From positions 1 to 64,000 of the forward strand of contig NZ_LXKA01000143.1 of the NCBI RefSeq assembly GCF_001645125.1: 64,000 bases of DNA. The letters are read 5' to 3'. The stretch comes from Paraburkholderia ginsengiterrae. GTDB lineage: Bacteria > Pseudomonadota > Gammaproteobacteria > Burkholderiales > Burkholderiaceae. The position numbers and the translations under genes are program-made. Shown here one piece after another: positions 1-64,000 of this stretch (positions are counted from its first letter, which is position 1; each line of letters opens with the position of its first letter). The notes beneath the pieces were generated by a model, which saw nothing but the letters and a program-made list of their open reading frames with translations, made no database searches and had not been told where the DNA came from.

Positions 1-78
1 GGCGCATTCAGGAAGCCGAAGGGGAAGGGGTGGCAGGGCCGCGGCCGGGGAGGCCGCTGCCCCCTAAAGGCGGTGGGT

Positions 79-570
79 TTATTCCTGCGCCGGACGGCCC
101 GTCTTCACGGCTTCCACCGACGAGACCGCGGCGACAAGGCGCTTGGGCGAGGCGGATTCAAGCATCAGCAGGCCGGCGCGCAACAGCTCGCTCTTCTTGA
201 CGGAGACGCCCGCTTCCAGGCACTTTTTCTTCAGGGCGGCTATTTTGTCGTAGTCGGATTTCGGCATGGTGAAGCTGTCGCGCACGACCTTGTCTTTCTT
301 CGCACGCTTGGCCTTGACTTGCACCGGAGCGCTGGCCGGCGCCGTCTCGGCCGCGGCCGGGCGCTTCGCCTTCGCAACCTTTTCCGTGCTGGCAGGCTTC
401 TTTGCTGTAGCTTTCTTTGCAGTCGACTTCTTCGCAGCGGACTTCTTTGCTGCCGGCTTCGTTTTCACCGGCGGTGCGATGGTCTTGTCGTCGTCAGACT
501 CAGGAGCAGTTGAATTCTTCGGGAAGTGAAATGCTTTCTTGCTGGGTTTTTTGGTAATAGGTGCGTTCAT
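79..570 (-). CDS. Histone H1-like protein with ribbon-helix-helix-type C-terminus
   Basis: 163 aa. After about 35 residues comes a Lys/Ala/Pro-rich tail with repeated AKK motifs, as in bacterial histone H1-like and AlgP-type proteins. The last 65 residues look like a ribbon-helix-helix domain: a short strand (DSFTMPKSDYDKI), then a helix, a turn, and SELLRAGLLML. DNA binding is therefore likely. The start at 570 was chosen because GGAGA lies just upstream; the frame stays open to 699 but the extension reads as non-coding. A perfect palindrome with 16-bp arms lies 12-50 bp before the start, which suggests autoregulation. The exact family is not identified. Confidence 0.75.
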   Translation of the reverse strand: MNAPITKKPSKKAFHFPKNSTAPESDDDKTIAPPVKTKPAAKKSAAKKSTAKKATAKKPASTEKVAKAKRPAAAETAPASAPVQVKAKRAKKDKVVRDSFTMPKSDYDKIAALKKKCLEAGVSVKKSELLRAGLLMLESASPKRLVAAVSSVEAVKTGRPAQE

Positions 571-581
571 ATTGATCTCCG

Positions 582-620
582 GGACACAAACGGTATAAAC
601 AGTATATACCGTTTGTGTCC
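582..620. promoter_or_regulatory. Perfect inverted repeat, 16-bp arms, upstream of the histone-like gene
   Basis: The left arm GGACACAAACGGTATA (582-597) and right arm TATACCGTTTGTGTCC (605-620) are exact reverse complements with a 7-nt spacer. It lies between the gene start at 570 and the divergent upstream region, where an operator would overlap the promoter. It has no T-tract, so a terminator is unlikely. Confidence 0.7.
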
Positions 621-717
621 AAAGTCTCCCCGGGGAGCGTGTGGGCCCATCGCCGTGTGCGCCCCGCCCAGCGCTGTTGACACGGCCGTTCTGACCCACG
701 CGGGTTGCCGGCGGCAG

Positions 718-1737
718 TCAGTTAATTCCGATGCCGGGATACTCGTTGACGAGCATCCCGCTCATCGCACGCAGCAGCGTATCGACGCGTTGCCGCGAAT
801 CGTCCCTGGAACACTTCAGGCTGGTCATCGCGGCCTGCGCGGCAGCGTGTTCGCCAAGTCGACCGGCATGCGCCAGAAGCAACGCTTCACTCGTCACGAT
901 GTCATTGAGGGTTCCTAACTCATCCTGCAATCGTGTGAGCTGGACGACGCCTACCTCGCTCCCGCTATCGATCAACGGCGCGAAAAACTCCTGCAGGTAG
1001 CGCAGTTTCTTGCCTGCTATCCGGACGTCGTGAAGCGCGTCGTACTTCGGGGCAGGACCGGCAAGCACGCGCTTCAGCCTTTTTTGCAGCGCTTTCTGTG
1101 CCGCGGCAATCCGGTTGGCGGCGAAACTCGCGAGCGGTTCGTCGAAGGAGGCCGCGTCGAGTTGCTGCAGCACACTGGCGATCTGCTGTTGCAGTGTCGC
1201 GTCGACATTCGCGACCGCAATCGTTGCGCGGCTGCGCAATAGCGCATCGGCGCGCAAGGGCTCGATACGCTCGACGAGCGCAGCGAAAGCGCCCGGCATG
1301 AGGGTGTCGTCCGCCAGTAAGTGCTTCAGAATATCCCAGTCACGTGTTTGACCGACGGAGTCAGCCAGGGCCTTGAATTCGCACTGTTGCAGTTTTGCCT
1401 GCCGCCTGTCGATCAGCGGATCGTAAGCCCACCACAACGAACGCAGACGCCGCAGCGCAACCCGAAGCTTGTGGAGATGTTCGGGGTCGGCACTGGCCGC
1501 CAGGGTGCCGGCGCGCTGCGCCACCTGCGCGGCCAATGGCGCGGCCAGAGTCGAGAACGCCTGTGCTGGCGACATGCCGGGCAGCAACACCCCAGCCCGT
1601 TTGCCCTGACCGGCGAAGGCCTGTTCCGGTGCCGATGCAGCGTCATGCAGAGGTGGACTTGAGTTCATTGACAGGGCGCGGTGCGATTCCAGAACGGACG
1701 GACGTGCAAGCAGGTTGGCGCGTGTGTCGGATGGCAT
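718..1737 (-). CDS. CHAD domain-containing protein
   Basis: 339 aa. The helical, His/Arg-rich CHAD fold is recognisable from the signature LHKLRVALRRLRS at about residues 90-105 and the later HDVRIAGKKLRYLQEF near residue 240. CHAD proteins bind inorganic polyphosphate, often on polyP granules; that role is known for the family and inferred here. No CYTH (triphosphate tunnel) domain is fused to it. The start is uncertain: Met at 1737 gives the longest form, and a Met at 1668 (MNSSPP) would remove 23 residues. Neither has a strong ribosome-binding site. It is transcribed toward the histone-like gene but separated by about 150 bp. Confidence 0.8.
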   Translation of the reverse strand: MPSDTRANLLARPSVLESHRALSMNSSPPLHDAASAPEQAFAGQGKRAGVLLPGMSPAQAFSTLAAPLAAQVAQRAGTLAASADPEHLHKLRVALRRLRSLWWAYDPLIDRRQAKLQQCEFKALADSVGQTRDWDILKHLLADDTLMPGAFAALVERIEPLRADALLRSRATIAVANVDATLQQQIASVLQQLDAASFDEPLASFAANRIAAAQKALQKRLKRVLAGPAPKYDALHDVRIAGKKLRYLQEFFAPLIDSGSEVGVVQLTRLQDELGTLNDIVTSEALLLAHAGRLGEHAAAQAAMTSLKCSRDDSRQRVDTLLRAMSGMLVNEYPGIGIN

Positions 1738-2303
1738 GGCGAAACAGCGGTCTTGATCCTACAACAGACAAATTTTTTGGGCCATACGCGGGAACGTGGG
1801 CCACCGGCGATTTGGTGCAACAGGCATCGTAAATGGCTGGCCGCTGATGTCGAACTGGACGGACGTGTGCGCGATTGCGCGGGTCGCGGCGCGCGCATTA
1901 GTGTGCTCAAAAAAGAGCATGGTGCAAAAAACGAACAAGGTAATCGTAAGCAATTGATGTTTAATCAATTGAGATTGACATCATGTTGGGGCGTTCGTTT
2001 TTTTAGAAGCTGGTCGATAACCGCGAACAACAGTCGGAAAACGCACCAGTCAGGGGCAACGCGATTATGTGGTCAGCTCCGAACAGTCGGTGACTGACTG
2101 TCAGGGGTAGGGCGGATTTCGCGCCAATCAGCGTGGCCGCCATTCGACAATCGATGAACCGCCGCCCTCCATTGTCGATTCCGGAACAGTGAATTCAGGA
2201 TTGGCGGATTTATCCCGTCCCGCCGGACACCTACACTGCTTTCACAGCTGCATCACACGCAGCATGCGCAGGATGTGAAAGGACAATCTTTGGAGGTGGT
2301 TCC
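1738..2303. other. 566-bp intergenic region with AT-rich patch and inverted repeats
   Basis: No convincing gene is seen. The stretch from about 1900 to 2050 is clearly more AT-rich than its surroundings and contains a perfect inverted repeat, CAATTGAT-N5-ATCAATTG, at 1951-1971. A second inverted repeat, TCGACAAT-N19-ATTGTCGA, spans 2144-2178, ahead of the small exported-protein gene. These may be operator sites, but no regulator can be assigned. Confidence 0.5.
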
Positions 2304-2555
2304 ATGAAGTCGCTCATTAAAGCCGTTGCTATCGCCGCTGTTCTGGCCGCGCCAGTAGTGTCGTTTGCCCAGTCGTCGAATCAGTCCGCTTCGCAGGGCG
2401 CTCAGGCCGCGCAAGCGCAGACCCAAACTCAGCAAAACCCGGCTCAGGCCGACAACAGCGGTTTTGGTTCGGGCAGCCACGGCACGTCGCAAGCCGGCCG
2501 CGGTGGCGAGACGGTAGTCAGCTCCTACTCGCCGCCGATTTACAACGTGCGTTAA
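2304..2555 (+). CDS. Small exported Gln/Ser/Gly-rich protein
   Basis: 83 aa. A typical Sec signal peptide (MKSLIKAVAIAAVLAAPVVS, cleavage after FA about residue 22) is followed by a low-complexity stretch rich in Q, S, A and G and a short C-terminal tail (SSYSPPIYNVR). TGGAGGTGG just upstream gives a good ribosome-binding site. The leader resembles that of Burkholderia DUF4148-type exported proteins, but the conserved DUF4148 body is not evident. It is probably periplasmic; function unknown. Confidence 0.7.
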   Translation: MKSLIKAVAIAAVLAAPVVSFAQSSNQSASQGAQAAQAQTQTQQNPAQADNSGFGSGSHGTSQAGRGGETVVSSYSPPIYNVR

Positions 2556-2606
2556 GCGCGTTGCAACATGCGCGGCGCTCAATGCGCCGCGCGAGCGGAA
2601 TCTCTT

Positions 2607-2855
2607 CTAAGGCGTGCGCAACAGCGTCATCTCGTTGCGCAGCAGTGCCAGCAGGTCTTCATCAGTAGGCCGCGTGCCCCAATGGCGCGCCCCCGCCACC
2701 GACCCAATGGCGATCCACGAATGCGGTGGAAACCATTCGCGCAATAACGCCCCATCTTGCCGCAAACATAGTTGGCCGGTCTGCTCGCTGTATTCGGCGC
2801 AAACGACCGTGTCGTCGATATACGCCGTTACTCGTCTTGGATCGCTGCTTAGCAA
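2607..2855 (-). CDS. Small conserved-looking protein with TTG start
   Basis: 82 aa. The frame has protein-like composition from LLSSDPRRVTAYIDD onward, with several Trp residues and an acidic/Leu-rich end (DEDLLALLRNEM). The start is TTG at 2855, preceded by a clean GCAGGAG ribosome-binding site with a 7-nt spacer. In-frame ATG codons further upstream lie inside the neighbouring His-rich gene and give an implausible Thr-rich sequence. It follows that gene by 76 bp on the same strand, so it is probably the last gene of a three-gene unit. No signal peptide. Family not recognised. Confidence 0.65.
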   Translation of the reverse strand: MLSSDPRRVTAYIDDTVVCAEYSEQTGQLCLRQDGALLREWFPPHSWIAIGSVAGARHWGTRPTDEDLLALLRNEMTLLRTP

Positions 2856-2931
2856 ATCGTCGCTCCTGCAAAAGGTGTGGCGCGAATGCGTGCGTGTCCG
2901 GGCCGCGTCATCGGCGCGGCCGGACCAGGCA

Positions 2932-3324
2932 TCAATGGTCGCCGTGACCGTGATCGTCGCCATGCCAGCCGTGGTCGTGATCGTCACCATGGCCATGCCA
3001 GCCGTTGTCATGCCAGTCGCCGTGCGGACCACGCGCGTCATGCCATTCGCGATCGCGGTGGCGTTCTTCCCACTCGCGCCGCTCCCAGTAACGGTGGCCG
3101 TCGTAATAACGTTCGCCATACCAGCCCGGGCTTACCACAACCACCGGCGGCGCCGGAGCGTAGACCGGAGGCGGCGGTGCGTACACCGGGACAGGCGCAA
3201 CAGCGACGCCTGGAATGCCGATGTTCACGCCCACATCGACGTGGGCCAGCGCGGCCGACGATGCGCCGATCCCAAGACCTGCGACGATCGCCATCGACAG
3301 CCAGCGGTTTCGTGAATTGTTCAT
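2932..3324 (-). CDS. Exported His/Asp-rich protein with Pro-Val repeats
   Basis: 130 aa. A Sec signal peptide (about residues 1-28, ending ALA) is followed by a Val/Pro/Tyr-rich segment with VYAPPPPVYAP-type repeats. The last 55 residues are very rich in His, Asp, Gly and Trp (repeats like HGDDHDHGW). The His/Asp tail suggests binding of a transition metal in the periplasm or at the envelope; this is inference from composition. The gene lies between the lipoprotein gene and the TTG-start gene on the same strand. Confidence 0.7.
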   Translation of the reverse strand: MNNSRNRWLSMAIVAGLGIGASSAALAHVDVGVNIGIPGVAVAPVPVYAPPPPVYAPAPPVVVVSPGWYGERYYDGHRYWERREWEERHRDREWHDARGPHGDWHDNGWHGHGDDHDHGWHGDDHGHGDH

Positions 3325-3368
3325 GTTCTATTCTCGGGTTTTATGATTGAGTGTGGACAGGCGTGTGA

Positions 3369-3491
3369 TCAGTAACGATCGTGATCGTGATAGTGGTAAC
3401 CGTAGCCCCCGCCCTCCGGGACGACGATGCAGCCGCTCAATGCACTGCCGAGCGATACGGCCAAAATGACCAGCGCGAGAAGTTTTTTCAT
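3369..3491 (-). CDS. 40-aa lipoprotein
   Basis: 40 aa: MKKLLALVILAVSLGSALSG then Cys21. LSGC is a good lipobox, so the mature protein would be a lipid-anchored peptide of about 20 residues ending in a His/Tyr/Asp-rich tail (YGYHYHDHDRY). GGGAG 7 nt before the ATG is a clear ribosome-binding site. It lies 45 bp upstream of the His-rich exported protein on the same strand and shares its His/Asp-rich ending, so the two may act together. Confidence 0.7.
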   Translation of the reverse strand: MKKLLALVILAVSLGSALSGCIVVPEGGGYGYHYHDHDRY

Positions 3492-4043
3492 GGCGTTGCT
3501 CCCATGAGATTGCTCTCATAACCTTGTGACCCGAACTCTACTGAGAGGCTGCATTACCGGTGTGTTTGTGTGTAACAGGACGTGTCGCTGGCCACGCGTG
3601 CGGGCTCGTGACGCGTAACGCAGGGCCCGTGTACCGGCGCCTTATGAGGAGCCGGTGCGCGAACGGGAGGCAGGCGGGCAAGCTATTGAGCACGCAGCTG
3701 AAAAAACGCCCTCTACGAGCGTCGTGCCGGTCGCCGCGCGCGCAGCGGCGGGCGTAACCAGGGTCGGGAAGTGGGCGGCATGGCAATTCGCGGCAGTCAT
3801 GCCTAACGGATACATTCAGTTGCAGACTAGGAGCGCCGCCGGTCGTGTTTGCACGATTCGGCACCCGAGCGGCGTATGCGCATGCGTATCCGTCTCAGGA
3901 ATGAGCGAAAATGACCGCCGTTTCGCATCAGCTTTTCTTAAGATTTAATCCGTAGCATATTTCCGGTTTTGCGCCCGGTATTCCTGTGCGCCGACACAAA
4001 CGCTGCTTTCTATCCACCACCGGACAACGGCCAAGAACCTCAC
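3492..4043. other. Intergenic region upstream of cytochrome b561
   Basis: About 550 bp without a gene I can support. The last 120 bp carry the PmrA/QseB-like promoter described separately. The part from 3540 to 3900 has only short overlapping frames with no ribosome-binding sites or recognisable protein features. Confidence 0.5.
3926..3958 (+). promoter_or_regulatory. PmrA/QseB-type box and -10 element before cytochrome b561
   Basis: CATCAG (3926-3931), five bases, CTTAAG (3937-3942), ten bases, TAGCAT (3953-3958). The geometry is identical to the hpnJ promoter (11146-11178) and the promoter at 17208-17240. OmpR-family regulators of the PmrA/QseB class bind paired TTAA-type half-sites 11 bp apart over the -35 region; assignment to this class is inference. 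Confidence 0.6.
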
Positions 4044-4586
4044 ATGACGACGCGTTCCAACGAATTCAGTGCGAGCCGCAACGCCGCGGGCTATGACGGC
4101 GTGGCAAAGTTTTTTCACTGGCTGGTGGTCCTGCTGATCGCCGCCCAGTTCGTGATCGGCTGGGTCATGCCGGATATCCACAAGGGCACGCGGCCCGATG
4201 GCTTGATCGCCTGGCATCTCGGCGTGGGTGCCGCGCTGATCGCCGCGGTATTGCTGAGAATAGTCTGGCGCCTCACGCACCGGCCCACGCCTGCGCCGCT
4301 ATCGCCTTTGCTCAGCGCCGTGTCGCACATCACGCATGGGCTTCTCTATGTGACGCTGGTGGCCGTACCCGTACTCGGGTGGGCCAATGCGTCCTCGCGC
4401 GGCTGGTCGGTGAAGCTGTTTGGCGTGTTGCCTTATCCGGCCATCTCGCCGGTCGGTCACGCCATGGGCGACATCCACGGCGTTCTGGCCTGGGTGTTGT
4501 TCGCGCTGATCGCACTGCATATTGCCGGGGCGCTCTTTCATCGCTTCGTCCTGAAGGACCGGGTGCTGGAGCGGATGCTGCCTTGA
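4044..4586 (+). CDS. Cytochrome b561 family membrane protein
   Basis: 180 aa with four predicted membrane helices, the usual size and topology of bacterial CybB-type cytochrome b561. Conserved His residues for two b-type hemes are visible: FFHWLVV near the N-terminus, AWHLGVG, DIHGVLAW and ALHIAGALFHRF. These proteins oxidise quinol and pass electrons, and some dispose of superoxide at the membrane. The start was chosen at MTTRSNEF because the 25 upstream residues look non-coding; the ribosome-binding site is weak. The promoter carries the same box as two hopanoid-cluster promoters. Confidence 0.9.
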   Translation: MTTRSNEFSASRNAAGYDGVAKFFHWLVVLLIAAQFVIGWVMPDIHKGTRPDGLIAWHLGVGAALIAAVLLRIVWRLTHRPTPAPLSPLLSAVSHITHGLLYVTLVAVPVLGWANASSRGWSVKLFGVLPYPAISPVGHAMGDIHGVLAWVLFALIALHIAGALFHRFVLKDRVLERMLP

Positions 4587-4608
4587 ACCGTCGGCGCGTC
4601 GGCGTGCG

Positions 4609-5532
4609 TCACTTTGCCCGGCCCTGTTCGGCGGGTAGAGGCGCCGGTGCTGCCGTAGTCGGCTCGCGATAACCGAGCCGCGTTGAGATCGCGAGACCCG
4701 CACGCGTGAGCAGCGTCACATAATGCGACTTCGTGTCGGCGCCGCAGCGCATGGTCGGAAACGAAATCGACAGGCCGGCGATCACGCGGCCGAAGCGGTC
4801 GAACACCGGCACCGCGAGACACTGCAGACCTTCTTCCTGTTCCTCGTTGTCCTCCCCGTAACCTTGCGCGCGCACACGCGGCAAGATGCTGAGCACCGCT
4901 TCGGCGGAGCTGAGCGATTTGGCCGTCGACTTGCGAAATTCCACGTGAGAGAGCACCTCGCGCGCGTCGGCCGGGTCCATCCACGCGAGCAGCACCTTGC
5001 CGATCGCCGTGCTGTGCAGCGGATTGCGGCGGCCGATGCGCGACTGCATGCGCAGCCCGTAATCGGCGTCGATCTTGTGGATGTAGATGATGGCGTCTTC
5101 ATCGAATGCGCCGAGGTGGACCGCCTCGCGGGTCGCCTCGCCGATGCGGCGCATCTCGACGTCGGCTTCGCGCACGAGATCGACGCTTTCCAGCGCCTTC
5201 GCGCCGAGTTCGAATAAGCGGATCGTGAGCCGGTAGCGTTCGGTTTCGATTTCCTGCGTCACGTAGCCGAGCGCCTTGAGCGTCTGGATCACGCGGTGCA
5301 CGGTTGTCTTCGACATGCCGAGCCGTTGCGACAATTCGCTGATGCCGATCTGTCCGCTGTCGCCGATCGCGCCGAGAATCGCGAAGACCCGGCCGATCGA
5401 CGAGGCCGACTCACCCCGCTCATTGCCCCTTTCATTGCCTCGTTCATCGGCGCGCTCGTCAGCCATGCCGCCGCTGTCGGCGTGTTCCGCATCGTCCTTG
5501 CGATGTTTGCCCATTGCTGCCATTTCCGTCAT
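4609..5532 (-). CDS. IclR-family transcriptional regulator (KdgR-like)
   Basis: 307 aa. A disordered, Asp/Glu/Arg/Gly-rich N-terminal extension of about 40 residues (ADERADERGNERGN repeats) precedes a winged helix-turn-helix (SSIGRVFAILGAI ... MSKTTVHRVIQTLKALGYV) and the IclR effector domain (HLGAFDEDAIIYIHKID; AIGKVLLAW). It lies downstream of kduD and kduI on the same strand, so it probably senses 2-keto-3-deoxygluconate, as KdgR does. The start is ambiguous among Met codons at 5532, 5523 and 5514. Two GGAAC-N3-GTTCC-like sites in the kduI/kdgT gap are likely targets. Confidence 0.85.
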   Translation of the reverse strand: MTEMAAMGKHRKDDAEHADSGGMADERADERGNERGNERGESASSIGRVFAILGAIGDSGQIGISELSQRLGMSKTTVHRVIQTLKALGYVTQEIETERYRLTIRLFELGAKALESVDLVREADVEMRRIGEATREAVHLGAFDEDAIIYIHKIDADYGLRMQSRIGRRNPLHSTAIGKVLLAWMDPADAREVLSHVEFRKSTAKSLSSAEAVLSILPRVRAQGYGEDNEEQEEGLQCLAVPVFDRFGRVIAGLSISFPTMRCGADTKSHYVTLLTRAGLAISTRLGYREPTTAAPAPLPAEQGRAK

Positions 5533-5614
5533 CCCTGTTCGTGCGATCCCGCGATGCCAACGCGTGCGTTGGCGAGCCGCCGAGAGCATACCGTGCCGCG
5601 CGCGCTCTGCCGAG

Positions 5615-6385
5615 TCAGCGCGCGAGCCAGCCGCCGTCGACCGCCAGTGTATGCCCATGCACGTAGTCGGAAGCGGACGACGCAAGGAACACCACCGGTC
5701 CCGCGAGATCGTCCGGCGTGCCCCAGCGAGCCGCGGGAATGCGGCCGAGAATTTCCCCGTTGCGTCGCGTGTCGTCGCGCAGCGCCGCCGTGTTTGCCGT
5801 TGCCATGTAGCCCGGCGCGATCGCGTTCACGTTGATGCCGTGCGCCGCCCATTCGTTCGCGAGCAGGCGCGTGAGCCCGAGCACGCCGCTCTTCGACGCC
5901 GTGTACGAGGCGACCCGTATACCGCCCTGAAACGACAGCATCGACGCGACGTTGATGATCTTGCCGCCGCCTTGCTGCTTGACGAACTGCCGCGCGGCGG
6001 CCTGCGAGAGAAAGAAGAGGCTCTTCAGATTGACGTCCATGACGTCGTCCCAGTCGGCTTCGGTGAAATCGAGCGCATTGTCGCGGCGGATGATGCCGGC
6101 GTTGTTGACCAGCACGTCGATGCGGCCGAACGCTTCCACGGCCGCGCGTACGATGTCGCCGGCCGGCGCGGGCGAGCCGAGATCGGCGCGCACGTCCGCG
6201 AAACGGCGGCCGCTCGCCTCGACCCGCGCGGGCGTGTCGCCGGCGTCGGTGCGGCTCACGCCGACGATATCGCAACCGGCGGCGGCGAGCGCCACCGCCA
6301 TGCCGGCGCCGAGTCCCGTATTGCTGCCGGTGACGATGGCGACGCGGCCGGTGAGGTCGAAGGGATTCACGGTATTCAGGCCCAT
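5615..6385 (-). CDS. kduD: 2-dehydro-3-deoxy-D-gluconate 5-dehydrogenase
   Basis: 256 aa short-chain dehydrogenase. The NAD-binding TGSNTGLG near the N-terminus, NNAG, the catalytic Ser region (NVASMLSFQGG) and YTASK are all present; the NPFDLTGRVAIVTG start and IPAARWGTPDDLAGPVVFL are typical of KduD. It reduces 2,5-diketo-3-deoxygluconate (DK-II) to 2-keto-3-deoxygluconate in the breakdown of unsaturated uronates from pectin or similar polymers. It lies between kduI and the IclR gene. The start at 6385 (MGLNTVNP) fits the family better than the Met 9 codons upstream. Confidence 0.9.
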   Translation of the reverse strand: MGLNTVNPFDLTGRVAIVTGSNTGLGAGMAVALAAAGCDIVGVSRTDAGDTPARVEASGRRFADVRADLGSPAPAGDIVRAAVEAFGRIDVLVNNAGIIRRDNALDFTEADWDDVMDVNLKSLFFLSQAAARQFVKQQGGGKIINVASMLSFQGGIRVASYTASKSGVLGLTRLLANEWAAHGINVNAIAPGYMATANTAALRDDTRRNGEILGRIPAARWGTPDDLAGPVVFLASSASDYVHGHTLAVDGGWLAR

Positions 6386-6425
6386 GGCGCGCGCGAGGAG
6401 TGGTGGATGCAAAAGAAGCGGGCCA

Positions 6426-7262
6426 TCAGCGCAGGTCCCGCACCGCGAGGTGATCCATGTCGCCGAACACCTGGTTTTCGCCGACCATGCCCCAGATGAA
6501 CGTGTACGCCTGCGTGCCGACGCCCGAGTGAATCGACCAGCTCGGCGAGATCACGGCCTGCTCGTTGTGCACGAGGATATGCCGCGTCTCGTTCGGCTCG
6601 CCCATCATGTGGAAGACGGCGGCGTCGCCGGCAACGTTGAAATAGAAGTACACCTCCATGCGGCGCTCGTGCGTATGGCAGGGCATGGTGTTCCAGAGGC
6701 TGCCGGGTTCGAGTTTCGTCATGCCCATCGACAACTGGCAGGTGGGCAGCACCTCGGGAACGATGAACTTGTAGATGGTGCGGCGGTTGCTCGTGGCGGC
6801 GTCGCCGAGCGTTTGCGGCGCGGCCTGCGTGAGCGAGATCGTGCGGGTGGGGTAGGACGTGTGGGCCGGCGCGCAATTCAGGTAGAACTTCGCCGGGCGC
6901 GTGGCGTTGTCGCTGCCGAACGCGATCGCTTGCGCACCCTGGCCGATATAGATCGCCTCTTCGTTGCGCACGGTGTGGCGCGTGCCGTCCACGTCGACCC
7001 AGCCGTCGCCGCCGATGTTGATCGCGCCGAGTTCGCGCCGCTCGAGCAGCGTGTTCACGCCGATCGCCTTGCCGAGCGCGGCGGGCACCTCGACCGCGCG
7101 CACCACCGGGCACGCGCCGCCGACGATGATCCGGTCGATATGGCTATAGGTGAGTTTCAGCGCATCGGGCTCGAACACCTGCTCGACCAGAAACGCCTTG
7201 CGCAACCCCGCGGTATCCAGCGTCCTTGCATGATCGCTGCTGATGGCCTGTCTCACTTCCAT
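6426..7262 (-). CDS. kduI: 5-dehydro-4-deoxy-D-glucuronate isomerase
   Basis: 278 aa, the normal KduI length. It converts 4-deoxy-L-threo-5-hexosulose uronate to DK-II, the substrate of KduD. The cupin metal site is visible: [13 protein letters not shown] gives the HxHxxxxE ligands, with a further His in SWSIHSGVG. The start at 7262 ([17 protein letters not shown]) has GGAG 8 nt upstream; the frame continues upstream but the extra 40 residues look non-coding. It is the first gene of kduI-kduD-iclR, divergent from kdgT. Confidence 0.93.
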
Positions 7263-7350
7263 GGTTCTTTCTCCAGGCGGTTGCGGCGGCATGTCGTCAC
7301 GCGATGACAGCGCCGTTTCGGGCTCGACTGTAACGCAAAAATCAAATAGT

Positions 7351-7363
7351 GGAACGATGGTCC
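7351..7363. promoter_or_regulatory. IclR/KdgR-type operator candidate, kduI side
   Basis: GGAACGATGGTCC is an imperfect copy (one mismatch in the arms) of the perfect site at 7448-7460. It lies 89 bp upstream of the kduI start. IclR-family proteins typically bind TGGAA-type inverted repeats. Confidence 0.45.
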
Positions 7364-7447
7364 GAAAATATTGCACCGCCACACGATAGCTAGCAAGGCT
7401 TTGTGGTGTTGAAAGGGTAAACGATGAGCGAGATATGCGATTGAATC

Positions 7448-7460
7448 GGAACGACGTTCC
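7448..7460. promoter_or_regulatory. IclR/KdgR-type operator candidate, kdgT side
   Basis: GGAACGACGTTCC is a perfect inverted repeat (GGAAC-N3-GTTCC) that matches the general IclR-family motif. It lies 116 bp upstream of kdgT, 12 bp before TATATT (7472-7477), a candidate -10 element. The adjacent IclR gene is the obvious regulator. Confidence 0.6.
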
Positions 7461-7576
7461 TTTTCGGGTGCTATATTGCGCCGAAAGGGAGCAACCCGGC
7501 GCGAGAACGGGACATTACCCCCGGGGGAACCATCCGATTCCACCCGCTAACTGGACGCGAAGTCCATGGAGGAGGC

Positions 7577-8593
7577 ATGAAGCTCAAGAAGGCCATCGAC
7601 CGCATTCCTGGCGGCCTGATGCTGGTGCCGTTGCTGCTCGGCGCCTGTGTTCACACGTTCGCGCCGGGCGCGGGCAAGTACTTCGGGTCGTTCACCAATG
7701 GTTTGATCGCCGGCACCGTGCCGATTCTGGCGGTGTGGTTCTTCTGCATGGGCGCGACGATCAACCTGCGCGCGACCGGCACGGTGCTGCGCAAGTCGGG
7801 CACGCTGCTGGTGACCAAAATGGCGGTGGCGTGGATAGCGACGCTGATCGCCTCGCATTTCATTCCCGTCGACGGCATCAAGGCGGGGCTCTTCGCGGGT
7901 CTCTCGGTGCTGGCGATCACGACCTCGATGGACATGACCAACGGCGGTCTCTATGCGGCCGTGATGCAGCAATACGGCAGCAAGGAGGAGGCGGGCGCGT
8001 TCGTGCTGATGTCGGTCGAATCGGGCCCGCTCGTCAGCATGATCATTCTCGGCGCGGCGGGTGTGGCGTTCTTCGAGCCGCGACTGTTCGTCGGCGCGGT
8101 GCTGCCGTTCCTGATCGGCTTCACGCTGGGCAATATCGACAGCGATCTGCGCGAGTTCTTCGGACGCTGCGTGCATCCGCTGATTCCGTTTTTCGGCTTC
8201 GCGCTCGGCAACGGCATCGACCTGAACGTGATTGTGAAGAGCGGCATTCCGGGCGTCGTGCTCGGCCTCGCGGTGATCGTCGTGACGGGCATTCCGCTGA
8301 TTCTCGCCGACCGCTGGATCGCCGGGGGTAATGGGGCGGCGGGGCTGGCGGCATCGTCGACGGCGGGCGCCGCGGTGGCGAATCCGGCGATCATTGGCGA
8401 GATGATTCCGAGCTTCAAGCCACTGGTGCCGGCGGCGACGGCGATGGTGGCGACGTCCTGTCTCGTGACGGCGATTCTGGTGCCGATTCTCACCGCGCTG
8501 TGGGTGCGCCGGCATAACGCGCGTGATGTGCTGCGCGAAGAACCGGCTGGGGTGGCGGCGGCGCCGCTCAACGAGCGGGACGTGCATGTTTGA
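7577..8593 (+). CDS. kdgT: 2-keto-3-deoxygluconate permease
   Basis: 338 aa, about ten membrane helices, the expected size for KdgT. The start region ([22 protein letters not shown]) and later [17 protein letters not shown] and [17 protein letters not shown] are family hallmarks. It is a proton symporter for 2-keto-3-deoxygluconate, bringing the end product of kduI/kduD into the cell. GGAGG 6 nt before the ATG. It is divergent from kduI across a 314-bp region with two IclR-type sites. KDG kinase and KDPG aldolase genes are not in the window. Confidence 0.93.
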
Positions 8594-8680
8594 GAAGGCC
8601 GGGTGAGGCGGGCGCGGCGTGGTGGGTCGGCTTGTCAGCGTATCTCGGGGAAGCGCCAGCCGTGAATCACGGACGGCATA

Positions 8681-9256
8681 TCACCGCGCCAGCTTGTCTT
8701 CCAGCATCGCCTTCACCTCGGGCCATTCATCGTCGATGATGCTAAAGCGCACCGAATTGCGCTTGCGTCCGTCCGGCATGATCCGCTCGTGCCGGACCAC
8801 GCCTTCCAGCTTCGCGCCGATCCGCTGAATCGCGGCGCGCGATTTCTCGTTGAGTTCGTCCGTGGTGAACTGCACGCGCACGCATTGCATGACGTCGAAT
8901 GCGTGGCACAGCAGCAGATACTTCGCCTCGGTGTTCACCGCCGAGCGCTGTACCGATTCGCTCAACCACGTGTGGCCGATCTCCAGCTTGCGATTTGCCC
9001 GGTCGATTTTCCAGAACCGCGTACTGCCGACTATCGCACCGGTATCGCGCCGCACGATCACGAACGGCATCACGGTGCCAGCCGCACGGCCGTCCAGTGC
9101 GGCCGCGATATAGCCGCCGATGGTGTCCGGTCCCGGCACGACGGTCAGCTTCATGTTCCAGAGTTGCCCGTCCGCGGCGGCGTCGAGCAAACCTTGCGCG
9201 TCGTCCAATTGAAGCGGCCTGAGCTCCACGGTCTTGCCGGTCAGTGTGGGTTGCAT
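8681..9256 (-). CDS. GNAT-family N-acetyltransferase (RimJ/RimL-like)
   Basis: 191 aa. The RimJ/RimL-type layout is visible: an N-terminal ELRPLQLDDAQGLLDAA segment, then IVGSTRFW, EIGHTWLSESVQRSAVNTEAK (acetyl-CoA binding loop region), and NEKSRAAIQRIGAKLEGV. Such enzymes acetylate protein N-termini or small amines; the substrate cannot be told. No ribosome-binding site is clear at the start. It has no obvious operon partner; a terminator for the upstream aldehyde dehydrogenase separates the two. Confidence 0.85.
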   Translation of the reverse strand: MQPTLTGKTVELRPLQLDDAQGLLDAAADGQLWNMKLTVVPGPDTIGGYIAAALDGRAAGTVMPFVIVRRDTGAIVGSTRFWKIDRANRKLEIGHTWLSESVQRSAVNTEAKYLLLCHAFDVMQCVRVQFTTDELNEKSRAAIQRIGAKLEGVVRHERIMPDGRKRNSVRFSIIDDEWPEVKAMLEDKLAR

Positions 9257-9288
9257 GGGTCAACGTTAATTTACGGGTCGTCAGAATG

Positions 9289-9321
9289 AAAAAGGGTCCG
9301 CGAGCGGCAGCTCGCGGACCC
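9289..9321 (-). terminator. Rho-independent terminator after the aldehyde dehydrogenase gene
   Basis: A perfect 12-bp stem (GGGTCCGCGAGC at 9294-9305 with GCTCGCGGACCC at 9310-9321, tetraloop GGCA) is followed on the minus strand by TTTTT. It lies 73 bp beyond the stop codon of the dehydrogenase. Confidence 0.85.
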
Positions 9322-9393
9322 GGTGCGGATACGGCAGGAATCGCCGGCGGCTCAATAATTCAGGAACTCAGGAGCGCGCCGCCGCAATCCGCC

Positions 9394-10839
9394 TTAAACC
9401 GCGGTCACCGACACCGACTTGGTCACCAGATAAGCTTCCATCGCTTCCGGTCCGCCTTCCGAGCCGTAGCCGGAGTCCTTCACGCCGCCAAACGGCATTT
9501 CCGGCCAAGGCGTAGCCGGCTGGTTGATCCACAGCATGCCGACTTCCAGTTGCTGCGACAGCAGATGCACGTTGCTGAACGACTTCGTGAACGCATAGCC
9601 CGCGAGGCCGAACGGCAGACGGTTGGATTCGGCGATCGCCTCCTCGAGCTTGTCGAAGCCGCGAATCGCGGCGATCGGGCCGAACGGCTCGTTGTTGAAC
9701 ACGTCCGCTTCGAGCGACACGTTGGTCAGCACGGTCGGCGCGAAAAAGTTGCCCTCCGAGCCCACCCGCTCGCCACCCGTCGCGACCGTGGCGCCGGTCT
9801 TGCGCGCATCGTCCAGCACCTTGCTCATCGCCGTGAGGCGGCGCGCGTTGGCGAGCGGCCCGAGCGTCGTGCCCTCGGCGAGGCCGTCACCCAGCTTGAG
9901 GCTTTCAGCATGCTTGACGAGCGCCGCGGCGAATTCCTCGCGGATGCTGTTGTGCACCAGGAAACGCGTCGGCGAGATGCAGACCTGGCCCGCATTGCGG
10001 AATTTCGCGCCGCCGGCCGCCTTAACGGCGAGGGCCACGTCGGCGTCTTCAGCCACGATCACCGGCGCATGGCCGCCCAGTTCCATCGTCGCGCGCTTCA
10101 TGTGCGTACCGGCCAGCGCCGCCAGCTGCTTGCCGACCGGCGTCGAGCCGGTAAACGTCACCTTGCGGATCACCGGATGCGGGATCAGGTAGCCGGAAAT
10201 CTCCGCCGGGTCGCCGTACACGAGGCCGACCGTGCCCGCCGGCACGCCCGCTTCGACGAACGCCTGCAGCAGCGCCGCCGGCGACGCCGGGGTTTCTTCC
10301 GGGGCCTTGACGAGGAACGAGCAGCCGCAGGCGAGCGCCGCGCTCAGCTTGCGCACCACCTGGTTGACCGGGAAGTTCCACGGCGTGAACGCCGCCACCG
10401 GGCCGATCGGCTCCTTGAGCACCTGCTGGTGGACCGCCAGGTTGCGCGACGGCACGACCCGGCCGTAGACACGGCGGCCCTCGTCGGCGAACCATTCGAT
10501 GATATCGGCCGCCGACAGCACTTCCACGCGTGCTTCGGCAAACGGCTTGCCCTGTTCGAGCGTCATCAGCCGGGCGATGTCCGAGGCGCGCTCGCGCACC
10601 AGCGCGGCGGCCTTGCGCATGGTGGTGGCTCGCTCGTTGGCGGGCACCTTGCGCCAGGCCTCGAAGCCGCGCTGCGCGGCGGCCAGCGCCCGGTCCAGAT
10701 CCGCAATGCCGGCATGCGCCACCTTGCCGATCGCCTGGCCGGTGGCGGGGTTGATGACGTCGAGGGTCTTGCCGCTGGCTGCGTCGCACCATTCGCCGTT
10801 GATCAGAAGTCGCGTATCTGTATAGTTCGAGGTGGCCAT
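9394..10839 (-). CDS. NAD(P)-dependent aldehyde dehydrogenase, succinate-semialdehyde type
   Basis: 481 aa, full length for the aldehyde dehydrogenase superfamily. [10 protein letters not shown], the cofactor loop [11 protein letters not shown], the catalytic Glu in [11 protein letters not shown] and the catalytic Cys in [11 protein letters not shown] are all present. Closest by eye to GabD-like succinate-semialdehyde and 2-oxoglutarate-semialdehyde dehydrogenases. The second would suit sugar-acid breakdown next to the kdu genes, but sequence alone does not decide. AGGAAA lies upstream of the start at 10839; the frame is open further upstream without a better start. Monocistronic, with its own terminator. 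Confidence 0.85.
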
Positions 10840-11145
10840 GCTGGGGTTTCCTGTAGGTGGGAAAGACAGAAAAGGCAGGCCGCGCGGTCTTGAATCATTG
10901 GGCTGGGCCCGCGCGGCCATGGATGGACTGCCGATACCAATTATCTTATCTGATTGTGGGCGAGCGCACCGGCGGGCGGCGCTGCAATGGTGCGCGGCAT
11001 GCGTTATGCTTGCGGGGCGTCGCGGCGGCGAATCTGCGTTGATTCGGCTGCCGGTGCGCACTTTCACACTCTTGACATGAAAGGCGGGGTGAGATTCGTG
11101 CAGGCGATTTCCGCGCAGCGGAGCCGCAGGTTACCGAGTATTTTT
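10840..11145. other. Intergenic region between aldehyde dehydrogenase and hpnJ
   Basis: No gene is supported. This is the divergent promoter region; the hpnJ promoter box follows at 11146-11178. Frames here are short and lack ribosome-binding sites. Confidence 0.5.
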
Positions 11146-11178
11146 CTTAAGGTTTCCTTCAGCTTTGCTCCGTAGTAT
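11146..11178 (+). promoter_or_regulatory. PmrA/QseB-type box and -10 element before hpnJ
   Basis: CTTAAG (11146-11151), five bases, CTTCAG (11157-11162), ten bases, TAGTAT (11173-11178). The half-sites are 11 bp apart and occupy the -35 region. The same layout occurs before the gene at 17418 and before cytochrome b561. Confidence 0.65.
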
Positions 11179-11269
11179 CTGCGCGATTACCTGCATCCTC
11201 GCGGGCAAGAGTTCCAATAGTTTTTGACAGAGAACTGAAAGCGCCGATTAAAGGCTTGCTGGAGCATCC

Positions 11270-12691
11270 ATGAAAACCCTGTTCTTGCAGGCGCCGTCGT
11301 ACGACGGCTTCGATGGTGGCGCGGGTTCGCGCTATCAGGCCAAGCGTGAAGTCCGCTCATTCTGGTATCCCACGTGGCTCGCGCAGCCCGCCGCACTGGT
11401 ACCCGACAGCCGTGTACTCGACGCCCCCGCCGACGGACTGTCCGTCGAAGCCACGCTCGATATTGCGCAGCAATATGATCTGGTGGTCATCCACACCAGC
11501 ACCCCGTCTTTCCCCACCGACGCACTGTTTGCCGAAGACCTGAAAAAGCGCAAGGCATCGCTGCTGGTCGGCATGGTCGGCGCGAAGGTCGCGGTCGACC
11601 CGCACAACTCGCTCACCGCGAGCGAGGCGATCGACTTCGTCTGCCGCGAGGAATTCGACTTCACCTGCCAGGAAGTTGCCGAAGGCAAACCGCTCGCGCA
11701 GATCAAGGGTCTTAGCTACCGCGCGGCCGACGGTTCGATCGAGCACAACGAAGCGCGTCCGATCCTCGAGAACATGGACGAGCTGCCGTTCGTCGCGCCG
11801 GTGTACAAGCGCGACCTGACGATCAACAACTACTTCATCGGCTACCTGAAGCACCCGTACGTGTCGATCTACACGGGCCGCGGCTGCCGCTCCAAGTGCA
11901 CCTTCTGCCTGTGGCCGCAAACCGTGGGCGGGCACCGCTACCGTACGCGCTCGGTCGAGAACGTGCTGGAAGAAGTGAAGTGGATTCGCGACAACATGCC
12001 TGAAGTCAAGGAGATCATGTTCGACGACGACACCTTCACCGACTTCAAGCCGCGCGTCGAGGAAATTGCCCGCGGCCTGGGCAAGCTCGGCGTGACGTGG
12101 TCGTGCAACGCGAAGGCGAACGTGCCGTACTCCACGCTGAAGATCATGAAGGAAAACGGCCTGCGCCTGCTGCTGGTCGGCTACGAATCCGGCGACGACC
12201 AGATCCTGCTGAACATCAAGAAGGGCCTGCGCACGGATATCGCGCGCCGCTTCAGCGACGACTGCCGCAAGCTCGGCATCAAGATTCACGGCACCTTCAT
12301 TCTCGGTCTGCCGGGCGAAACGCAGGACACGATCCAGAAGACCATCGAGTACGCGAAAGAGATCAATCCGCACACCATCCAGGTTTCGCTCGCCGCGCCG
12401 TACCCCGGCACGACGCTCTACAACCAGGCGGTGGAAAACGGCTGGCTCGAAGAGAACAAGGTGATCAACCTCGTCAGCAAGGAAGGCGTGCAGCTCGCGG
12501 CGATCGGCTATCCGCATCTGTCGCGCGACGAGATCTATCATCAGCTCGAGAACTTCTACAAGCGGTTCTATTTCCGCCCGTCGAAGATCTGGGAAATCCT
12601 CCGCGAGATGTTGACGAGCTGGGACATGATGAAACGGCGTCTGCGTGAAGGCGTCGAGTTTTTCCGCTTCCTGCGCGCTCACCAAGCGTGA
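11270..12691 (+). CDS. hpnJ: Hopanoid biosynthesis radical SAM protein HpnJ
   Basis: 473 aa. An N-terminal cobalamin-binding-like domain (about residues 1-150) precedes a radical SAM core with the cluster motif C206-R-S-K-C210-T-F-C213. The start MKTLFLQAPSYDGFDGGAGSRYQ and the whole length match HpnJ. In Burkholderia, HpnJ is needed to turn bacteriohopanetetrol glucosamine into the cyclitol ether by ring contraction (established for B. cenocepacia). TGGAG precedes the ATG. The stop overlaps the next gene's GTG start (GTGA), so translation is coupled. Confidence 0.92.
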   Translation: MKTLFLQAPSYDGFDGGAGSRYQAKREVRSFWYPTWLAQPAALVPDSRVLDAPADGLSVEATLDIAQQYDLVVIHTSTPSFPTDALFAEDLKKRKASLLVGMVGAKVAVDPHNSLTASEAIDFVCREEFDFTCQEVAEGKPLAQIKGLSYRAADGSIEHNEARPILENMDELPFVAPVYKRDLTINNYFIGYLKHPYVSIYTGRGCRSKCTFCLWPQTVGGHRYRTRSVENVLEEVKWIRDNMPEVKEIMFDDDTFTDFKPRVEEIARGLGKLGVTWSCNAKANVPYSTLKIMKENGLRLLLVGYESGDDQILLNIKKGLRTDIARRFSDDCRKLGIKIHGTFILGLPGETQDTIQKTIEYAKEINPHTIQVSLAAPYPGTTLYNQAVENGWLEENKVINLVSKEGVQLAAIGYPHLSRDEIYHQLENFYKRFYFRPSKIWEILREMLTSWDMMKRRLREGVEFFRFLRAHQA

Positions 12692-13848
12692 ACGCCGCGC
12701 ACCTGCTCGCCGTCACGCTAGCCTATGCGTGCGCGGCGGGCGCCATTTTCGGCATCGGTTACACCCTGCTCGCGAGTGTGCTGATCGGACGGTTCTTCGC
12801 GCGCCCGGTGTCCGAGCCGACCAGCTTTCCGCCGGTTACGATCCTCAAGCCGTTGCACGGCAATGAATGGGCGTTGCTCGACAATCTGTCGAGCTTCTGC
12901 CGGCAGGATTACCCCGGGCCTGTACAGTTCGTGTTTGGCGTGCACGACTCGGCCGATCCCGCGCTGCAAACCGTCGACGATCTGCGGCGGCTCTTTCCCG
13001 AAGCGGACATCACCGTGGTCGCGGATGCGCGTCTGTACGGTCCGAACCGCAAGATCAGCAATATCCTCAATATGCTTCCGCAAGCGCGGCACGACGTGCT
13101 GGCGTTTGCCGACAGCGACGTGAGCGTCGCGCCGAACTATCTGCGTAACGTGATCGGCGAATTGCAGAAGCCCGGCGTGGGGCTCGTCACCTGCGTGTAC
13201 CGTGGGCAGCCCGATCCGGGTTTCTGGCCGCGCCTGTCGGCCAAGGCCACCAACTATCAATTCCTGCCCGGCGTCGTGACCGGTCTCGCGCTCGGACTCG
13301 CGCGGCCGTGCTTCGGGCAGACCATCGTGATGCGGCGCGATACGTTCGAAAAAATCGGCGGCTTTACGCCGTTCGTGCGGCACCTGGCCGAGGATCACGC
13401 AATCGGCGAAGCGGTGCGCATGGTTGGCGAGAAGGTGGCGATTCCGCCGTTCACGATCTCGCATGCCTGCGTCGAAGCGAGCGCGAGGCAATTGATCGCG
13501 CATGAACTGCGGTGGAGCCGCACGATCCGCAGTATCGATCCGCTCGGCCATCTCGGCTCGGCGTTGATTCATCCCCTCGCGTTTGCCTCGCTCGCCGTGC
13601 TGTTTTCCGGTGGTGCTTGGTGGGCGTGTGCGCTCGCGCTGACGGCCATGTGCGCGCGGCTCGCGCTCAAGGTACTGTCCGACCGCGCGTTGCGGCAGGC
13701 GCACCGCGACCTGTGGCTGCTGCCGTTGTGGGATATCGTATCGTTCGCGATTTTTGTCGCGAGCTTCCGGTCGTCGCGTGTCATCTGGCGCGGCTTCAGC
13801 TTCAAGGTGGACGGCGACGGTCTGTTGTCGGCGGCGCAGGACGAATGA
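12688..13848 (+). CDS. HpnI-like hopanoid glycosyltransferase (first copy)
   Basis: 386 aa, GT2/GT21 type related to ceramide glucosyltransferases. A membrane helix at the N-terminus is followed by VTILKPLHGNEW, the ADSDV metal-binding segment, and a C-terminal LRWSRTIR (QxxRW-like) motif before further membrane helices. HpnI adds a sugar to bacteriohopanetetrol on the pathway to hopanoid glucosamine. It starts with GTG overlapping hpnJ's stop. A second HpnI-like gene lies at 17790; that one is coupled to hpnK and is the more likely classical HpnI. Confidence 0.85.
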   Translation: MNAAHLLAVTLAYACAAGAIFGIGYTLLASVLIGRFFARPVSEPTSFPPVTILKPLHGNEWALLDNLSSFCRQDYPGPVQFVFGVHDSADPALQTVDDLRRLFPEADITVVADARLYGPNRKISNILNMLPQARHDVLAFADSDVSVAPNYLRNVIGELQKPGVGLVTCVYRGQPDPGFWPRLSAKATNYQFLPGVVTGLALGLARPCFGQTIVMRRDTFEKIGGFTPFVRHLAEDHAIGEAVRMVGEKVAIPPFTISHACVEASARQLIAHELRWSRTIRSIDPLGHLGSALIHPLAFASLAVLFSGGAWWACALALTAMCARLALKVLSDRALRQAHRDLWLLPLWDIVSFAIFVASFRSSRVIWRGFSFKVDGDGLLSAAQDE

Positions 13849-13952
13849 CGAATAAAGGGCAGTCTGGATCGGTAATGATGGGCAAGTTTTCCAACGAAAG
13901 CATTGAAGGCCGGGCAACCGGCACGGAGCGCACGTACGAGGTGGCAGCGTGA
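13845..13952 (+). CDS. Candidate 35-aa coupling ORF between hpnI-like and hpnL-like genes
   Basis: Its ATG overlaps the stop of the preceding glycosyltransferase (ATGA), and its stop (TGA at 13950-13952) overlaps the start of the next gene (GTGATG). The peptide begins MTNKGQSGSVMMGKF and is hydrophilic, with no signal or membrane segment. The exact fit into the 100-bp gap suggests it is translated, perhaps only to carry ribosomes to the next gene. No family recognised. Confidence 0.4.
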   Translation: MTNKGQSGSVMMGKFSNESIEGRATGTERTYEVAA

Positions 13953-15001
13953 TGAAGCATCTCGGCCGTTTCGCCGCGCTCGCCGGCTTGCTGGCGTCGC
14001 TCTGGCTCGTCTGGCAGGACAATCCTGGCGCGGTGCTCGACGCGCTGCGGGCAGCCGGCGCGGGCCTCCTGCTGGCCGCACTGGCGCACGTGCTGCCCAT
14101 GCTCGCCAACGCCTGCGACTGGCGCTCGCTGATTCGCGGCGCGAACCGGCCCAGCGTGCTCAGGATGCTGCACCTGGTGTGGGTGCGCGAGTCGGTCAAT
14201 TGCATGTTGCCGGTGGCGCGCATCGGCGGCGAGGTGGTGTCGTTCCGCATGCTCAAGCGTTGGGGCGTGCGGCCGTCCACGGCGGTAGGCAGCATCATCG
14301 TCGATATGCAGCTTACGGTGATCAGCCAGCTGCTCTTCACCATGGTCGGCATCGGCTTTCTGTTCGCGCATGCGCACTCCGGCACGCTGCGGCTGGCCGG
14401 TCAGCTGGCGTGGGGCGTGGTGGTGCTCACGCCGCTCCTCGTGCTGTTCGCACTCGTGCAGCACGCAAGCCCGTTCGAGCGCATGACGCGCGCCCTCAAT
14501 CACATCACGAGCGGCAAGCTCGCCGCACTTGTCGGCCAGTCGGCGCAGATCGATCAGTCCATCAAGCTGATCTGGCGCCGGCGTGGCCCGATACTGCGCT
14601 ATCTGTTCTTCTGGCAGCCGCTGCAGTGTTTCCTCACGTCGCTGGAAATCTGGATCGCGCTGTATTTTCTCGGCGTGCACGTCACGCTGGTCGAAGCTGT
14701 CGTGATTGAGTCGCTGATCCAGGCGATCAGCAGCGCGGCGTTCTTCGTGCCGGGCGGCCTCGGGGTGCAGGAAGGCGGCTTCATTCTGATCGGCGGCGCG
14801 CTGGGCATCGATCCGGCCACCTGTCTCGCACTGGCCGGCGCGCGGCGTATTCGCGATCTGGTGATGTTCGTGCCGGGGCTCGTGGCGTGGCAGTTCGCCG
14901 AGTCGCCGAATCGCCTGCACAAGCGCGGCAAGCACGACGAGCGGGCAGGGCGCGTGGCGCTCGCCGAGGGTTCAGTCGTGGGCGATACGGGCCAGCGCTA
15001 A
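13949..15001 (+). CDS. hpnL: HpnL-like membrane protein (lysylphosphatidylglycerol synthetase/flippase fold)
   Basis: 350 aa, about eight membrane helices. CDWRSLIRGAN, NCMLPVARIGGEVVSFRML, SIIVDMQLTVISQLL and FFVPGGLGVQEGGF are typical of the HpnL/UPF0104 family, related to the flippase domain of MprF. A role in moving or processing hopanoid intermediates is presumed from gene context, not proven. The start is GTG at 13949 or ATG at 13952; GAGG lies upstream. Third gene of the hpnJ unit; the next genes are on the other strand. Confidence 0.8.
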   Translation: MMKHLGRFAALAGLLASLWLVWQDNPGAVLDALRAAGAGLLLAALAHVLPMLANACDWRSLIRGANRPSVLRMLHLVWVRESVNCMLPVARIGGEVVSFRMLKRWGVRPSTAVGSIIVDMQLTVISQLLFTMVGIGFLFAHAHSGTLRLAGQLAWGVVVLTPLLVLFALVQHASPFERMTRALNHITSGKLAALVGQSAQIDQSIKLIWRRRGPILRYLFFWQPLQCFLTSLEIWIALYFLGVHVTLVEAVVIESLIQAISSAAFFVPGGLGVQEGGFILIGGALGIDPATCLALAGARRIRDLVMFVPGLVAWQFAESPNRLHKRGKHDERAGRVALAEGSVVGDTGQR

Positions 15002-15030
15002 GGGACAGCACATATGCGCCGGCCGCGCCT

Positions 15031-16431
15031 TCAGCGGGCCTGCGCATAAGCGGGAAACGATACTTCGACGGCGAGACCTTGCTCGCCGATACCGGTGCTG
15101 AGATGCAGGCTCGCGCCGAAATGCTCCGCGATCCGCGCAACAATCGAAAGTCCCAGGCCGCTGCCGGTGGCCTGATTGCCGGTCGCGCGGAAAAAACGAT
15201 GCGTCAGGCGGGCCATGTCGCCCGGTGCGACGCCAGGGCCGTCGTCGCGCACGGTCACTTGCACGCGGTCGTCCATGTGCCGCACCGCGACCTCGATGCT
15301 GCCCCCGGCACGCCCGTACTTGATCGCGTTGTCGAGCAGATTGTCGAACAGGATGCCGATCAGCACGGGCTCCGCGTTGATCTCGGCGCGCATGTCGCCC
15401 GTTAGCACCACACGAATGTTTTTCTGCTGCGCGTTGCGTTCGTTGGCAAGCAACGCGTCTTTAGCCAGCGTGGCCGGCTTGAGCGGCGCGCTCAACATGG
15501 TTTCATGCACGTCCAGGCGCGCGAGCAGCAGCAATTGCTCGGCGAGCCGCGCGCTGCGGTCCACGCCTTGCACCACACGCTCCATGGCGAGGCGCTGCCG
15601 CGCCTTGTCCGGTTCGGCCAGCGCGACCTGGGCCTGCACCTTGATCGCGGCGAGCGGTGTTTTCAGTTCATGAGCGGCGTCGGCGGTAAATGCACGCTCG
15701 CGCTCCAGTGAGCGCAGCAGGCGCGACAGCATCTGATTGATCGCATCGACGAGCGGCCGTACCTCGATTGGCGCGTGGCCGATATCGATCGGCTCCATCC
15801 GGTTGATGTCGCGCGACCGGATCGCCTCCGAGAGCACCCTGAGCGGCTCCAGACTCCAGCCGATGCTGAGCCACACCAGGATCGCGAGCACCGGCAGGGC
15901 CATCAGCGTGGGGCGGGCGATCCGGCTCGCGATGCCGCTCACCAGGTCGCTGCGCGTATTGGCCGGCTCGAACACGCGCACGATGTGGCCGAGCGAGGTG
16001 TCACGCAGCGTGAACGAGTGATACATCTGACCGCCGAGCGTGAGGGTCTGCGCGCCGGTGACGGCGGGCACCGGCAAATCCCATGCTTTGAGCGTTTGCA
16101 ATGCCGGGCTGCCCGCCAGCACGTCGCCGTTCGCGGTGCGCACCTGAAAGAGCGCGTCGCGCGGCAGGGAGTCGTCGTCATCGCTGTCGTTGGCGCCGGC
16201 CTCGCCGCCTCTTTCTTCCTCGCGCACGTCGATGCGCGCGTTGGCGAGCGTCGTGAGATTGCGCTGATCGAGCAAAGCAAGTATCTGGGCCAGTTCCGCG
16301 AGGCGGGCCTCTTCCCACTCGCTGACTTCGCGCTCGGCCTGGCGATAGCTCGTTACCAGCGCCACGCCCCACACCAGCAGGATGCTGGCGAGCACCAGCA
16401 ACGCGAGGCGCCGGCGAATCGACGCGCCCAT
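15031..16431 (-). CDS. Sensor histidine kinase (QseC/PmrB-like)
   Basis: 466 aa. Two membrane helices (about residues 8-28 and 160-180) flank a periplasmic sensor rich in acidic residues (DSDDDDSLPRD). A HAMP region follows, then the H-box with His254 (DAAHELKTPLAA), the N-box DNLLDNAIKYGR, and DDGPGVAPGD plus GSGLGLSIV. The acidic periplasmic patch resembles sensors of cations or cationic peptides (inference). The start overlaps the stop of the response regulator (TGATG). Placed inside the hopanoid cluster. Confidence 0.9.
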   Translation of the reverse strand: MGASIRRRLALLVLASILLVWGVALVTSYRQAEREVSEWEEARLAELAQILALLDQRNLTTLANARIDVREEERGGEAGANDSDDDDSLPRDALFQVRTANGDVLAGSPALQTLKAWDLPVPAVTGAQTLTLGGQMYHSFTLRDTSLGHIVRVFEPANTRSDLVSGIASRIARPTLMALPVLAILVWLSIGWSLEPLRVLSEAIRSRDINRMEPIDIGHAPIEVRPLVDAINQMLSRLLRSLERERAFTADAAHELKTPLAAIKVQAQVALAEPDKARQRLAMERVVQGVDRSARLAEQLLLLARLDVHETMLSAPLKPATLAKDALLANERNAQQKNIRVVLTGDMRAEINAEPVLIGILFDNLLDNAIKYGRAGGSIEVAVRHMDDRVQVTVRDDGPGVAPGDMARLTHRFFRATGNQATGSGLGLSIVARIAEHFGASLHLSTGIGEQGLAVEVSFPAYAQAR

Positions 16432-17090
16432 CAAGCCTTCTCCACTACATAGCCGATATTGCGCACGGTCCTGATCAGCTTGGCGCCGAGCTTTTTGCGC
16501 AGATTGGAGACGTGCACCTCGATCGCATTGCTTTCGATTTCCTCCTGCCACCCGTACAGGCTTTCTTCCAGCCGTGAGCGCGATTGAGGAATCCCCTGAT
16601 TGGTCAGCAACTGCATCAGGATCGCCCACTCGCGCGAGGTGAGGGCGACGCGCGTCGAGCCGATTTCGACGGTCTGAGCGGCCGGATTGACGGTCAGGTC
16701 CCGATAGCGGATCAGCTCGACGCTGCGGCCTTGTGCACGGCGCAGCAAGGCCCGGCAACGGGCAATCAGTTCGGTCAGATCGAACGGCTTGCCGAGATAG
16801 TCGTCGGCGCCCGCTTCGAGGCCGCCAACCCGGTCGACCACCGTGCCGCGCGCGGTCAGCACCAGCACCGGCACGTCCTTGCCCGCATCGCGCAGCCGTT
16901 TCAGCAGGTCCAGCCCCGACACCCGGGGCAGGCCGAGATCGAGCAGCACGAGAGCGTAGGCCGTGGTGTCGAGCGCGAGGCTGGCCTTGTGGCCGTCGCG
17001 CGCCCAGTCTACGGTGAAGCCGGACTGGCGCAGTCCCGCTTCGACACCGCAGCCTATCAGTTCATCGTCTTCAACGAGGAGTACGCGCAT
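16431..17090 (-). CDS. OmpR-family response regulator (PmrA/QseB-like)
   Basis: 219 aa. Receiver domain with acidic pocket VEDDE and phosphorylated Asp51 (LVLLDLGLP), Lys in GKPFDL, then a winged-helix domain with recognition-helix segment ESNAIEVHVSNLRKKLG, as in PmrA/QseB/BasR regulators. It pairs with the kinase downstream. Probable targets are the paired CTTAAG-type boxes before hpnJ, the gene at 17418 and cytochrome b561, and perhaps its own promoter (17136-17152). Confidence 0.9.
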   Translation of the reverse strand: MRVLLVEDDELIGCGVEAGLRQSGFTVDWARDGHKASLALDTTAYALVLLDLGLPRVSGLDLLKRLRDAGKDVPVLVLTARGTVVDRVGGLEAGADDYLGKPFDLTELIARCRALLRRAQGRSVELIRYRDLTVNPAAQTVEIGSTRVALTSREWAILMQLLTNQGIPQSRSRLEESLYGWQEEIESNAIEVHVSNLRKKLGAKLIRTVRNIGYVVEKA

Positions 17091-17135
17091 GAGTCAATTC
17101 ATTCCGTTCGATATTTACAGCTTGGCAGCAGGCAT

Positions 17136-17152
17136 TTTAAATAGGCTTTAAA
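17136..17152. promoter_or_regulatory. TTTAAA-N5-TTTAAA candidate autoregulatory site
   Basis: Two TTTAAA half-sites 11 bp apart, 46 bp upstream of the response regulator start. They match the general PmrA box form HTTAAD-N5-HTTAAD and are unusual in this GC-rich context. Confidence 0.45.
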
Positions 17153-17207
17153 CTGCACTCCGGAAGTTTAACCAGCCTGTTCAATACCTGCTTTGTACGC
17201 TTGCTAT

Positions 17208-17240
17208 CTTAAGGTTACCTTCAGCTTGAATCGATACTAT
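17208..17240 (+). promoter_or_regulatory. PmrA/QseB-type box and -10 element before the DUF-hpnI-hpnK unit
   Basis: CTTAAG (17208-17213), five bases, CTTCAG (17219-17224), ten bases, TACTAT (17235-17240). Nearly the same sequence and identical spacing as the hpnJ promoter. It drives the small membrane gene and probably hpnI and hpnK. Confidence 0.65.
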
Positions 17241-17417
17241 CGCCCCTCAGCAGGTCGCTGTCGCGGTACCATTGCGGGCACGCTATAGGGGCCTGCTGTG
17301 AGACATTGCAACCTAATCGTAAGCACATCGCCGAAATGGCCGGCCGGCGCAGTATCACGCCGGAGAGCGGCGCCGATGCAGGGCGCCGCGCCTTTCGTCA
17401 GGTCTCGAGACCAAGCC

Positions 17418-17777
17418 ATGAAGCCAGTCACCGTCGACATGCTGAGGGCCCACCTGATGGTGGCCTCGCTCACGGCCATGGGCGCCGAGGTGCTCGTGTG
17501 CCTCGCGCTACTGGTGCTGCCGGTTCCCCCGCACGCCTTCAGCTCCGCGCCGTTCCGGATGCTCGCCGTTGCTCTGATCATCAGTGGTGTAATCGTCACA
17601 CGCGAGTTCGCGCAGGCTGCGTTCGAGCTCGCGCTTCAGGGCCACTATGCCACGCAGGCCACGCCAGGCGGCCGTCGCGCATGGCCCGTTGCGGTCGCGG
17701 CGAGCTGCCCACGGCGCTGGCTCGTGATTCTTCATCTGCGCTTGACGGGCAGGCCGTTCGTGCTGGCTCAGCACTAA
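17418..17777 (+). CDS. Small membrane protein of unknown family
   Basis: 119 aa from MKPVTVDML. Two hydrophobic segments (LTAMGAEVLVCLALLVLPV; MLAVALIISGVIVTREFA) suggest two membrane helices, followed by a basic tail. The start is uncertain: the frame opens at 17298, but the upstream part reads as non-coding and 17418 has no strong ribosome-binding site. It sits 12 bp before the second hpnI gene behind a PmrA-like promoter, so a link to hopanoid modification is plausible. The family is not recognised. Confidence 0.5.
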   Translation: MKPVTVDMLRAHLMVASLTAMGAEVLVCLALLVLPVPPHAFSSAPFRMLAVALIISGVIVTREFAQAAFELALQGHYATQATPGGRRAWPVAVAASCPRRWLVILHLRLTGRPFVLAQH

Positions 17778-17789
17778 CGGAACCGGACG

Positions 17790-19079
17790 ATGGTAGCGCA
17801 CGTATTGACGGCATGCCAATGGCTCCTGCTGGCCGGGTGCGCCGGCGCTTCACTTTACGCGATGGTGGCAGCGGTGGCGATGCCGTTCTTCGCATCGCGC
17901 CGCGGCACGTCAACTCATCACGATTTCGCCGGCCACACTGGCCTTGCCGCGACGGCGGGTGTGCACGCGCAGCCTGACTTCGCGCATGTCGGCGTCAGCG
18001 TGCTCAAGCCGCTTTGCGGCGCTGAGCCGCGTCTCTATGAAAATCTGCGGACCTTTTGCGAGCAGCGCCACGGGCGCTTTCAACTGGTGCTCGGCGTGTC
18101 GTCGCCGGAGGATCCCGCCATTGCCGTGGTGCGCCGTTTGCAGGCCGTCTATCCGCAGCACGACATCGAACTCGCAATCGACACGCGCGTGCACGGCAGC
18201 AATCTCAAGGTGAGCAATCTCATTAACATGGCTGAGCGGGCGCGCTATGAGGTGATCGTGATTGCCGACAGCGACATCGCGGTCGAAGCCGATTATCTCG
18301 ACAGCGTCGCCGCGCCGCTTGCGGACCCGCGCGTGGGCGTGGTCACCTGCCTTTACGTGGCGCAGGGCGTTGGCGGCTTCTGGCCGCGCGTCGGCGCGCT
18401 CTTCATCAACGAATGGTTCGCGCCGTCGGTGCGCGTCGCGCATGCGGCCGGTTCGCGCCGCTTCGGCTTCGGCGCGACGCTCGCGTTGCGGCGCGAGACG
18501 CTCGAGCGGATCGGCGGTTTCGAGGCGCTGAAAAACTGTCTCGCGGACGACTACTGGCTGGCCGAGCACGTGCGCACCCTTGGTTTGCAAACCGTGCTGT
18601 CGCGCGTGATGGTGGCCACCGACGTCATCGAGCCGACGTTTTCCGCGTTATGGCAGCGCGAAACGCGCTGGCTGCGCACGATCCGCTCGATCAATCCGCT
18701 CGGGTTCTCGTTCCTCTTCATCACTTTTCCGACGCCTTGGATTCTCGCGGGGGCGTGGCTCACCGCCAGCGCGGCGGCGAGTTCGCCCGCTGCCCACCTG
18801 GGCGCCGTGCTCATAGGCGCGGCTAGTACCGCGCTCGGACTGGCGGCCCGTCTGCTGATGCATCTGCGCTCCGCGCGTCATGAGCGGACTTTCTGGCGGG
18901 ATTTACCGCTCGTGCCGCTGCGCGATGGATTGCTGGCGCTGCAGTGGTTCGCGGGCGCGTTCGGCTCGCATGTCGTGTGGCGTGGCGCGCGCGTGCCGGT
19001 CGGGCCCGCTACGCAGACGACGGCGCGTAAAGGCGCGTTGAACGTGATGGATGTCGCGGAGGCGTCGGATGGCCGTTGA
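17790..19079 (+). CDS. hpnI: Hopanoid biosynthesis glycosyltransferase HpnI (second copy)
   Basis: 429 aa, GT2/GT21 type. An N-terminal membrane helix is followed by VSVLKPLCGAEPRLYENL, the ADSDIAVEADYL metal-binding segment, DDYWLAEHVR and RETRWLRTIRSINPLG (QxxRW-like), then C-terminal membrane helices. It transfers the N-acetyl-hexosamine that HpnK then deacetylates. hpnK begins inside its 3' end (11-nt overlap). It is clearly paralogous to the gene at 12688, with the same motifs in the same order, but diverged. Confidence 0.88.
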   Translation: MVAHVLTACQWLLLAGCAGASLYAMVAAVAMPFFASRRGTSTHHDFAGHTGLAATAGVHAQPDFAHVGVSVLKPLCGAEPRLYENLRTFCEQRHGRFQLVLGVSSPEDPAIAVVRRLQAVYPQHDIELAIDTRVHGSNLKVSNLINMAERARYEVIVIADSDIAVEADYLDSVAAPLADPRVGVVTCLYVAQGVGGFWPRVGALFINEWFAPSVRVAHAAGSRRFGFGATLALRRETLERIGGFEALKNCLADDYWLAEHVRTLGLQTVLSRVMVATDVIEPTFSALWQRETRWLRTIRSINPLGFSFLFITFPTPWILAGAWLTASAAASSPAAHLGAVLIGAASTALGLAARLLMHLRSARHERTFWRDLPLVPLRDGLLALQWFAGAFGSHVVWRGARVPVGPATQTTARKGALNVMDVAEASDGR

Positions 19080-19893
19080 ACGACGCGGGCTGATCGTGAC
19101 CGCGGACGACTTCGGCCTGCATCCCCGGGTGAACGAGGCAGTCGAGCGGGCGCATCGCGACGGCGTGCTGAGCGCCGCCAGCCTGATGATCGGCGCGCCG
19201 GCCGCCGCGGACGCGGTGGCGCGCGCCCGCACGTTGCCGCAACTGCGGGTCGGCCTGCATCTGGTGCTGGCCGACGGCGACGCGGTCACGCCGCGTGCGC
19301 GGATTGCGGCCTTGCTCGATGAACATGGCCGCTTCGGCGACAACATGGTGCGCGACGGGGTGCGGTTCTTCTTTCTGCCGCATGTGCGCAAGCAACTCGC
19401 GCGTGAGATTCGCGCGCAGTTCGAGGCCTTCGCGAAGACGGGTTTGACGCTCGACCACGTCAACACTCACAAGCATTTTCATCTGCACCCGACGGTGCTC
19501 GGATTGATTATCGACATCGGCCGCGAGTACGGCATGAAGGCCATGCGCTTGCCGTTCGAGCCGAACGCGCCGCTGTGGTTGCGGCCGTGGATTGCCCACG
19601 TGAGAGCGCGCCTGAATCGCGCCGGCATCGCGCATAACGACTACGTCGTCGGGATCGCCGATACCGGGCGGATGGACGAGGCCGTGTGGCTCGCGGCGCT
19701 GGCCGATCTGCCGCAAGGGATCGCGGAGATCTATTGCCATCCCGCGGTGGCGGGAGAGCGGGCGCTGAGCGACGGGATGCGGGATTACCGGCACGCGGAC
19801 GAGCTGCACGCGCTGCTGTCGCCCAAAGTCGCCATGGCGATTCGCGCCGCAGGGCTGCGGGTCGGCGGGTTTGGTGACGTGCTGGGACAGTAG
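19069..19893 (+). CDS. hpnK: Hopanoid biosynthesis deacetylase HpnK
   Basis: 274 aa, YdjC/ChbG-type carbohydrate deacetylase. The metal-binding TADDFGLHPRVNEAV is at the N-terminus; DHVNTHKHFHLHP in the middle carries the other His ligands, and EIYCHPA the third group. It removes the acetyl group from the N-acetylglucosamine hopanoid made by HpnI. GGAGG 7 nt upstream fixes the start at 19069, inside hpnI; an upstream Met at 19051 has no such site. Confidence 0.9.
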   Translation: MAVERRGLIVTADDFGLHPRVNEAVERAHRDGVLSAASLMIGAPAAADAVARARTLPQLRVGLHLVLADGDAVTPRARIAALLDEHGRFGDNMVRDGVRFFFLPHVRKQLAREIRAQFEAFAKTGLTLDHVNTHKHFHLHPTVLGLIIDIGREYGMKAMRLPFEPNAPLWLRPWIAHVRARLNRAGIAHNDYVVGIADTGRMDEAVWLAALADLPQGIAEIYCHPAVAGERALSDGMRDYRHADELHALLSPKVAMAIRAAGLRVGGFGDVLGQ

Positions 19894-20215
19894 TTCACGC
19901 CACGAACGGCCGATCCATCGAGTACAACGCCCCCCCTCATTTCCAGTCTCCCCCTATCCCCCGATATAGCCACGAGTCCGTCCGAGATCGGCAACAGGAC
20001 TGACCCGGTAGCGCGGTGTGAGCCGGTCGACTCCAATCTTTCTTATGCGTGAGGAGAAATCCAAATATGGAATTCTTCGTTCACGCGGACAGCCCCTGTC
20101 GGATAACGTAGGTCACTTCCCAGTTGCGGCACGGCGTAAAACGCCGGCCCATCTTTGTGCAAGATTTCAGGACCTCGGTCGTGAACAGCACAAGCTACGG
20201 CTTCCGGAGTGATGC
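19894..20215. other. Intergenic region before tonB, with a 14-codon upstream ORF
   Basis: 322 bp. A 14-codon ORF (MEFFVHADSPCRIT, 20067-20111) has a strong GAGGAG site. It could be a leader peptide, or chance. Otherwise nothing recognisable. Confidence 0.35.
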
Positions 20216-20908
20216 ATGTCAACAGAGCTGATTTCCAGACTGGCGCCGCCGAGCGCGCGTCCACGCCAATACGGGCGTCGTCAGCATAATCCGCTTCGCC
20301 GTTATGCCGGAATCGCGCTGGTCCTGGTGCTGCACCTCTTCTTCATCTGGGCGCTGATGAATGGTCTCGCGAACAAAGTCGTTCAGATCGCGCAGAAGCC
20401 GATCGAAACCAGAATCATCCAACCGGTAACGCCACCGCCGCCTCCGCCGATCCCAACAGTCAAGCTGCCGCCGCCGAAGTTCACGCCGCCACCGCGGCCG
20501 CGGCCATTCGTGCCACCGCCTGAAGTGGCGGTCACGGCGCCGTCCACGCCGACGATCACGCATCAGGCCACGCCGGAGCCAACGTCGGTTGTGCAGCCGC
20601 CCGCGCCGGTCACGCCGCCGGCACCCGCCAAGCCGGTGAGTCATGCGATCGGTGTCGTGTGTCCGAACTCGGACGACGTTCGCCACTCGATGGGCTATCC
20701 GCAGGAAGCGCAGGATAACGAAATTACGGGTGACGTGATGATCTCTTTCGTTGTCGACCCGCAAGGACACGTGACCGATGAGAAGGTCGAGCAGTCCGCA
20801 GATCCGATCCTCGATCGAGCGGCTTTCGTTGCGGTCAAGATGTTCAACTGCATTTCGCAAGGACAGCCGGTTCGCGTACAGGTGCCGTTCTCGTTCAAAC
20901 TGAGCTGA
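20216..20908 (+). CDS. tonB: TonB energy transducer
   Basis: 230 aa. One N-terminal membrane helix (about residues 32-52) is followed by a Pro-rich periplasmic spacer (residues 75-140) and a C-terminal TonB domain (GDVMISFVVDPQGHVTDEKV; VQVPFSFKLS). Two Cys in the C-terminal domain (VVCPNSD and FNCISQ) could form a disulfide. GGAG 6 nt upstream supports the start. It heads tonB-exbB-exbD-exbD, which powers outer-membrane receptors; the receptor at 25634 is the obvious client. Confidence 0.92.
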   Translation: MSTELISRLAPPSARPRQYGRRQHNPLRRYAGIALVLVLHLFFIWALMNGLANKVVQIAQKPIETRIIQPVTPPPPPPIPTVKLPPPKFTPPPRPRPFVPPPEVAVTAPSTPTITHQATPEPTSVVQPPAPVTPPAPAKPVSHAIGVVCPNSDDVRHSMGYPQEAQDNEITGDVMISFVVDPQGHVTDEKVEQSADPILDRAAFVAVKMFNCISQGQPVRVQVPFSFKLS

Positions 20909-20983
20909 GCGCCTCGCCCCCGGTCCTGGATCGCTTTGACGCAGATCCATTTCAAATCAATGACTGACTCATCTGGAGCATGT

Positions 20984-21778
20984 ATGAAGAAGCATTCCTT
21001 TACCGCCGCTGCGGCGAGCCTGCTGATCCTGGCCGCAGGCGGCAGCTCTCTCGTCGTGCCGCAAGCGGCCTGGGCACAAGCGAGCACCGAAGTGACGAAC
21101 CCCTACGGCCTTGGCGCGCTATGGGCGAACGGCGACTTCGTCGCGCGTTTCGTGCTGATTCTGCTCGTGCTCATGTCGATGGGAAGCTGGTACATCATGA
21201 TCACCAAGTTCTTCGAGCAACTGCGGGCGAGCCGTCGCGCGAAATCGGCCGACGAGCAACTGTGGAGCGCGCCCTCGCTCGCGCAGGGCGCGGCGCAGCT
21301 CGACGAGAATTCGCCGTTCCGTTTTATCGCCCAGGTGGGGATCGAAGCTGGCGCGCACCATGACGAAGCCTTGCTCGAAGCCGTGGATCGCAACACGTGG
21401 ATCGACGTGTCGATCGAACGTGCCATCACCAACGTGTCGAACCGCCTGCAGGACGGTCTGGCGTTCCTCGGCACTGTCGGTTCCACTGCGCCGTTCGTCG
21501 GCCTGTTCGGCACGGTGTGGGGCATTTATCACGCGCTGACCGCAATCGGCATCGCCGGTCAGGCGTCGATCGACAAGGTGGCCGGCCCGGTCGGCGAGGC
21601 GCTGATCATGACGGCGATCGGCCTCGCGGTCGCAGTGCCGGCCGTGTTGGGCTATAACTTCCTCGTGCGTCGCAACAAGTCGGTGATGGAGCGCGTGCGT
21701 GCATTCGGCGCGCAGCTGCATACGGTCCTGCTGCCGGGCACGAAGCGCCAGGTGCGCGCCGTGGTGAACGCGAATTAA
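20984..21778 (+). CDS. exbB: ExbB proton-channel protein (MotA/TolQ/ExbB family)
   Basis: 264 aa. A signal-like N-terminal hydrophobic segment ends at AWAQA, followed by three membrane helices. The ExbB signature is clear: FLGTVGSTAPFVGLFGTVWGIYHA then AVAVPAVLGYN. It forms the proton channel with ExbD. TGGAG precedes the ATG at 20984; an earlier in-frame Met at 20936 lacks this. Spacing to exbD is 27 bp. Confidence 0.93.
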   Translation: MKKHSFTAAAASLLILAAGGSSLVVPQAAWAQASTEVTNPYGLGALWANGDFVARFVLILLVLMSMGSWYIMITKFFEQLRASRRAKSADEQLWSAPSLAQGAAQLDENSPFRFIAQVGIEAGAHHDEALLEAVDRNTWIDVSIERAITNVSNRLQDGLAFLGTVGSTAPFVGLFGTVWGIYHALTAIGIAGQASIDKVAGPVGEALIMTAIGLAVAVPAVLGYNFLVRRNKSVMERVRAFGAQLHTVLLPGTKRQVRAVVNAN

Positions 21779-21805
21779 ACCAACCATCACGCGGAGCAAG
21801 AAGTC

Positions 21806-22231
21806 ATGGCGATGAACGTTGGACAGGACGGCCCCGAGGACGAGGTCATTGCCGCCATCAACACCACGCCGCTCGTCGACGTAATGCTGGTGCTGCTGAT
21901 CATCTTCCTGATCACGATTCCGGTCGTCACGCACACGGTGCCCGTGCAGTTGCCGAAGGAGACAGTCAATCCGCTGCAGACCAGGCCGGATAGCATCGAG
22001 ATCGCGGTCAACAAGGACGGCGACCTGTTCTGGAACGACAAGCTGGTCGATGGGCCGACGCTGCTCGCGCGGTTGAAGACGGCGTCCGTGAAGCAGCCGC
22101 AGCCCGAGGTGCATGTGCGCGGCGATCAGACCACACGCTACGAATTCATCGGGCGCGTGATCACTGCCTGCGAGCGCGCCGGGATTTCGAAGGTGTCGTT
22201 TATTACTCAGCCGCCGGCGCGCGGCGGCTAA
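21806..22231 (+). CDS. exbD: ExbD biopolymer transport protein (first copy)
   Basis: 141 aa. A short cytoplasmic N-terminus, then INTTPLVDVMLVLLIIFLI with the essential membrane Asp, then a periplasmic domain. GGAG-type ribosome-binding site. Paired with a second ExbD 19 bp downstream, an arrangement also seen in Xanthomonas. Confidence 0.93.
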   Translation: MAMNVGQDGPEDEVIAAINTTPLVDVMLVLLIIFLITIPVVTHTVPVQLPKETVNPLQTRPDSIEIAVNKDGDLFWNDKLVDGPTLLARLKTASVKQPQPEVHVRGDQTTRYEFIGRVITACERAGISKVSFITQPPARGG

Positions 22232-22250
22232 CTTTGCATGGGATCGGACA

Positions 22251-22676
22251 ATGGGAATGAACGTATCTTCGGGTGGCGGCAGCGAACCGGAGGTGATGGT
22301 CGACATCAACACCACGCCGCTGATCGACGTGATGCTGGTGTTGCTGATCATGCTGATCATCACCATTCCAATCCAGATGCATTCCGTGAATATGAACCTG
22401 CCGGTCGGCAATCCGCCGCCGGCCGCCCCGCCTCCGGTCGTGCAGGTCGACATTGATTTCGACGGCACGATCAGCTGGAACGGCGCGCCGCTTGCAACCG
22501 GCGCCGATCTGGAGAAACATCTGGTTGAGGTCGCGGCTCAGGCGGACCAGCCGGAAATCCATCTGCTGCCGAACAAGCTTGCGCCCTATAAGGACGTAGC
22601 CGCAGTGCTGGCCGCCGCGCAGCGCGAAGGGGCGACGAAGATCGGGCTCATCGGCAACGAACAATACATGCAGTGA
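22251..22676 (+). CDS. ExbD biopolymer transport protein (second copy)
   Basis: 141 aa. MVDINTTPLIDVMLVLLIM carries the conserved Asp in the single membrane helix; the periplasmic part ends VGLIGNEQYMQ-like (KIGLIGNEQ). It is diverged from the first ExbD (different Pro-rich linker PPPAAPPPVV), so it is not a recent copy. The deacylase gene follows 34 bp later. Confidence 0.92.
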   Translation: MGMNVSSGGGSEPEVMVDINTTPLIDVMLVLLIMLIITIPIQMHSVNMNLPVGNPPPAAPPPVVQVDIDFDGTISWNGAPLATGADLEKHLVEVAAQADQPEIHLLPNKLAPYKDVAAVLAAAQREGATKIGLIGNEQYMQ

Positions 22677-22710
22677 GAGCGCGGCGGCCCGCCGTCATGA
22701 AGGAGATCCC

Positions 22711-23703
22711 ATGAGCACCGTCCACAACGAAATCGATCTGGATGCCGACGGACGTCACGTGGGCTACCTGCGTCTGCCGCACTCGGTTCATCGGTCCGCG
22801 TATGGCTGGATTCCGATTCCAATCGCTTCGGTGCGCAATGGCGACGGTCCCGTCGTGCTGCTGATGGGCGGCAATCACGGCGACGAATACGAAGGACAGG
22901 TACTGGTTTCCAGCCTGATTCGAGAAATCGAACCACAATGGGTGCGCGGACAATTGATCTTTCTGCCGATGGCGAATTATCCCGCCGCGGCCGCGGGCCT
23001 GAGGACTTCGCCGCTCGACGGCGGCAACCTGAACCGCAGTTTTCCCGGCGATCCACTAGGCGCACCGACAGCGGCGATCGCCCACTACATCGAGCACACG
23101 CTGCTCGCGCGCGCGCAATATCTGATCGATCTGCATTCGGGTGGAAGTTCGCTGCTCTACGACGGCGCCAATATGTTGGCTATCGAGCCGCGTGACCCCG
23201 CGGAGGACGAACGGCTCAAGGCGCTGCTCGCCGCGTTCGGCTTGCCGCGCGCGTTTCTGCATCGGCCTAACCCGGTCCACGCGGCGACTGCCGCGCGGCG
23301 GCAGGGCGCGATTTCCATTCTCGCGGAACTCGGTGGCGGCGGCACCGTGCAGGCAAACCTGCTGCGCGATGCGCGGCACGGACTGTTGAATCTGCTTGGC
23401 TTCATTGGACTCCTGATCGGACCACTCGTACCCGATGGCCCGCCCGCGCGGACGCGCTTCTTCACCGTGTCCGGCACGAAGCACTACGTCTATGCCTACG
23501 ATCGTGGCGTGTACGAGCCGCTCGTCGAACTGGGCGATCAGGTGGTGGCGGGGCAGCCCGCGGCGCGCATTCATTTCCCCGACACGCCGCTACGTGAGCC
23601 CGTTACCACCTACTTTGCGAGCACCGGCGAGGTGGTCTGCAAACGCGTGCCGGCCAACGTGGAGCGCGGCGATTGTCTGTTCCATCTCGCCGAGCCGGTT
23701 TGA
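22711..23703 (+). CDS. Succinylglutamate desuccinylase/aspartoacylase-family N-deacylase
   Basis: 330 aa, zinc carboxypeptidase fold (M14-like AstE/ASPA). Zinc ligands are visible in GGNHGDEYEGQ and IDLHSGGS, with ILAELGGGG as the region of the catalytic Glu. Closest by eye to DoeB-type N-acetyl-diaminobutyrate deacetylases; it cleaves an N-acyl group from an amino acid derivative. It sits directly behind exbD and ahead of the acetyltransferase/monooxygenase block, where a deacylase would be needed to release the final amino acid. GGAGATCCC precedes the start. Confidence 0.8.
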   Translation: MSTVHNEIDLDADGRHVGYLRLPHSVHRSAYGWIPIPIASVRNGDGPVVLLMGGNHGDEYEGQVLVSSLIREIEPQWVRGQLIFLPMANYPAAAAGLRTSPLDGGNLNRSFPGDPLGAPTAAIAHYIEHTLLARAQYLIDLHSGGSSLLYDGANMLAIEPRDPAEDERLKALLAAFGLPRAFLHRPNPVHAATAARRQGAISILAELGGGGTVQANLLRDARHGLLNLLGFIGLLIGPLVPDGPPARTRFFTVSGTKHYVYAYDRGVYEPLVELGDQVVAGQPAARIHFPDTPLREPVTTYFASTGEVVCKRVPANVERGDCLFHLAEPV

Positions 23704-24008
23704 CGCCGGCGCGAAATTGGTTCGCCGCGGTTACCCTGGAAATTTGCGTGCTCTATTAGTAAAAAAATCGCGCGACCACTCTCCCGTGAATTAACGCATT
23801 TTGCTTCCAGCGGATATTCCGTCGTTATAGCGATGACCAATCGCGTGAATTGAATATATGAATTCAGCGGAATAACGATCCGTTAAATGTTTGGTTCATT
23901 CGGAATGAGTCGCCTGTTATCTTTCCTATAGACCGACGGCGGTCAAAGCCGCCCGGGTAAAGATTCAACGACAGGAGCGACAGGGATGATTGCTATCCCG
24001 TTTCCACC
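23704..24008. promoter_or_regulatory. AT-rich promoter region and short leader before the GNAT gene
   Basis: 305 bp, clearly AT-richer than the flanking genes between about 23750 and 23930, as expected for a regulated promoter. No operator can be named with confidence. An 8-codon ORF (MIAIPFPP, 23986-24012) with a GACAGGAG/CAGGG site ends by overlapping the next start. Confidence 0.5.
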
Positions 24009-24012
24009 ATGA
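23986..24012 (+). CDS. Candidate 8-codon leader ORF coupled to the GNAT gene
   Basis: ATG at 23986 preceded by purine-rich ribosome-binding sequence, encoding MIAIPFPP, with the stop TGA overlapping the ATG of the acetyltransferase (ATGA at 24009-24012). The acetyltransferase has no ribosome-binding site of its own, so re-initiation from this leader is likely. Confidence 0.45.
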   Translation: MIAIPFPP

Positions 24013-24557
24013 CCTACGAGATTATCGACGCCACGCCGCTGGATCCCATTGCGCGACCTTTGCTGGACGCACTCAATATCGAGTACACCACGCGTTATCG
24101 CGAGTTTCGCCCGGATAGCGCGGCATCGGTCAGTGAAGAGATGTCGCGTTATCCGGCCGAGTTATTCGCGCCACCCGAGGGTGCTTTCATCGTCGTCTTG
24201 CGCGATGGGGAGACGGTCGGTGGCGGCGCGTTCAAGCGTTACGACGCGACGACTGCAGAACTCAAACGTATCTGGACGCACGCCAGTCAGCGCCGGCAAG
24301 GACTGGCCCGCCGCGTCGTGCAGGAACTGGAGGCGCGCGCGTTGCGCCAGGGATATCGCCGTGTCTATCTGACCACCGGATTCAGGCAGCCGGAAGCAGC
24401 AGGCCTGTATATCGATTCGGGCTACGAACCTCTGTTCGACCAGTCGATCGCACCGGAGGTCCATTTTCGCCTTCCGTTCGGCAAGGATTTGCTGGAGCCG
24501 GGCCGCGTCGATTCGCTTCACGATCTGGTGCATCCCGAGCCGCTCGGCCAGCGGTAG
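24009..24557 (+). CDS. GNAT N-acetyltransferase (SnaA/YtmI-like, first copy)
   Basis: 182 aa, single GNAT domain. The acetyl-CoA motif is ELKRIWTHASQRRQGLARRVVQELE, followed by RVYLTTGFRQPEAAGLYIDSGYEPL. Same length and layout as the acetyltransferases at the head of Bacillus S-alkyl-cysteine operons; a paralogue lies at 35057. Proposed job: N-acetylate an imported sulfur amino acid so a monooxygenase can attack it. The start follows from overlap with the 8-codon leader. Confidence 0.8.
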   Translation: MTYEIIDATPLDPIARPLLDALNIEYTTRYREFRPDSAASVSEEMSRYPAELFAPPEGAFIVVLRDGETVGGGAFKRYDATTAELKRIWTHASQRRQGLARRVVQELEARALRQGYRRVYLTTGFRQPEAAGLYIDSGYEPLFDQSIAPEVHFRLPFGKDLLEPGRVDSLHDLVHPEPLGQR

Positions 24558-24610
24558 TCATGCGCTTCGCGCCTCGATCAATTCGTTCATCTTACAAGGT
24601 CTATCAAGTC

Positions 24611-25555
24611 ATGAAACACAACAGGAGAATCCGCGCAGCGGTGGCCGGAACGTTTGCTGCATTGGCAATGGGGGCGGCAGGCACCGCCCTCGCGGCCGGC
24701 ACCACTTTCAACCTAAGCCCGGATCAACAAGGCCAGGTCCGGACCACGCCCGACGCGGCAGCCATCAAGACCATACCGGCCAACTATCCGTTTGTCGCGA
24801 AAGACGAACTCGTCGTCGGCATGACCGTCGCGTGGCCGCCGCTTAGCACCTATGCGACCGATGAGAAGACCGTAGTCGGCTTCGACCCGGACCTGGCGCA
24901 ACTGGTTGCTGACGGTCTGGGACGCAAGCTGAAAATCGTCGTCCTCGCGTGGGAAGACTGGCCGCTTGCGGTGCAATCAGGCAAGGTCGACGCGGTTCTG
25001 TCGAACGTGACGGTGACTGAGGCGCGCAAGGAGAAATTCGACTTCTCCAGCTATCGGCGCGATGTGCTCGGTTTCTACGTGCGCAACACAAGCCCGATCA
25101 AGGCGATTCGCGAACCGAAGGATATCGCGGGGCTTCGTATCATTACCGATTCGGGAACGAATCAGGAAAAGATCCTGCTCGAATGGGACAAGGAAAACGT
25201 CGCGCATGGTCTGAAGCCGGTGCAGGTGCAGTATTACGGCGATCCTAGCGCGCGCTTCGTCGCGCTGGAGTCGGGGCGCGCTGATGCAATTCTGAGCGTG
25301 AACTCGGCGCTCGCGTACGCGGCGGCGCAGAAAGGAGACTTACGCGCAGTGGGCTCCATCAGCGGCGGCTGGCCCATTACGGCGGATCTTGCGGTCACGA
25401 CACGCAAGGGTAGCGGCCTTGCTGCGCCGCTCACGCTATTGCTGAACGACCTCATCCGCAGCGGCAAATATACGCAGGTGCTCGACCGTTGGAACCTCGG
25501 CTCCGAAGCGATCGATCAGGCCAAAACGAATCCGCCGGGGCTCCCCAAGAGCTAA
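24611..25555 (+). CDS. Amino-acid ABC transporter substrate-binding protein (first copy)
   Basis: 314 aa, family 3 solute-binding protein. Signal peptide about residues 1-30 (ending ALA). Typical motifs: VVGFDPDLAQLVADGLGRKLKIV, DAVLSNVTVTEARKEKFDFSSY, and a terminal DRWNLGSEAI. Expected ligands are polar or sulfur-containing amino acids. Strongly similar throughout to the binding protein at 32488. A start 51 nt upstream is possible, but 24611 gives a clean signal peptide. Confidence 0.88.
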   Translation: MKHNRRIRAAVAGTFAALAMGAAGTALAAGTTFNLSPDQQGQVRTTPDAAAIKTIPANYPFVAKDELVVGMTVAWPPLSTYATDEKTVVGFDPDLAQLVADGLGRKLKIVVLAWEDWPLAVQSGKVDAVLSNVTVTEARKEKFDFSSYRRDVLGFYVRNTSPIKAIREPKDIAGLRIITDSGTNQEKILLEWDKENVAHGLKPVQVQYYGDPSARFVALESGRADAILSVNSALAYAAAQKGDLRAVGSISGGWPITADLAVTTRKGSGLAAPLTLLLNDLIRSGKYTQVLDRWNLGSEAIDQAKTNPPGLPKS

Positions 25556-25633
25556 ATCAGCGGGGCGGTCGAGATCGCCCTGATCGGTTGTCCTACAAAT
25601 AGTAAGTAATGCTAATAACTAACGGAACAGGCG

Positions 25634-28132
25634 ATGCGCGGTAAAAACAGGAAGAATAGGGCCGATCAGCCCGTAATCGGGGTTCGCAGAAAAGCGTTGT
25701 CGGTTGCCGTGCTGGCCATCACTTGCAACGGCGTGGCATGGGCGCAGGGCGCAGCCGCGCCTGCCGAAGCGAGCGATGCCGCTGCCGTCGTGCCGGCCGC
25801 TGCGCAGCCAACGGCTGCGTCGTCCACCGCGAAGCCTGGGGCGGTCAATACCGTGCAACAGGATACGGTGGTCGTCACAGGTACGCGCACCAACACGAAA
25901 GCAAGCCAAAGCCTGACACCCGTTGACGTGATCAGTGGCGCGCAGTTGCGCGCCACTGGGCAGAGCAATCTGCGCGATGCACTCGTGCAACTCTCGCCGT
26001 CGATCTCGCGCGAGACCTACGCAGGCGATGCAGGCGTTCTGACCGACGCGCTGACACTGCACGGCCTGAGTCCGGACCACGTGCTCGTGCTGGTGAACGG
26101 CAAGCGCCGCCACACCACTGCGAACATCTCGCTCGACGGAGGTTTGAACCAGGGCTCGACCGGCGTCGATATCGACATGATCCCGGTCGCACTGATCGAT
26201 CACATTGAGGTGCTACGTGATGGGGCGGCGGCGCAGTATGGTTCGGACGCCATCGCGGGGGTCATCAACATTATCCTGAAGCGCAGTTCGCACGGCGGAG
26301 AAGTTCAGACGACCAACGGCCAGACCTATGCGGGCGATGGCTTCAAGAACAGCGAGTCGGCCAACATCGGGCTTGATCTCGGCGGCAAGGGCTTTCTCGA
26401 CCTCAGCGCGGAGTACAACCGTCAGAACCATACGGTCCGCACGGGCCCCGACGACTACTTCGGCACGTTCCCGCCGGGGCATGGCTACTACAACCCGATC
26501 GAGGGCGATCCGGCGAGCACGCGTGAATCGGTCGGATATAACGCCGGCTACTACCTCGGCGACGACGTCGAGTTGTATGGCTTCGGCACGTATGCGCATC
26601 GTAATGCGGAGGCCTATCAGAACTATCGTCCGCCTTTTGTATTGCCGGCAATCTATCCGAACGGCTTCGTGCCGGTGGAAACCGTCAACGAGAACGACTT
26701 CTCGGTGACGACAGGAATCAAGGGCAAGAATCTGTTCGGCTGGTCATGGGATCTGAGTTCGACTTACGGGGGCGACCATGACGTCATCGGCATGCGCAAC
26801 TCGGCCAACACAGGGTTGTATGCGGCGCAGGGCTATACGCCGACCACGTTTCACCTCTCCACCGTCAGCAACACGCAACTGACGAACAACCTCGACTTCT
26901 CGCGCGCGTTCCAGTTGCCGGTGCTGCCCGCGCCGGTGAATGTTTCCTGGGGCGTGGAGCAGCGCCGCGAGACCTATACGGTGGGCCCGGGTGACTACGC
27001 GTCGTATATCGACGGCGGCTCCCAGGCGCTGCCAGGTCTTGCGCCAGTCAGCGCGAGCGACAACTCGCGCAACGTGGTCGGCACGTATATCGATCTGTCG
27101 ACCCATCTGACGCCGAAATGGACGGTCGATCTGGCTGGACGCTTCGAGCATTACAGCGACGTCGGCAGTACGGCGAACGGCAAAGTAGCGACGCGCTATG
27201 ACTTCACGCCGGCATTCGCCGTGCGCGGCAGTGTCAGCACCGGGTTCCGTGCGCCGTCGCTGGCCGAGGAGTACTACAGCAACATCAACGAATCGCCGGC
27301 CTCTGTCCAGGGGCTTCTGGCGGCCAACTCGTCGGCGGCAAAGCTAATCGGCGCCCAGCCGCTGCAGTCGGAAAAATCGACCAACTACAACGTCGGCTTC
27401 CTGCTGACGCCGGTCCAGGGCCTGCATTTGACGCTCGATGCGTACCAGATCGACATTCGCAACCGGATCGTCGAGGGCGGCACGGCGTCCGGCGCAGCCG
27501 CGATCGCCGCGCTGCAGGCGGCGGGACTGTCTATACCCAGTTCGGTGCCGGCTTCCGCGGTATCCGCGAGCTACTTCACGAACGGAGCCAGCACGCGGAC
27601 CCGCGGGCTCGATCTGACCGGCACCTACCACACGAGCTTCGGCAGCTTCGGGCAGGTGGACTGGGATCTGGGCGTGAATATCAACACGACCTCGGTCACG
27701 CATGTGGCGACCGGCGCAAACGGCGCGCCGGAACTCAACGCGCAACAGGTCGCCTGGCTCTCCACGTCCACGCCGAAGAACAAGATCATCATTGGCGGCA
27801 CGTGGCATCTCGACAAGTGGGGCGTGAGCCTGCACGAGACGCGCTTTGGCTCGACGTCGAGTGAGGAGACCTACATCGTCGGGCCCAATGCGTTCTCGAC
27901 CACGCAGTTTCTCCATTTCGAGAATGCCGCCAGGTACATCACCGACGTCGAGGTTCGCTATGACGTGACCAAGAAGTTCCAGATCGCGGTAGGGGCCAAC
28001 AATCTCTTCGACGTCTATCCGAGCAAGCTGCCTTACGTCACGCAACTCGAAGGCGCGCAATACGACGCCTTCGCGTCGACTATCGGCGTGAACGGCGGCT
28101 TCTACTACGCGCGTGCCCGCTACGTGTTTTGA
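25634..28132 (+). CDS. TonB-dependent outer-membrane receptor
   Basis: 832 aa. Signal peptide to about residue 38 (GVAWAQG). A TonB-box-like DTVVVTGTRT near residue 77 is followed by the plug domain (SLTPVDVISGAQLRA ... VLRDGAAAQYGSDAIAGVINIILK) and a 22-strand-type barrel ending in aromatic YARARYVF. Its location between binding-protein and monooxygenase genes suggests it imports the same substrate, energised by the upstream TonB system. It is not obviously a siderophore or B12 receptor. Confidence 0.92.
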   Translation: MRGKNRKNRADQPVIGVRRKALSVAVLAITCNGVAWAQGAAAPAEASDAAAVVPAAAQPTAASSTAKPGAVNTVQQDTVVVTGTRTNTKASQSLTPVDVISGAQLRATGQSNLRDALVQLSPSISRETYAGDAGVLTDALTLHGLSPDHVLVLVNGKRRHTTANISLDGGLNQGSTGVDIDMIPVALIDHIEVLRDGAAAQYGSDAIAGVINIILKRSSHGGEVQTTNGQTYAGDGFKNSESANIGLDLGGKGFLDLSAEYNRQNHTVRTGPDDYFGTFPPGHGYYNPIEGDPASTRESVGYNAGYYLGDDVELYGFGTYAHRNAEAYQNYRPPFVLPAIYPNGFVPVETVNENDFSVTTGIKGKNLFGWSWDLSSTYGGDHDVIGMRNSANTGLYAAQGYTPTTFHLSTVSNTQLTNNLDFSRAFQLPVLPAPVNVSWGVEQRRETYTVGPGDYASYIDGGSQALPGLAPVSASDNSRNVVGTYIDLSTHLTPKWTVDLAGRFEHYSDVGSTANGKVATRYDFTPAFAVRGSVSTGFRAPSLAEEYYSNINESPASVQGLLAANSSAAKLIGAQPLQSEKSTNYNVGFLLTPVQGLHLTLDAYQIDIRNRIVEGGTASGAAAIAALQAAGLSIPSSVPASAVSASYFTNGASTRTRGLDLTGTYHTSFGSFGQVDWDLGVNINTTSVTHVATGANGAPELNAQQVAWLSTSTPKNKIIIGGTWHLDKWGVSLHETRFGSTSSEETYIVGPNAFSTTQFLHFENAARYITDVEVRYDVTKKFQIAVGANNLFDVYPSKLPYVTQLEGAQYDAFASTIGVNGGFYYARARYVF

Positions 28133-28238
28133 TGTTTTCCTGATATGCATAGGAAAAATACCTCGAACGAATTCGCAGCCCGGTAGCGATAATGGGATTA
28201 ACGAAATCGTTCGGCGACCCTCTCTAAATATTTTCCCG

Positions 28239-28254
28239 TGCACCGCGCGGTGCA
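28239..28254. promoter_or_regulatory. 16-bp perfect palindrome before the first luciferase-like gene
   Basis: TGCACCGCGCGGTGCA ends two bases before the GGTGGGA ribosome-binding site of the gene at 28270. It could be an operator or an mRNA hairpin controlling translation. Confidence 0.4.
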
Positions 28255-28269
28255 TGGGTGGGATTCATT

Positions 28270-29271
28270 ATGTCCTACTCACTTTCGATTCTCGACAAGA
28301 GTCCGATCGCCGACGGAAAGAGCGCTCACGATGCGCTGCGTTTTACCGTACGGCTCGCGCAGCGCGCGGAGGCGCTCGGCTACAAGCGTTACTGGATCGC
28401 CGAACATCATGGCGCCCCGGGGCCCGCAAGTTCCGCGCCGGAGATCGTCGTGGCGCATCTGCTCGCGCATACCTCGCGTATTCGGGTCGGTTCGGGCGGC
28501 GTAATGCTGCAGCACTACAGCCCGTTCAAGGTGGCGGAGACGTTCCGGGTGCTCGCGTCGCTCGCGCCCGGGCGTGTCGATCTGGGCATCGGCAAGGCGC
28601 CCGGTGGACTGCCGCTGACCACGCGCGCACTGCAATGGTTTCACGACAAGGGGAAGAAACCCGATTTCGCGCACCAGTTCGCGGAACTCGACGCGTTCCT
28701 GAAGTGGGGCGTGGCCGAAGATCATCCGCTGGCAGGCGCAATTGCGCTGCCGACGCCGCCCGAGGCTCCCGAGCGCATTCTGCTTGGCGCCAGCACCGAG
28801 AGCGCGACGCTGGCCGCACAACACGGCTGGCAGTTTTGCTACGCCGGCCATTTCAACGGCGACGAGGCCAATATCGAACGGTCTCTCGACACCTATCGCA
28901 GCGCGACAGGACGCACACCGCTGCTCGCGCTTTATGCGTTCGCGGCGCAGTCGCGCGCTGAAGCTCAGCGCCAGGTCGGCGCGCTGCGCATCTTCAAGCT
29001 GCAGTTGGCAACGGGGCAGAGCGTCAATCTCCCGAGTCCCGAAGCGGCGGCGGAATTCGCGCGGCAAACCGGCGTGACCGACTACCGGCTCGACGAACTG
29101 CATCCTCATGTGATCGCCGGCACAGCGGACGATGTGCGCCGCGAACTCGACATACTGCATGAACGCTTCGGCGTCGAGGAGTTCGTGATCGACACGCCGA
29201 TAACCGACTACGCGCAGCGGCTCGCTTCAGTCGAAGCGTTGGCCGGCGCGGAACAGACCGCACGCGTCTGA
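28270..29271 (+). CDS. Luciferase-like flavin-dependent monooxygenase (CmoO/MsnO8-like)
   Basis: 333 aa, LLM class. SYSLSILDKSPI, RYWIAEHHGAPG, RIRVGSGGVMLQHYSPFKVAE and the CYAGHFNG region match the family related to Bacillus YtmO/CmoO. Uses reduced FMN and oxygen; it is expected to oxidise an N-acetylated S-substituted cysteine or related organosulfur compound (inference). No dedicated flavin reductase is visible nearby. Follows the receptor gene by 137 bp; 30 bp before the next monooxygenase. Confidence 0.85.
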   Translation: MSYSLSILDKSPIADGKSAHDALRFTVRLAQRAEALGYKRYWIAEHHGAPGPASSAPEIVVAHLLAHTSRIRVGSGGVMLQHYSPFKVAETFRVLASLAPGRVDLGIGKAPGGLPLTTRALQWFHDKGKKPDFAHQFAELDAFLKWGVAEDHPLAGAIALPTPPEAPERILLGASTESATLAAQHGWQFCYAGHFNGDEANIERSLDTYRSATGRTPLLALYAFAAQSRAEAQRQVGALRIFKLQLATGQSVNLPSPEAAAEFARQTGVTDYRLDELHPHVIAGTADDVRRELDILHERFGVEEFVIDTPITDYAQRLASVEALAGAEQTARV

Positions 29272-29301
29272 CTTCAGTTCATCCTCTTTACGGACCAGAC
29301 T

Positions 29302-30624
29302 ATGACTCAGCGAAATCTCACATTCGGCATCATGCTGCACGGTGCAGGCGGGCACATGAATGCGTGGAAGCATCCGGCCGGACCCGCGGATGCCAGCGTC
29401 AACCTCGATTTCATCACCGGCATCGCGCAGAAGGCGGAGGCCAACGGCGTCGCGTTCGCGTTCGTGGCCGACGGACTGTATATCAATGAGAAGTCGATTC
29501 CGCATTTCCTGAACCGCTTCGAGCCTATTTCGATCCTCTCGGCACTCGCTACCTCGACCACGAAGATCGGCCTTGCCGGCACGCTGTCGACCTCGTACAG
29601 CCATCCGTTTACGGTGGCGCGACAGTTCGCGTCGCTTGACCTGATCAGCGGCGGGCGTGCGGGATGGAATGTCGTGACGTCGCCGCTCGAAGGTTCCGCG
29701 AAAAACTATGGCGGCCAGCATCCGGACCACGAGCTGCGCTACGAGATCGCCGACGAGTATCTGCAAGTGGTGCAGGGGCTATGGGATAGCTGGGACGACG
29801 ACGCCTTCGTTCGGGAGCGCGAGAGCGGCCGCTTCTTCGACCATGAGAAGCTGCATACGCTCGATCACAAGGGGCGCTTCTTCGAAGTCGCTGGACCGTT
29901 GAACATCCAGCGCTCAAAGCAGGGGCAGCCGGTGATCTTCCAGGCGGGTTCGTCGGATTCGGGCATTGCGCTGGCCGGCAAATACGCGGACGCGGTGTTC
30001 ACGCACTCGCCGTCGCTTGAAGAAACCAAGGTGTTCACCGACCAGGTGCGACAGAGCGCAGTCGAATACGGGCGCGCTGCAACCGACGTGAAGATTTTCC
30101 CCGGCATCGGACCCATTGTCGGCGCGACGCCGGAGGAAGCCGAAGCGAAGTATCGCGCGATCCGCGACCTGCTGACCATCGACGATGCGCTCGCTTATCT
30201 GGGGCGCTTCTTCGAGCATCATGACTTCACGCAATATCCGCTCGACGCGCCATTCCCCGAACTGGGCGATCTCGGATCGAACAGCTTCCGTTCCACAACC
30301 GACCGCATCAAGTCCGACGCAAAGCGCAGCGGCGCGACGCTGCGCGAGGTCGCGCTGGAAGTGGCGACGCCGAAACCCCAGTTCATCGGCACCGGCGAGC
30401 AGATTGCTGACGAGCTGATCCGCTGGTTCGACGCCGGAGCGGCCGACGGATTCATCCTCGGCTTTCCGGTGCAGGCTGAAGGGCTCGACGATTTCGTCCG
30501 CTACGTGATCCCGGTGCTGGAGGCGCGCGGGCGTTACAGCCGTACGCTGGCCGGGACGACGCTGCGCGATCACCTGGGCTTGCCGCGCCGCGAAAGCCGC
30601 TACGCGGCCGCGGAAACGGCCTGA
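29302..30624 (+). CDS. NtaA/SnaA/DszA-family flavin monooxygenase (CmoJ-like)
   Basis: 440 aa, the larger DszA/NtaA subclass. [46 protein letters not shown] and [19 protein letters not shown] are the usual motifs. In Bacillus the homologous CmoJ acts in S-alkyl-cysteine breakdown, cleaving a C-S bond; other members attack nitrilotriacetate or dibenzothiophene sulfone. Reduced FMN must come from elsewhere. 31 bp before the transporter gene, so co-transcribed. Confidence 0.88.
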
Positions 30625-30655
30625 CGAACAGCGTGCAACGCAGGAGTACAGCATC

Positions 30656-32482
30656 ATGAGCGACACTACCCACCTTGCCGGTCCTGCTCACGTGGGACAG
30701 GCGAGTCGCACCGGACACGCGACTGGCGGCGACGACGATCGTCAATATGCGCACTACCGCATCGTGCCGGCGCGGCATCACGCGCGCACGGCCGCAACCG
30801 TGCTGGCCATTGTCCTGATCGGGATCGTGCTGAACTCGATACTCGGCAATCCGCGTTGGGGCTGGGGCGTCTTTGCGGAGTGGTTTTTCGCCGAACCGGT
30901 ACTGTCGGGGCTTGCGCGCACGCTTGTGCTCACGGCGCTCGGTGCGCTGTTCGGTTTCGCACTGGCAACGCCGCTGGCACTCGCGCGGGTCTCGCGTTCT
31001 CCGCTGCTGGCTGGCTTCGCGTGGGCCTTTATCTGGCTGTTCCGGTCGATTCCTCCGATCGTCCTGCTGCTCCTGCTGAACAACCTCGGCTACCTGTACG
31101 AGACGATCTGGATCGGTATGCCGTTCACGCACTTCGTGCTGCTGAACGAATCGACCACCAACCTGATCAGCCCATTTTTCGCGGCAGTGCTTGGGCTCAC
31201 GCTGAACCACGCCGCGTTTTCGGCCGAGGCGATTCGCGGCGGGATTCTGTCCGTCGACCACGGGCAGCGTGAAGCGGCCGCCGCGCTCGGTTTGCCTGGC
31301 GCCCGCCAGGTGCGGCGCATCGTTCTGCCGCAGGCGATGCGCTCGATCCTGCCGACTGCCTTCAATGACGTGATCGGCCTGGCGAAGGGCACCTCGGTTG
31401 TCTATATCCTCGCGATGCCGGACCTGTTCTACACGGTGCAGATCATCTATCACCGCAACCTGGAGGTGATTCCGTTGCTGATGGTCGCGACAGTCTGGTA
31501 TCTGATCATCCTGACCGTGCTGTCGGCGATTCAGATTCACATCGAGCGGTACTACGCACGCGGCGCGACGCGCGAGCAGGTGGCGGTGTCGCCGCTGAGC
31601 GCGCTCGTCAGGCGGTGGCGTGCCGCGCGCGCCGCGCGCGGCGAAACCGGTGCCGCTCAGCCGACGCGTCGCGATAGCACGCAAAAAGAAGCGGAAGCAG
31701 CCGGCTGGGCTCAGCGGCGCGTGGGCGGCAGGGTCGGCATCCACAACGTGTCGAAAAGCTTTGGCACGCTGAAGGTGCTCGATAACGTCTCATTGTCGTT
31801 CCCGTCGGGCAGCGTCACGGTGATTCTCGGCCAGTCGGGTTCGGGCAAGTCGACGTTGCTGCGCTCGATCAATCACCTCGAACGCGTCGACGACGGCTTC
31901 ATCGACATCGACGGCGAACTTGTCGGGTATCGCCGCGAAGGGCGCACGCTATACGAGCTCAAGGAGCGGGAGGTGCTTCAACGCCGCCGCGACGACGTCG
32001 GGATGGTATTCCAGAGCTTCAATCTGTTTCCGCACTTGACCGTGCTCGACAACGTCATCGAGGCGCCGCTTGCGGCGGGCGTGCCACGCGCACAGGCGGA
32101 ATCGGAGGCACGCGCTCTGCTCGCGCGCGTCGGTCTTTCAGGTAAGGCCGACGCGTGGCCGCGTCAGCTATCCGGGGGGCAGCAGCAGCGCGTCGCGATC
32201 GCGCGAGCGCTCGCGCTAAAGCCCAAGGTCTTGCTGTTCGACGAACCGACTTCGGCACTCGATCCCGAACTCGTCAACGAGGTGCTCGACGTGATACGTC
32301 AACTGGCGCGTTCCGGCACGACACTGATCGTGGTCACGCACGAGATCGGCTTTGCGCGCGAAGTCGCCGATACGATCGTGTTCATGGATGGCGGCCGGAT
32401 CGTGGAGTCCGGATCACCGTCGAGCGTGCTCGGCGCGCCAGCTCATCCGCGCACTCGCGAGTTCCTCTCGAAGGTGCTCTGA
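30656..32482 (+). CDS. Fused amino-acid ABC transporter permease and ATPase
   Basis: 608 aa. Residues 1-300 form a His/Gln/Arg-type permease with five to six membrane helices and the EAA-type loop (EAAAALGLPGARQVRRIVLPQAMR). After a linker, residues 358-608 are an ATPase: Walker A GQSGSGKST near residue 392, Q-loop, signature LSGGQQQR near 504, Walker B VLLFDEPTSALD near 525. The fusion keeps one permease type only, so the transporter is probably a homodimer. Serves the two binding proteins; the second starts 5 bp later. Confidence 0.92.
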   Translation: MSDTTHLAGPAHVGQASRTGHATGGDDDRQYAHYRIVPARHHARTAATVLAIVLIGIVLNSILGNPRWGWGVFAEWFFAEPVLSGLARTLVLTALGALFGFALATPLALARVSRSPLLAGFAWAFIWLFRSIPPIVLLLLLNNLGYLYETIWIGMPFTHFVLLNESTTNLISPFFAAVLGLTLNHAAFSAEAIRGGILSVDHGQREAAAALGLPGARQVRRIVLPQAMRSILPTAFNDVIGLAKGTSVVYILAMPDLFYTVQIIYHRNLEVIPLLMVATVWYLIILTVLSAIQIHIERYYARGATREQVAVSPLSALVRRWRAARAARGETGAAQPTRRDSTQKEAEAAGWAQRRVGGRVGIHNVSKSFGTLKVLDNVSLSFPSGSVTVILGQSGSGKSTLLRSINHLERVDDGFIDIDGELVGYRREGRTLYELKEREVLQRRRDDVGMVFQSFNLFPHLTVLDNVIEAPLAAGVPRAQAESEARALLARVGLSGKADAWPRQLSGGQQQRVAIARALALKPKVLLFDEPTSALDPELVNEVLDVIRQLARSGTTLIVVTHEIGFAREVADTIVFMDGGRIVESGSPSSVLGAPAHPRTREFLSKVL

Positions 32483-32487
32483 CAAGC

Positions 32488-33471
32488 ATGGCGCACGGAA
32501 AACCCCATCACCCGGATCAATCGATGACCGCACGCCGGACGTTCCTTGCCAATATAACGGCGCTGGCCGCCGTGCCGATTGCGTGGTCTGCCGGGCTCGC
32601 TCAGGCCGCCACTGCCACGCAGTCTTACGATTTCAGCCCGCAACAGCAAGGGCGCGTGCGTGCGCCAAAAGATTCCGACGCATTGCGTCAGATCACTGGC
32701 TATCGCTTCGTCACGCCCGGGGTGTTCACGGTAGCGGTAGCGCCATTCGCCGCGCCAATCGCCACGTACGCGACCGATGCCCGCAGCATCGTGGGCTCCG
32801 ATCCCGACTACGCGCAACTGATCGCCGACGCCCTCGGCCTACGGCTGCAACTCGTGCCCGTCGCGTGGCCGGACTGGCCGCTCGGTCTTGCGTCGGGCCG
32901 CTACGACGCGGTGATTTCGAACGTCGGCGTAACCGAGAAGCGCAAGCAGAAATTCGATTTCACAACCTACCGGCTGGGTTTGCACGGGTTCTACGTGCGT
33001 GACGACAGTCCGGTCAAATCGATCGGCGAGCCGCGCGATATCGCCGGGCTGCGCGTCATCACCGGCTCGGGCACGATCCAGGAGCGCATTCTGCTCGAAT
33101 GGAACCGGCGCAACGCAGCAAACGGACTGAAGGGGGGCACGCTGCAGTACTACGACGACCGCGCGTCGGAGCGCCTTGCATTGCTGTCGGGCCGCGCCGA
33201 TGCCATCTTCAACCCGCACGCGCCGCTTGCCTATGAAGCCGCGACGCAGGGGGAGATTCGGCTGGTGGGCACGGTCAACGCGGGCTGGCCGTTCAACGCC
33301 GATGTCGCGATCGCAACCCGCAAGGGCAGCGGCCTCGCACAGGCGCTGACACTCGCGACCAATAACCTGATCCGTGGCGGGCAATATCGCACTGCGCTGG
33401 CCCGTTGGGGTTTGCAATCGGAAGCGGTGGCGCGTTCGGAGACCAATCCGCCCGGCTATCCGGACACCTGA
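32488..33471 (+). CDS. Amino-acid ABC transporter substrate-binding protein (second copy)
   Basis: 327 aa from Met at 32488; a start at 32524 is also possible. The leader has RRTFLANITALAAVPIA, a twin-arginine-like signal, unlike the plain Sec signal of its paralogue. The mature part matches the first copy closely (YDFSPQQQGRVRAP; DYAQLIADALGLRLQLVPVAWPDWPL; YDAVISNVGVTEKRKQKFDF). Paired binding proteins for one transporter recall TcyJ/TcyK of Bacillus. Confidence 0.87.
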   Translation: MAHGKPHHPDQSMTARRTFLANITALAAVPIAWSAGLAQAATATQSYDFSPQQQGRVRAPKDSDALRQITGYRFVTPGVFTVAVAPFAAPIATYATDARSIVGSDPDYAQLIADALGLRLQLVPVAWPDWPLGLASGRYDAVISNVGVTEKRKQKFDFTTYRLGLHGFYVRDDSPVKSIGEPRDIAGLRVITGSGTIQERILLEWNRRNAANGLKGGTLQYYDDRASERLALLSGRADAIFNPHAPLAYEAATQGEIRLVGTVNAGWPFNADVAIATRKGSGLAQALTLATNNLIRGGQYRTALARWGLQSEAVARSETNPPGYPDT

Positions 33472-33564
33472 ACAAAAACTATTCGACACACGATTTGCCG
33501 ACACTGGCGGACATTGCTGTCCGCCGGACGCTATCGCATTGCCGGAGTAACCACGAGGTCCTGT

Positions 33565-34605
33565 ATGTGTGCTGTCCGCATTGATCATCTTGCTTTCCTG
33601 ACGCCCGGCAACTATCCGGAAGGCGCGCCGCTCGCGGGATTCGAACGGACGCTCGAACTCTTTAGCACCGGCGAGGCGCTCGGCTACGACAGCGCGTGGG
33701 TGCGCCAGCGTCACCTCGAACGGGCGGTGTCGTCCGCCGCGACTTTTCTTGCTGCGGCGAGCCAGCGCACAACACGCATCGGGCTCGGCGCGGCCGTGAT
33801 TCAGATGGGTTACGAGAATCCATTCCGGCTTGCCGAGGATCTCGCCACCGTCGACGTTTTATCAAAAGGATGCCTGAATATCGGTCTGAGTGCGGGCGCG
33901 CCCGCGCACGGCATTCTGCTCGGCGAGCGGCTTTTCGATGCCAATCCCGAGCTGATCGACTTCTCGCACGCTCGCGTCGAGCGCCTGCGCCGCAATCTCG
34001 CGGAAGAGTGGCTGGGCGACGAGGATACCTTCGTCGAATCGGCCGCGGGCCGCGTGCGGCCGCGAGTGACGCCGCATGCGCCGGGCCTGACCGAACGGCT
34101 CTGGTATGGCGGCGGTTCGCGGCGCTCCATCGAATGGGCAGGCCGCAACGGTTTCAATCTTCTTATCGGCAATATCACGACGGGAGAGGGCACCGACGAC
34201 TATCGCGACGCGCAGTTACGCCAGATCGATCTGTTCCGGTCGCACTGGAGCGAAGCGCGCGCGCCGCGTATCGCACTCGGCCGCGTGATCGTGCCGCTCG
34301 ACGGCGCCGACGCCCGCACGCGGCAGCGCTACCGTGCGTTTGTCGAAGAGCGCCACGCGCGCACGCTGACGCCGCATGGCGAGCGGCGCACGCTGTTCGC
34401 GCCCGATCTCGTGGGCACCGCCGACGAGATCGTCAGCCGCCTGCTGAAGGACCCCGTCGTCGCGCAGGTTCGCGAACTACGACTCGAACTGCCCTATGAC
34501 CTGCCGTTCGAGAATTATCAGCAGATTCTCGAAGATGTCGTCAAGCGCATCGCGCCCGAACTGGGCTGGCGGCCTGAAGTGGAGCGCGAGGCCGCGGCCG
34601 CCTAG
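33565..34605 (+). CDS. Luciferase-like flavin-dependent oxidoreductase (third monooxygenase)
   Basis: 346 aa, LLM class (RIDHLAFLTPGNYPEG; GYDSAWVRQRHLERAVSSAATFLAAAS; TTRIGLGAAVIQMGYENPFRLAEDLATVD). It belongs to a different subgroup from the other two. GAGG 6 nt upstream fixes the start at 33565. Proposed to oxidise the same organosulfur substrate family, or a product of the first oxidation; its substrate is not known. Confidence 0.83.
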   Translation: MCAVRIDHLAFLTPGNYPEGAPLAGFERTLELFSTGEALGYDSAWVRQRHLERAVSSAATFLAAASQRTTRIGLGAAVIQMGYENPFRLAEDLATVDVLSKGCLNIGLSAGAPAHGILLGERLFDANPELIDFSHARVERLRRNLAEEWLGDEDTFVESAAGRVRPRVTPHAPGLTERLWYGGGSRRSIEWAGRNGFNLLIGNITTGEGTDDYRDAQLRQIDLFRSHWSEARAPRIALGRVIVPLDGADARTRQRYRAFVEERHARTLTPHGERRTLFAPDLVGTADEIVSRLLKDPVVAQVRELRLELPYDLPFENYQQILEDVVKRIAPELGWRPEVEREAAAA

Positions 34606-34652
34606 CGTATCCGGATTCGTTTTACTTACCCACCTTGGAAGGATTGCTCACC

Positions 34653-34998
34653 ATGAGCCGAGATCTATTGGTTGTTGCTGGAACCAGGCTTTACCGATCC
34701 CGCGCATCCCGGCGAGCGCTTTGTGTGCCCGCACGGCGTGGCGATAGAAGGACTGCTCGCGAGCGACGCCGAACGCGCCGCGCAACTCGACGTGAAACGC
34801 GTACCGTTCGCGCGTCCAAGACAGGATGTGGTTGCCGTGCTCGACGAAGCGCACCAGGGTTTGCCGGTCCTCGTGCTGGGTGACGAGCATCCTCTGCCTT
34901 ACGATGCGCAAACACTCGGTGACAAGTACTTCGTCACTGAAAGCAAACGGATTCTTGCGCTGCTGGCCGAGCGGCACGGATTCCCGAAGCTTCATTGA
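34653..34998 (+). pseudogene. DUF3088-like small protein, frameshifted near its start
   Basis: A strong GGAAGGA site precedes ATG at 34653 (MSRDLL), but after six codons the frame runs into nonsense. The rest of the protein continues in the +1 frame from 34672 (LLEPGFTDPAHPGERFVCPHG ... DEHPLPYDAQTLGD, ending ERHGFPKLH). Removing one G in GGTTGTTG near 34670 restores one 115-aa protein like the DUF3088 family (thioredoxin-like, assigned from memory). Either a recent inactivation, a sequencing error, or use of TTG 34672 as start. Confidence 0.65.
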
Positions 34999-35056
34999 AT
35001 CTGTTCACGCAACGTGCTTGGTTCTGGAGCCCAGCCGCATATTCAAGGGGTCACGC

Positions 35057-35584
35057 ATGGCAGCTGTATTTCCGGCAGTGGCGTCGGAAGACCGTTTCGC
35101 TTACGTCACGGTTCATGACCCGCTGGCCCGTCCGTTGTTTGAAGAATTAGCCTACGAGTACGGCAGCCGCTATGCCGGCCTGATCGATCCCGCGGAAATC
35201 TCGAACGAACTGCAACGCTATCCGGACGACGCATTCGCTCCACCGCACGGCGCGTTCGTGCTGTTGCTGCGCGACGGGCAGGCGATTGCGGGCGGCGCGT
35301 TCATGCGTCATGCCGAAGCCGGCACGGCCGAATTCAAGCGCATTTGGGTCAGCCGCGAGCATCGTCGTCAAGGGCTTGCGCGCCGCTTGCTCGCCGAACT
35401 GGAAGCGCAGGCGGTGCGCCAACGCTATACGCGCGTGTACCTCGGCACGGGGCCCCGCCAGCCCGAGGCCATCGCGCTCTACCAGACGAGCGGCTATACG
35501 CTCCTGTCGGCGCATGATTTTGGCGAGGACGAGCCGCCTGGCTATCTGTTCGAGAAATATCTGCCGGCTTTGCGAACCGGCTAG
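35057..35584 (+). CDS. GNAT N-acetyltransferase (SnaA/YtmI-like, second copy)
   Basis: 175 aa. EFKRIWVSREHRRQGLARRLLAELEAQA and RVYLGTGPRQPEAIALYQTSGY align with the first copy at 24009, including the upstream RYPDDAFAPPHGAFVLLLRDGQAIAGGAF. AAGGGG precedes the ATG; the frame is open further upstream but that part is non-coding in character. The last intact gene of the organosulfur block. Confidence 0.82.
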   Translation: MAAVFPAVASEDRFAYVTVHDPLARPLFEELAYEYGSRYAGLIDPAEISNELQRYPDDAFAPPHGAFVLLLRDGQAIAGGAFMRHAEAGTAEFKRIWVSREHRRQGLARRLLAELEAQAVRQRYTRVYLGTGPRQPEAIALYQTSGYTLLSAHDFGEDEPPGYLFEKYLPALRTG

Positions 35585-35615
35585 CCCGAGCGACCGAACC
35601 GGTGCTTCTTTAGAA

Positions 35616-35735
35616 ATGGAAATTATCTGGTTCGGCCTCGAAGCCACGGTGAGACCGTCGCTCGCGTTCTACAATACCTGCGATGAAGTCGACGCTCTGG
35701 TTTCGGTGCTAAGACGTTTTGCGTCACGGCGCTAG
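35616..35735 (+). pseudogene. C-terminal remnant of a SufS/CsdA-type cysteine desulfurase
   Basis: A 39-residue stretch, ATVRPSLAFYNTCDEVDALV then SVLRRF, matches the conserved C-terminus of class-V aminotransferase-like cysteine desulfurases. Nothing of the PLP domain is present upstream, where the second GNAT gene ends. An ATG exists but this length cannot be functional alone. It may mark a lost sulfur-releasing enzyme at the end of this block. Confidence 0.6.
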
Positions 35736-35799
35736 ATATAGTTGCGAGTGGGCAGCCCGAGCGTCGGCTGGTTTCAACCGCCAGGCACGGAGGTGTTGA

Positions 35800-36192
35800 A
35801 TGAACAGTACGGCGCTCGTCTGTACCGCTGTCCTCGGTTTGCTCCTTTTTCTGCTCGGACTCGCCATCTCGGTCGTGCGCACGCACGACCGCACGCTGAC
35901 GGGCCCCGCGCCCGAGCCTGACCGGCTGCTCACCAAACTGGTTCGCGCTCACGGCAACACAGCCGAGTACGCGCCGTTCTTCGCGGTGCTGTTCCTGTAC
36001 CTCGGCTCCCGGAATCCGACTGACTGGCAGCTCTGGTGCATGGTAGGCGCAACGGTTTGCCGCGTGCTGCTGGTCATCGCGCTGCTCGCCTGGCCCACCA
36101 TGTCGAAGCCTAATCCGGCCCGGGCAATCGGGGCGCTGGGAACCTACGGGTTCGGAGTGGCCCTTTGTGTTGCGTTGCTCACGGGCCACTAG
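35800..36192 (+). CDS. MAPEG-family membrane protein
   Basis: 130 aa with four hydrophobic helices. LVRAHGNTAEYAPFFAVLFLYL carries the conserved Asn/Glu of MAPEG proteins (membrane glutathione transferase/eicosanoid superfamily), and ALGTYGFGVALC the last helix. GGAGGTG precedes the ATG. The bacterial function is mostly unknown; glutathione conjugation is inferred from family. Ends 44 bp from the convergent RND pump gene. Confidence 0.85.
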   Translation: MNSTALVCTAVLGLLLFLLGLAISVVRTHDRTLTGPAPEPDRLLTKLVRAHGNTAEYAPFFAVLFLYLGSRNPTDWQLWCMVGATVCRVLLVIALLAWPTMSKPNPARAIGALGTYGFGVALCVALLTGH

Positions 36193-36236
36193 CTTGCTGG
36201 TCGCAGGGGGCGGGGGCAGGGCCGCCGCCGCGCCGC

Positions 36237-39200
36237 TCAAATCGCCTGCTTCTTCATCAGCAACTTCAACAACACCGGCAGCAGCAGCAACACCAGCGGC
36301 AGCTGCACGATCAGCCCGGAAATAATTGCGATCGCGAGCGGCTGCTGCATCGCCGAGCCTTGCCCTAGCGCGAAAGCGAGCGGCAGCAGCGCCAGAATCG
36401 CGGCGATCGTCGTCATCGCAATAGGGCGCAGGCGATTGCGGCCGGCGGTCAGCAGGGCCTCCTCGAACGGCATCTCGTCGTCGCGCACCAGCGCCTGCAA
36501 CTCCGACACATAGAAAATCGCCACCTCGGTCACGATGCCGATGATCATCGTCATCCCCATCATCGCCGAGATGTTCAACTCGATGCCGGTCACCCATAAG
36601 CCGATGAACACGGCGCCCGCCGCCAGCAAGGGCATGGCCATGACCGCGATGGCGACGCGAAAGCGCTCGTAGAGAAACAGCAGCAGGCCGAACACCAGCG
36701 CAATCGCCGCGCCGAACACGATCAGCAGGCCCTTGAAAGCGATCTGCTGTTGCTGATACAGGCCGCCCAGTTCGTAGTACACCCCGGCGGGCAGCAGGTT
36801 CTGATCGCTGAGCGCCTTCTGCACGTCGGCGATGGTCGAGCCGAGATCGCGGCCGTCGATGCGCGCGGTCACCGCCACCATCCGTTTCAGGTTGTCGCGG
36901 CTGATTTCTGGCTGGCCGGTCACCGTGACCGGATCGGCCACGCGCTTGAGCGCGAAGAGATGCCCGTCGGGCGCGCGAATCTGCAACTGGCCCAGTTGCG
37001 TATCCGTCAGCGTCAGCGCACCGGCTACACGCACGCGGACGCCGACCGTTTTCGGTCCGCTCTGGAACTGCGTCGCTACGTTGCCTTCGACCATGTCGGA
37101 GACCGCCTGCGCGATCGACTGCGGGTCCATGCCTTCGGCGGCTGCCGCTTCCGGCCGGATATGCAATTCGAGCGCGTCGCCGGCCGGGTTGATGCCGTCG
37201 TTCACGTCCACCACGCCCCGAATCTTGCCGATCTGCGCCGCGACCTTGCGCGCGGTCGTGTCGAGCGTGGTCTGATCGTCGGAGTAGATCTTGATCTGGA
37301 CCGGCTGCGGCACCGCCGTCAGGTCGCCGATCAGATCCTCCATCAACTGCGCGAGTTCGATGTTCACGCCCGGCACCTGGGTCTCGATCTTCGAGCGGAT
37401 TTCTTCCATCACCGTCTCGATCGGCTCACGGTTGCCCGACTTCAGCCGCACGAAGAAGTCGCCCTTGTTGGGTTCGTTCAGATCGCCGCCGAGACCGGCG
37501 CCGGTGCGGCGCGAATAGGTCAGGACATTCGGATTTGCGCGGATGATGCCTTCAATCTGCTTCATCAGCCGGTCGGTCTCGGTGATCGAGGTGCCGGGCT
37601 CGGTGTGATAGTCGAGCACGAAGCCGCCTTCGTCCATGGTCGGCATGAAGCCGCTGCCGACCCGCGTGAAGGCGAACGCAGCCACCACGATCGGCGGCAG
37701 CACGCCGAGCAGCACGAGCACCGGCCGTGTGGTGACGCGCTCGACCAGAAACGCGTAGCGCCGGTTCATCCACGACGCGAAGCGCGTTTCCTGATGCTCC
37801 TCGGCATCTTTCGGTTTCAGCCAGCGGTCGCACAGAATCGGCACCGCGAGCCACGTGACCAGAAACGAAATGAACAGCGCGCTCGCCATCGTGACGGACA
37901 GCGCCTTGAAGAACGCGCCGGTCACGCCAGACAGAAACGCCAGCGGCACGAAAATGATCAGCGTCGCCGCCGACGACCCGGCCAGCGGCCGCGTGAATTC
38001 GAGCGCCGCCGCCAGCACACGGCCATGAAACGCGTGGGCTCCGCCTTCGCGCATACGCCGCACGATGTGTTCGATCATCACGATCGCGTCGTCGATCACG
38101 AGGCCGACCGCGGCGGCCATGCCGCCGAGCGTCATGATGTTGAAGCCCATGCCGAACACGTCGAGCAGCAGAATCGTCGCGGCCATCACCACCGGCACCA
38201 GCGCGACGGCGATCGCGGTGATCTTCCAGTTGCGCAGGAATGCGAACAGAGTCAACGCGGCCAGCACCACGCCGATCATGATTGCGTCGCGCACGCTGGT
38301 GGCCGACGCGATCACCAGTTCGCTCTGATCGTACCAGTTCGACAGATGCACGCCCGCCGGCATCTGGCTCTGGAAACCGGCCAGCTTCGCGCGGATCGCC
38401 TTGGCCATCGCCACGCTGTTCGCGCCAGGCTGCTGATAGACGTTGATGAGCACGGCATCCTGGCCGTCGGCGGTGACGCGCATCCATTGCGGCACGACGC
38501 CCGCGCTTACCGTCGCGACGTCGCCAAGGCGAATCTGCGTGGCGCCGGTGGCCGATACCACCACGTTGCGAAGCTCATCCAGTTGCGTGATGGTGCTGTT
38601 GGCGATCACGAGATACAGCTTGTCGTGATCTTCGATGCGCCCATTGGCCATCAGCACGTTGCTCGCGCCGACCGCCTTCGAGACGTCGGCGAGCGAGAGC
38701 TTGTAGGCGGCGAGGCGGGCGGGATCGATGGCGACTTCCAGTTCGTCCTGCGCGCCGCCCGTCACCTCCACTCGCGCCACGCCTTCCACCGACGAGAGCA
38801 GAGGCCGCATCTGGAACTGCGCGAGATCGTGCAGCGCGGAAAGCGTCTGCTGTTTCGAAGTCAGGCTGTATGCCAGCACCGGAAACACGGTGGGGTCCAT
38901 GCGGCGGACCTGCATCGAGGTGCCTTGCGGCAGCGTCGCGAGAATTTCGCTGATGGCCGACTGTGCCTGCAACGTGGCCTGCGCCATGTCGGTGCCCCAG
39001 TCGAAGTTGATCGAAATTTCCGCCGAGCCGCGGCTCGTGGTCGATTCGACGTCGCGCACATTCGGCACGCGCCGCAGCGCTTCCTCGACGGGCATGGTGA
39101 CGAGCGTGGCCATCTGCTCGGCGGGGCGGTCGCCGGCGTCGAGCGAGACCACGGCGCGTGGGAACGCGACGTTCGGGAACAGCGAGATCGGCAGACGGAA

Positions 39201-39287
39201 CGCGCTCAGCACGCCCGCGATCGCCAGCAGCGCAATCACGAACAGCAGCGAGCGCCGATGCATCTGCATCCATTGACCGAAATTCAT
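36237..39287 (-). CDS. RND efflux transporter (inner-membrane pump)
   Basis: 1016 aa, full-length RND pump with 12 membrane helices and two large periplasmic loops. FRLPISLFPNVAFPRAVV at the start, the proton-relay AAAVGLVIDDAIVMIEHI, and AILALLPLAFALGQGSAMQQPLA near the end are typical of AcrB/MdtB-type pumps. The start overlaps the stop of the adaptor gene (ATGA). Third gene of the efflux operon (outer-membrane factor, adaptor, pump). The substrate is unknown. Confidence 0.92.
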   Translation of the reverse strand: MNFGQWMQMHRRSLLFVIALLAIAGVLSAFRLPISLFPNVAFPRAVVSLDAGDRPAEQMATLVTMPVEEALRRVPNVRDVESTTSRGSAEISINFDWGTDMAQATLQAQSAISEILATLPQGTSMQVRRMDPTVFPVLAYSLTSKQQTLSALHDLAQFQMRPLLSSVEGVARVEVTGGAQDELEVAIDPARLAAYKLSLADVSKAVGASNVLMANGRIEDHDKLYLVIANSTITQLDELRNVVVSATGATQIRLGDVATVSAGVVPQWMRVTADGQDAVLINVYQQPGANSVAMAKAIRAKLAGFQSQMPAGVHLSNWYDQSELVIASATSVRDAIMIGVVLAALTLFAFLRNWKITAIAVALVPVVMAATILLLDVFGMGFNIMTLGGMAAAVGLVIDDAIVMIEHIVRRMREGGAHAFHGRVLAAALEFTRPLAGSSAATLIIFVPLAFLSGVTGAFFKALSVTMASALFISFLVTWLAVPILCDRWLKPKDAEEHQETRFASWMNRRYAFLVERVTTRPVLVLLGVLPPIVVAAFAFTRVGSGFMPTMDEGGFVLDYHTEPGTSITETDRLMKQIEGIIRANPNVLTYSRRTGAGLGGDLNEPNKGDFFVRLKSGNREPIETVMEEIRSKIETQVPGVNIELAQLMEDLIGDLTAVPQPVQIKIYSDDQTTLDTTARKVAAQIGKIRGVVDVNDGINPAGDALELHIRPEAAAAEGMDPQSIAQAVSDMVEGNVATQFQSGPKTVGVRVRVAGALTLTDTQLGQLQIRAPDGHLFALKRVADPVTVTGQPEISRDNLKRMVAVTARIDGRDLGSTIADVQKALSDQNLLPAGVYYELGGLYQQQQIAFKGLLIVFGAAIALVFGLLLFLYERFRVAIAVMAMPLLAAGAVFIGLWVTGIELNISAMMGMTMIIGIVTEVAIFYVSELQALVRDDEMPFEEALLTAGRNRLRPIAMTTIAAILALLPLAFALGQGSAMQQPLAIAIISGLIVQLPLVLLLLPVLLKLLMKKQAI

Positions 39288-40423
39288 CGCGGCGCGCCTT
39301 TGCCGGTCTGCACCGCCATGCCGTCCTTCAATTCATAGTTGCCGCTCACCACGAGGCCCAGCGCTGCGTCGATCGGACCGTCCACGCCGTAGCGCCCGCC
39401 GTTCTCGACCTGCGTCGTCACGGCCACGCGGCGTGCCTTGTTCTGCGGGGTGATCTGGAACACGTAAGCGCCTTGATCGTCTTTCAACACGGCGGCGCGC
39501 GGCACGATCCAGTGAACGCCGGTTTGCGTGGCGATGTCGGCGCTCACGCGCGTGCCGGGGATGAACGGCGTCTGAGCGCGCGGCACGTTCGCGCCGATGT
39601 CGACAAGCTGGCTCTGCGGGTCGATGGAAGCGCCGACCAGCGTCACGCGGCCTTGTGCCGAGGTGTTCGCCAATGCGGTGGACAGGCCATGCAGCGTGAC
39701 GCTGTCGCCGGCGTGAATCGCGGCGGCATCCGAGGGCTCGACGCCGAGCGACACATTGGCGCGCGTGTCCTTGCCGCTGCCGCCGGCGAGTTGCAGGATC
39801 GCGGCGCCGGGCTGCACCTGATCGCCCTGAGCCGCCGACACTTGCAGCACCACGCCGTCGAGCGGCGCGGTCACGACCTTGTTGCCGCCCGCCACGCCGC
39901 TCTGATTCTGCGCGGCGAGCGCCTGTTGCGCGTCTTCAGCGGCCTTGCGGGCGGTTGCGAGTTGTGACTGCGTGGCGAGTCCCTTGTCATACAGCGATTG
40001 CGTGCGCGCCAGCTCGCCTTGCGCGAGCGTCACGGCGCTTTTTGCCTGGGTGGCGGCGAGCACGACGGCTGGATCGGCCTGCACGACGAAGAGCGGCGCG
40101 CCGCGCGTCACGGTCTGTCCGGCCTGCACGCGCATCTGCACGATGCGCGCGGTGTACGGCAGATTGACCGTGGTGAGGTTCGACGCGGATGCCGCGACGA
40201 TCCCATACGCCCGCACCGGCTGCGCGATAGCGGCGCGCTGCACGCGCACGGTCTGGACGGCGACGACGGGCTGAGCGGCGCTGTCGTCGGCACTGCTATC
40301 AGGCGTGGCGGCGCCGGCCGCGCGGGCCGCATGAACGCCCAGGTAGAGAAGCGTGGCGCAGGCGACGCCAACCGCCAGCACGGCGAGACGCGGTCGTGCC
40401 GCCAGGAATGGACTATTTCGCAT
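39284..40423 (-). CDS. RND efflux periplasmic adaptor (membrane fusion protein)
   Basis: 379 aa. An N-terminal membrane anchor (LAVLAVGVACATLLYLGVHA) precedes a lipoyl/barrel-sandwich hybrid split by a coiled coil (KSAVTLAQGELARTQSLYDKGLATQSQL), then GVVLQVSAAQGDQVQPG and the beta-barrel domain. It starts inside the 3' end of the outer-membrane factor gene and has no good ribosome-binding site, so coupling is likely. A longer frame (to 40618) reads as overlap. Confidence 0.9.
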   Translation of the reverse strand: MRNSPFLAARPRLAVLAVGVACATLLYLGVHAARAAGAATPDSSADDSAAQPVVAVQTVRVQRAAIAQPVRAYGIVAASASNLTTVNLPYTARIVQMRVQAGQTVTRGAPLFVVQADPAVVLAATQAKSAVTLAQGELARTQSLYDKGLATQSQLATARKAAEDAQQALAAQNQSGVAGGNKVVTAPLDGVVLQVSAAQGDQVQPGAAILQLAGGSGKDTRANVSLGVEPSDAAAIHAGDSVTLHGLSTALANTSAQGRVTLVGASIDPQSQLVDIGANVPRAQTPFIPGTRVSADIATQTGVHWIVPRAAVLKDDQGAYVFQITPQNKARRVAVTTQVENGGRYGVDGPIDAALGLVVSGNYELKDGMAVQTGKGAPR

Positions 40424-41846
40424 GAGTGTCGGTGTCAGTCTGGGCTGAGGAGAAGGCATCGGGAATCGCGCTGCCGAGGAGCGCCTGCAAGCCGACGCGT
40501 TGTTCGGCGAGCGATTCGCGCACGGTGGCGACGTCGATGCGTTTGGTGAGCGCGGCGCTCTGCGCGTCGGTGTAAGCGCCGAGTGCAAGATTGTGGTCCG
40601 CGTAGGCCGCGCTGGCATGTTGCGCGGCGAGCTCGACCTCGGGCAGCGCCGCCTCGGTTTGCTGCAATTGCCGCGTGAGGATCGCGTTGTCCGCGCGCAG
40701 ATGCGCGACGTCCGCGTAAGCCTGGTTCAGGCGCGTCTGATACTCGTCGCGCAGCCGCTGACGGGTTGCTTTTTCAATCGCGACGTTGCCCTGGTTGCGG
40801 TTGAAGATCGGCAGGCTCAGGTTGATCTGGAAGCCGCTCGTGTAGATGTTCGAAGTGTCGCGCGCCCGCACGAAACCCACCGAGAGACTCGGAAACTGGC
40901 TCAGAATCGCCGCGCGATATTTCTGCTCCTGCGCCTCGTAACCCGCCTGAAGTGCGATCAGATCCGGGCGGCGCTGCGCCAGATGGGCGAGCGCGGCGTC
41001 GAGCGTGGTGTCGGACAACGGCTCGATGGCGTCGCTGCCGGTGAGCGGCAACTGCACCTCCGGCGCGAGGCCGAGCAGCGCGTTCAGATCGTGATGCGTC
41101 TGCTCGGCGGTGCGCTCGGCGTCCGTGTATTGCTTGCGCGCGTCGCTGTAGGCAGTGAGCGCGGCGGTCAGCGTGTCGTCGGTCAGATTGCCGTCGCGGC
41201 GCGCTTCGGCCATGCGTTCGTAGCGCGTGCGCGCCAGATCGCGCTGTTGTTGCAGGAGCGGCAGCGTGTCCTGCTGGAAGCGCGACTTGATGAACAGCTG
41301 CCGCGCCTGCGCGACGATCTGCCATTCCTGCCACAGCAGGCCGAGATCGGTCTTGGCCACCGTGGCGTCGGCGGATTGCTTGTTCGCGCTGCGCAGCACG
41401 ATCGCCATCACGTCGATGCTCAGCCCGTAGTTGAACGCACGCGTGGCGCCGGCCGCGCCGGGATAATCGCTCGACACGCTCAGTTGCGGGTCGGGCAGCA
41501 AGCCCGCCGAGTAGGCTTGAGCTCGGGCGATGCCGAGGTCGTCGCGCGCCAGCTTGAGGTCCGGGTTGTTGGCGACCGCGAGCATCGCGACCTCGTCGAT
41601 ATCGAGCCCGTCGGACGGATCGAAGCGATGCGCGGCCAGTTCCGGCAGCGGCATGCTCGACGGATCGATGCGGATGCGTTCGAGCGAGCGGGCGGAGGTG
41701 GACGTATCCTGCGGCGCGAGCGGCTCGCGGTGATACCACGCGCAGCCGCCCAGCAGCAGCGCGCAGAGCGGCACGAGCGCACGCAGCCGCGTCGATGCCG
41801 CCGCCGCTGCGGGTTTGAAAACAGGCAAAATCCGGCTCCTGAGCAA
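40413..41846 (-). CDS. Outer-membrane efflux lipoprotein (TolC/NodT family)
   Basis: 477 aa. The leader ends in ALLLGGC, a lipobox, so it is lipid-anchored. Two OEP repeats rich in helices follow (VEVAMLAVANNPDLKLARDDLGIARAQ-like at residues 70-100; QRRPDLIALQAGYEAQEQKYRAA near 290), forming the outer-membrane exit duct. First gene of the operon, divergent from the two-component genes at 42045. Confidence 0.9.
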   Translation of the reverse strand: MLRSRILPVFKPAAAAASTRLRALVPLCALLLGGCAWYHREPLAPQDTSTSARSLERIRIDPSSMPLPELAAHRFDPSDGLDIDEVAMLAVANNPDLKLARDDLGIARAQAYSAGLLPDPQLSVSSDYPGAAGATRAFNYGLSIDVMAIVLRSANKQSADATVAKTDLGLLWQEWQIVAQARQLFIKSRFQQDTLPLLQQQRDLARTRYERMAEARRDGNLTDDTLTAALTAYSDARKQYTDAERTAEQTHHDLNALLGLAPEVQLPLTGSDAIEPLSDTTLDAALAHLAQRRPDLIALQAGYEAQEQKYRAAILSQFPSLSVGFVRARDTSNIYTSGFQINLSLPIFNRNQGNVAIEKATRQRLRDEYQTRLNQAYADVAHLRADNAILTRQLQQTEAALPEVELAAQHASAAYADHNLALGAYTDAQSAALTKRIDVATVRESLAEQRVGLQALLGSAIPDAFSSAQTDTDTHAK

Positions 41847-41906
41847 AGAGGGGTGGCAACCGCGAGTGGGTGCCGAATAACAGGAGCCGATTCTGCGCAG
41901 CGGCTG

Positions 41907-42000
41907 CTTAAGACACGCTTAACTGCCATTTAAGCGTCCCATCAGCCTCCGTTCAGCGAAACTTCAGCGAAACATAAGGCAAACCTAAGGAAGCGTTAAG
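41907..42000. promoter_or_regulatory. Array of nine CTTAAG-like half-sites with 11-bp period
   Basis: Half-sites begin at 41907, 41918, 41929, 41940, 41951, 41962, 41973, 41984 and 41995: CTTAAG, CTTAAC, TTTAAG, CATCAG, GTTCAG, CTTCAG, CATAAG, CCTAAG, GTTAAG. Every spacing is exactly 11 bp, one helical turn. It fills the gap between the efflux operon and the response regulator gene. Candidate -10 elements flank it (CAGAAT on minus at 41895-41890; GACAAT on plus at 42012-42017). Confidence 0.75.
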
Positions 42001-42044
42001 CTAACGGACGGGACAATGCGGGCAAACCGGACAGAGGAGAAGCC

Positions 42045-42704
42045 ATGCGTCTGCTATTGGTCGAAGACGACGAGATGATTGCGGAAACGGTGCAAGGCGC
42101 CATGCGCCGGGCCGGCTACGCGATCGACTGGGCCGAAGACGGCCGCGCGGCGGAGCTGTCGCTGGGCAACGGCGTGTACGACCTCGTGCTGCTCGATCTG
42201 GGCTTGCCGAAGAAAGACGGCATCGACGTGCTCAACGCCTATCGCAAGGGCGGCGGCGCCGCGCCGGTCATCATCCTGACCGCGCGCGACGCGGTGGACG
42301 AACGCATCCGCGGCCTCGACGCCGGCGCCGACGACTACCTGATCAAGCCATTCGACCTCGACGAACTGGCCGCCCGCGTGCGTGCGCTGCTGCGCCGGCG
42401 CACCGGCCAGAAGCAGCCGGTCTATGCGCACGGCGAACTCACGCTCGACCCGGCGGCGCACGAAGTCACCAAGTCCGGCGAGCCGCTGCCGCTCGTGCCG
42501 CGCGAATTCGCGTTGCTGCAGGCGCTGATCGAAGAACCGACCCGTGTGTTCACCAAGTCCGAGCTGGAAGAGAAGCTGTATGGCTGGGGCGAAGAGGTGG
42601 GCAGCAACACGATCGAAGTGCACGTTCATAGCTTGCGGCGCAAGATCGGCGCGGACCAGGTGGTGACCGTGCGCGGCGTGGGCTACCGTCTGAAGAGGTG
42701 CTGA
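42045..42704 (+). CDS. OmpR-family response regulator (QseB-like) of the efflux locus
   Basis: 219 aa. VEDDE acidic pocket, phosphorylated Asp51 (LVLLDLGLP), Lys in IKPFDL, and a winged helix with SNTIEVHVHSLRRKIGA as recognition helix. That helix is nearly the same as in the regulator at 16431, so the two may bind similar DNA. Likely target is the nine-site array directly upstream, which would control both its own gene and the RND operon. The stop overlaps the kinase start (TGATG). Confidence 0.92.
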   Translation: MRLLLVEDDEMIAETVQGAMRRAGYAIDWAEDGRAAELSLGNGVYDLVLLDLGLPKKDGIDVLNAYRKGGGAAPVIILTARDAVDERIRGLDAGADDYLIKPFDLDELAARVRALLRRRTGQKQPVYAHGELTLDPAAHEVTKSGEPLPLVPREFALLQALIEEPTRVFTKSELEEKLYGWGEEVGSNTIEVHVHSLRRKIGADQVVTVRGVGYRLKRC

Positions 42705-44077
42705 TGACCTCGATTCGCCGCTGGCTGCTGGGCTGGCTGATATTTGGCCTGGCGGCGGCCTCGGGTGTGGCCGGCTTCGGCATATTTCATACGGCGCGCG
42801 AAGAAGCGAGCGAACTGTTCGACTACGAACTGCGCACCGTCGCGCTGTCGTTGCCGTCGAACCTCGCCGGCGCGGGTGACGGTGAACACCATAGCCCGGA
42901 CCTGGGCGATCTGGCGGACGACCGGGTCGTCATCGACATCTGGGACACGGCCGGCCAGCTCATCTATCACTCGCGCCAGGCGCCGGTATTCCCGCGCCAG
43001 CCCGCGGGCTTCAGCACGGTGGAGCGCGGCGAGTACCACTGGCGCACGTTCGGCGTGCAGCAGGCGGGGCGCTATATCCAGGTGGCGCAGCCCATCTCCG
43101 TGCGCGAGGACCTGGCGATGAAACTGGCGCTGCACACGCTGTGGCCGCTCGCCGCGCTGGTGCCGGTCACGATCGGGCTGGTGCTGCTGGTAGTGGCCCG
43201 CGGGCTGGCGCCGATCGGCGGCCTGTCGCGCGCGCTGTCCACCCGTTCGATCGATTCGCTCGAGCCGCTGCGCCTGGACGGCAGCGTGCCGGTCGAGATC
43301 AAGCCGCTGGTGGAAGCGCTCAACGATCTGCTGCAGCGGCTGCACACGGCGTCGCAGGCGCAGCGTACGTTTATCGCCGACGCCGCGCACGAATTGCGCT
43401 CGCCGCTCGCCGCGCTGAAGCTGCAATTGCAAGCGGCGTCGCGCGACGGCTCGCTCAAGGGCGAAGGGCAGACGCTCGAGCGCGTCGAAGGGCGCGTCAA
43501 CCGGATCATTCACCTCGTGCAGCAATTGCTGACGCTGGCGCGTGAGGACGCGCATCCGGTGACGTCGATGGTGCCGGTCAGCTTGCGCCGCATCGGCGAG
43601 CAGGCTGTGGGCGATCTGTCGCTGCTCGCCGAGACCAAGGAGATCGACCTCGGTCTGGAGTGCGAAGGCGCGCGCTCGGCCGGCGATACGTACGCCGTGC
43701 TGGCCGAGCCGCACGGCATGAGCGTGCTGCTGGGCAATCTGATCAACAATGCGATCCGCCATACGCCGCGCGGCGGCCGCGTCGACGTGATTTTGCGGCG
43801 TGCCGGCACGCGCGTGAATTTCGAGGTCGTCGATACCGGCTCGGGCATCCCGGCACCCGAGCTCGAACGCGTGTTCGACCGTTTCTATCGCGGGGACGAG
43901 GCTCAAGGCGAGGGCAGCGGGCTTGGGCTCGCGATCGTGTCGCGGATCGCCGAGCGGCATCAGTTGCGACTCGCCCTGCGCAACAATGAAGGCCGCCCAG
44001 GCCTGTGCGTGTCGTTGTCCGGCCTGAAAGCGCATGAGGCCCTTGAGGCCATTGCGCCGGCCGCCATCAAGAGTTGA
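42704..44077 (+). CDS. Sensor histidine kinase of the efflux locus
   Basis: 457 aa. Two membrane helices (about residues 6-26 and 143-165) enclose a short periplasmic domain with SLPSNLAGAGDGEHHSPDLGDL. HAMP region, then His229 (DAAHELRSPLAALK), NLINNAIRHTP, DTGSGIPAPELERVFDRF and GSGLGLAIVSRIA. It phosphorylates the regulator whose stop codon it overlaps. The His-Asp-rich sensor segment (GEHHSPD) hints at metal sensing (inference). Confidence 0.9.
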   Translation: MTSIRRWLLGWLIFGLAAASGVAGFGIFHTAREEASELFDYELRTVALSLPSNLAGAGDGEHHSPDLGDLADDRVVIDIWDTAGQLIYHSRQAPVFPRQPAGFSTVERGEYHWRTFGVQQAGRYIQVAQPISVREDLAMKLALHTLWPLAALVPVTIGLVLLVVARGLAPIGGLSRALSTRSIDSLEPLRLDGSVPVEIKPLVEALNDLLQRLHTASQAQRTFIADAAHELRSPLAALKLQLQAASRDGSLKGEGQTLERVEGRVNRIIHLVQQLLTLAREDAHPVTSMVPVSLRRIGEQAVGDLSLLAETKEIDLGLECEGARSAGDTYAVLAEPHGMSVLLGNLINNAIRHTPRGGRVDVILRRAGTRVNFEVVDTGSGIPAPELERVFDRFYRGDEAQGEGSGLGLAIVSRIAERHQLRLALRNNEGRPGLCVSLSGLKAHEALEAIAPAAIKS

Positions 44078-44159
44078 CGGGGTCAGAACGGCGGGTACAT
44101 CGCCCTGACATGGCGCGACGAAATACTCTATTTGCTGCCCGCCTTATGGCGCGGACACG

Positions 44160-44177
44160 AGCGTGTTTCCACACGCT
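44160..44177 (+). other. Hairpin upstream of the ProQ-family gene
   Basis: AGCGTGT-TTCC-ACACGCT is a 7-bp perfect stem with a tetraloop, followed by TACAAT (44180-44185), a plausible -10 element. It lies 83 bp after the kinase gene; without a T-run it is not a clear terminator. Confidence 0.35.
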
Positions 44178-44212
44178 GCTACAATCTCGTCTTTCTCGAT
44201 CGATTGTGCGCT

Positions 44213-45061
44213 ATGGGTTTCGAACAACTCGCTGAACTGAAGAAGCAACTGGCAGCGGCCCGCGCCGCGGCCGCACCTGCCGCGCGCTCCGGTGGCGGCA
44301 AGCCTGCTTCAAAGGACGCTTCCAAGACTGGCGCGGAATCGCACGCAAAACCGGGCGCCAAGCCTGGTTCGGCTGGCGCCAACGCCGGTGCGAAGTCGGG
44401 CCCGAGGCCTGCCCGCAAGCCCGCGCCGCCGCGCCGTGCCGCGCCCGCATCGGCGCCTTCGGCCGAGGGTGCCAACCCGGCCAGCACGAAGCCGGCTGTG
44501 GATGCGAAGCCCGTCGACCCCGTGGTGAAATCGATCGGGCGCTTGCAGAAACGCTTCCCCATTGCTTTCCCGAAGAATCCGGCGCCCAAGCTGCCGCTGA
44601 AGGTCGGTATTTTCGAAGACCTGGTGGTGCATGCGAAGGAACTGTCGCTGAGCGAAGCCGAGTTGCGCGAGGCGATCAAGACGTGGTGCCGTGGCAGCCG
44701 CTACTGGAAATGTCTCGTCGAAGGCGCGGCGCGCGTCGATCTGACCGGCGCCGAGGCCGGCAAGGTCACGGCGCAGGAAGCCGCCGGCGCGCAGCGTCTG
44801 CAGGCGCATCGCGCGAACCGGAGCGCACAGAAAGCGGCGGCTGGCGCGGCGAGCGCGACCGCAGCAACTGCGCCGGCGAGCGCTGAAGGCGCTGAGGCGA
44901 CAGCCGAGGCCGCGAATGCACAGGCTGAAGCCGCAACGGCTTCGGCAGACGGCGCACACAGCGAGCCGCAGGCCGCCCCGGCGGCGACGTCAGCGCCGGC
45001 GCCGACCAACCAGCAAGCCCCTGCCGAACCGGCGAGCCCGCCGGCCACCGGCGAAGCGTAA
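44213..45061 (+). CDS. ProQ/FinO-domain RNA-binding protein
   Basis: 282 aa. Residues about 105-205 form the ProQ/FinO domain (KSIGRLQKRFPIAFPKN; PLKVGIFEDLV; LREAIKTWCRGSRYWKCLVEGAARVDLTG). It is flanked by a long Ala/Pro/Lys/Gly-rich N-terminal arm and an Ala/Glu-rich C-terminal tail, low complexity and presumably disordered. Such proteins bind small RNAs and mRNA 3' hairpins. The start at 44213 begins with the conserved-looking MGFEQLAELKKQLAAAR helix. Confidence 0.9.
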   Translation: MGFEQLAELKKQLAAARAAAAPAARSGGGKPASKDASKTGAESHAKPGAKPGSAGANAGAKSGPRPARKPAPPRRAAPASAPSAEGANPASTKPAVDAKPVDPVVKSIGRLQKRFPIAFPKNPAPKLPLKVGIFEDLVVHAKELSLSEAELREAIKTWCRGSRYWKCLVEGAARVDLTGAEAGKVTAQEAAGAQRLQAHRANRSAQKAAAGAASATAATAPASAEGAEATAEAANAQAEAATASADGAHSEPQAAPAATSAPAPTNQQAPAEPASPPATGEA

Positions 45062-45078
45062 GCGAACCGCCACCCCGG

Positions 45079-46431
45079 CTAGGGGTGGCTGCCTTGCAGC
45101 GCGCCGGCCGCGAGGCGGCTGCGCACAAATCCGACGTGTTCACGCAGCACATAGAAGGCGTCGGCATAGGCGAGCGGCATGCGCAGGCGGTTCAACGTCC
45201 CCTCGATCTGATCCAGTTCCGCGAAGAGCCGTTTGCGCTCCTCGGCGGTCGTGTCGGCCATGGCCGCGCGTTCGATCGCGATCAGCGAACCATAGTAGCG
45301 ATAGATGCGCGAGCGCACCCGCCAGCCGTACAGTGCGGGGATCAGGCGCATGGCCGGGACCAGCAGCACGGCCACCGGCAGCAGCAGAAACAGCGTGCGG
45401 TCGGCGATGCTTGCGAGCCAGAACGGCAGCGTGCGGTACAGAAAGCTCTTGCCGGTCTTGTAGTAGCGCTGCGCGTCCGCGCCGATCTGGTATTCATGCG
45501 CGACCGGACTCGGGAATTCGCCCGCATGCTGCAACAGACCCGGCGTGCCATGCACTTCCTGCGCCGCTTCGATCAGCAGGTCGGAGATGGCCGGATGCAG
45601 ACTGGTCCGGGCCACGAGTTCAACCGTCGGGCTGATCAGATGGATCGTTTCAGGCGGTATCGTATGCTGCAAATCCAGCACGCCGGGCGGCAGGTCGATC
45701 TCGTTCAGATAGGGAAAGATGCGCGTATAGGCGCTCGCTTCCGAGAAATCCATCACCGAAATACCCGGCACCCTGAGCAGACGCAGCATCAGGTCACGCG
45801 TGGCCGAGTCGCCGTTCAGGATGGCCGCGTCAACGTCGCCCGCTATCAGTTGGGTGGCGGCCTGCATACCGTCGCTCGGCACCAGCACCGAGCTGCCGCC
45901 CGGCACAATGCCGTTTGCCTTCAGCAGCGCAAGCGCCAGCATGCGCGTACCGCTGCCTTCGCGGCCCACCGCGATCCGTTTGCCTTCCAGTTGCGAAAGC
46001 TGGTTCAGGCCCGCGCCGCGGTAGAACACCACCACCGGAATATAGAAAACGCTGCCGAGCGACATGAGCGACGAGGTGTCGAGCCCGCCGGCTATGCCGC
46101 CTTGCACCAATGCAATATCGACGCGCTGCTCGGGGTCCAGCAGGCGCTTCAGGTTCTGCACGGAGCCGTCGGACTCCAGCACATTCAGTGTGATGCCGTT
46201 GCGCGCGAGAATCTTCCTGTACTGCTCGGCGGTGACGAGAAACGAGCTGTCGTGCGGGCCGGCGCTCATGGTGATCGTCCTGGGCGGCGCCGGATCGATT
46301 AGCCAGACGATCAGTCCGACGACGATCACGACGATCGCGGCCACCACCACATAAGCCACGGTGTGATCGCGCCATTCGGCATGGTGCGGGTCGCCGGGAA
46401 AATGCGGGGGACGCGGGCGCGGTGCTTTCAT
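45079..46431 (-). CDS. TAXI-family solute-binding protein with membrane anchors
   Basis: 450 aa. One N-terminal membrane helix (residues 28-48), a TAXI-type binding domain (ITMSAGPHDSSFLVTAEQYRKIL; VDIALVQGGIAG; GKRIAVGREGSGTRMLALALL; DAAILNGDSATRDLM), then a second membrane segment near residue 370 and a C-terminal helical tail. Classical TAXI proteins are free periplasmic partners of TRAP transporters; here both ends are anchored and no TRAP permease is present, so it may sense rather than transport. GGAG precedes the start. Confidence 0.8.
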   Translation of the reverse strand: MKAPRPRPPHFPGDPHHAEWRDHTVAYVVVAAIVVIVVGLIVWLIDPAPPRTITMSAGPHDSSFLVTAEQYRKILARNGITLNVLESDGSVQNLKRLLDPEQRVDIALVQGGIAGGLDTSSLMSLGSVFYIPVVVFYRGAGLNQLSQLEGKRIAVGREGSGTRMLALALLKANGIVPGGSSVLVPSDGMQAATQLIAGDVDAAILNGDSATRDLMLRLLRVPGISVMDFSEASAYTRIFPYLNEIDLPPGVLDLQHTIPPETIHLISPTVELVARTSLHPAISDLLIEAAQEVHGTPGLLQHAGEFPSPVAHEYQIGADAQRYYKTGKSFLYRTLPFWLASIADRTLFLLLPVAVLLVPAMRLIPALYGWRVRSRIYRYYGSLIAIERAAMADTTAEERKRLFAELDQIEGTLNRLRMPLAYADAFYVLREHVGFVRSRLAAGALQGSHP

Positions 46432-46685
46432 GGACACTCCGTGCGGGATGCCTGGATGATCGCATTGTGTACCGTTGGCGGCGGGTTTGGCGTCGGCAGT
46501 ATGCTCTATTGACCGGGTGGGCGGGAAACGCCTTGCCGTACGGCACAGCGGGCAGGATGGGCAGCATGGGCGGCCGGGGCGGGGTATTTCGGAATGTCCG
46601 GCATAACGAGCGCTCCAGCACACGAAAGGTGTGGTTCGCCGTGGCATAATTCTCCGCAGCTTTTCATCGTGTCGCCGCGCGCATC
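46432..46685. other. Divergent intergenic region, 254 bp
   Basis: Lies between the TAXI protein gene and the DUF2946-type gene and must hold two promoters. No operator or repeat stands out. Confidence 0.4.
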
Positions 46686-47102
46686 GTGAGTCGTTTCTAT
46701 CGGAAGATCGGCAGTTGGCTGGGATTGTTTGCGATCCTGATGGCCACGCTCGCCCCGACGATCTCGCACACGCTCGCTGCGCGCAACGAAGCCGGCGCTA
46801 TCCTCGGCGCGTACTGCGGGATGCCGCCGCTGGCGGCGGTACAGGCCGATGCAGCAGCGCTCACTTCCGGCGCGCCCGGGCAGTCCCTGGGCAAATCCGC
46901 CCAACACTCCGCGACCTCAGACAGCGACGCCTGCGGCTATTGCAGCCTGCTCGCCCACATGCCCGTCATGCCGAGCGTCGAGGGCTTGTTCGTCGTCGCC
47001 GTACGGACGCTGCAGCACACTGTCGCGACCCGTTTCGAAAGCGTTCGCCGGGCCGAACCGCTCACCTTCGCCCAGCCCCGCGCGCCACCGTTCCCATCCT
47101 GA
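46686..47102 (+). CDS. DUF2946-like exported protein with CxxC motif
   Basis: 138 aa from GTG at 46686. A hydrophobic N-terminal segment (WLGLFAILMATLAPTISHTLA) is followed by a His/Asp region and DACGYCSLLAHMP, the Cys-x-x-Cys/His pattern typical of DUF2946 proteins, which often lie beside copper genes. A metal role is inferred from that and from copC nearby. An alternative later start would remove the leader, so GTG is preferred. Confidence 0.65.
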   Translation: MSRFYRKIGSWLGLFAILMATLAPTISHTLAARNEAGAILGAYCGMPPLAAVQADAAALTSGAPGQSLGKSAQHSATSDSDACGYCSLLAHMPVMPSVEGLFVVAVRTLQHTVATRFESVRRAEPLTFAQPRAPPFPS

Positions 47103-47208
47103 TTCGAGTCACCAAGGCGCGATGCCACGAGTGCATCGCGGCTGACGCCGCACGTCCGTTCGAGGCGTGCGCGCCGGCATAGTCACTCTCGATGAAACAG
47201 GATCAACC

Positions 47209-48123
47209 ATGCAAATCCAGCAAAGCCTGGAAAGTCAGGCAAAGCGCAGCGGCAAATCGCTGCGCGCGGCGTCGCTCACCGCGGCCGCCGCTTCCGTGTT
47301 GTTGTGCGCGCCCACGCTCGCTAGCGCCCACGCGATTGCGGGCGATCGCGTCTTTCCCTCGACGCTGGCCGTCGACGACCCCGGCGTCGGCGACGAAGCC
47401 AACCTCGAGTACGGCCATCAACGCGTGCCCGGAGACAACGGTGATCAGAGCATCAACACGTTCAGCTTCGAGTACGACAAACTGATCACGTCACGGCTCG
47501 CGGTGTCCGTCGACGGCAACTATCAGATGCAAAACAATCCGACGGCGCGCGGTTTTGGCAACTTTGGCGTCGGCTTGAAGTACCTGTTGTATGTCAACGA
47601 CGCGCACGAATTCATGACGTCGGTCGGGGTCAACGCCGAACTCGGCGGGACCGGCAGCCGTGCGGTCGCCGACAACTTCTCGACGATCTCGCCGACCGTG
47701 TATGTCGGCAAGGGCATGGGCGATCTGCCTGATTCTCTCGCGTATTTGCGCCCGGTTGCCATCACGGCGGAGGCGGCGCCGGCGCTCACCACCGGCGCAG
47801 GACAGCCGAACGCGTTCAACTACGGCTTCACGGTGCAGTACAGCTTGCCGTATCTGCAGCAGCACGTGCACGATGCCGGTCTGCCGCAGCCGTTCGCGAA
47901 CCTGATCCCGCTGGTGGAAATCCCGCTGTCGCGCAGCCAGGGGCAGACAACCGGCACGGTCAATCCGGGCTTTATCTGGATCAACCGGTACGGGCAGTTC
48001 GGCGTGGAAGCGCAGGTGCCGATCAATCGCGCGAGCGGTTCGCACGTGGGCATCCTGGTCCAGGCGCACGTATTCTTCGACGACGTTGCGCCCACCACGA
48101 TCGGCAAACCCCTGTTCCAGTAA
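47209..48123 (+). CDS. Putative outer-membrane beta-barrel protein of the copper group
   Basis: 304 aa. A long signal peptide (about residues 1-43, ending ASAHA) precedes a body with alternating hydrophobic strands (FSFEYDKLITSRLAVSVDGNYQ; VGLKYLLYVNDAHEFMTSVGVNAEL; GILVQAHVFFDD), suggesting a small barrel like MetA-pathway-type or OmpW-like porins. The first mature residues (HAIAGDRVFPSTL) contain a His near the N-terminus. AGGAT precedes the ATG. It lies between the DUF2946 gene and copC on the same strand. Confidence 0.6.
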   Translation: MQIQQSLESQAKRSGKSLRAASLTAAAASVLLCAPTLASAHAIAGDRVFPSTLAVDDPGVGDEANLEYGHQRVPGDNGDQSINTFSFEYDKLITSRLAVSVDGNYQMQNNPTARGFGNFGVGLKYLLYVNDAHEFMTSVGVNAELGGTGSRAVADNFSTISPTVYVGKGMGDLPDSLAYLRPVAITAEAAPALTTGAGQPNAFNYGFTVQYSLPYLQQHVHDAGLPQPFANLIPLVEIPLSRSQGQTTGTVNPGFIWINRYGQFGVEAQVPINRASGSHVGILVQAHVFFDDVAPTTIGKPLFQ

Positions 48124-48138
48124 CGCAGGAGAAACACA

Positions 48139-48531
48139 ATGAACGACATGATGAAGAACAGCCGCGCGAGACGCACGAGCGCCGCCACGAAACTGGCCAC
48201 GCTGCTCGCGGGCCTCGCATTCGCGGGCGCGGCTCTCGCACATGTGTTTCCGCAGAAGCAGGAACCTGGTGCGGGCGCGACGGTGGCATCGCCCGCGCAG
48301 GTGCGGGTGCTGTTCGACGGGCCGCTTGAACCGGCATTCAGTTCGCTGACGGTGACCGACGCGAGCGGCAAGCAGGTCAACGCGCAGAAATCCGCCGTCG
48401 ACGAGCATCAGCCGGCGGTGATCTCAGTGCCGTTGCCGCCGCTTGCCGCCGGCCGCTACACGGTGCATTGGGTGGCGGTGGCCTCAGACGGGCATCGCAC
48501 GCACGGCGACTACAAGTTCGACGTAAAGTAG
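48139..48531 (+). CDS. copC: CopC/YobA-type periplasmic copper-binding protein
   Basis: 130 aa. Signal peptide to ALA (about residue 34), so the mature protein starts AHVFPQKQEP with the copper-ligand His close to the N-terminus. The C-terminal HWVAVASDGHRTHGDYKF supplies the other ligands. It carries Cu(II) in the periplasm and usually works with CopD, which is not present here. AGGAG precedes the start, 15 bp after the previous gene. Confidence 0.88.
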   Translation: MNDMMKNSRARRTSAATKLATLLAGLAFAGAALAHVFPQKQEPGAGATVASPAQVRVLFDGPLEPAFSSLTVTDASGKQVNAQKSAVDEHQPAVISVPLPPLAAGRYTVHWVAVASDGHRTHGDYKFDVK

Positions 48532-48671
48532 TCCGAAGTGGTGATGCGCGGCGGCATCCATCGGCGATGGTGTCGCGCATCATGCTGAGGCGCGTGGGGT
48601 TCACGGACATCATTGGATGCGAGCCCGCGTCCTTCAGGGCGGCAATCGCACGCCGCCCGCTCGCGAGCGTG

Positions 48672-49559
48672 TCAACTCCGCATGAAAATATCCCGCGCGA
48701 GTGAACACAGCAGCGCCGTAGTCGGCGATTCATCCTGCAAGCGGTGGCTCATGATGATCGGCGAGGCCACCTTGGCCGCCGGAATCGGCCGGTACACCAC
48801 GCCGTGCGCGCGCAATCCCTCCACGCTTTCCGGCACGAGACACACACCCACTTGCGCCGCCACGAGGCCCAGCGCGGTCTGCAATTCCCTGACTTCATGA
48901 ATCGCCTTCGGCTCCAGCGCGTGATCGTGCATCGCGGATAGCTGCTGGTCGGCGTAGCTCGGACGCGGCGTGCTGGGGTAGACGATCAGGGTTTCCTGCG
49001 CGAGCGCGGCCAGCGTGAGCGGCTTCTTCTGGCGCGCGAGCGGATGGTCTTGCGGCAGCGCGGCGATCATCCGTTCTTCGACGAGCACTTCGCGTGCGAG
49101 TTGCGCGTCGTCGAAACGCAGGCGGCCGAAGCCCACATCGATACGGCCGCCTTTGAGGGCCGCGAGCTGTTCGATCGTAAACATTTCAATCAGCGACAAC
49201 TCGATATGCGGCGCGGCCTCGCGAAACGCCCGGATCACAGCGGGCAGCGCGCCATACAGCGTGGACGGCACGAAGCCGATCACGACGCGCTCAGCCAGTT
49301 GCGCAAGGCGGCGTGTCAGTGGCGCGAGCTCTTCGGCTTCATCGACGAGGCGCTTGGCCTGCGCATAGAAAATGCGCCCGGCCTCGGTCAGGCGCAACGG
49401 CCGCGAACCGCGCTCGAACAGCGCCAGGCCGATGCTTTCTTCGATCTGCTGGATCTGGCGGCTGAGCGGCGGCTGCGTCATATGCAGACGGTTGGCCGCT
49501 CGCGTGATGTTCATTTCTTCCGCGACCGCGATGAAGTAGCGCAGTTGGCGAAGTTCCAT
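48672..49559 (-). CDS. catR: LysR-family regulator CatR/CatM type
   Basis: 295 aa. MELRQLRYFIAVAEEMNITRAANRLHMTQPPLSRQIQQIEE is the helix-turn-helix of the CatM/BenM/CatR subgroup; the rest is the effector domain that binds cis,cis-muconate. It is divergent from catB, and an ATAC-N7-GTAT site lies at its own start, so it probably represses itself and activates catBAC. GGAGG gives the start. Confidence 0.9.
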   Translation of the reverse strand: MELRQLRYFIAVAEEMNITRAANRLHMTQPPLSRQIQQIEESIGLALFERGSRPLRLTEAGRIFYAQAKRLVDEAEELAPLTRRLAQLAERVVIGFVPSTLYGALPAVIRAFREAAPHIELSLIEMFTIEQLAALKGGRIDVGFGRLRFDDAQLAREVLVEERMIAALPQDHPLARQKKPLTLAALAQETLIVYPSTPRPSYADQQLSAMHDHALEPKAIHEVRELQTALGLVAAQVGVCLVPESVEGLRAHGVVYRPIPAAKVASPIIMSHRLQDESPTTALLCSLARDIFMRS

Positions 49560-49561
49560 GC

Positions 49562-49576
49562 ATACCTCCAAGGTAT
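49562..49576. promoter_or_regulatory. CatR/BenM-type operator ATAC-N7-GTAT
   Basis: ATACCTCCAAGGTAT fits the BenM/CatM consensus ATAC-N7-GTAT exactly. Its centre is about 65 bp before the likely catB transcription start (TACTAT at 49622-49627), the usual LysR activator position, and it overlaps the catR ribosome-binding site. Confidence 0.7.
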
Positions 49577-49663
49577 GGAAGTAGTCTGAATCGGTGTTGG
49601 ACTGCTTCGCGGGTTTGTTTCTACTATGGGGGCTCCCGGTCAAGCAGTTCAGGAGCGCAACGA

Positions 49664-50821
49664 ATGATAGCAACACCCGTGAAGATCGAAAGCGTGGAGA
49701 CGATTCTCGTCGACGTCCCGACGATCCGTCCGCACCGCCTCTCGGTCGCAACGATGAACTGTCAGACGCTGGTGCTGGTGCGCATCCGGTGCGCCGACGG
49801 CATCGTCGGCGTGGGCGAGGGCACCACGATCGGCGGCCTCGCCTACGGCGAGGAAAGCCCGGAAAGCATCAAGGTCAATATCGACACATATTTCGCGCCG
49901 CTGCTCAAAGGCATGGACGCGACCCGTCCGGGCGCCGCCATGGCAAAGCTGCGCGAACTGTTTCAGGGCAACCGGTTTGCCCGATCCGCGCTCGAAACCG
50001 CCTTGTTCGACGCTCAGGCGCAGCGCGTCGGCGTGCCGCTCTCGGAGCTGTTCGGCGGCCGCGTGCGCGATTCGGTGGAGGTGGCGTGGACGCTCGCGAG
50101 CGGCGAAACCCAGCGCGATATCGACGAAGCCGCGCAGGTGCTCGAGATGAAGCGTCACCGTGTCTTCAAGCTGAAGATCGGCGCGCGCGCGGTGGCGGAC
50201 GACGTGGCGCATGTCGTCGCGATCAGAAAGGCGCTGGACGGCCGTGGCGAGGTGCGGGTCGACGTGAATCAGGCATGGACCGAGTCCGAGTCGATCTGGG
50301 CCGGCCGGCGTTTCGCCGACGCCGGCGTAACGCTGATCGAGCAGCCGATTGCGGCGGACAACCGCGCGGGCCTCAAGCGTCTGACCGACCTGGCACTCGT
50401 GCCGATCATGGCCGACGAGGCGCTGCACGGACCGGCGGACGCTTTCGCCATCGCCAGTGCGCGCACCGCGGATGTGTTCGCCGTGAAGATCGCCCAATCC
50501 GGCGGCCTCGCGGGCGCCGCGCACGTGGCGGCGATCGCGGCGGCCGCGAATCTCGATCTGTACGGCGGCACGATGCTCGAAGGCGCGGTGGGCACGATCG
50601 CCTCGGCGCAACTCTTCAGCACGTTCGGCGAGTTGAAGTGGGGCACCGAGCTGTTCGGCCCGCTGCTGCTCACCGAAGAAATTCTCACCGAACCGCTGCG
50701 TTACGAGAACTTCTCCCTGCATCTGCCTGAAGGTCCGGGTCTGGGCATCACGCTCGACTGGGACAAGATCGATCGCCTGCGGCGCGACACGCGCAAGGGC
50801 GCCAGCGTTACCACACTCTGA
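49664..50821 (+). CDS. catB: Muconate cycloisomerase
   Basis: 385 aa, enolase superfamily. The catalytic Lys pair is in FKLKIG (K169 and K171), metal ligands follow in VDVNQAW, IEQP and MADEA, and the second Lys region is FAVKIAQSGG. Converts cis,cis-muconate to muconolactone in the ortho-cleavage beta-ketoadipate pathway. First gene of catB-catA-catC. Confidence 0.94.
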   Translation: MIATPVKIESVETILVDVPTIRPHRLSVATMNCQTLVLVRIRCADGIVGVGEGTTIGGLAYGEESPESIKVNIDTYFAPLLKGMDATRPGAAMAKLRELFQGNRFARSALETALFDAQAQRVGVPLSELFGGRVRDSVEVAWTLASGETQRDIDEAAQVLEMKRHRVFKLKIGARAVADDVAHVVAIRKALDGRGEVRVDVNQAWTESESIWAGRRFADAGVTLIEQPIAADNRAGLKRLTDLALVPIMADEALHGPADAFAIASARTADVFAVKIAQSGGLAGAAHVAAIAAAANLDLYGGTMLEGAVGTIASAQLFSTFGELKWGTELFGPLLLTEEILTEPLRYENFSLHLPEGPGLGITLDWDKIDRLRRDTRKGASVTTL

Positions 50822-50868
50822 ACCGTGATCCATTAGTCATCCAGAACATCAAACGAAGGAGATACCCC

Positions 50869-51777
50869 GTGAACAAGCAAGCTATCGACGCGCTGCTCCA
50901 GAAAATCAACGACAGCGCCACCAGCGAAGGCAATCCGCGCACCAAGGAGATCGTCAACCGGATCGTGCAGGACCTGTTCTATACGATCGAAGACCTCGAC
51001 GTGCAGCCCGCTGAATTCTGGACCGCGCTGAACTATCTCGGAGACGCCGGCAAGAGCGGCGAGCTGGGTTTGCTGGCTGCGGGGCTCGGTTTCGAACATT
51101 TTCTCGATCTGCGCCTGGATGAAGCGGAGGCAAAGGCAGGCATTGAAGGCGGCACGCCGCGCACGATCGAAGGTCCGCTGTATGTGGCCGGTGCGCCGCT
51201 GTCCGACGGGCATGCACGGCTCGACGACGGCACCGATCCGGGCCAGACGCTGGTGATGCGCGGTCGCGTGCTTGGCGAAGACGGCAAGCCGTTGGCGCAT
51301 GCGCTGGTGGAAGTGTGGCACGCGAACCATCTCGGCAATTACTCGTACTTCGACCAGTCGCAGCCGGCCTTCAATCTGCGCCGCTCGATCCGCACCGATG
51401 CGGAAGGCCGGTACAGCTTCCGCAGCGTCGTGCCGGTCGGCTACAGCGTGCCGCCGCAAGGCAAGACGCAACAGTTGCTCGATCAGCTTGGCCGTCACGG
51501 GCATCGTCCGGCGCATATTCACTTCTTCGTGTCCTCGCCGGGCTTCCGCAAGCTGACCACGCAGATCAACATCGACGGCGATCCGTACCTGTGGGACGAC
51601 TTCGCGTTCGCCACGCGCGACGGCCTCGTGCCGGCGGTCAAGCAGGCCGAGGGCGCCGAAGGCAAACCGTATGGCGTGGACGGCAACTTCGCGCTGATCG
51701 ATTTCGACTTCACGCTGTTCAAGGAGCGCGAGAACCTGCCGGGCGCCGAAATCGAGCGCTTGCGCGCCGCGGCCTGA
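50869..51777 (+). CDS. catA: Catechol 1,2-dioxygenase
   Basis: 302 aa intradiol dioxygenase. The iron ligands lie in HLGNYSYF and GRYSFRSVVP (Tyr) and HGHRPAHIHFF (two His), with an N-terminal helical dimerisation domain of about 95 residues (DLFYTIEDLDVQPAEFW). Cleaves catechol to cis,cis-muconate, the inducer of CatR. GTG start with AAGGAG upstream, 47 bp after catB. Confidence 0.95.
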   Translation: MNKQAIDALLQKINDSATSEGNPRTKEIVNRIVQDLFYTIEDLDVQPAEFWTALNYLGDAGKSGELGLLAAGLGFEHFLDLRLDEAEAKAGIEGGTPRTIEGPLYVAGAPLSDGHARLDDGTDPGQTLVMRGRVLGEDGKPLAHALVEVWHANHLGNYSYFDQSQPAFNLRRSIRTDAEGRYSFRSVVPVGYSVPPQGKTQQLLDQLGRHGHRPAHIHFFVSSPGFRKLTTQINIDGDPYLWDDFAFATRDGLVPAVKQAEGAEGKPYGVDGNFALIDFDFTLFKERENLPGAEIERLRAAA

Positions 51778-51810
51778 TGCGTGGCCCAATGATCAGAAAG
51801 GAGAACCAGT

Positions 51811-52101
51811 ATGCTGTTTCACGTTGAGATGACCGTCAACCTGCCGCCCGACATGGACGCCGAACGTGCCGCGCGCCTGAAGGCCGACGAGAAGGCGATG
51901 TCGCAAAAGTTGCAACGGGAGGGTGTATGGCGGCACCTGTGGCGCATTGCCGGGCGCTACGCGAATATCAGCGTGTTCGACGTGGAGAGCCCCGCACATC
52001 TGCATGATGTGCTGAGCCAGTTGCCGCTCTTTCCGTATATGGCGGTTGAAGTGCGCGCGTTGTGCCGGCACGCATCGTCGATTCGGGACGACGACCGGTA
52101 G
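51811..52101 (+). CDS. catC: Muconolactone delta-isomerase
   Basis: 96 aa, the normal CatC length. MLFHVEMTVNLPPDM and ISVFDVESPAHLHDVLSQLPLFPYM are the family signatures. Converts muconolactone to beta-ketoadipate enol-lactone; forms a decamer in known members. AAGGAG upstream; followed by a terminator-like hairpin. Confidence 0.95.
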   Translation: MLFHVEMTVNLPPDMDAERAARLKADEKAMSQKLQREGVWRHLWRIAGRYANISVFDVESPAHLHDVLSQLPLFPYMAVEVRALCRHASSIRDDDR

Positions 52102-52117
52102 GCGCGGCAGCAGGCTG

Positions 52118-52141
52118 AAGGTGCCGCGCAGGCGGCACCTT
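52118..52141 (+). terminator. Hairpin after catC
   Basis: AAGGTGCCG-CGCAGG-CGGCACCTT, a 9-bp perfect stem with a 6-nt loop, 17 bp after the catC stop. The T-run is short, so termination may be weak or bidirectional; the next gene is convergent. Confidence 0.6.
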
Positions 52142-52217
52142 GTCAAAGCGCGGCGTGAACGCAAGCGACCGTGACGCCATGCCCTACAACTGCGTCGCAG
52201 CGCTGCCCGCGCCGCGG

Positions 52218-53102
52218 TCAGACTCCCGCCAGATGGCGCACCAACGCCTTTTCCGGACGCGCCATCGCATTCAGCTCGCGCATGCAGATCAGCAACTGCC
52301 GCGTGGCCCAGCTATCGGTCAGCTCGATCGTGCGGATACCCGGCGTGCCGCGATAGCGCTTCGCCGCCGTGGCCGGCACGATGCCGACGCCGGCACCTTG
52401 CTCGACCATGCAGCAGATCGCGTCGAAAGTCCGCACATGGGTTCGCACACGCAGGCTCTGGCCGGCGAGCAGCGCCCGCTCACCCAGATAGGCCGTCAGC
52501 GCGCTATCCGCGCTCAGGCCGATGAATTCGCGCTCGGCCACCTCCGCGAGCGTGGCGCGGCGGCGAGTCGCGAGCGCATCGTCACGGCTCGTGATGAGCA
52601 CCAGTTTGTCGACGGCAAAGGGCAGGGTCTGCAATGCGCCGTGCTCGACCGCGTCTGAAATGATGCCGATTTCCGCTGCGCCGGTAAGCACGGCCTTGAC
52701 CGTTTCGCTGCTTTGGCGCTCCTTCAGATCGATCTGCACGTTGGGATGATTGCGCAGAAAGAGGCCGATCGCGGAAGGCAGGAATTCGGTAATCGCCGCC
52801 GTGTTGGTCCACAGGCGGATGCAGGCCTTGCGGCCTTCCTGATGCTCGCCAAGTTCGCCCTGCATTCTTTCTATCTGCCCCAACACGAGCCGCGCATGAT
52901 GCGCGAGCGTGTCGCCGGTCGGCGTGGATTCGACACCGCGGCGGCCACGTTCGAGCAGCGGCATGCCCAAGGTGTCTTCCATGCCGCGCAGCCGCGCGCT
53001 CGCCGAGGGCAGCGACAGGTTCGCGCGCGCCGCGCCGTGCGTGATGCTGCCGGTATCGAGAATGTGCAGAAAGAGCCGTAGATCGACGAGGTCGAAGCGC
53101 AT
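52218..53102 (-). CDS. LysR-family regulator
   Basis: 294 aa. The helix-turn-helix region FLHILDTGSITHGAARANLSLPSASARLRGME is less conserved than in CatR; the effector domain is normal length. Divergent from the TauE/SafE exporter at 53312, which is its most likely target. The effector is unknown. Confidence 0.85.
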   Translation of the reverse strand: MRFDLVDLRLFLHILDTGSITHGAARANLSLPSASARLRGMEDTLGMPLLERGRRGVESTPTGDTLAHHARLVLGQIERMQGELGEHQEGRKACIRLWTNTAAITEFLPSAIGLFLRNHPNVQIDLKERQSSETVKAVLTGAAEIGIISDAVEHGALQTLPFAVDKLVLITSRDDALATRRRATLAEVAEREFIGLSADSALTAYLGERALLAGQSLRVRTHVRTFDAICCMVEQGAGVGIVPATAAKRYRGTPGIRTIELTDSWATRQLLICMRELNAMARPEKALVRHLAGV

Positions 53103-53311
53103 GGAGGACCGTTTGAGCGGGAGCCGGTAGTGGGTTGTCTGCCTCGGTTACGGGCCAGGTTGCAGCCTGCGTTTAAGGTTGGGTTTAAGCCTGGGTTTGA
53201 GCCTGGGTTTGAGCCTTCGTCCCAGCCTAAGGCACAGTACGTATCTTACGCATTGTGGCCTGCCTTGCGGCGATCGAAAATCGCTGACATCACATCAACA
53301 ACACCGATCCG
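53103..53311. other. Divergent intergenic region with tandem repeat
   Basis: 209 bp between the LysR gene and the exporter gene. It holds four 12-bp repeats (53172-53219) and otherwise no clear site. Confidence 0.5.
53172..53219. repeat. Four tandem 12-bp repeats
   Basis: Units TTTAAGGTTGGG, TTTAAGCCTGGG, TTTGAGCCTGGG and TTTGAGCCTTCG. The middle two differ by one base; the outer ones are more degenerate. They lie in the promoter gap, where copy changes would alter spacing. Confidence 0.7.
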
Positions 53312-54061
53312 ATGATCTCTTCGCTTGCGATGAACGCCGGCGTGATCGGCGCGACCTTCGTGGTGGCCGGTTTCGTCAAGGGCGTGACCGGCATGGGCCT
53401 GCCGACTGTCGCGATGGGCGTGCTCGGCACGCTCATGCTGCCCGCGCAGGCCGCCGCGATGCTGCTGGTGCCGTCGTTCGTGACGAACGTCTGGCAACTG
53501 TTCGCGGGGCCGGACGTGCGGGCGCTGTCCAGACGGCTGTGGCCGATGATGGCAGGCATTACTGCCGGAACGGTCGCGGCCGCGTCGTTCATCGCCGGCG
53601 GGGGCGGCGTTTGGGCGGTGGCCGGCCTCGGCGCCGCATTGATGCTTTACGCAGCGGCCGGCTTGCTCGCGTGGCACTTGCCGGTGCCCGCGCGGCACGA
53701 ACGCTGGTTGTCGCCGGTGATCGGCGCGGTCACGGGCGTCGTGACCGGGGGCACCGGCGTGTTCGTCGTGCCGGCGGTGCCTTATCTGCAAGGGCTGGCG
53801 TTGCAGAAAGAAGAACTGGTGCAGGCGCTCGGGCTTTCATTCACCGTCTCCACCATTGCGCTCGCGATCGGCCTCGCACGGGAGCACGCGTTTGCGATCG
53901 ACGATCTGCGCGCATCGCTCTTCGCCGTGGTGCCGGCGCTCGTGGGCATGTGGATCGGACAGCGCGTGCGCGGGTGCATTAGCGGGATCACTTTTCGCCG
54001 ATGTTTTTTTGTTTGCCTGCTCGCACTGGGCGTGGAATTGTCGGCGCGCGCATTCGTTTAA
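53312..54061 (+). CDS. TauE/SafE-family membrane exporter
   Basis: 249 aa, about seven to eight membrane helices, normal for the family. GFVKGVTGMGLPTVAMGVLG near the N-terminus and VTGVVTGGTGVFVVPAVPYLQ in the second repeat are the paired signatures. Members export sulfite, sulfoacetate or other organic anions; the substrate here is unknown. Probably controlled by the divergent LysR regulator. Confidence 0.88.
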   Translation: MISSLAMNAGVIGATFVVAGFVKGVTGMGLPTVAMGVLGTLMLPAQAAAMLLVPSFVTNVWQLFAGPDVRALSRRLWPMMAGITAGTVAAASFIAGGGGVWAVAGLGAALMLYAAAGLLAWHLPVPARHERWLSPVIGAVTGVVTGGTGVFVVPAVPYLQGLALQKEELVQALGLSFTVSTIALAIGLAREHAFAIDDLRASLFAVVPALVGMWIGQRVRGCISGITFRRCFFVCLLALGVELSARAFV

Positions 54062-54094
54062 TCCGTGACGTGAGCGAACAAGGAGGGCAAAGTC

Positions 54095-54181
54095 ATGTGG
54101 CCCGTTATTCTCGATACACTCGGCGCGCTGGCGGTGCTGGCCAGCGTGACGGTGCAGATCAAGCTGCTGCTTAAGCGCTGA
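54095..54181 (+). CDS. Candidate 28-aa membrane peptide
   Basis: MWPVILDTLGALAVLASVTV then QIKLLLKR: one membrane helix followed by a short basic tail. AAGGAGGG with a 7-nt spacer is one of the best ribosome-binding sites in the region. Small single-helix peptides often regulate transporters, and the exporter gene ends 33 bp upstream. Family unknown. Confidence 0.45.
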   Translation: MWPVILDTLGALAVLASVTVQIKLLLKR

Positions 54182-54423
54182 ATCCACTCAACGCGACGCG
54201 CCGGCTGGGTTATGCCTATAAGCGTATTGTCAGCGGTGCGGGGCATGATGCGATTCATCTGGCGCGGCACGTGCCGAGCGCCATGGTGTTCATTCCCTGT
54301 GTGAACGGACTCTCGCACAACGAAGCCGAAGACGCGCTACCCGACGACGTAACCGCCGGCGCGAACGTGTTGATCAATGCGGTGCTGGCGCGTGCCACAG
54401 TGGTCGCACCGGCGCACGCTTGA
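54175..54423 (+). pseudogene. C-terminal remnant of an M20-family amidohydrolase
   Basis: An open frame without a start codon reads GHDAIHLARHVPSAMVFIPC, then NGLSHNEAEDALPDDVTAGA, matching the C-terminus of N-carbamoyl-amino-acid hydrolases and allantoate amidohydrolases (metal-ligand GHDA and SHNEAE motifs). The rest of the gene is missing. It ends in a heptamer repeat. Confidence 0.8.
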
Positions 54424-54447
54424 AGCTTGAAGCTTGAAGCTTGAAGC
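54421..54447. repeat. Heptanucleotide tandem repeat, nearly four copies of TGAAGCT
   Basis: Three exact TGAAGCT units and a partial fourth, starting at the stop codon of the M20 remnant and ending 14 bp before the amidohydrolase start codon, next to its AAAGGAAG ribosome-binding site. Copy number changes could alter the leader of the downstream gene. Confidence 0.75.
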
Positions 54448-54461
54448 AAAGGAAGCAGAAC

Positions 54462-55484
54462 ATGCAGACGTTTTTTCATCCCGCGCAATTGAAGCACCAT
54501 CCGCGCAGCTATTTTTCGCGCGGCCAGATGCGCACGGCGCAAGAAGTGCCCGAGCGTGCGTTGCGGCTCGTGGAAGCGGTCAGGAAACTCGACTTCGACG
54601 TGCGCGAACCCGCGGATTTCGGCACGGCGCCGCTCGCCGAAGTGCACGGCATGAACTATCTGCGCTTCCTCGAGGAAGCGCACCGCGAGTGGAAAAAGAT
54701 GCCCGCGGACTGGGGCGACGAAGTGATGTCGAACGTGTATATCCGCGAGAACAATCCGCTGCGCGGCATACTCGCGCAGGCCGGGCGCTATCAGGCCGAC
54801 GGCAGTTGCCCGATCGGCGCCGATACGTATGAATCCGCGTACTGGTCCGCCCAAAGCGCGCTGGCCGGCGCGCAGGCGCTTCTCGACGGTGCTGGCGAGG
54901 CCTACGCGCTATGCCGCCCGCCGGGCCACCATGCGCGCGCCGAAGCCGCCGGCGGTTTCTGCTATCTGAACAACGCTGCGGTGGCCGCGCAGGCCTTGCG
55001 CGGGAAATACGCACGCGTGGCGATACTCGACACCGACATGCATCACGGCCAGGGCATTCAGGAAATTTTCTACGGGCGCGACGATGTGTTGTACGTGTCG
55101 ATCCATGGCGACCCTACGAATTTCTATCCGGCGGTGGCGGGCTTCGAGGACGAGCGCGGCGTGGCGCAGGGCGAGGGTTACAACGTCAATCTGCCGATGC
55201 CGCACGGTTCATCGGAAGAGGTGTTCTTCGAGCAACTCGATGCGGCGCTGCGCGTGGTCGCGCGTTTTCAGCCCGAGGCGCTCGTGGTGGCACTGGGCTT
55301 CGACATCTACAAGGACGATCCGCAAGCGCTGGTAGCCGTGACGACCGAAGGTTTCGGCACGCTCGGCGGCCGGCTCGGCGCGCAGAAACTCCCGACCTTG
55401 ATCGTGCAGGAAGGCGGCTATCACATCGAGACGCTCGACGCGAATGCGCGCTCGTTTTTCAACGGCTTCACTTCGATGCGGTGA
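54462..55484 (+). CDS. Acetylpolyamine amidohydrolase (histone deacetylase family)
   Basis: 340 aa, the size of bacterial acetylpolyamine deacetylases. MQTFFHPAQLKHHP at the start, CRPPGHHA (charge-relay His), ILDTDMHHGQGIQEIFY with zinc ligands, and GFDIYKDDP with the last zinc Asp. Removes acetyl groups from acetylputrescine and related amines. AAAGGAAG fixes the start. Confidence 0.92.
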   Translation: MQTFFHPAQLKHHPRSYFSRGQMRTAQEVPERALRLVEAVRKLDFDVREPADFGTAPLAEVHGMNYLRFLEEAHREWKKMPADWGDEVMSNVYIRENNPLRGILAQAGRYQADGSCPIGADTYESAYWSAQSALAGAQALLDGAGEAYALCRPPGHHARAEAAGGFCYLNNAAVAAQALRGKYARVAILDTDMHHGQGIQEIFYGRDDVLYVSIHGDPTNFYPAVAGFEDERGVAQGEGYNVNLPMPHGSSEEVFFEQLDAALRVVARFQPEALVVALGFDIYKDDPQALVAVTTEGFGTLGGRLGAQKLPTLIVQEGGYHIETLDANARSFFNGFTSMR

Positions 55485-55629
55485 ATTGAGGGGCGAGGGC
55501 GACCGATTGTTCGGCTCACGTAACGTATCTGTTCGCTTTCGACCACTTTATCCGTGCCCCCGAGATGCTTACATTGTCTTCGGCGGTAGTGCGCCCGCAC
55601 GTCGGCGCGAATCCATTTGAAAGGAAACG

Positions 55630-56379
55630 ATGATGAGCAAGCTCACAGGTAAGGTCGCGGTGGTCACCGGTGCATCGAAAGGCATCGGCGCGGCGATTGC
55701 AAAGGCATTGGCTGCGCAAGGCGCCTCGGTGGTGGTGAATTACGCGTCGAGCAGGTCGGGCGCCGACGGCGTGGTCGCGGATATCACCGCGGCGGGCGGC
55801 AAGGCAGTGGCCGTGGCGGGCGACGTCTCCAAAGCAGCGGACGCACAAGGCATTGTCGACGCGGCGATCGAAACGTATGGCCGGCTGGACATTCTCGTGA
55901 ACAACTCGGGCGTGTATGCCTTTTCGCCAATTGAAGAGATCACTGAAGAGCACTTCCATCAGCATTTCAATGTGAACGTGCTGGGCCTGCTGCTCGTCAC
56001 GCAGGCGGCGGTCAAGCATCTCGGCGAAGGCGGCAGCATCGTCAACATCAGTTCGGTCGTGAGCCGCATTACGCCGGCGGGCAGCGCGGTCTATACCGCG
56101 ACGAAGGGCGCGGTGGACGGCATTACCGGCTCCCTTGCCCGTGAACTGGGGCCGCGCAAGATCCGCGTGAACTCCGTGAATCCAGGCATGATCGCTACCG
56201 AAGGCACGCATAGCGCGGGCTTCATCGGCTCGGACTTCGAGACATGGGCTGTCAGCACGACGCCGCTTGGCCGCATCGGCCAGCCGGACGATATCGCCGA
56301 CGTCGTCACCTTCCTCGCTTCGGACGATGCGCGCTGGGTGACCGGCGAAAGCCTGATTGTGAGCGGCGGGTCGCGGTAA
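55630..56379 (+). CDS. Short-chain dehydrogenase/reductase (FabG-like)
   Basis: 249 aa classical SDR. NADP-binding TGASKGIG near residue 14, NNSG, catalytic Ser region NISSVVSRITPAG, YTATK and a C-terminal SLIVSGGSR. Looks like a 3-oxoacyl-ACP reductase-type enzyme, but many such SDRs act on other ketones. GAAAGGAAA upstream; starts at 55630 or the next Met. Confidence 0.9.
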   Translation: MMSKLTGKVAVVTGASKGIGAAIAKALAAQGASVVVNYASSRSGADGVVADITAAGGKAVAVAGDVSKAADAQGIVDAAIETYGRLDILVNNSGVYAFSPIEEITEEHFHQHFNVNVLGLLLVTQAAVKHLGEGGSIVNISSVVSRITPAGSAVYTATKGAVDGITGSLARELGPRKIRVNSVNPGMIATEGTHSAGFIGSDFETWAVSTTPLGRIGQPDDIADVVTFLASDDARWVTGESLIVSGGSR

Positions 56380-56478
56380 CACTTGAGCGCGTGGCGCACG
56401 GCGGCGTGCGGCATGGCCCGATATCATTGAGGCTGTGGCGCATGCCGGCGCGCGCCTGACAATGTGCCGCCGCTGCTT

Positions 56479-57363
56479 TTATCGGGCTGCGGCGGCGGGC
56501 GCAGGCCCCGGCAACTCCACCGCAAACAACGCATCCAGCAGATTCGATCCCGGCCGCTCGGCGCGGCGCGTGAGCGACTCGATCATCTGCACCTGGCAAT
56601 CCTCCAGCGGAATCATCCTGATGCGCCGCGATTCGTTGAATTCGGCGCGCGCGATCACGCCCACCCCCATGCCTTGCGCGACCGCTTCTTCTAGCGCCTC
56701 GCGCCCGTCCACGTACATCACCGGTTCCACCTGCAAGGACTCGCGCACCAGTTCGATCTCCAGCAATTGCTGCGTGACCGATTGCGGCTCGCGGAAAATC
56801 ATCGGCTGCTGAACCAGTTCGGTGTAGCTCAGCTTGCGTTTCTTCGCGACTGCATAACTCGCCGGCACCATCGCCACCAGCGGGTCGCGGCGCAACACGC
56901 GCGCCTCGAGCCGGCTGTGCACCTGCGGCGCGGCGGTAATGGCGGCGTCCACCGCGCTCGACAGCACGCGCTGCATGCAATCGGCCGCGTTGGCGATGGA
57001 TAGCGTCACGACGATCCCCGGATGCAGCTTGCGAAATGCGCCGATGAGCGCGACCGCCAGATCCGGCGCGTCCGCGACCAGCGAGAGCGAACCGGATTCG
57101 AGCCCGCCCGCCGATTCGAGCAGCTGCCGCGCGTCGCGCTCGCAGCTGAGCATCTGCCGCGTCACGCTGAACAGGCGCAGGCCGAGTTCGGTGGTTTCGA
57201 CGCCGCGCGGCCCGCGTTCGAACAGTTTGACGCCGTAATCCTGTTCCAGCCGCCGCACGTGGTCCGACACCGCAGGCTGCGTGAGCGAGAGCGCCTGCGC
57301 GGCTTTGGAGAATCCGCCATGTTCCGCGACCGCATGAAACGCCCGCAATTGCGCGTATTGCAC
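56479..57363 (-). CDS. LysR-family regulator of the phnWX unit
   Basis: 294 aa from GTG at 57363. QLRAFHAVAEHGGFSKAAQALSLTQPAVSDHVRRLEQ is a standard LysR helix-turn-helix; GMGVGVIARAEF lies in the effector domain. Divergent from phnW, so it is likely to activate 2-aminoethylphosphonate breakdown; the effector is presumably that compound or phosphonoacetaldehyde (inference). Confidence 0.88.
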   Translation of the reverse strand: MQYAQLRAFHAVAEHGGFSKAAQALSLTQPAVSDHVRRLEQDYGVKLFERGPRGVETTELGLRLFSVTRQMLSCERDARQLLESAGGLESGSLSLVADAPDLAVALIGAFRKLHPGIVVTLSIANAADCMQRVLSSAVDAAITAAPQVHSRLEARVLRRDPLVAMVPASYAVAKKRKLSYTELVQQPMIFREPQSVTQQLLEIELVRESLQVEPVMYVDGREALEEAVAQGMGVGVIARAEFNESRRIRMIPLEDCQVQMIESLTRRAERPGSNLLDALFAVELPGPAPAAAAR

Positions 57364-57509
57364 GTGTGCCTCGCCAGTAAATAAGTTTTTGCGATACCTG
57401 CATCAATTATATCGATTTTACCGATGCTCCTTCTTTCTGTACTGTAGTGAACTACGGAAGTGAAGTACCGGATTGAAGTACCGAAACAGCGATATCGGAG
57501 AGTTCGAAC

Positions 57510-58742
57510 ATGGAAAGCACGATCGGCAATGCCCCCGCCGCGCCCGCGGCAGCATCTGCTGCGGCCACCTGCGCGCCGCCGGCCAAGGGTGAGCCGTATC
57601 TGTTGACGCCCGGGCCGCTCACCACGGCGTTCTCCACCAAGGAAGCCATGCTGCGCGACTGGGGCTCGTGGGACGGCGATTTCCGCGCGATGACGGCGCT
57701 CTTGCGCACGAGCCTGCTGGACATCGCCGGCGACACGGCGGGCGAGTATGACTGCGTCCCGTTGCAAGGCAGCGGCAGCTACTGCGTCGAGGCGATGCTC
57801 GGCAGCCTCCTGCCGCGCGACGCGCACGCCCTGGTGCTCGCCAACGGCGCGTATGGCAAGCGCATTGCCTCCACGCTCGGCTATCTCGGCCGCGCCCATA
57901 CGGTGCTCGACAAGGGCGACTACCTGCCGCCGCGTGGCGAGGAAGTCGAACGGATGATCGATGCCGACCCGCGTATCACCCATGTGATCGCGGTGCATTG
58001 CGAAACCAGCTCGGGCATTCTCAATCCGCTGGAGGAAATCGCCGCCGCCACTGCGAAGAAGGGCCGCAAGCTGCTGATCGATTCGATGAGCGCATTCGGC
58101 GCGGTGCCGCTCGACGTGCGCGAGATTGCGTGCGAGGCTTTCGTGTCGTCGGCGAACAAGTGCATCGAGGGCGTGCCGGGCTTCGGCTTTGTGATCGCCC
58201 GCAAGAGCGCGCTGCAGGAGGCCAAGGGCCGCAGCCACTCGCTCGCGCTCGACGTCTACGATCAATGGGACGTGATGAACCGCACCGGCCAATGGCGCTT
58301 CACGCCGCCCACCCATACGGTGGCCGCGTTTATCGAAGCACTGCGTCTGCACAAGCTCGAGGGCGGCCAGGCTGGACGCCTCGCGCGCTACGCGCAAAAT
58401 CGCGACGTGCTGGTGGCGGGCATGCATGAACTCGGCTTCGAGCCGCTCCTGGGCGCGCGCTGGCGCTCGCCGATCATCGTGACGTTTTTTTCGCCGGCGC
58501 ACCCGTCGTTCAAATTCGAGCGCTTCTATGAATTGATGAAGCAGCAAGGTTTCATCATCTATCCGGGCAAGCTGACGGTGGTGGACAGTTTCCGCATCGG
58601 CTGTATCGGCCAGGTGGATGAGCATGTGATGCGCCGCGTCGTCGAGGCCTGCGGCAATGCGTTGCGGACGATGGGCGTCGACCGTGCCACGCCGCCGGCG
58701 GCCGCGATCGAAGAGCGTAAGGCATTGGCGGAAATGGCCTGA
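57510..58742 (+). CDS. phnW: 2-aminoethylphosphonate--pyruvate transaminase
   Basis: 410 aa, class-V aminotransferase. LLTPGPLTTAFSTKEAMLRDWGSWDGDF is the PhnW signature; the PLP Lys is in SANKCIEGVPGFGF. About 30 N-terminal residues rich in Ala/Pro precede the conserved part. Converts 2-aminoethylphosphonate and pyruvate to phosphonoacetaldehyde and alanine. GGAGAG upstream. Confidence 0.94.
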   Translation: MESTIGNAPAAPAAASAAATCAPPAKGEPYLLTPGPLTTAFSTKEAMLRDWGSWDGDFRAMTALLRTSLLDIAGDTAGEYDCVPLQGSGSYCVEAMLGSLLPRDAHALVLANGAYGKRIASTLGYLGRAHTVLDKGDYLPPRGEEVERMIDADPRITHVIAVHCETSSGILNPLEEIAAATAKKGRKLLIDSMSAFGAVPLDVREIACEAFVSSANKCIEGVPGFGFVIARKSALQEAKGRSHSLALDVYDQWDVMNRTGQWRFTPPTHTVAAFIEALRLHKLEGGQAGRLARYAQNRDVLVAGMHELGFEPLLGARWRSPIIVTFFSPAHPSFKFERFYELMKQQGFIIYPGKLTVVDSFRIGCIGQVDEHVMRRVVEACGNALRTMGVDRATPPAAAIEERKALAEMA

Positions 58743-58759
58743 TTAATGGGGTACCGCGG

Positions 58760-58825
58760 GGGTTCCGTGCGTACGCGTGCGGAACCCATGGCCACGCAGG
58801 GCGCGCGGCATGCCGCGCGGGTTTT
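58760..58825 (+). other. Two hairpins between phnW and phnX
   Basis: First: GGGTTCCG (58760-58767) with CGGAACCC (58780-58787). Second: an 18-bp perfect palindrome, CGCGCGGCATGCCGCGCG (58802-58819), followed by GGTTTT. Together they could form a weak attenuator or protect mRNA, giving unequal phnW and phnX expression. Confidence 0.5.
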
Positions 58826-58828
58826 GGA

Positions 58829-59653
58829 ATGACCTGGAAATTGAAGTCTGTGAAGCATGTAAAAGCAGTGATTTTCGACTGGGCCGGTACGGTGGTCGAT
58901 TATGGTTCTCTGGCGCCGATGGGCGCCTTCGTCGAGACGTTCGAATTGTTCGGCGTGTCGATCACGATTGAGGAAGCACGCGGTCCGATGGGCATGGCCA
59001 AGCGCCCGCATATCGCGGCGCTAATGGCGTTGCCGCGCGTCGCGCTGGCCTGGGCCGACAAATACGGCCATCCGCCGGGCGAGGCGGATATCGACGCCGT
59101 GTACGACGTGTTCGTGCCGAAGAACATCGCGGTCGCGGCGAGCTACAGCTCGGTGATTCCGGGTGTGGCCGAGGTGGCGAGCGCATTGCGCGCCGACGGC
59201 ATCCGCATCGGCACGACCACCGGCTATACACGCGAGATCATGGCCGAGATCGTGCCGGGCGCGGCGGCGCAGGGATTTTCGCCGGACAGCATCGTGTGCA
59301 CCGGCGATACGCCGGAAGGCCGGCCGTCGCCGTACATGATCTACAAGACGCTGCCGGAATTAGGCGTGTGGCGCACAAAGGACGTGATCAAGGTCGACGA
59401 CACCGAAGTGGGCATTGAAGAGGGCATCAACGGCGGCACGTGGGCCGTTGGGGTCGCCGTGAGCGGCAACGCGTTCGGTATGGCCGAAGCGGACGTCAAG
59501 GCGCTCGCGCCGGCTGAATTCGCGCGGCGCCGCGGGGCGGCGATCCAGAAGTTGCAGGCGGCTGGCGCGCACTATGTGATCGACAGCGTCGCGGATCTGA
59601 TGCCGGTCGTGCGTGACATCGACGCGCGTCTGGCGCGGGGCGAACGGCCGTAA
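58829..59653 (+). CDS. phnX: Phosphonoacetaldehyde hydrolase
   Basis: 274 aa, HAD superfamily. Nucleophile Asp17 in IFDWAGT, Schiff-base Lys in MGMAKRPHI, and the last acidic motif VDDTEVGIEEG. Splits phosphonoacetaldehyde into acetaldehyde and phosphate. The start is uncertain: ATG 58829 has no good ribosome-binding site, and GTG 58850 (VKHVKAVIFDW) would also fit the family. Confidence 0.94.
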   Translation: MTWKLKSVKHVKAVIFDWAGTVVDYGSLAPMGAFVETFELFGVSITIEEARGPMGMAKRPHIAALMALPRVALAWADKYGHPPGEADIDAVYDVFVPKNIAVAASYSSVIPGVAEVASALRADGIRIGTTTGYTREIMAEIVPGAAAQGFSPDSIVCTGDTPEGRPSPYMIYKTLPELGVWRTKDVIKVDDTEVGIEEGINGGTWAVGVAVSGNAFGMAEADVKALAPAEFARRRGAAIQKLQAAGAHYVIDSVADLMPVVRDIDARLARGERP

Positions 59654-59687
59654 TGAGGTGAGGGGAGCGGGTCGAGGGGCGAGCCCC

Positions 59688-62579
59688 TCAATCCGCAATC
59701 AGCTTCAGCCCCACCGGCAAGGACTCGCCGAACACGCGGCCTTCGTCGGCCTTGTCGAGCTCCACACTCTCGCTCACCATCGTGATCCACGCGCGCGGCG
59801 CATTCGCCGCTTCGAGCCTGCGCACCACTGCGTGGCGCACGTCGTCGGGCAGGTCGCGCGAACGGTCGCCCGTCATGCGGGCAATCTGCACCGCGGCAAA
59901 CGCGGCGGGATCGACCTTCTTCCAGTCGAGCGCGAGGATCGCGTTCAGCCATTGCGTGGCGACTTCCGGCGGCACGACGCCATGCGCGCTGCCGTAGAAC
60001 GGCCGCCGCGCGCCGATACGGCCCACCGCCCACCAGCTTTGGTGATTTTCAGCGGGCTTCTTCAAACGATTCAGCACCGATTCGCCGAGTTCGATCTTGC
60101 GTTCGGCAGGAATCCTCTCCAGTGACGCGCTCAGGCGAACCATATCCGTGAAGCCGGTCTTCGCGACGTCGAACGGCAGCTTGTGACGCGACTGCGCGGC
60201 CGTTTGCAGGTATTCCATCGCATCGAGCACGCGCAGTTGCGCGCTTTCGTCGAGCCCACCTGCCGCGCGGCGCCAGAGCGTCCACCATTCCGACCAGACC
60301 TGGCTCTCGTTGACGTACTGAATGCCGTCGTCGAACAGCGACCAGAGTTGTTCGACGCGCCATTCGTCGAGCGGATAGCCGAAGCCCGGCCGCACGCAGT
60401 AGCCGGCCAGATTCAGCCACAGACGCTCGTGATCCGCCGAGCGGCGCCGCCGGCGCCCGCGTTCCCACAGCGCGCCGAACAGTTCGCGCAGCAGAGCGCT
60501 GTTCCAACTGTCGCGCGGCCCGAGCAGGTGTTCGAGCTGGGCGCGCAGGCGTTTGATTTCCTTGGGGTCGACGTTTTGCGAGCGCGAACCGAAGCTGCGG
60601 TCGATTTGTTCGATCGCCTGATCGAGCGCCGGATGGCGTGCGTTCGCGGGATCGTCCGGGAGGTTCACTTGTGCGTCTTCGCGGCGCAACTGGAATTCGA
60701 GCAGCCAGCGTTGCGCCGGCTTATCGGCTTCGATGTCGGCTTCAATGCAGTGAACTTCGAGCGTGCCCACTTCCGTGAGCGAGGTCGCGATCTGCACCTT
60801 GGTTTCACGTGCGGTGCTCGCGCCGCGCGGCTGCACGATCGTCGCAATCGGCGGCAGGCGCACGAAATCGCCTGCAGCCATATCGGCCAGATCGATCAAC
60901 TCGCCGGCCTGATACACCGTGTCCGCGCTCGACGAGACGAGGTGAAAGCGCACCGGATGCCCGAGACGCAGCGCGAACGCGCGATTCGCGATCAGGATCT
61001 CGTGGCCTTCTTCGGTGCCGCGCGGCAGCAGGCAAATGCCGCGTTCCTGCGGCAGCGCATCAGGCGTGGCGTCGCCGGAATCGTCCAACACGAGGAAGTA
61101 GCTGCGCGGCGAGCCGCCGACGATTTTCGGCGCGTGGCCCGCACGCGCCAGCGAATAGGCAACCGCGCCGCGCGCGACCGCCACGTCGGGGTTGTCGTTG
61201 TGCAGCACGTTGAGCGGCGCGCCGCGCCATGCGCCGAGCGTGCTCGCAAGGCGCCCGCTCAGCGCCGGCGCGCGGAACACCCCGCCGTTCAGCAGCAGCG
61301 TATCGGGGACGGGCAACGCAGCCTCGCCGCCGTCATTCGTACCCGTGCCGGCGTCGTCCGTGCCTAGCGCCTTACGCGAGTGCGCCGCGAACCGGCTCAG
61401 AAACGCCGCAATATGACGCGTGACGGCCGCGTCGGTGGCATAGGGCAGGCCGAACTCGACGATCGCGCCGCGCGGCCTGCCGGGCCGCTCACTGGACGCC
61501 ACTGCCGGAAAGAAGCCGTCGACGATAATTTGCTCGACCTCCGCGCGCGTGACCTGCACCGTGCGCGCTCCGCCAATCAGCTTCGACCCTGCGCCGAGCA
61601 GCGTGATCGAAGCCGATTCGGGCGCATCGGCGCCGAGCAGTTGCTCCTTGGCGCCGCGGCAACGCTCCACCAGTTGCGACAGGCTCGCCGCCGACAAACG
61701 CCCGCGCTCGCCGCCGCCCGGCAGCCGTGCTTCCACCAGATGCGCGAGCGCCAGATCCATGTTGTCGCCGCCGAGCATCAGGTGATTGCCCACGCCGATG
61801 CGCGTGAGCTGCGGCTCGCCGCCCTGCAAATTCACTTCGATCAGCGTGAGATCGGTGGTGCCGCCGCCCACGTCGCAGATCAGCACGAGGCGGGTCTGCG
61901 CGAGCTCGCCGGCCAGCCGCTCGCGATGCTGGAACAGCCAGTCGTAGAACGCCGCCTGCGGCTCTTCCAGCAGCTTGAGGACGGGCAGGCCCGCCATGCG
62001 CGCCGCTTCGACGGTCAGGGCGCGCGCGCCTTCGTCGAATGAGGCGGGGACGGTGAGCACCACGTCCTGGCGTTCGAGCGGCGCATCGGGAAACCGCTGG
62101 TTCCAGGCCGCGCGCACGTGCGCCAGATAGCTCGCGCTGGCTTCTACAGGAGAGACCTTGTGGACGTCGTCGGCGGCGCCCCACGGCAGGATCGGCGCGA
62201 CGCGGTCAACCGACGCGTGCGAGAGCCAGCTTTTCGCGCTCGCCACTAGCCGTCCCGGCACCTGAGCGCCCAGCAGGCGCGCGAGCCGGCCGATCACGAC
62301 CGGCTGCGCGTCTTCCGTACCGGTAGTATTAGCGGCGGCGGACCACGGCAGTTGCAAATCGCCGGGGCTCAGTTCGCCCGGCGCCGCGTGATAGCGCACC
62401 GAGGGCAGCAGCGGGCGCGCGGCCACTTCGCCGGGGCTCACCAGCTGCTCGATTTCGAAGACGCGGATCTGCTGCGAACCACCCGGCGAACCACCTGCCG
62501 CGCCCGCCTCGGCGTAGGCGAGCACCGTGTTGCTGGTGCCGAGATCGATACCGACGCTATACCGCTTCATCTCACTCAT
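59688..62579 (-). CDS. Large Hsp70-like protein with C-terminal extension
   Basis: 963 aa. Residues about 1-560 are an Hsp70-like ATPase: GIDLGTSNTVLAYAE, LVLICDVGGGTTDLTLIEV, GGDNMDLALAH, and TLLLNGGVFRAP. The remaining 400 residues contain no DnaK substrate-binding lid that I recognise and probably match the DUF3731 type found in such proteins. The start (MSEMKRY) overlaps the stop of the upstream Hsp70-like gene. Function unknown; Hsp70s of this class often act with partner proteins in cell-envelope or stress roles. Confidence 0.85.
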   Translation of the reverse strand: MSEMKRYSVGIDLGTSNTVLAYAEAGAAGGSPGGSQQIRVFEIEQLVSPGEVAARPLLPSVRYHAAPGELSPGDLQLPWSAAANTTGTEDAQPVVIGRLARLLGAQVPGRLVASAKSWLSHASVDRVAPILPWGAADDVHKVSPVEASASYLAHVRAAWNQRFPDAPLERQDVVLTVPASFDEGARALTVEAARMAGLPVLKLLEEPQAAFYDWLFQHRERLAGELAQTRLVLICDVGGGTTDLTLIEVNLQGGEPQLTRIGVGNHLMLGGDNMDLALAHLVEARLPGGGERGRLSAASLSQLVERCRGAKEQLLGADAPESASITLLGAGSKLIGGARTVQVTRAEVEQIIVDGFFPAVASSERPGRPRGAIVEFGLPYATDAAVTRHIAAFLSRFAAHSRKALGTDDAGTGTNDGGEAALPVPDTLLLNGGVFRAPALSGRLASTLGAWRGAPLNVLHNDNPDVAVARGAVAYSLARAGHAPKIVGGSPRSYFLVLDDSGDATPDALPQERGICLLPRGTEEGHEILIANRAFALRLGHPVRFHLVSSSADTVYQAGELIDLADMAAGDFVRLPPIATIVQPRGASTARETKVQIATSLTEVGTLEVHCIEADIEADKPAQRWLLEFQLRREDAQVNLPDDPANARHPALDQAIEQIDRSFGSRSQNVDPKEIKRLRAQLEHLLGPRDSWNSALLRELFGALWERGRRRRRSADHERLWLNLAGYCVRPGFGYPLDEWRVEQLWSLFDDGIQYVNESQVWSEWWTLWRRAAGGLDESAQLRVLDAMEYLQTAAQSRHKLPFDVAKTGFTDMVRLSASLERIPAERKIELGESVLNRLKKPAENHQSWWAVGRIGARRPFYGSAHGVVPPEVATQWLNAILALDWKKVDPAAFAAVQIARMTGDRSRDLPDDVRHAVVRRLEAANAPRAWITMVSESVELDKADEGRVFGESLPVGLKLIAD

Positions 62580-64000
62580 GCATTCGCGTTGCCGCGCACG
62601 TCGAACTCGACTTTCCAGCGCTCGTCGGTGCCGCGCGGCATGGCTTCGAGTTCGAGCGTGCCCGCTTCGGTGACGCGCGCGTGCAGCTTCACCGGGCCGA
62701 CTTCGCCGGCGGTGCGGCCGGCGGCGGGCAGCGTTGCCTGAATCTCTTCCAGCTCCTGCAATTCCTCCGGGCCCCAGAAGTCGAGCAGCGTGCCGACCTG
62801 ATCCTGACGGCGCACCGACGACCCGAAGAAGCGGAAGTGCACCGGTTCGCCGACCACCAGCCCGAACTCCTGCGCGGGCAACTCGGCCTCGGTGCCTTCT
62901 TCCATGCCGAACGGCGCCACGCACAGCGCCTGGATCGGCGGCTCGAGACCCGGCACGGCGGGCATCGCCGATTCGATCGCAATGTAGTACGCACGGGCGG
63001 TGCCGCCGCGAATCCGCACGCCCTGGCCGCGCCGCACGTAGCCGTAATAGGCCGCGCCGCGCGCGACCGCCAGATCGAGATCGGCGCCTTCGAGCAACCG
63101 TGCCGGCGCTGCGCCTTCAGCCGCGAGCCAGCCGTTGAGCGTGCTCATGATGCGCTCGACCAGCAGCGGCGACTTGAACACGCCGCCGTTGAACAGCACG
63201 GCGGTGGGATGCAGGAAGCTCGCATCCCGCGCCGCGGCCGTCTCGCCCAGACCTTCCAGTTCGGCGAGCGCGCCCACCTGGCGGCCGAGGAAGGCCGCCA
63301 GATGCCGCGTGATGCCGGCGTCCTGCGCGTAGGGCAGGCCGAGCTGCGTGAGACCCGCGCGAGCCCGGCTCACCGGACGCGCGGCGCTGTCCACCTGCGG
63401 GAAGAAGCCTTCGAGGATCGTCTGGGTCAGCTCCGCGCGCGTCAGCTCGGTGCGGATCGAGCCGCCGATCAGTTTCGAGCCGCGGCTCGGCACGACGAGC
63501 GGCACGGTCTCGGTGGCGGAGTCGCTCAGCAGCGTTTCCTTGGCCGAGCGGCATGCATAGGTAAGGGCGCGCAATTGCCATGCGTCGGCCTGGGTGCCTT
63601 GCGCCGCCAGCTTGCGCGCGACCACGTGCGCGAGTGCGAGGTCCATGTTGTCGCCGCCGAGCAGAATGTGCTCGCCGACCGCGACACGATGCAGTTCGAG
63701 ATTGCCGTCGCGCTCCACCACCGCGATCAGCGAGAGGTCGGTCGTGCCGCCGCCCACGTCGACCACGAGAATGATGTCGCCGACCTTGACCTGCTTGCGC
63801 CACTGGCCGCCGCTCTTCTGAATCCAGCTATACAGCGCGGCTTGCGGCTCTTCCAGCAGCGTCATGCGGCCATAACCGGCCGCCTCGGCGGCTTCGGCGG
63901 TCAGCTCGCGCGCGGCCGGATCGAACGAGGCGGGTATCGTCACCGTGATGTCCTGCTGGCTGAACGGCGCGTCCGGATGCGCGTGGTCCCATGCCTCGCG
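62576..64000 (-). CDS. Hsp70-like protein, 5' end beyond the window
   Basis: At least 474 aa; the frame stays open to the right edge (reading from DITVTIPASFDPAARELT). DVGGGTTDLSLIAVV, GGDNMDLALAHVVARKL and AVLFNGGVFKSPLLVERI parallel the downstream protein, so the two are paralogues in tandem. It ends with a short C-terminal part after the ATPase domain and lacks the 400-residue extension. Missing residues include the first ATP-binding motif. Confidence 0.85.
   Translation of the reverse strand, partial: REAWDHAHPDAPFSQQDITVTIPASFDPAARELTAEAAEAAGYGRMTLLEEPQAALYSWIQKSGGQWRKQVKVGDIILVVDVGGGTTDLSLIAVVERDGNLELHRVAVGEHILLGGDNMDLALAHVVARKLAAQGTQADAWQLRALTYACRSAKETLLSDSATETVPLVVPSRGSKLIGGSIRTELTRAELTQTILEGFFPQVDSAARPVSRARAGLTQLGLPYAQDAGITRHLAAFLGRQVGALAELEGLGETAAARDASFLHPTAVLFNGGVFKSPLLVERIMSTLNGWLAAEGAAPARLLEGADLDLAVARGAAYYGYVRRGQGVRIRGGTARAYYIAIESAMPAVPGLEPPIQALCVAPFGMEEGTEAELPAQEFGLVVGEPVHFRFFGSSVRRQDQVGTLLDFWGPEELQELEEIQATLPAAGRTAGEVGPVKLHARVTEAGTLELEAMPRGTDERWKVEFDVRGNANA

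Follow-up and report, generated by a model that had tools for sequence, protein, structure and literature searches.

A TonB-linked gene cluster for the probable salvage of S-substituted cysteines in Paraburkholderia ginsengiterrae

The locus and its genes

The window, that is the whole stretch of DNA analysed here, covers 64,000 nt of contig NZ_LXKA01000143.1 in the draft assembly of the soil bacterium Paraburkholderia ginsengiterrae (GCF_001645125.1), and the locus that we will examine lies at 20216-35735. An initial annotation had listed its genes, all on the plus strand, and every gene named there is indeed found within these limits through Pfam and NCBIfam matches: TonB_C, MotA_ExbB, two ExbD, AstE_AspA_cat, two Acetyltransf_1, two SBP_bac_3, the barrel and the plug of a TonB receptor, three Bac_luciferase (the luciferase-like monooxygenases, or LLM), a BPD_transp_1+ABC_tran fusion and DUF3088. 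The features are as follows:

20216..20908, +, tonB (PF03544, E 1.7e-14)
20984..21778, +, exbB (PF01618, E 2.3e-32; ATG within the TTG-started ORF 20936-21778)
21806..22231, +, exbD copy 1 (PF02472, E 8.7e-29)
22251..22676, +, exbD copy 2 (PF02472, E 1.1e-23)
22711..23703, +, DoeB-like amidohydrolase of the AstE/AspA family, putative N-acetylcysteine deacetylase (PF24827, 126.8 bits; TIGR02994, 234.5 bits)
24009..24557, +, GNAT 1, putative S-alkylcysteine N-acetyltransferase (PF00583, E 7.1e-16)
24560..25555, +, amino-acid-type periplasmic binding protein 1 (PF00497, E 4.5e-25)
25634..28132, +, TonB-dependent outer-membrane receptor (PF00593 and PF07715)
28270..29271, +, MsnO8-family LLM, CmoO-like, putative N-acetyl-S-alkylcysteine sulfoxidase (TIGR03558, 356 bits, above the cut-off)
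29302..30624, +, CmoJ orthologue, putative sulfoxide C-S monooxygenase (57% identity to YtnJ over 423 aa; same clade)
30656..32482, +, amino-acid ABC permease/ATPase fusion (PF00528 and PF00005)
32524..33471, +, amino-acid-type periplasmic binding protein 2 (PF00497; no Cys, and no Met after the start)
33565..34605, +, third LLM (PF00296, E 9.8e-25; nearest model TIGR04027, below the cut-off)
34653..34999, +, DUF3088, predicted thioredoxin/GST-N-like fold (PF11287, 127.4 bits for a cut-off of 26.4; match 34672-34989)
35057..35584, +, GNAT 2 (PF00583, E 4.1e-16)
35616..35735, +, C-terminal remnant of a family 2A encapsulin cargo cysteine desulfurase

The DoeB-like gene comes close behind the tonB-exb genes, and a gap of 305 bp separates it from GNAT 1. 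The gene order recurs in other genomes, so the arrangement is not a product of chance. The ATPase of the fusion is nearest to the EhuA and TcyN models, both below their cut-offs, and with 293.8 bits against a TcyN cut-off of 406 it is not called TcyN. Scans of the window for Rfam families and tRNAs returned no match, and the promoter scan found 3 sites for 3.5 expected from shuffles. Terminator-like sites (22 for 13.2 expected) are scattered and were given no weight.

The cysteine-desulfurase remnant reported in the initial annotation is confirmed by a match to PDB 8kg1 (residues 384-415, E 2.5e-8), but it does not belong to the pathway, as it has no counterpart in the compared cluster loci (19; 129 of at least 5 kb). 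Among the compared loci it has one near match, which is also its nearest relative: a family 2A encapsulin cargo cysteine desulfurase in a Roseateles genome (78% over the last 37 residues), encoded on a different contig from the cmo cluster there. A full encapsulin system is not seen here: only these last 37 cargo residues match, the next match in the genome being 30% over 229 residues, and no shell protein was matched within the window.

A CmoJ orthologue within a conserved core

The Cmo pathway was elucidated in Bacillus, where the ytmI operon (snaA, tcyJKLMN, cmoO, cmoI, cmoJ, sndA) salvages S-alkyl-cysteines through N-acetylation, oxidation and deacetylation. On sequence grounds, the central monooxygenase of the window is a CmoJ orthologue. 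It scores 535 bits against YtnJ of B. subtilis, which we take to be CmoJ, versus 269 for DszA and 220 for DmoA, and it falls in the YtnJ clade of the tree with a support of 98/94. PDB entry 3sdo, deposited as a nitrilotriacetate monooxygenase, is the one better match (623 bits) and belongs to the same clade, and the two paralogues from the same genome that the tree includes branch outside of it. CmoJ is not a common gene: of 150 Pseudomonadota genomes, 3 have a match at E <= 1e-140, and one of these is the genome of the window. The MsnO8-type LLM, the GNATs and the importer are putative counterparts of CmoO, SnaA and TcyJKLMN by family-level likeness, and B. subtilis is one of the control genomes that have a match to the MsnO8 family.

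The likeness to the B. subtilis ytmI/ytn (cmo) genes extends to a second LLM, a GNAT, an amidohydrolase, a small protein predicted to be thioredoxin-like and an amino-acid importer made of two binding proteins, a permease and an ATPase. In contrast to Bacillus, the window adds an outer-membrane receptor with its own TonB-ExbB-ExbD-ExbD, fuses the permease to the ATPase, carries a third LLM and a second GNAT, and has a DoeB-like deacylase rather than an M20 enzyme and DUF3088 rather than the glutaredoxin-like CmoI, while no regulator appears among the window genes scanned.

Related loci were then compared through the best 80 of 574 (L070-L149), so that the counts given here lean to close relatives, and they are blind to genes more than 10 kb away. 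Within these 80, the core consists of the CmoO-like gene (79), a GNAT (79), the permease/ATPase (78) and a binding protein (76), followed by M20 (49), the third LLM (46), DUF3088 (21), the TonB receptor (18) and the DoeB-like gene (15). The M20-type clusters, which make up 49 of these best 80 of 574 and are found in Rhizobium, Stenotrophomonas, Acidovorax, Aquitalea and others, share this core, with a CmoJ 71-80% identical to that of the window, but they carry M20 in place of the Burkholderia/Paraburkholderia DoeB-like gene, a receptor in a minority of cases and TonB/ExbBD genes in none. An annotated Rhizobium cluster reads LLM-LLM-M20 aminoacylase-GNAT-permease/ATPase-SBP-SBP-LLM-DsbA. The CmoJ orthology, the conserved core and the M20 gene in 49 of the 80 all support the earlier proposal of a Gram-negative version of the ytmI salvage.

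The initial annotation had also raised 2-succinocysteine use. Here S-(2-succino)cysteine would be the substrate, as in the scm/yxe system of B. subtilis, with the LLM acting like YxeK/ScmK under the same logic of acetylation, flavin-dependent cleavage and deacetylation. According to passages of PMC10863075 and PMC12757645, YxeK is a CmoJ homologue and the scm pathway includes N-acetylation and deacetylation, and the CmoJ tree was built without a YxeK sequence. The published gene list of the yxe locus, however, has a single monooxygenase (PMC9706529), unlike the window, and in 79 of the best 80 of 574 loci CmoJ is found together with a second LLM, of the MsnO8 type; the LLM of the window is moreover 57% identical to YtnJ and sits in its clade. 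We thus regard this substrate as improbable.

Proteins poor in sulfur

Proteins made during sulfur starvation are expected to be poor in Cys and Met. From GNAT 1 to GNAT 2, the pooled proteins contain 24 Cys+Met in 3676 residues (0.65%), versus 27 in 1102 (2.45%) from tonB to the deacylase and 2.82% in the window background, a crude figure whose ORFs were chosen by a GC3-based picker; the DoeB-like, TonB and ExbBD proteins are thus less sulfur-poor than the rest of the cluster. Across the best 80 of 574 loci, core medians range from 0.00 to 1.15%, versus 3.00% for 574 flanking ORFs.

Controls from the same genome qualify this feature protein by protein. The 27 other SBP_bac_3 matches have a median of 2.64%, with 4 of the 27 below 1% (one partial match of 97 residues is at 0.00%, and one match at a contig edge was left out), so that binding protein 1 (0.91%) is low without being exceptional, and binding protein 2 (0.00%) stands out. 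The NtaA-type paralogues are at 1.08, 2.12, 4.10, 4.17 and 5.00%, the values 1.08, 4.17 and 5.00% coming from short matched stretches, versus 0.46% for CmoJ, and the MsnO8-type paralogues are at 2.51 and 3.37% (a weak third at 5.73%) versus 0.60% for that of the cluster. The receptor carries less weight as evidence, since related receptors for which the fetched stretch shows no cmo cluster are just as poor (0.0-1.0%).

The composition is compatible with production under sulfur starvation and agrees with the sulfur-salvage reading proposed at the outset, but it is not specific to an S-substituted cysteine, as low values are likewise found for the other NtaA-type LLMs of these loci (median 0.83%, n=14). 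This last observation would also suit a general scavenging of organosulfur compounds (sulfonates, sulfones, thioethers), with the GNATs and the DoeB-like gene as unrelated passengers. Use of sulfonates and sulfones typically involves LLMs, and locus G031 carries two more NtaA-type LLMs and, by eye, a flavin-reductase-like gene upstream of the cluster. Against it stand a GNAT in 79 and an M20 or DoeB-like amidohydrolase in 64 of the best 80 of 574 loci, together with binding proteins of the amino-acid type, and we give this explanation little credence.

Two alternative deacylases

The use of an unrelated deacylase, proposed in the initial annotation, gains support from an either/or pattern: in the best 80 of 574 loci, M20, DoeB-like, both and neither are found 49, 15, 0 and 16 times, and the Pfam scan found no M20 deacetylase among the scanned genes of the window locus. 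These families, AstE/AspA and M20, are unrelated to each other and also provide the alternative N-acetyl-diaminobutyrate deacetylases DoeB and DoeB2 of ectoine use. The enzyme of the window reaches 234.5 bits with the DoeB model (TIGR02994, cut-off 402.7) and the M20 enzyme 331.9 bits with DoeB2 (cut-off 550), and with scores so far below the cut-offs, neither enzyme is assigned to DoeB or DoeB2.

Since every one of the 15 DoeB-like loci carries a Burkholderia or Paraburkholderia title, the exclusion may reflect a single evolutionary event. A DoeB-like gene lies elsewhere (66-81%) in 6 of the 14 genomes searched among the 16 with neither, L106 and L111, both metagenome-assembled, being left out. 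The window's own genome has six M20 genes elsewhere (E <= 1e-60), hence the deacetylase is not necessarily the DoeB-like product, and since each of 18 genomes gives 1 to 8 M20 matches, a genome-wide M20 search is uninformative on the exclusion.

The TonB system and the receptor

The proposed import across the outer membrane gains support from the receptors that lie beside some clusters (18 of the best 80 of 574). One may ask whether the TonB/receptor part is rather an independent iron or vitamin uptake system, merely located in the cluster. The PDB matches of the receptor are the siderophore and B12 receptors FepA, BtuB and CirA (residues 69-275 at most), the tonB-exbBD products are not sulfur-poor, and 62 of the best 80 of 574 loci have no visible receptor. 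In a P. aeruginosa sulfur-starvation study, the one receptor mentioned where TonB is discussed is for iron (PMC12581299). On the other side, in several genomes the receptor gene is flanked by those for binding protein 1 and the CmoO-like LLM, and exbB-exbD-exbD changes position yet stays with the cluster in L049, L050, L071, L075 and L076. In Roseateles and Pelomonas, the best match to the receptor in the whole genome adjoins the cmo cluster, whereas in Stenotrophomonas another receptor matches better than the cluster-linked one. An independent uptake system is, on balance, rather unlikely, if less so than the two preceding alternatives.

DUF3088

In the present draft assembly, the reading frame of the DUF3088 gene is broken close to the start: the ATG and the homologous stretch lie in different frames. 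The structure model of an intact relative (pLDDT 93) best matches GST omega, DHAR, GST theta and CLIC1 in a fold search, and Cys25 and Pro71 are invariant in 14 sequences. From this predicted thioredoxin/GST-N-like fold and its invariant cysteine, DUF3088 may be a candidate sulfenic-acid reductase; it is absent from 59 of the best 80 of 574 loci.

A proposed pathway and its significance

We consider it probable that the locus encodes a Gram-negative salvage of S-substituted cysteines, with TonB-energised import, made mostly when sulfur is scarce. This reading is built on observed features: gene content, CmoJ orthology, the conserved core, the M20/DoeB-like exclusion, the sulfur-poor composition, the predicted fold of DUF3088 and the linkage of the receptor in some genera. 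From these we infer the substrates, the order of the steps, the regulation, the receptor ligand and the roles of the third LLM and of GNAT 2. The receptor, powered by TonB-ExbB-ExbD-ExbD, would let an S-alkyl- or otherwise S-substituted cysteine, or some larger conjugate, through the outer membrane, and the two binding proteins and the permease/ATPase would carry the amino acid into the cell. GNAT 1 and/or GNAT 2 would N-acetylate it, the MsnO8-type LLM would convert the thioether to a sulfoxide, and the CmoJ orthologue would cut its C-S bond, giving an aldehyde and N-acetylcysteine sulfenic acid. DUF3088 would then reduce the sulfenic acid, and the DoeB-like amidohydrolase, replacing the Bacillus-type M20 enzyme, would free cysteine. 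The reaction chemistry behind these steps is described in passages of PMC10863075. The complete picture, with a TonB importer dedicated to an organosulfur amino acid or conjugate rather than to iron or a vitamin, a DoeB-type zinc amidohydrolase as N-acetylcysteine deacetylase, DUF3088 as sulfenic-acid reductase and a nearly sulfur-free protein set, is more tentative, and we hold it at somewhat below even chances.

Such a locus would provide the Cmo pathway with an entry route through the outer membrane and with a candidate enzyme to replace its deacetylase, and DUF3088 with a candidate function. Soil strains such as P. xenovorans LB400 carry loci in which this can be put to the test, and a low content of Cys and Met could serve as a simple in-silico filter for genes of sulfur scavenging.

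Gene content and layout of the cluster

Every gene that the initial annotation had listed was found in the window, which comes from a draft genome of 8.5 Mb, and in the order stated. The features that we will refer to are the following:

20216..35735, plus strand, the whole cluster: tonB, exbB, exbD, exbD, DoeB-like deacylase, GNAT1, periplasmic binding protein SBP1, TonB receptor, CmoO-like monooxygenase, CmoJ, permease/ATPase, SBP2, LLM3, DUF3088, GNAT2 and a remnant
28270..29271, plus strand, CmoO-like luciferase-like monooxygenase (LLM) of the MsnO8 family
29302..30624, plus strand, CmoJ, an NtaA-type LLM
35616..35735, plus strand, the remnant

The intergenic gaps in the cluster measure 2-137 bp, with the sole exception of the 305 bp that separate the DoeB-like gene from GNAT1, which makes it likely that the genes form two transcription units, one of tonB-exbB-exbD-exbD-deacylase and one running from GNAT1 to GNAT2. 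In the window, DUF3088 has its frame broken near the start, while the frame is intact in relatives. The cluster is bounded, within 35800-40618, by a 130-aa ORF that looks by eye like a membrane protein, and by an AcrB/HlyD-type RND efflux pair on the minus strand.

Identity of CmoJ

The window CmoJ matches YtnJ (PDB 1yw1), which we take to be the CmoJ of Bacillus, at 535 bits and 57% identity over 423 residues. Only 3sdo, a structure deposited as nitrilotriacetate monooxygenase, scores higher (623 bits), and the matches to 7e36 (291 bits), DszA (269) and DmoA (220) are weaker. In a tree that included two NtaA-type paralogues from the same genome, both fell outside the supported clade of the window CmoJ (98/94), within which YtnJ and 3sdo are found. 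CmoJ acts after N-acetylation and the sulfoxidation by CmoO, and converts the sulfoxide to a sulfenic acid and an aldehyde, according to PMC10863075.

Conservation in relatives

We searched 60 relatives with the deacylase and examined the regions around ten matches. In this comparison of synteny, of the kind that the initial annotation had proposed, the cluster is there in five of the ten (genomes G002, G015, G013, G031 and G022). The tonB-exbB-exbD-exbD set lies between SBP1 and the receptor in G002 and G015, and none was seen within the fetched stretch of G013, G031 and G022; in G022, LLM3 matched in part only and DUF3088 was not found. The deacylase stands alone, with no cluster around it, in G004, G007, G027 and G051, and the set of G016 is a shorter one. 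P. terrae, P. caribensis and three Burkholderia records have the core but no receptor. Paraburkholderia xenovorans LB400 (L074) is a further carrier of the cluster. Upstream of its cluster, G031 (loci L042, L062) holds a second organosulfur-like set with two NtaA-type LLMs and DUF3088, to which inspection by eye adds an ABC transporter and a flavin-reductase-like gene.

In a second sample, the CmoJ alignment was scanned against one genome per species, and the best 80 of 574 loci were kept. Among these best 80, the CmoO-like LLM and a GNAT are each present in 79, the permease/ATPase in 78, a binding protein in 76, LLM3 in 46, DUF3088 in 21, the TonB receptor in 18 and an FMN reductase resembling the MsuE-type one of locus L120 in 14. 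Their record titles name Burkholderia, Paraburkholderia, Variovorax, Acidovorax, Aquitalea, Stenotrophomonas, Rhizobium, Agrobacterium, Bosea, Paracoccus and others. In this set, the named records whose CmoJ is closest to that of the window are from Paraburkholderia and Burkholderia. Annotated plasmid records are in line with this picture; the neighbourhood differs in Paracoccus denitrificans (L153, CmoJ 52%). In a phylum-wide draw of 150 genomes CmoJ proved rare, with matches at E <= 1e-140 in 3 of them, one being the window's own. Locus L138 is titled Bacillus subtilis SK7B5, a title that looks wrong since its CmoJ groups with Stenotrophomonas and its cluster is like-ordered, TonB receptor included. 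The CmoJ of L134, titled Chitinophaga, is placed beside Pelomonas.

Two alternative deacylases

In many related loci, a gene of the M20 peptidase family (PF01546 in all three scanned) lies between CmoJ and GNAT. ScmP, YhaA and YtnL, which deacetylate N-acetylcysteine in Bacillus, belong to this family according to PMC12757645. The best 80 of 574 loci split into 49 with M20 only, 15 with the DoeB-like gene only, none with both and 16 with neither, a pattern of exclusion that is limited by the fact that all 15 DoeB-like loci are titled Burkholderia or Paraburkholderia. A swap of deacetylases, in line with the unrelated deacylase first proposed, is limited as a reading by the M20 genes found elsewhere in every genome checked. 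When the genomes with neither gene were searched with the DoeB-like protein, 12 of 14 gave a match at E <= 1e-30, six of these at 66-81% identity, so that in these the DoeB-like gene lies elsewhere in the genome. Ectoine use likewise has the two families as alternatives, with DoeB and DoeB2 models in NCBIfam. In an alignment of 16 DoeB-like copies, H56, E59, H142 and E206, presumably the metal ligands and catalytic Glu of the family, are invariant, among 24 invariant H/E/D/C positions. In P. metrosideri, exbD2 and the DoeB-like gene are separated by a tetratricopeptide-repeat-like gene (L075:1663-2907), with weak Pfam matches below cut-off.

Sulfur-poor proteins

Proteins made under sulfur starvation are expected to spare sulfur. 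From GNAT1 to GNAT2, Cys and Met account for 24 of 3676 residues (0.65%), against 27 of 1102 (2.45%) from tonB to the deacylase and 2.82% in the remaining window ORFs pooled. The medians over the best 80 of 574 loci are 0.00% for the SBP, 0.48% for the receptor, 0.52% for the FMN reductase, 0.60% for LLM3, 0.64% for the CmoO-like LLM, 0.68% for CmoJ, 0.93% for DUF3088, 1.04% for the permease/ATPase, 1.15% for GNAT, 2.03% for M20 and 3.08% for the DoeB-like protein, compared with 3.00% in 574 flanking ORFs of the 80 loci. As a mark against other members of each family, the low content holds for CmoJ, the MsnO8 LLM and SBP2, is weak for SBP1, and does not hold for the receptor. Other NtaA-type LLMs in these loci are likewise poor (0.83%, n=14), and the low content therefore points to sulfur scavenging in general rather than to an S-substituted-cysteine substrate. 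Sulfur-poor MetE is discussed in PMC8557817. Downstream of the cluster, the window has two more sulfur-poor ORFs, at 50869-51777 (0.33%) and 55630-56379 (0.81%).

The TonB arm

The window receptor has no full-length match in its own genome other than itself. In Roseateles and Pelomonas, the genome's top receptor match (520 bits among 16 matched stretches and 512 bits among 19, respectively) directly adjoins the cmo cluster. A receptor is also found ahead of the cluster in Stenotrophomonas, separated from it by an MsuE-type FMN reductase and DUF3088; at 400 bits it ranks below that genome's top match (415 bits). Within the clusters of L049, L050, L071, L075 and L076, the exbB-exbD-exbD genes take up three different positions; tonB was seen in L049, L050 and L076, and the fetched stretch of L071 and L075 ends before its position. 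No receptor was found in 62 of the best 80 of 574 loci. These data support a linkage of the receptor and exb genes to the cmo cluster, the receptor's role in S-substituted-cysteine uptake being putative. The relevant passages of PMC12581299 name an iron receptor and otherwise bear neither for nor against the window receptor, and those of PMC13352529 hold nothing for or against such a role. A Roseateles locus (L217:5421-6692) carries a FadL/TodX-type outer-membrane protein (0.47% Cys+Met) between receptors and the cmo cluster.

The desulfurase remnant

The cysteine-desulfurase remnant at 35616-35735 is real, and its description can be made more specific: by a 78% match over the last 37 residues, it is the C-terminus of a family 2A encapsulin cargo. 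Its Roseateles match scores 899.5 bits (cut-off 800) with the NCBIfam model for the family 2A encapsulin cargo cysteine desulfurase, and the gene adjoins those of an SrpI-like shell and an EpsC-type serine acetyltransferase. The next match of this cargo protein in the window's own genome is at 30% over 229 residues. The Roseateles locus (L220:13687-17392) has the intact cargo, shell and EpsC genes, with a TauD gene and a TonB receptor some kb away. An EpsC-type serine acetyltransferase, at 47-65% to the encapsulin-linked one of Roseateles, also lies near cmo clusters in L061, L118, L125, L130 and L149.

Overall reading

Among the matches listed in the literature search, no paper dealt with a Gram-negative cmo cluster or with a TonB receptor for S-substituted cysteine; related 2-succinocysteine loci are covered in PMC9706529. 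The salvage reading of the initial annotation stands as the best explanation of the cluster, with an S-substituted cysteine as its probable substrate, and it is sharpened by the orthology of CmoJ, the synteny, the deacetylase swap, the candidate reductase DUF3088 and the sulfur-poor proteins.
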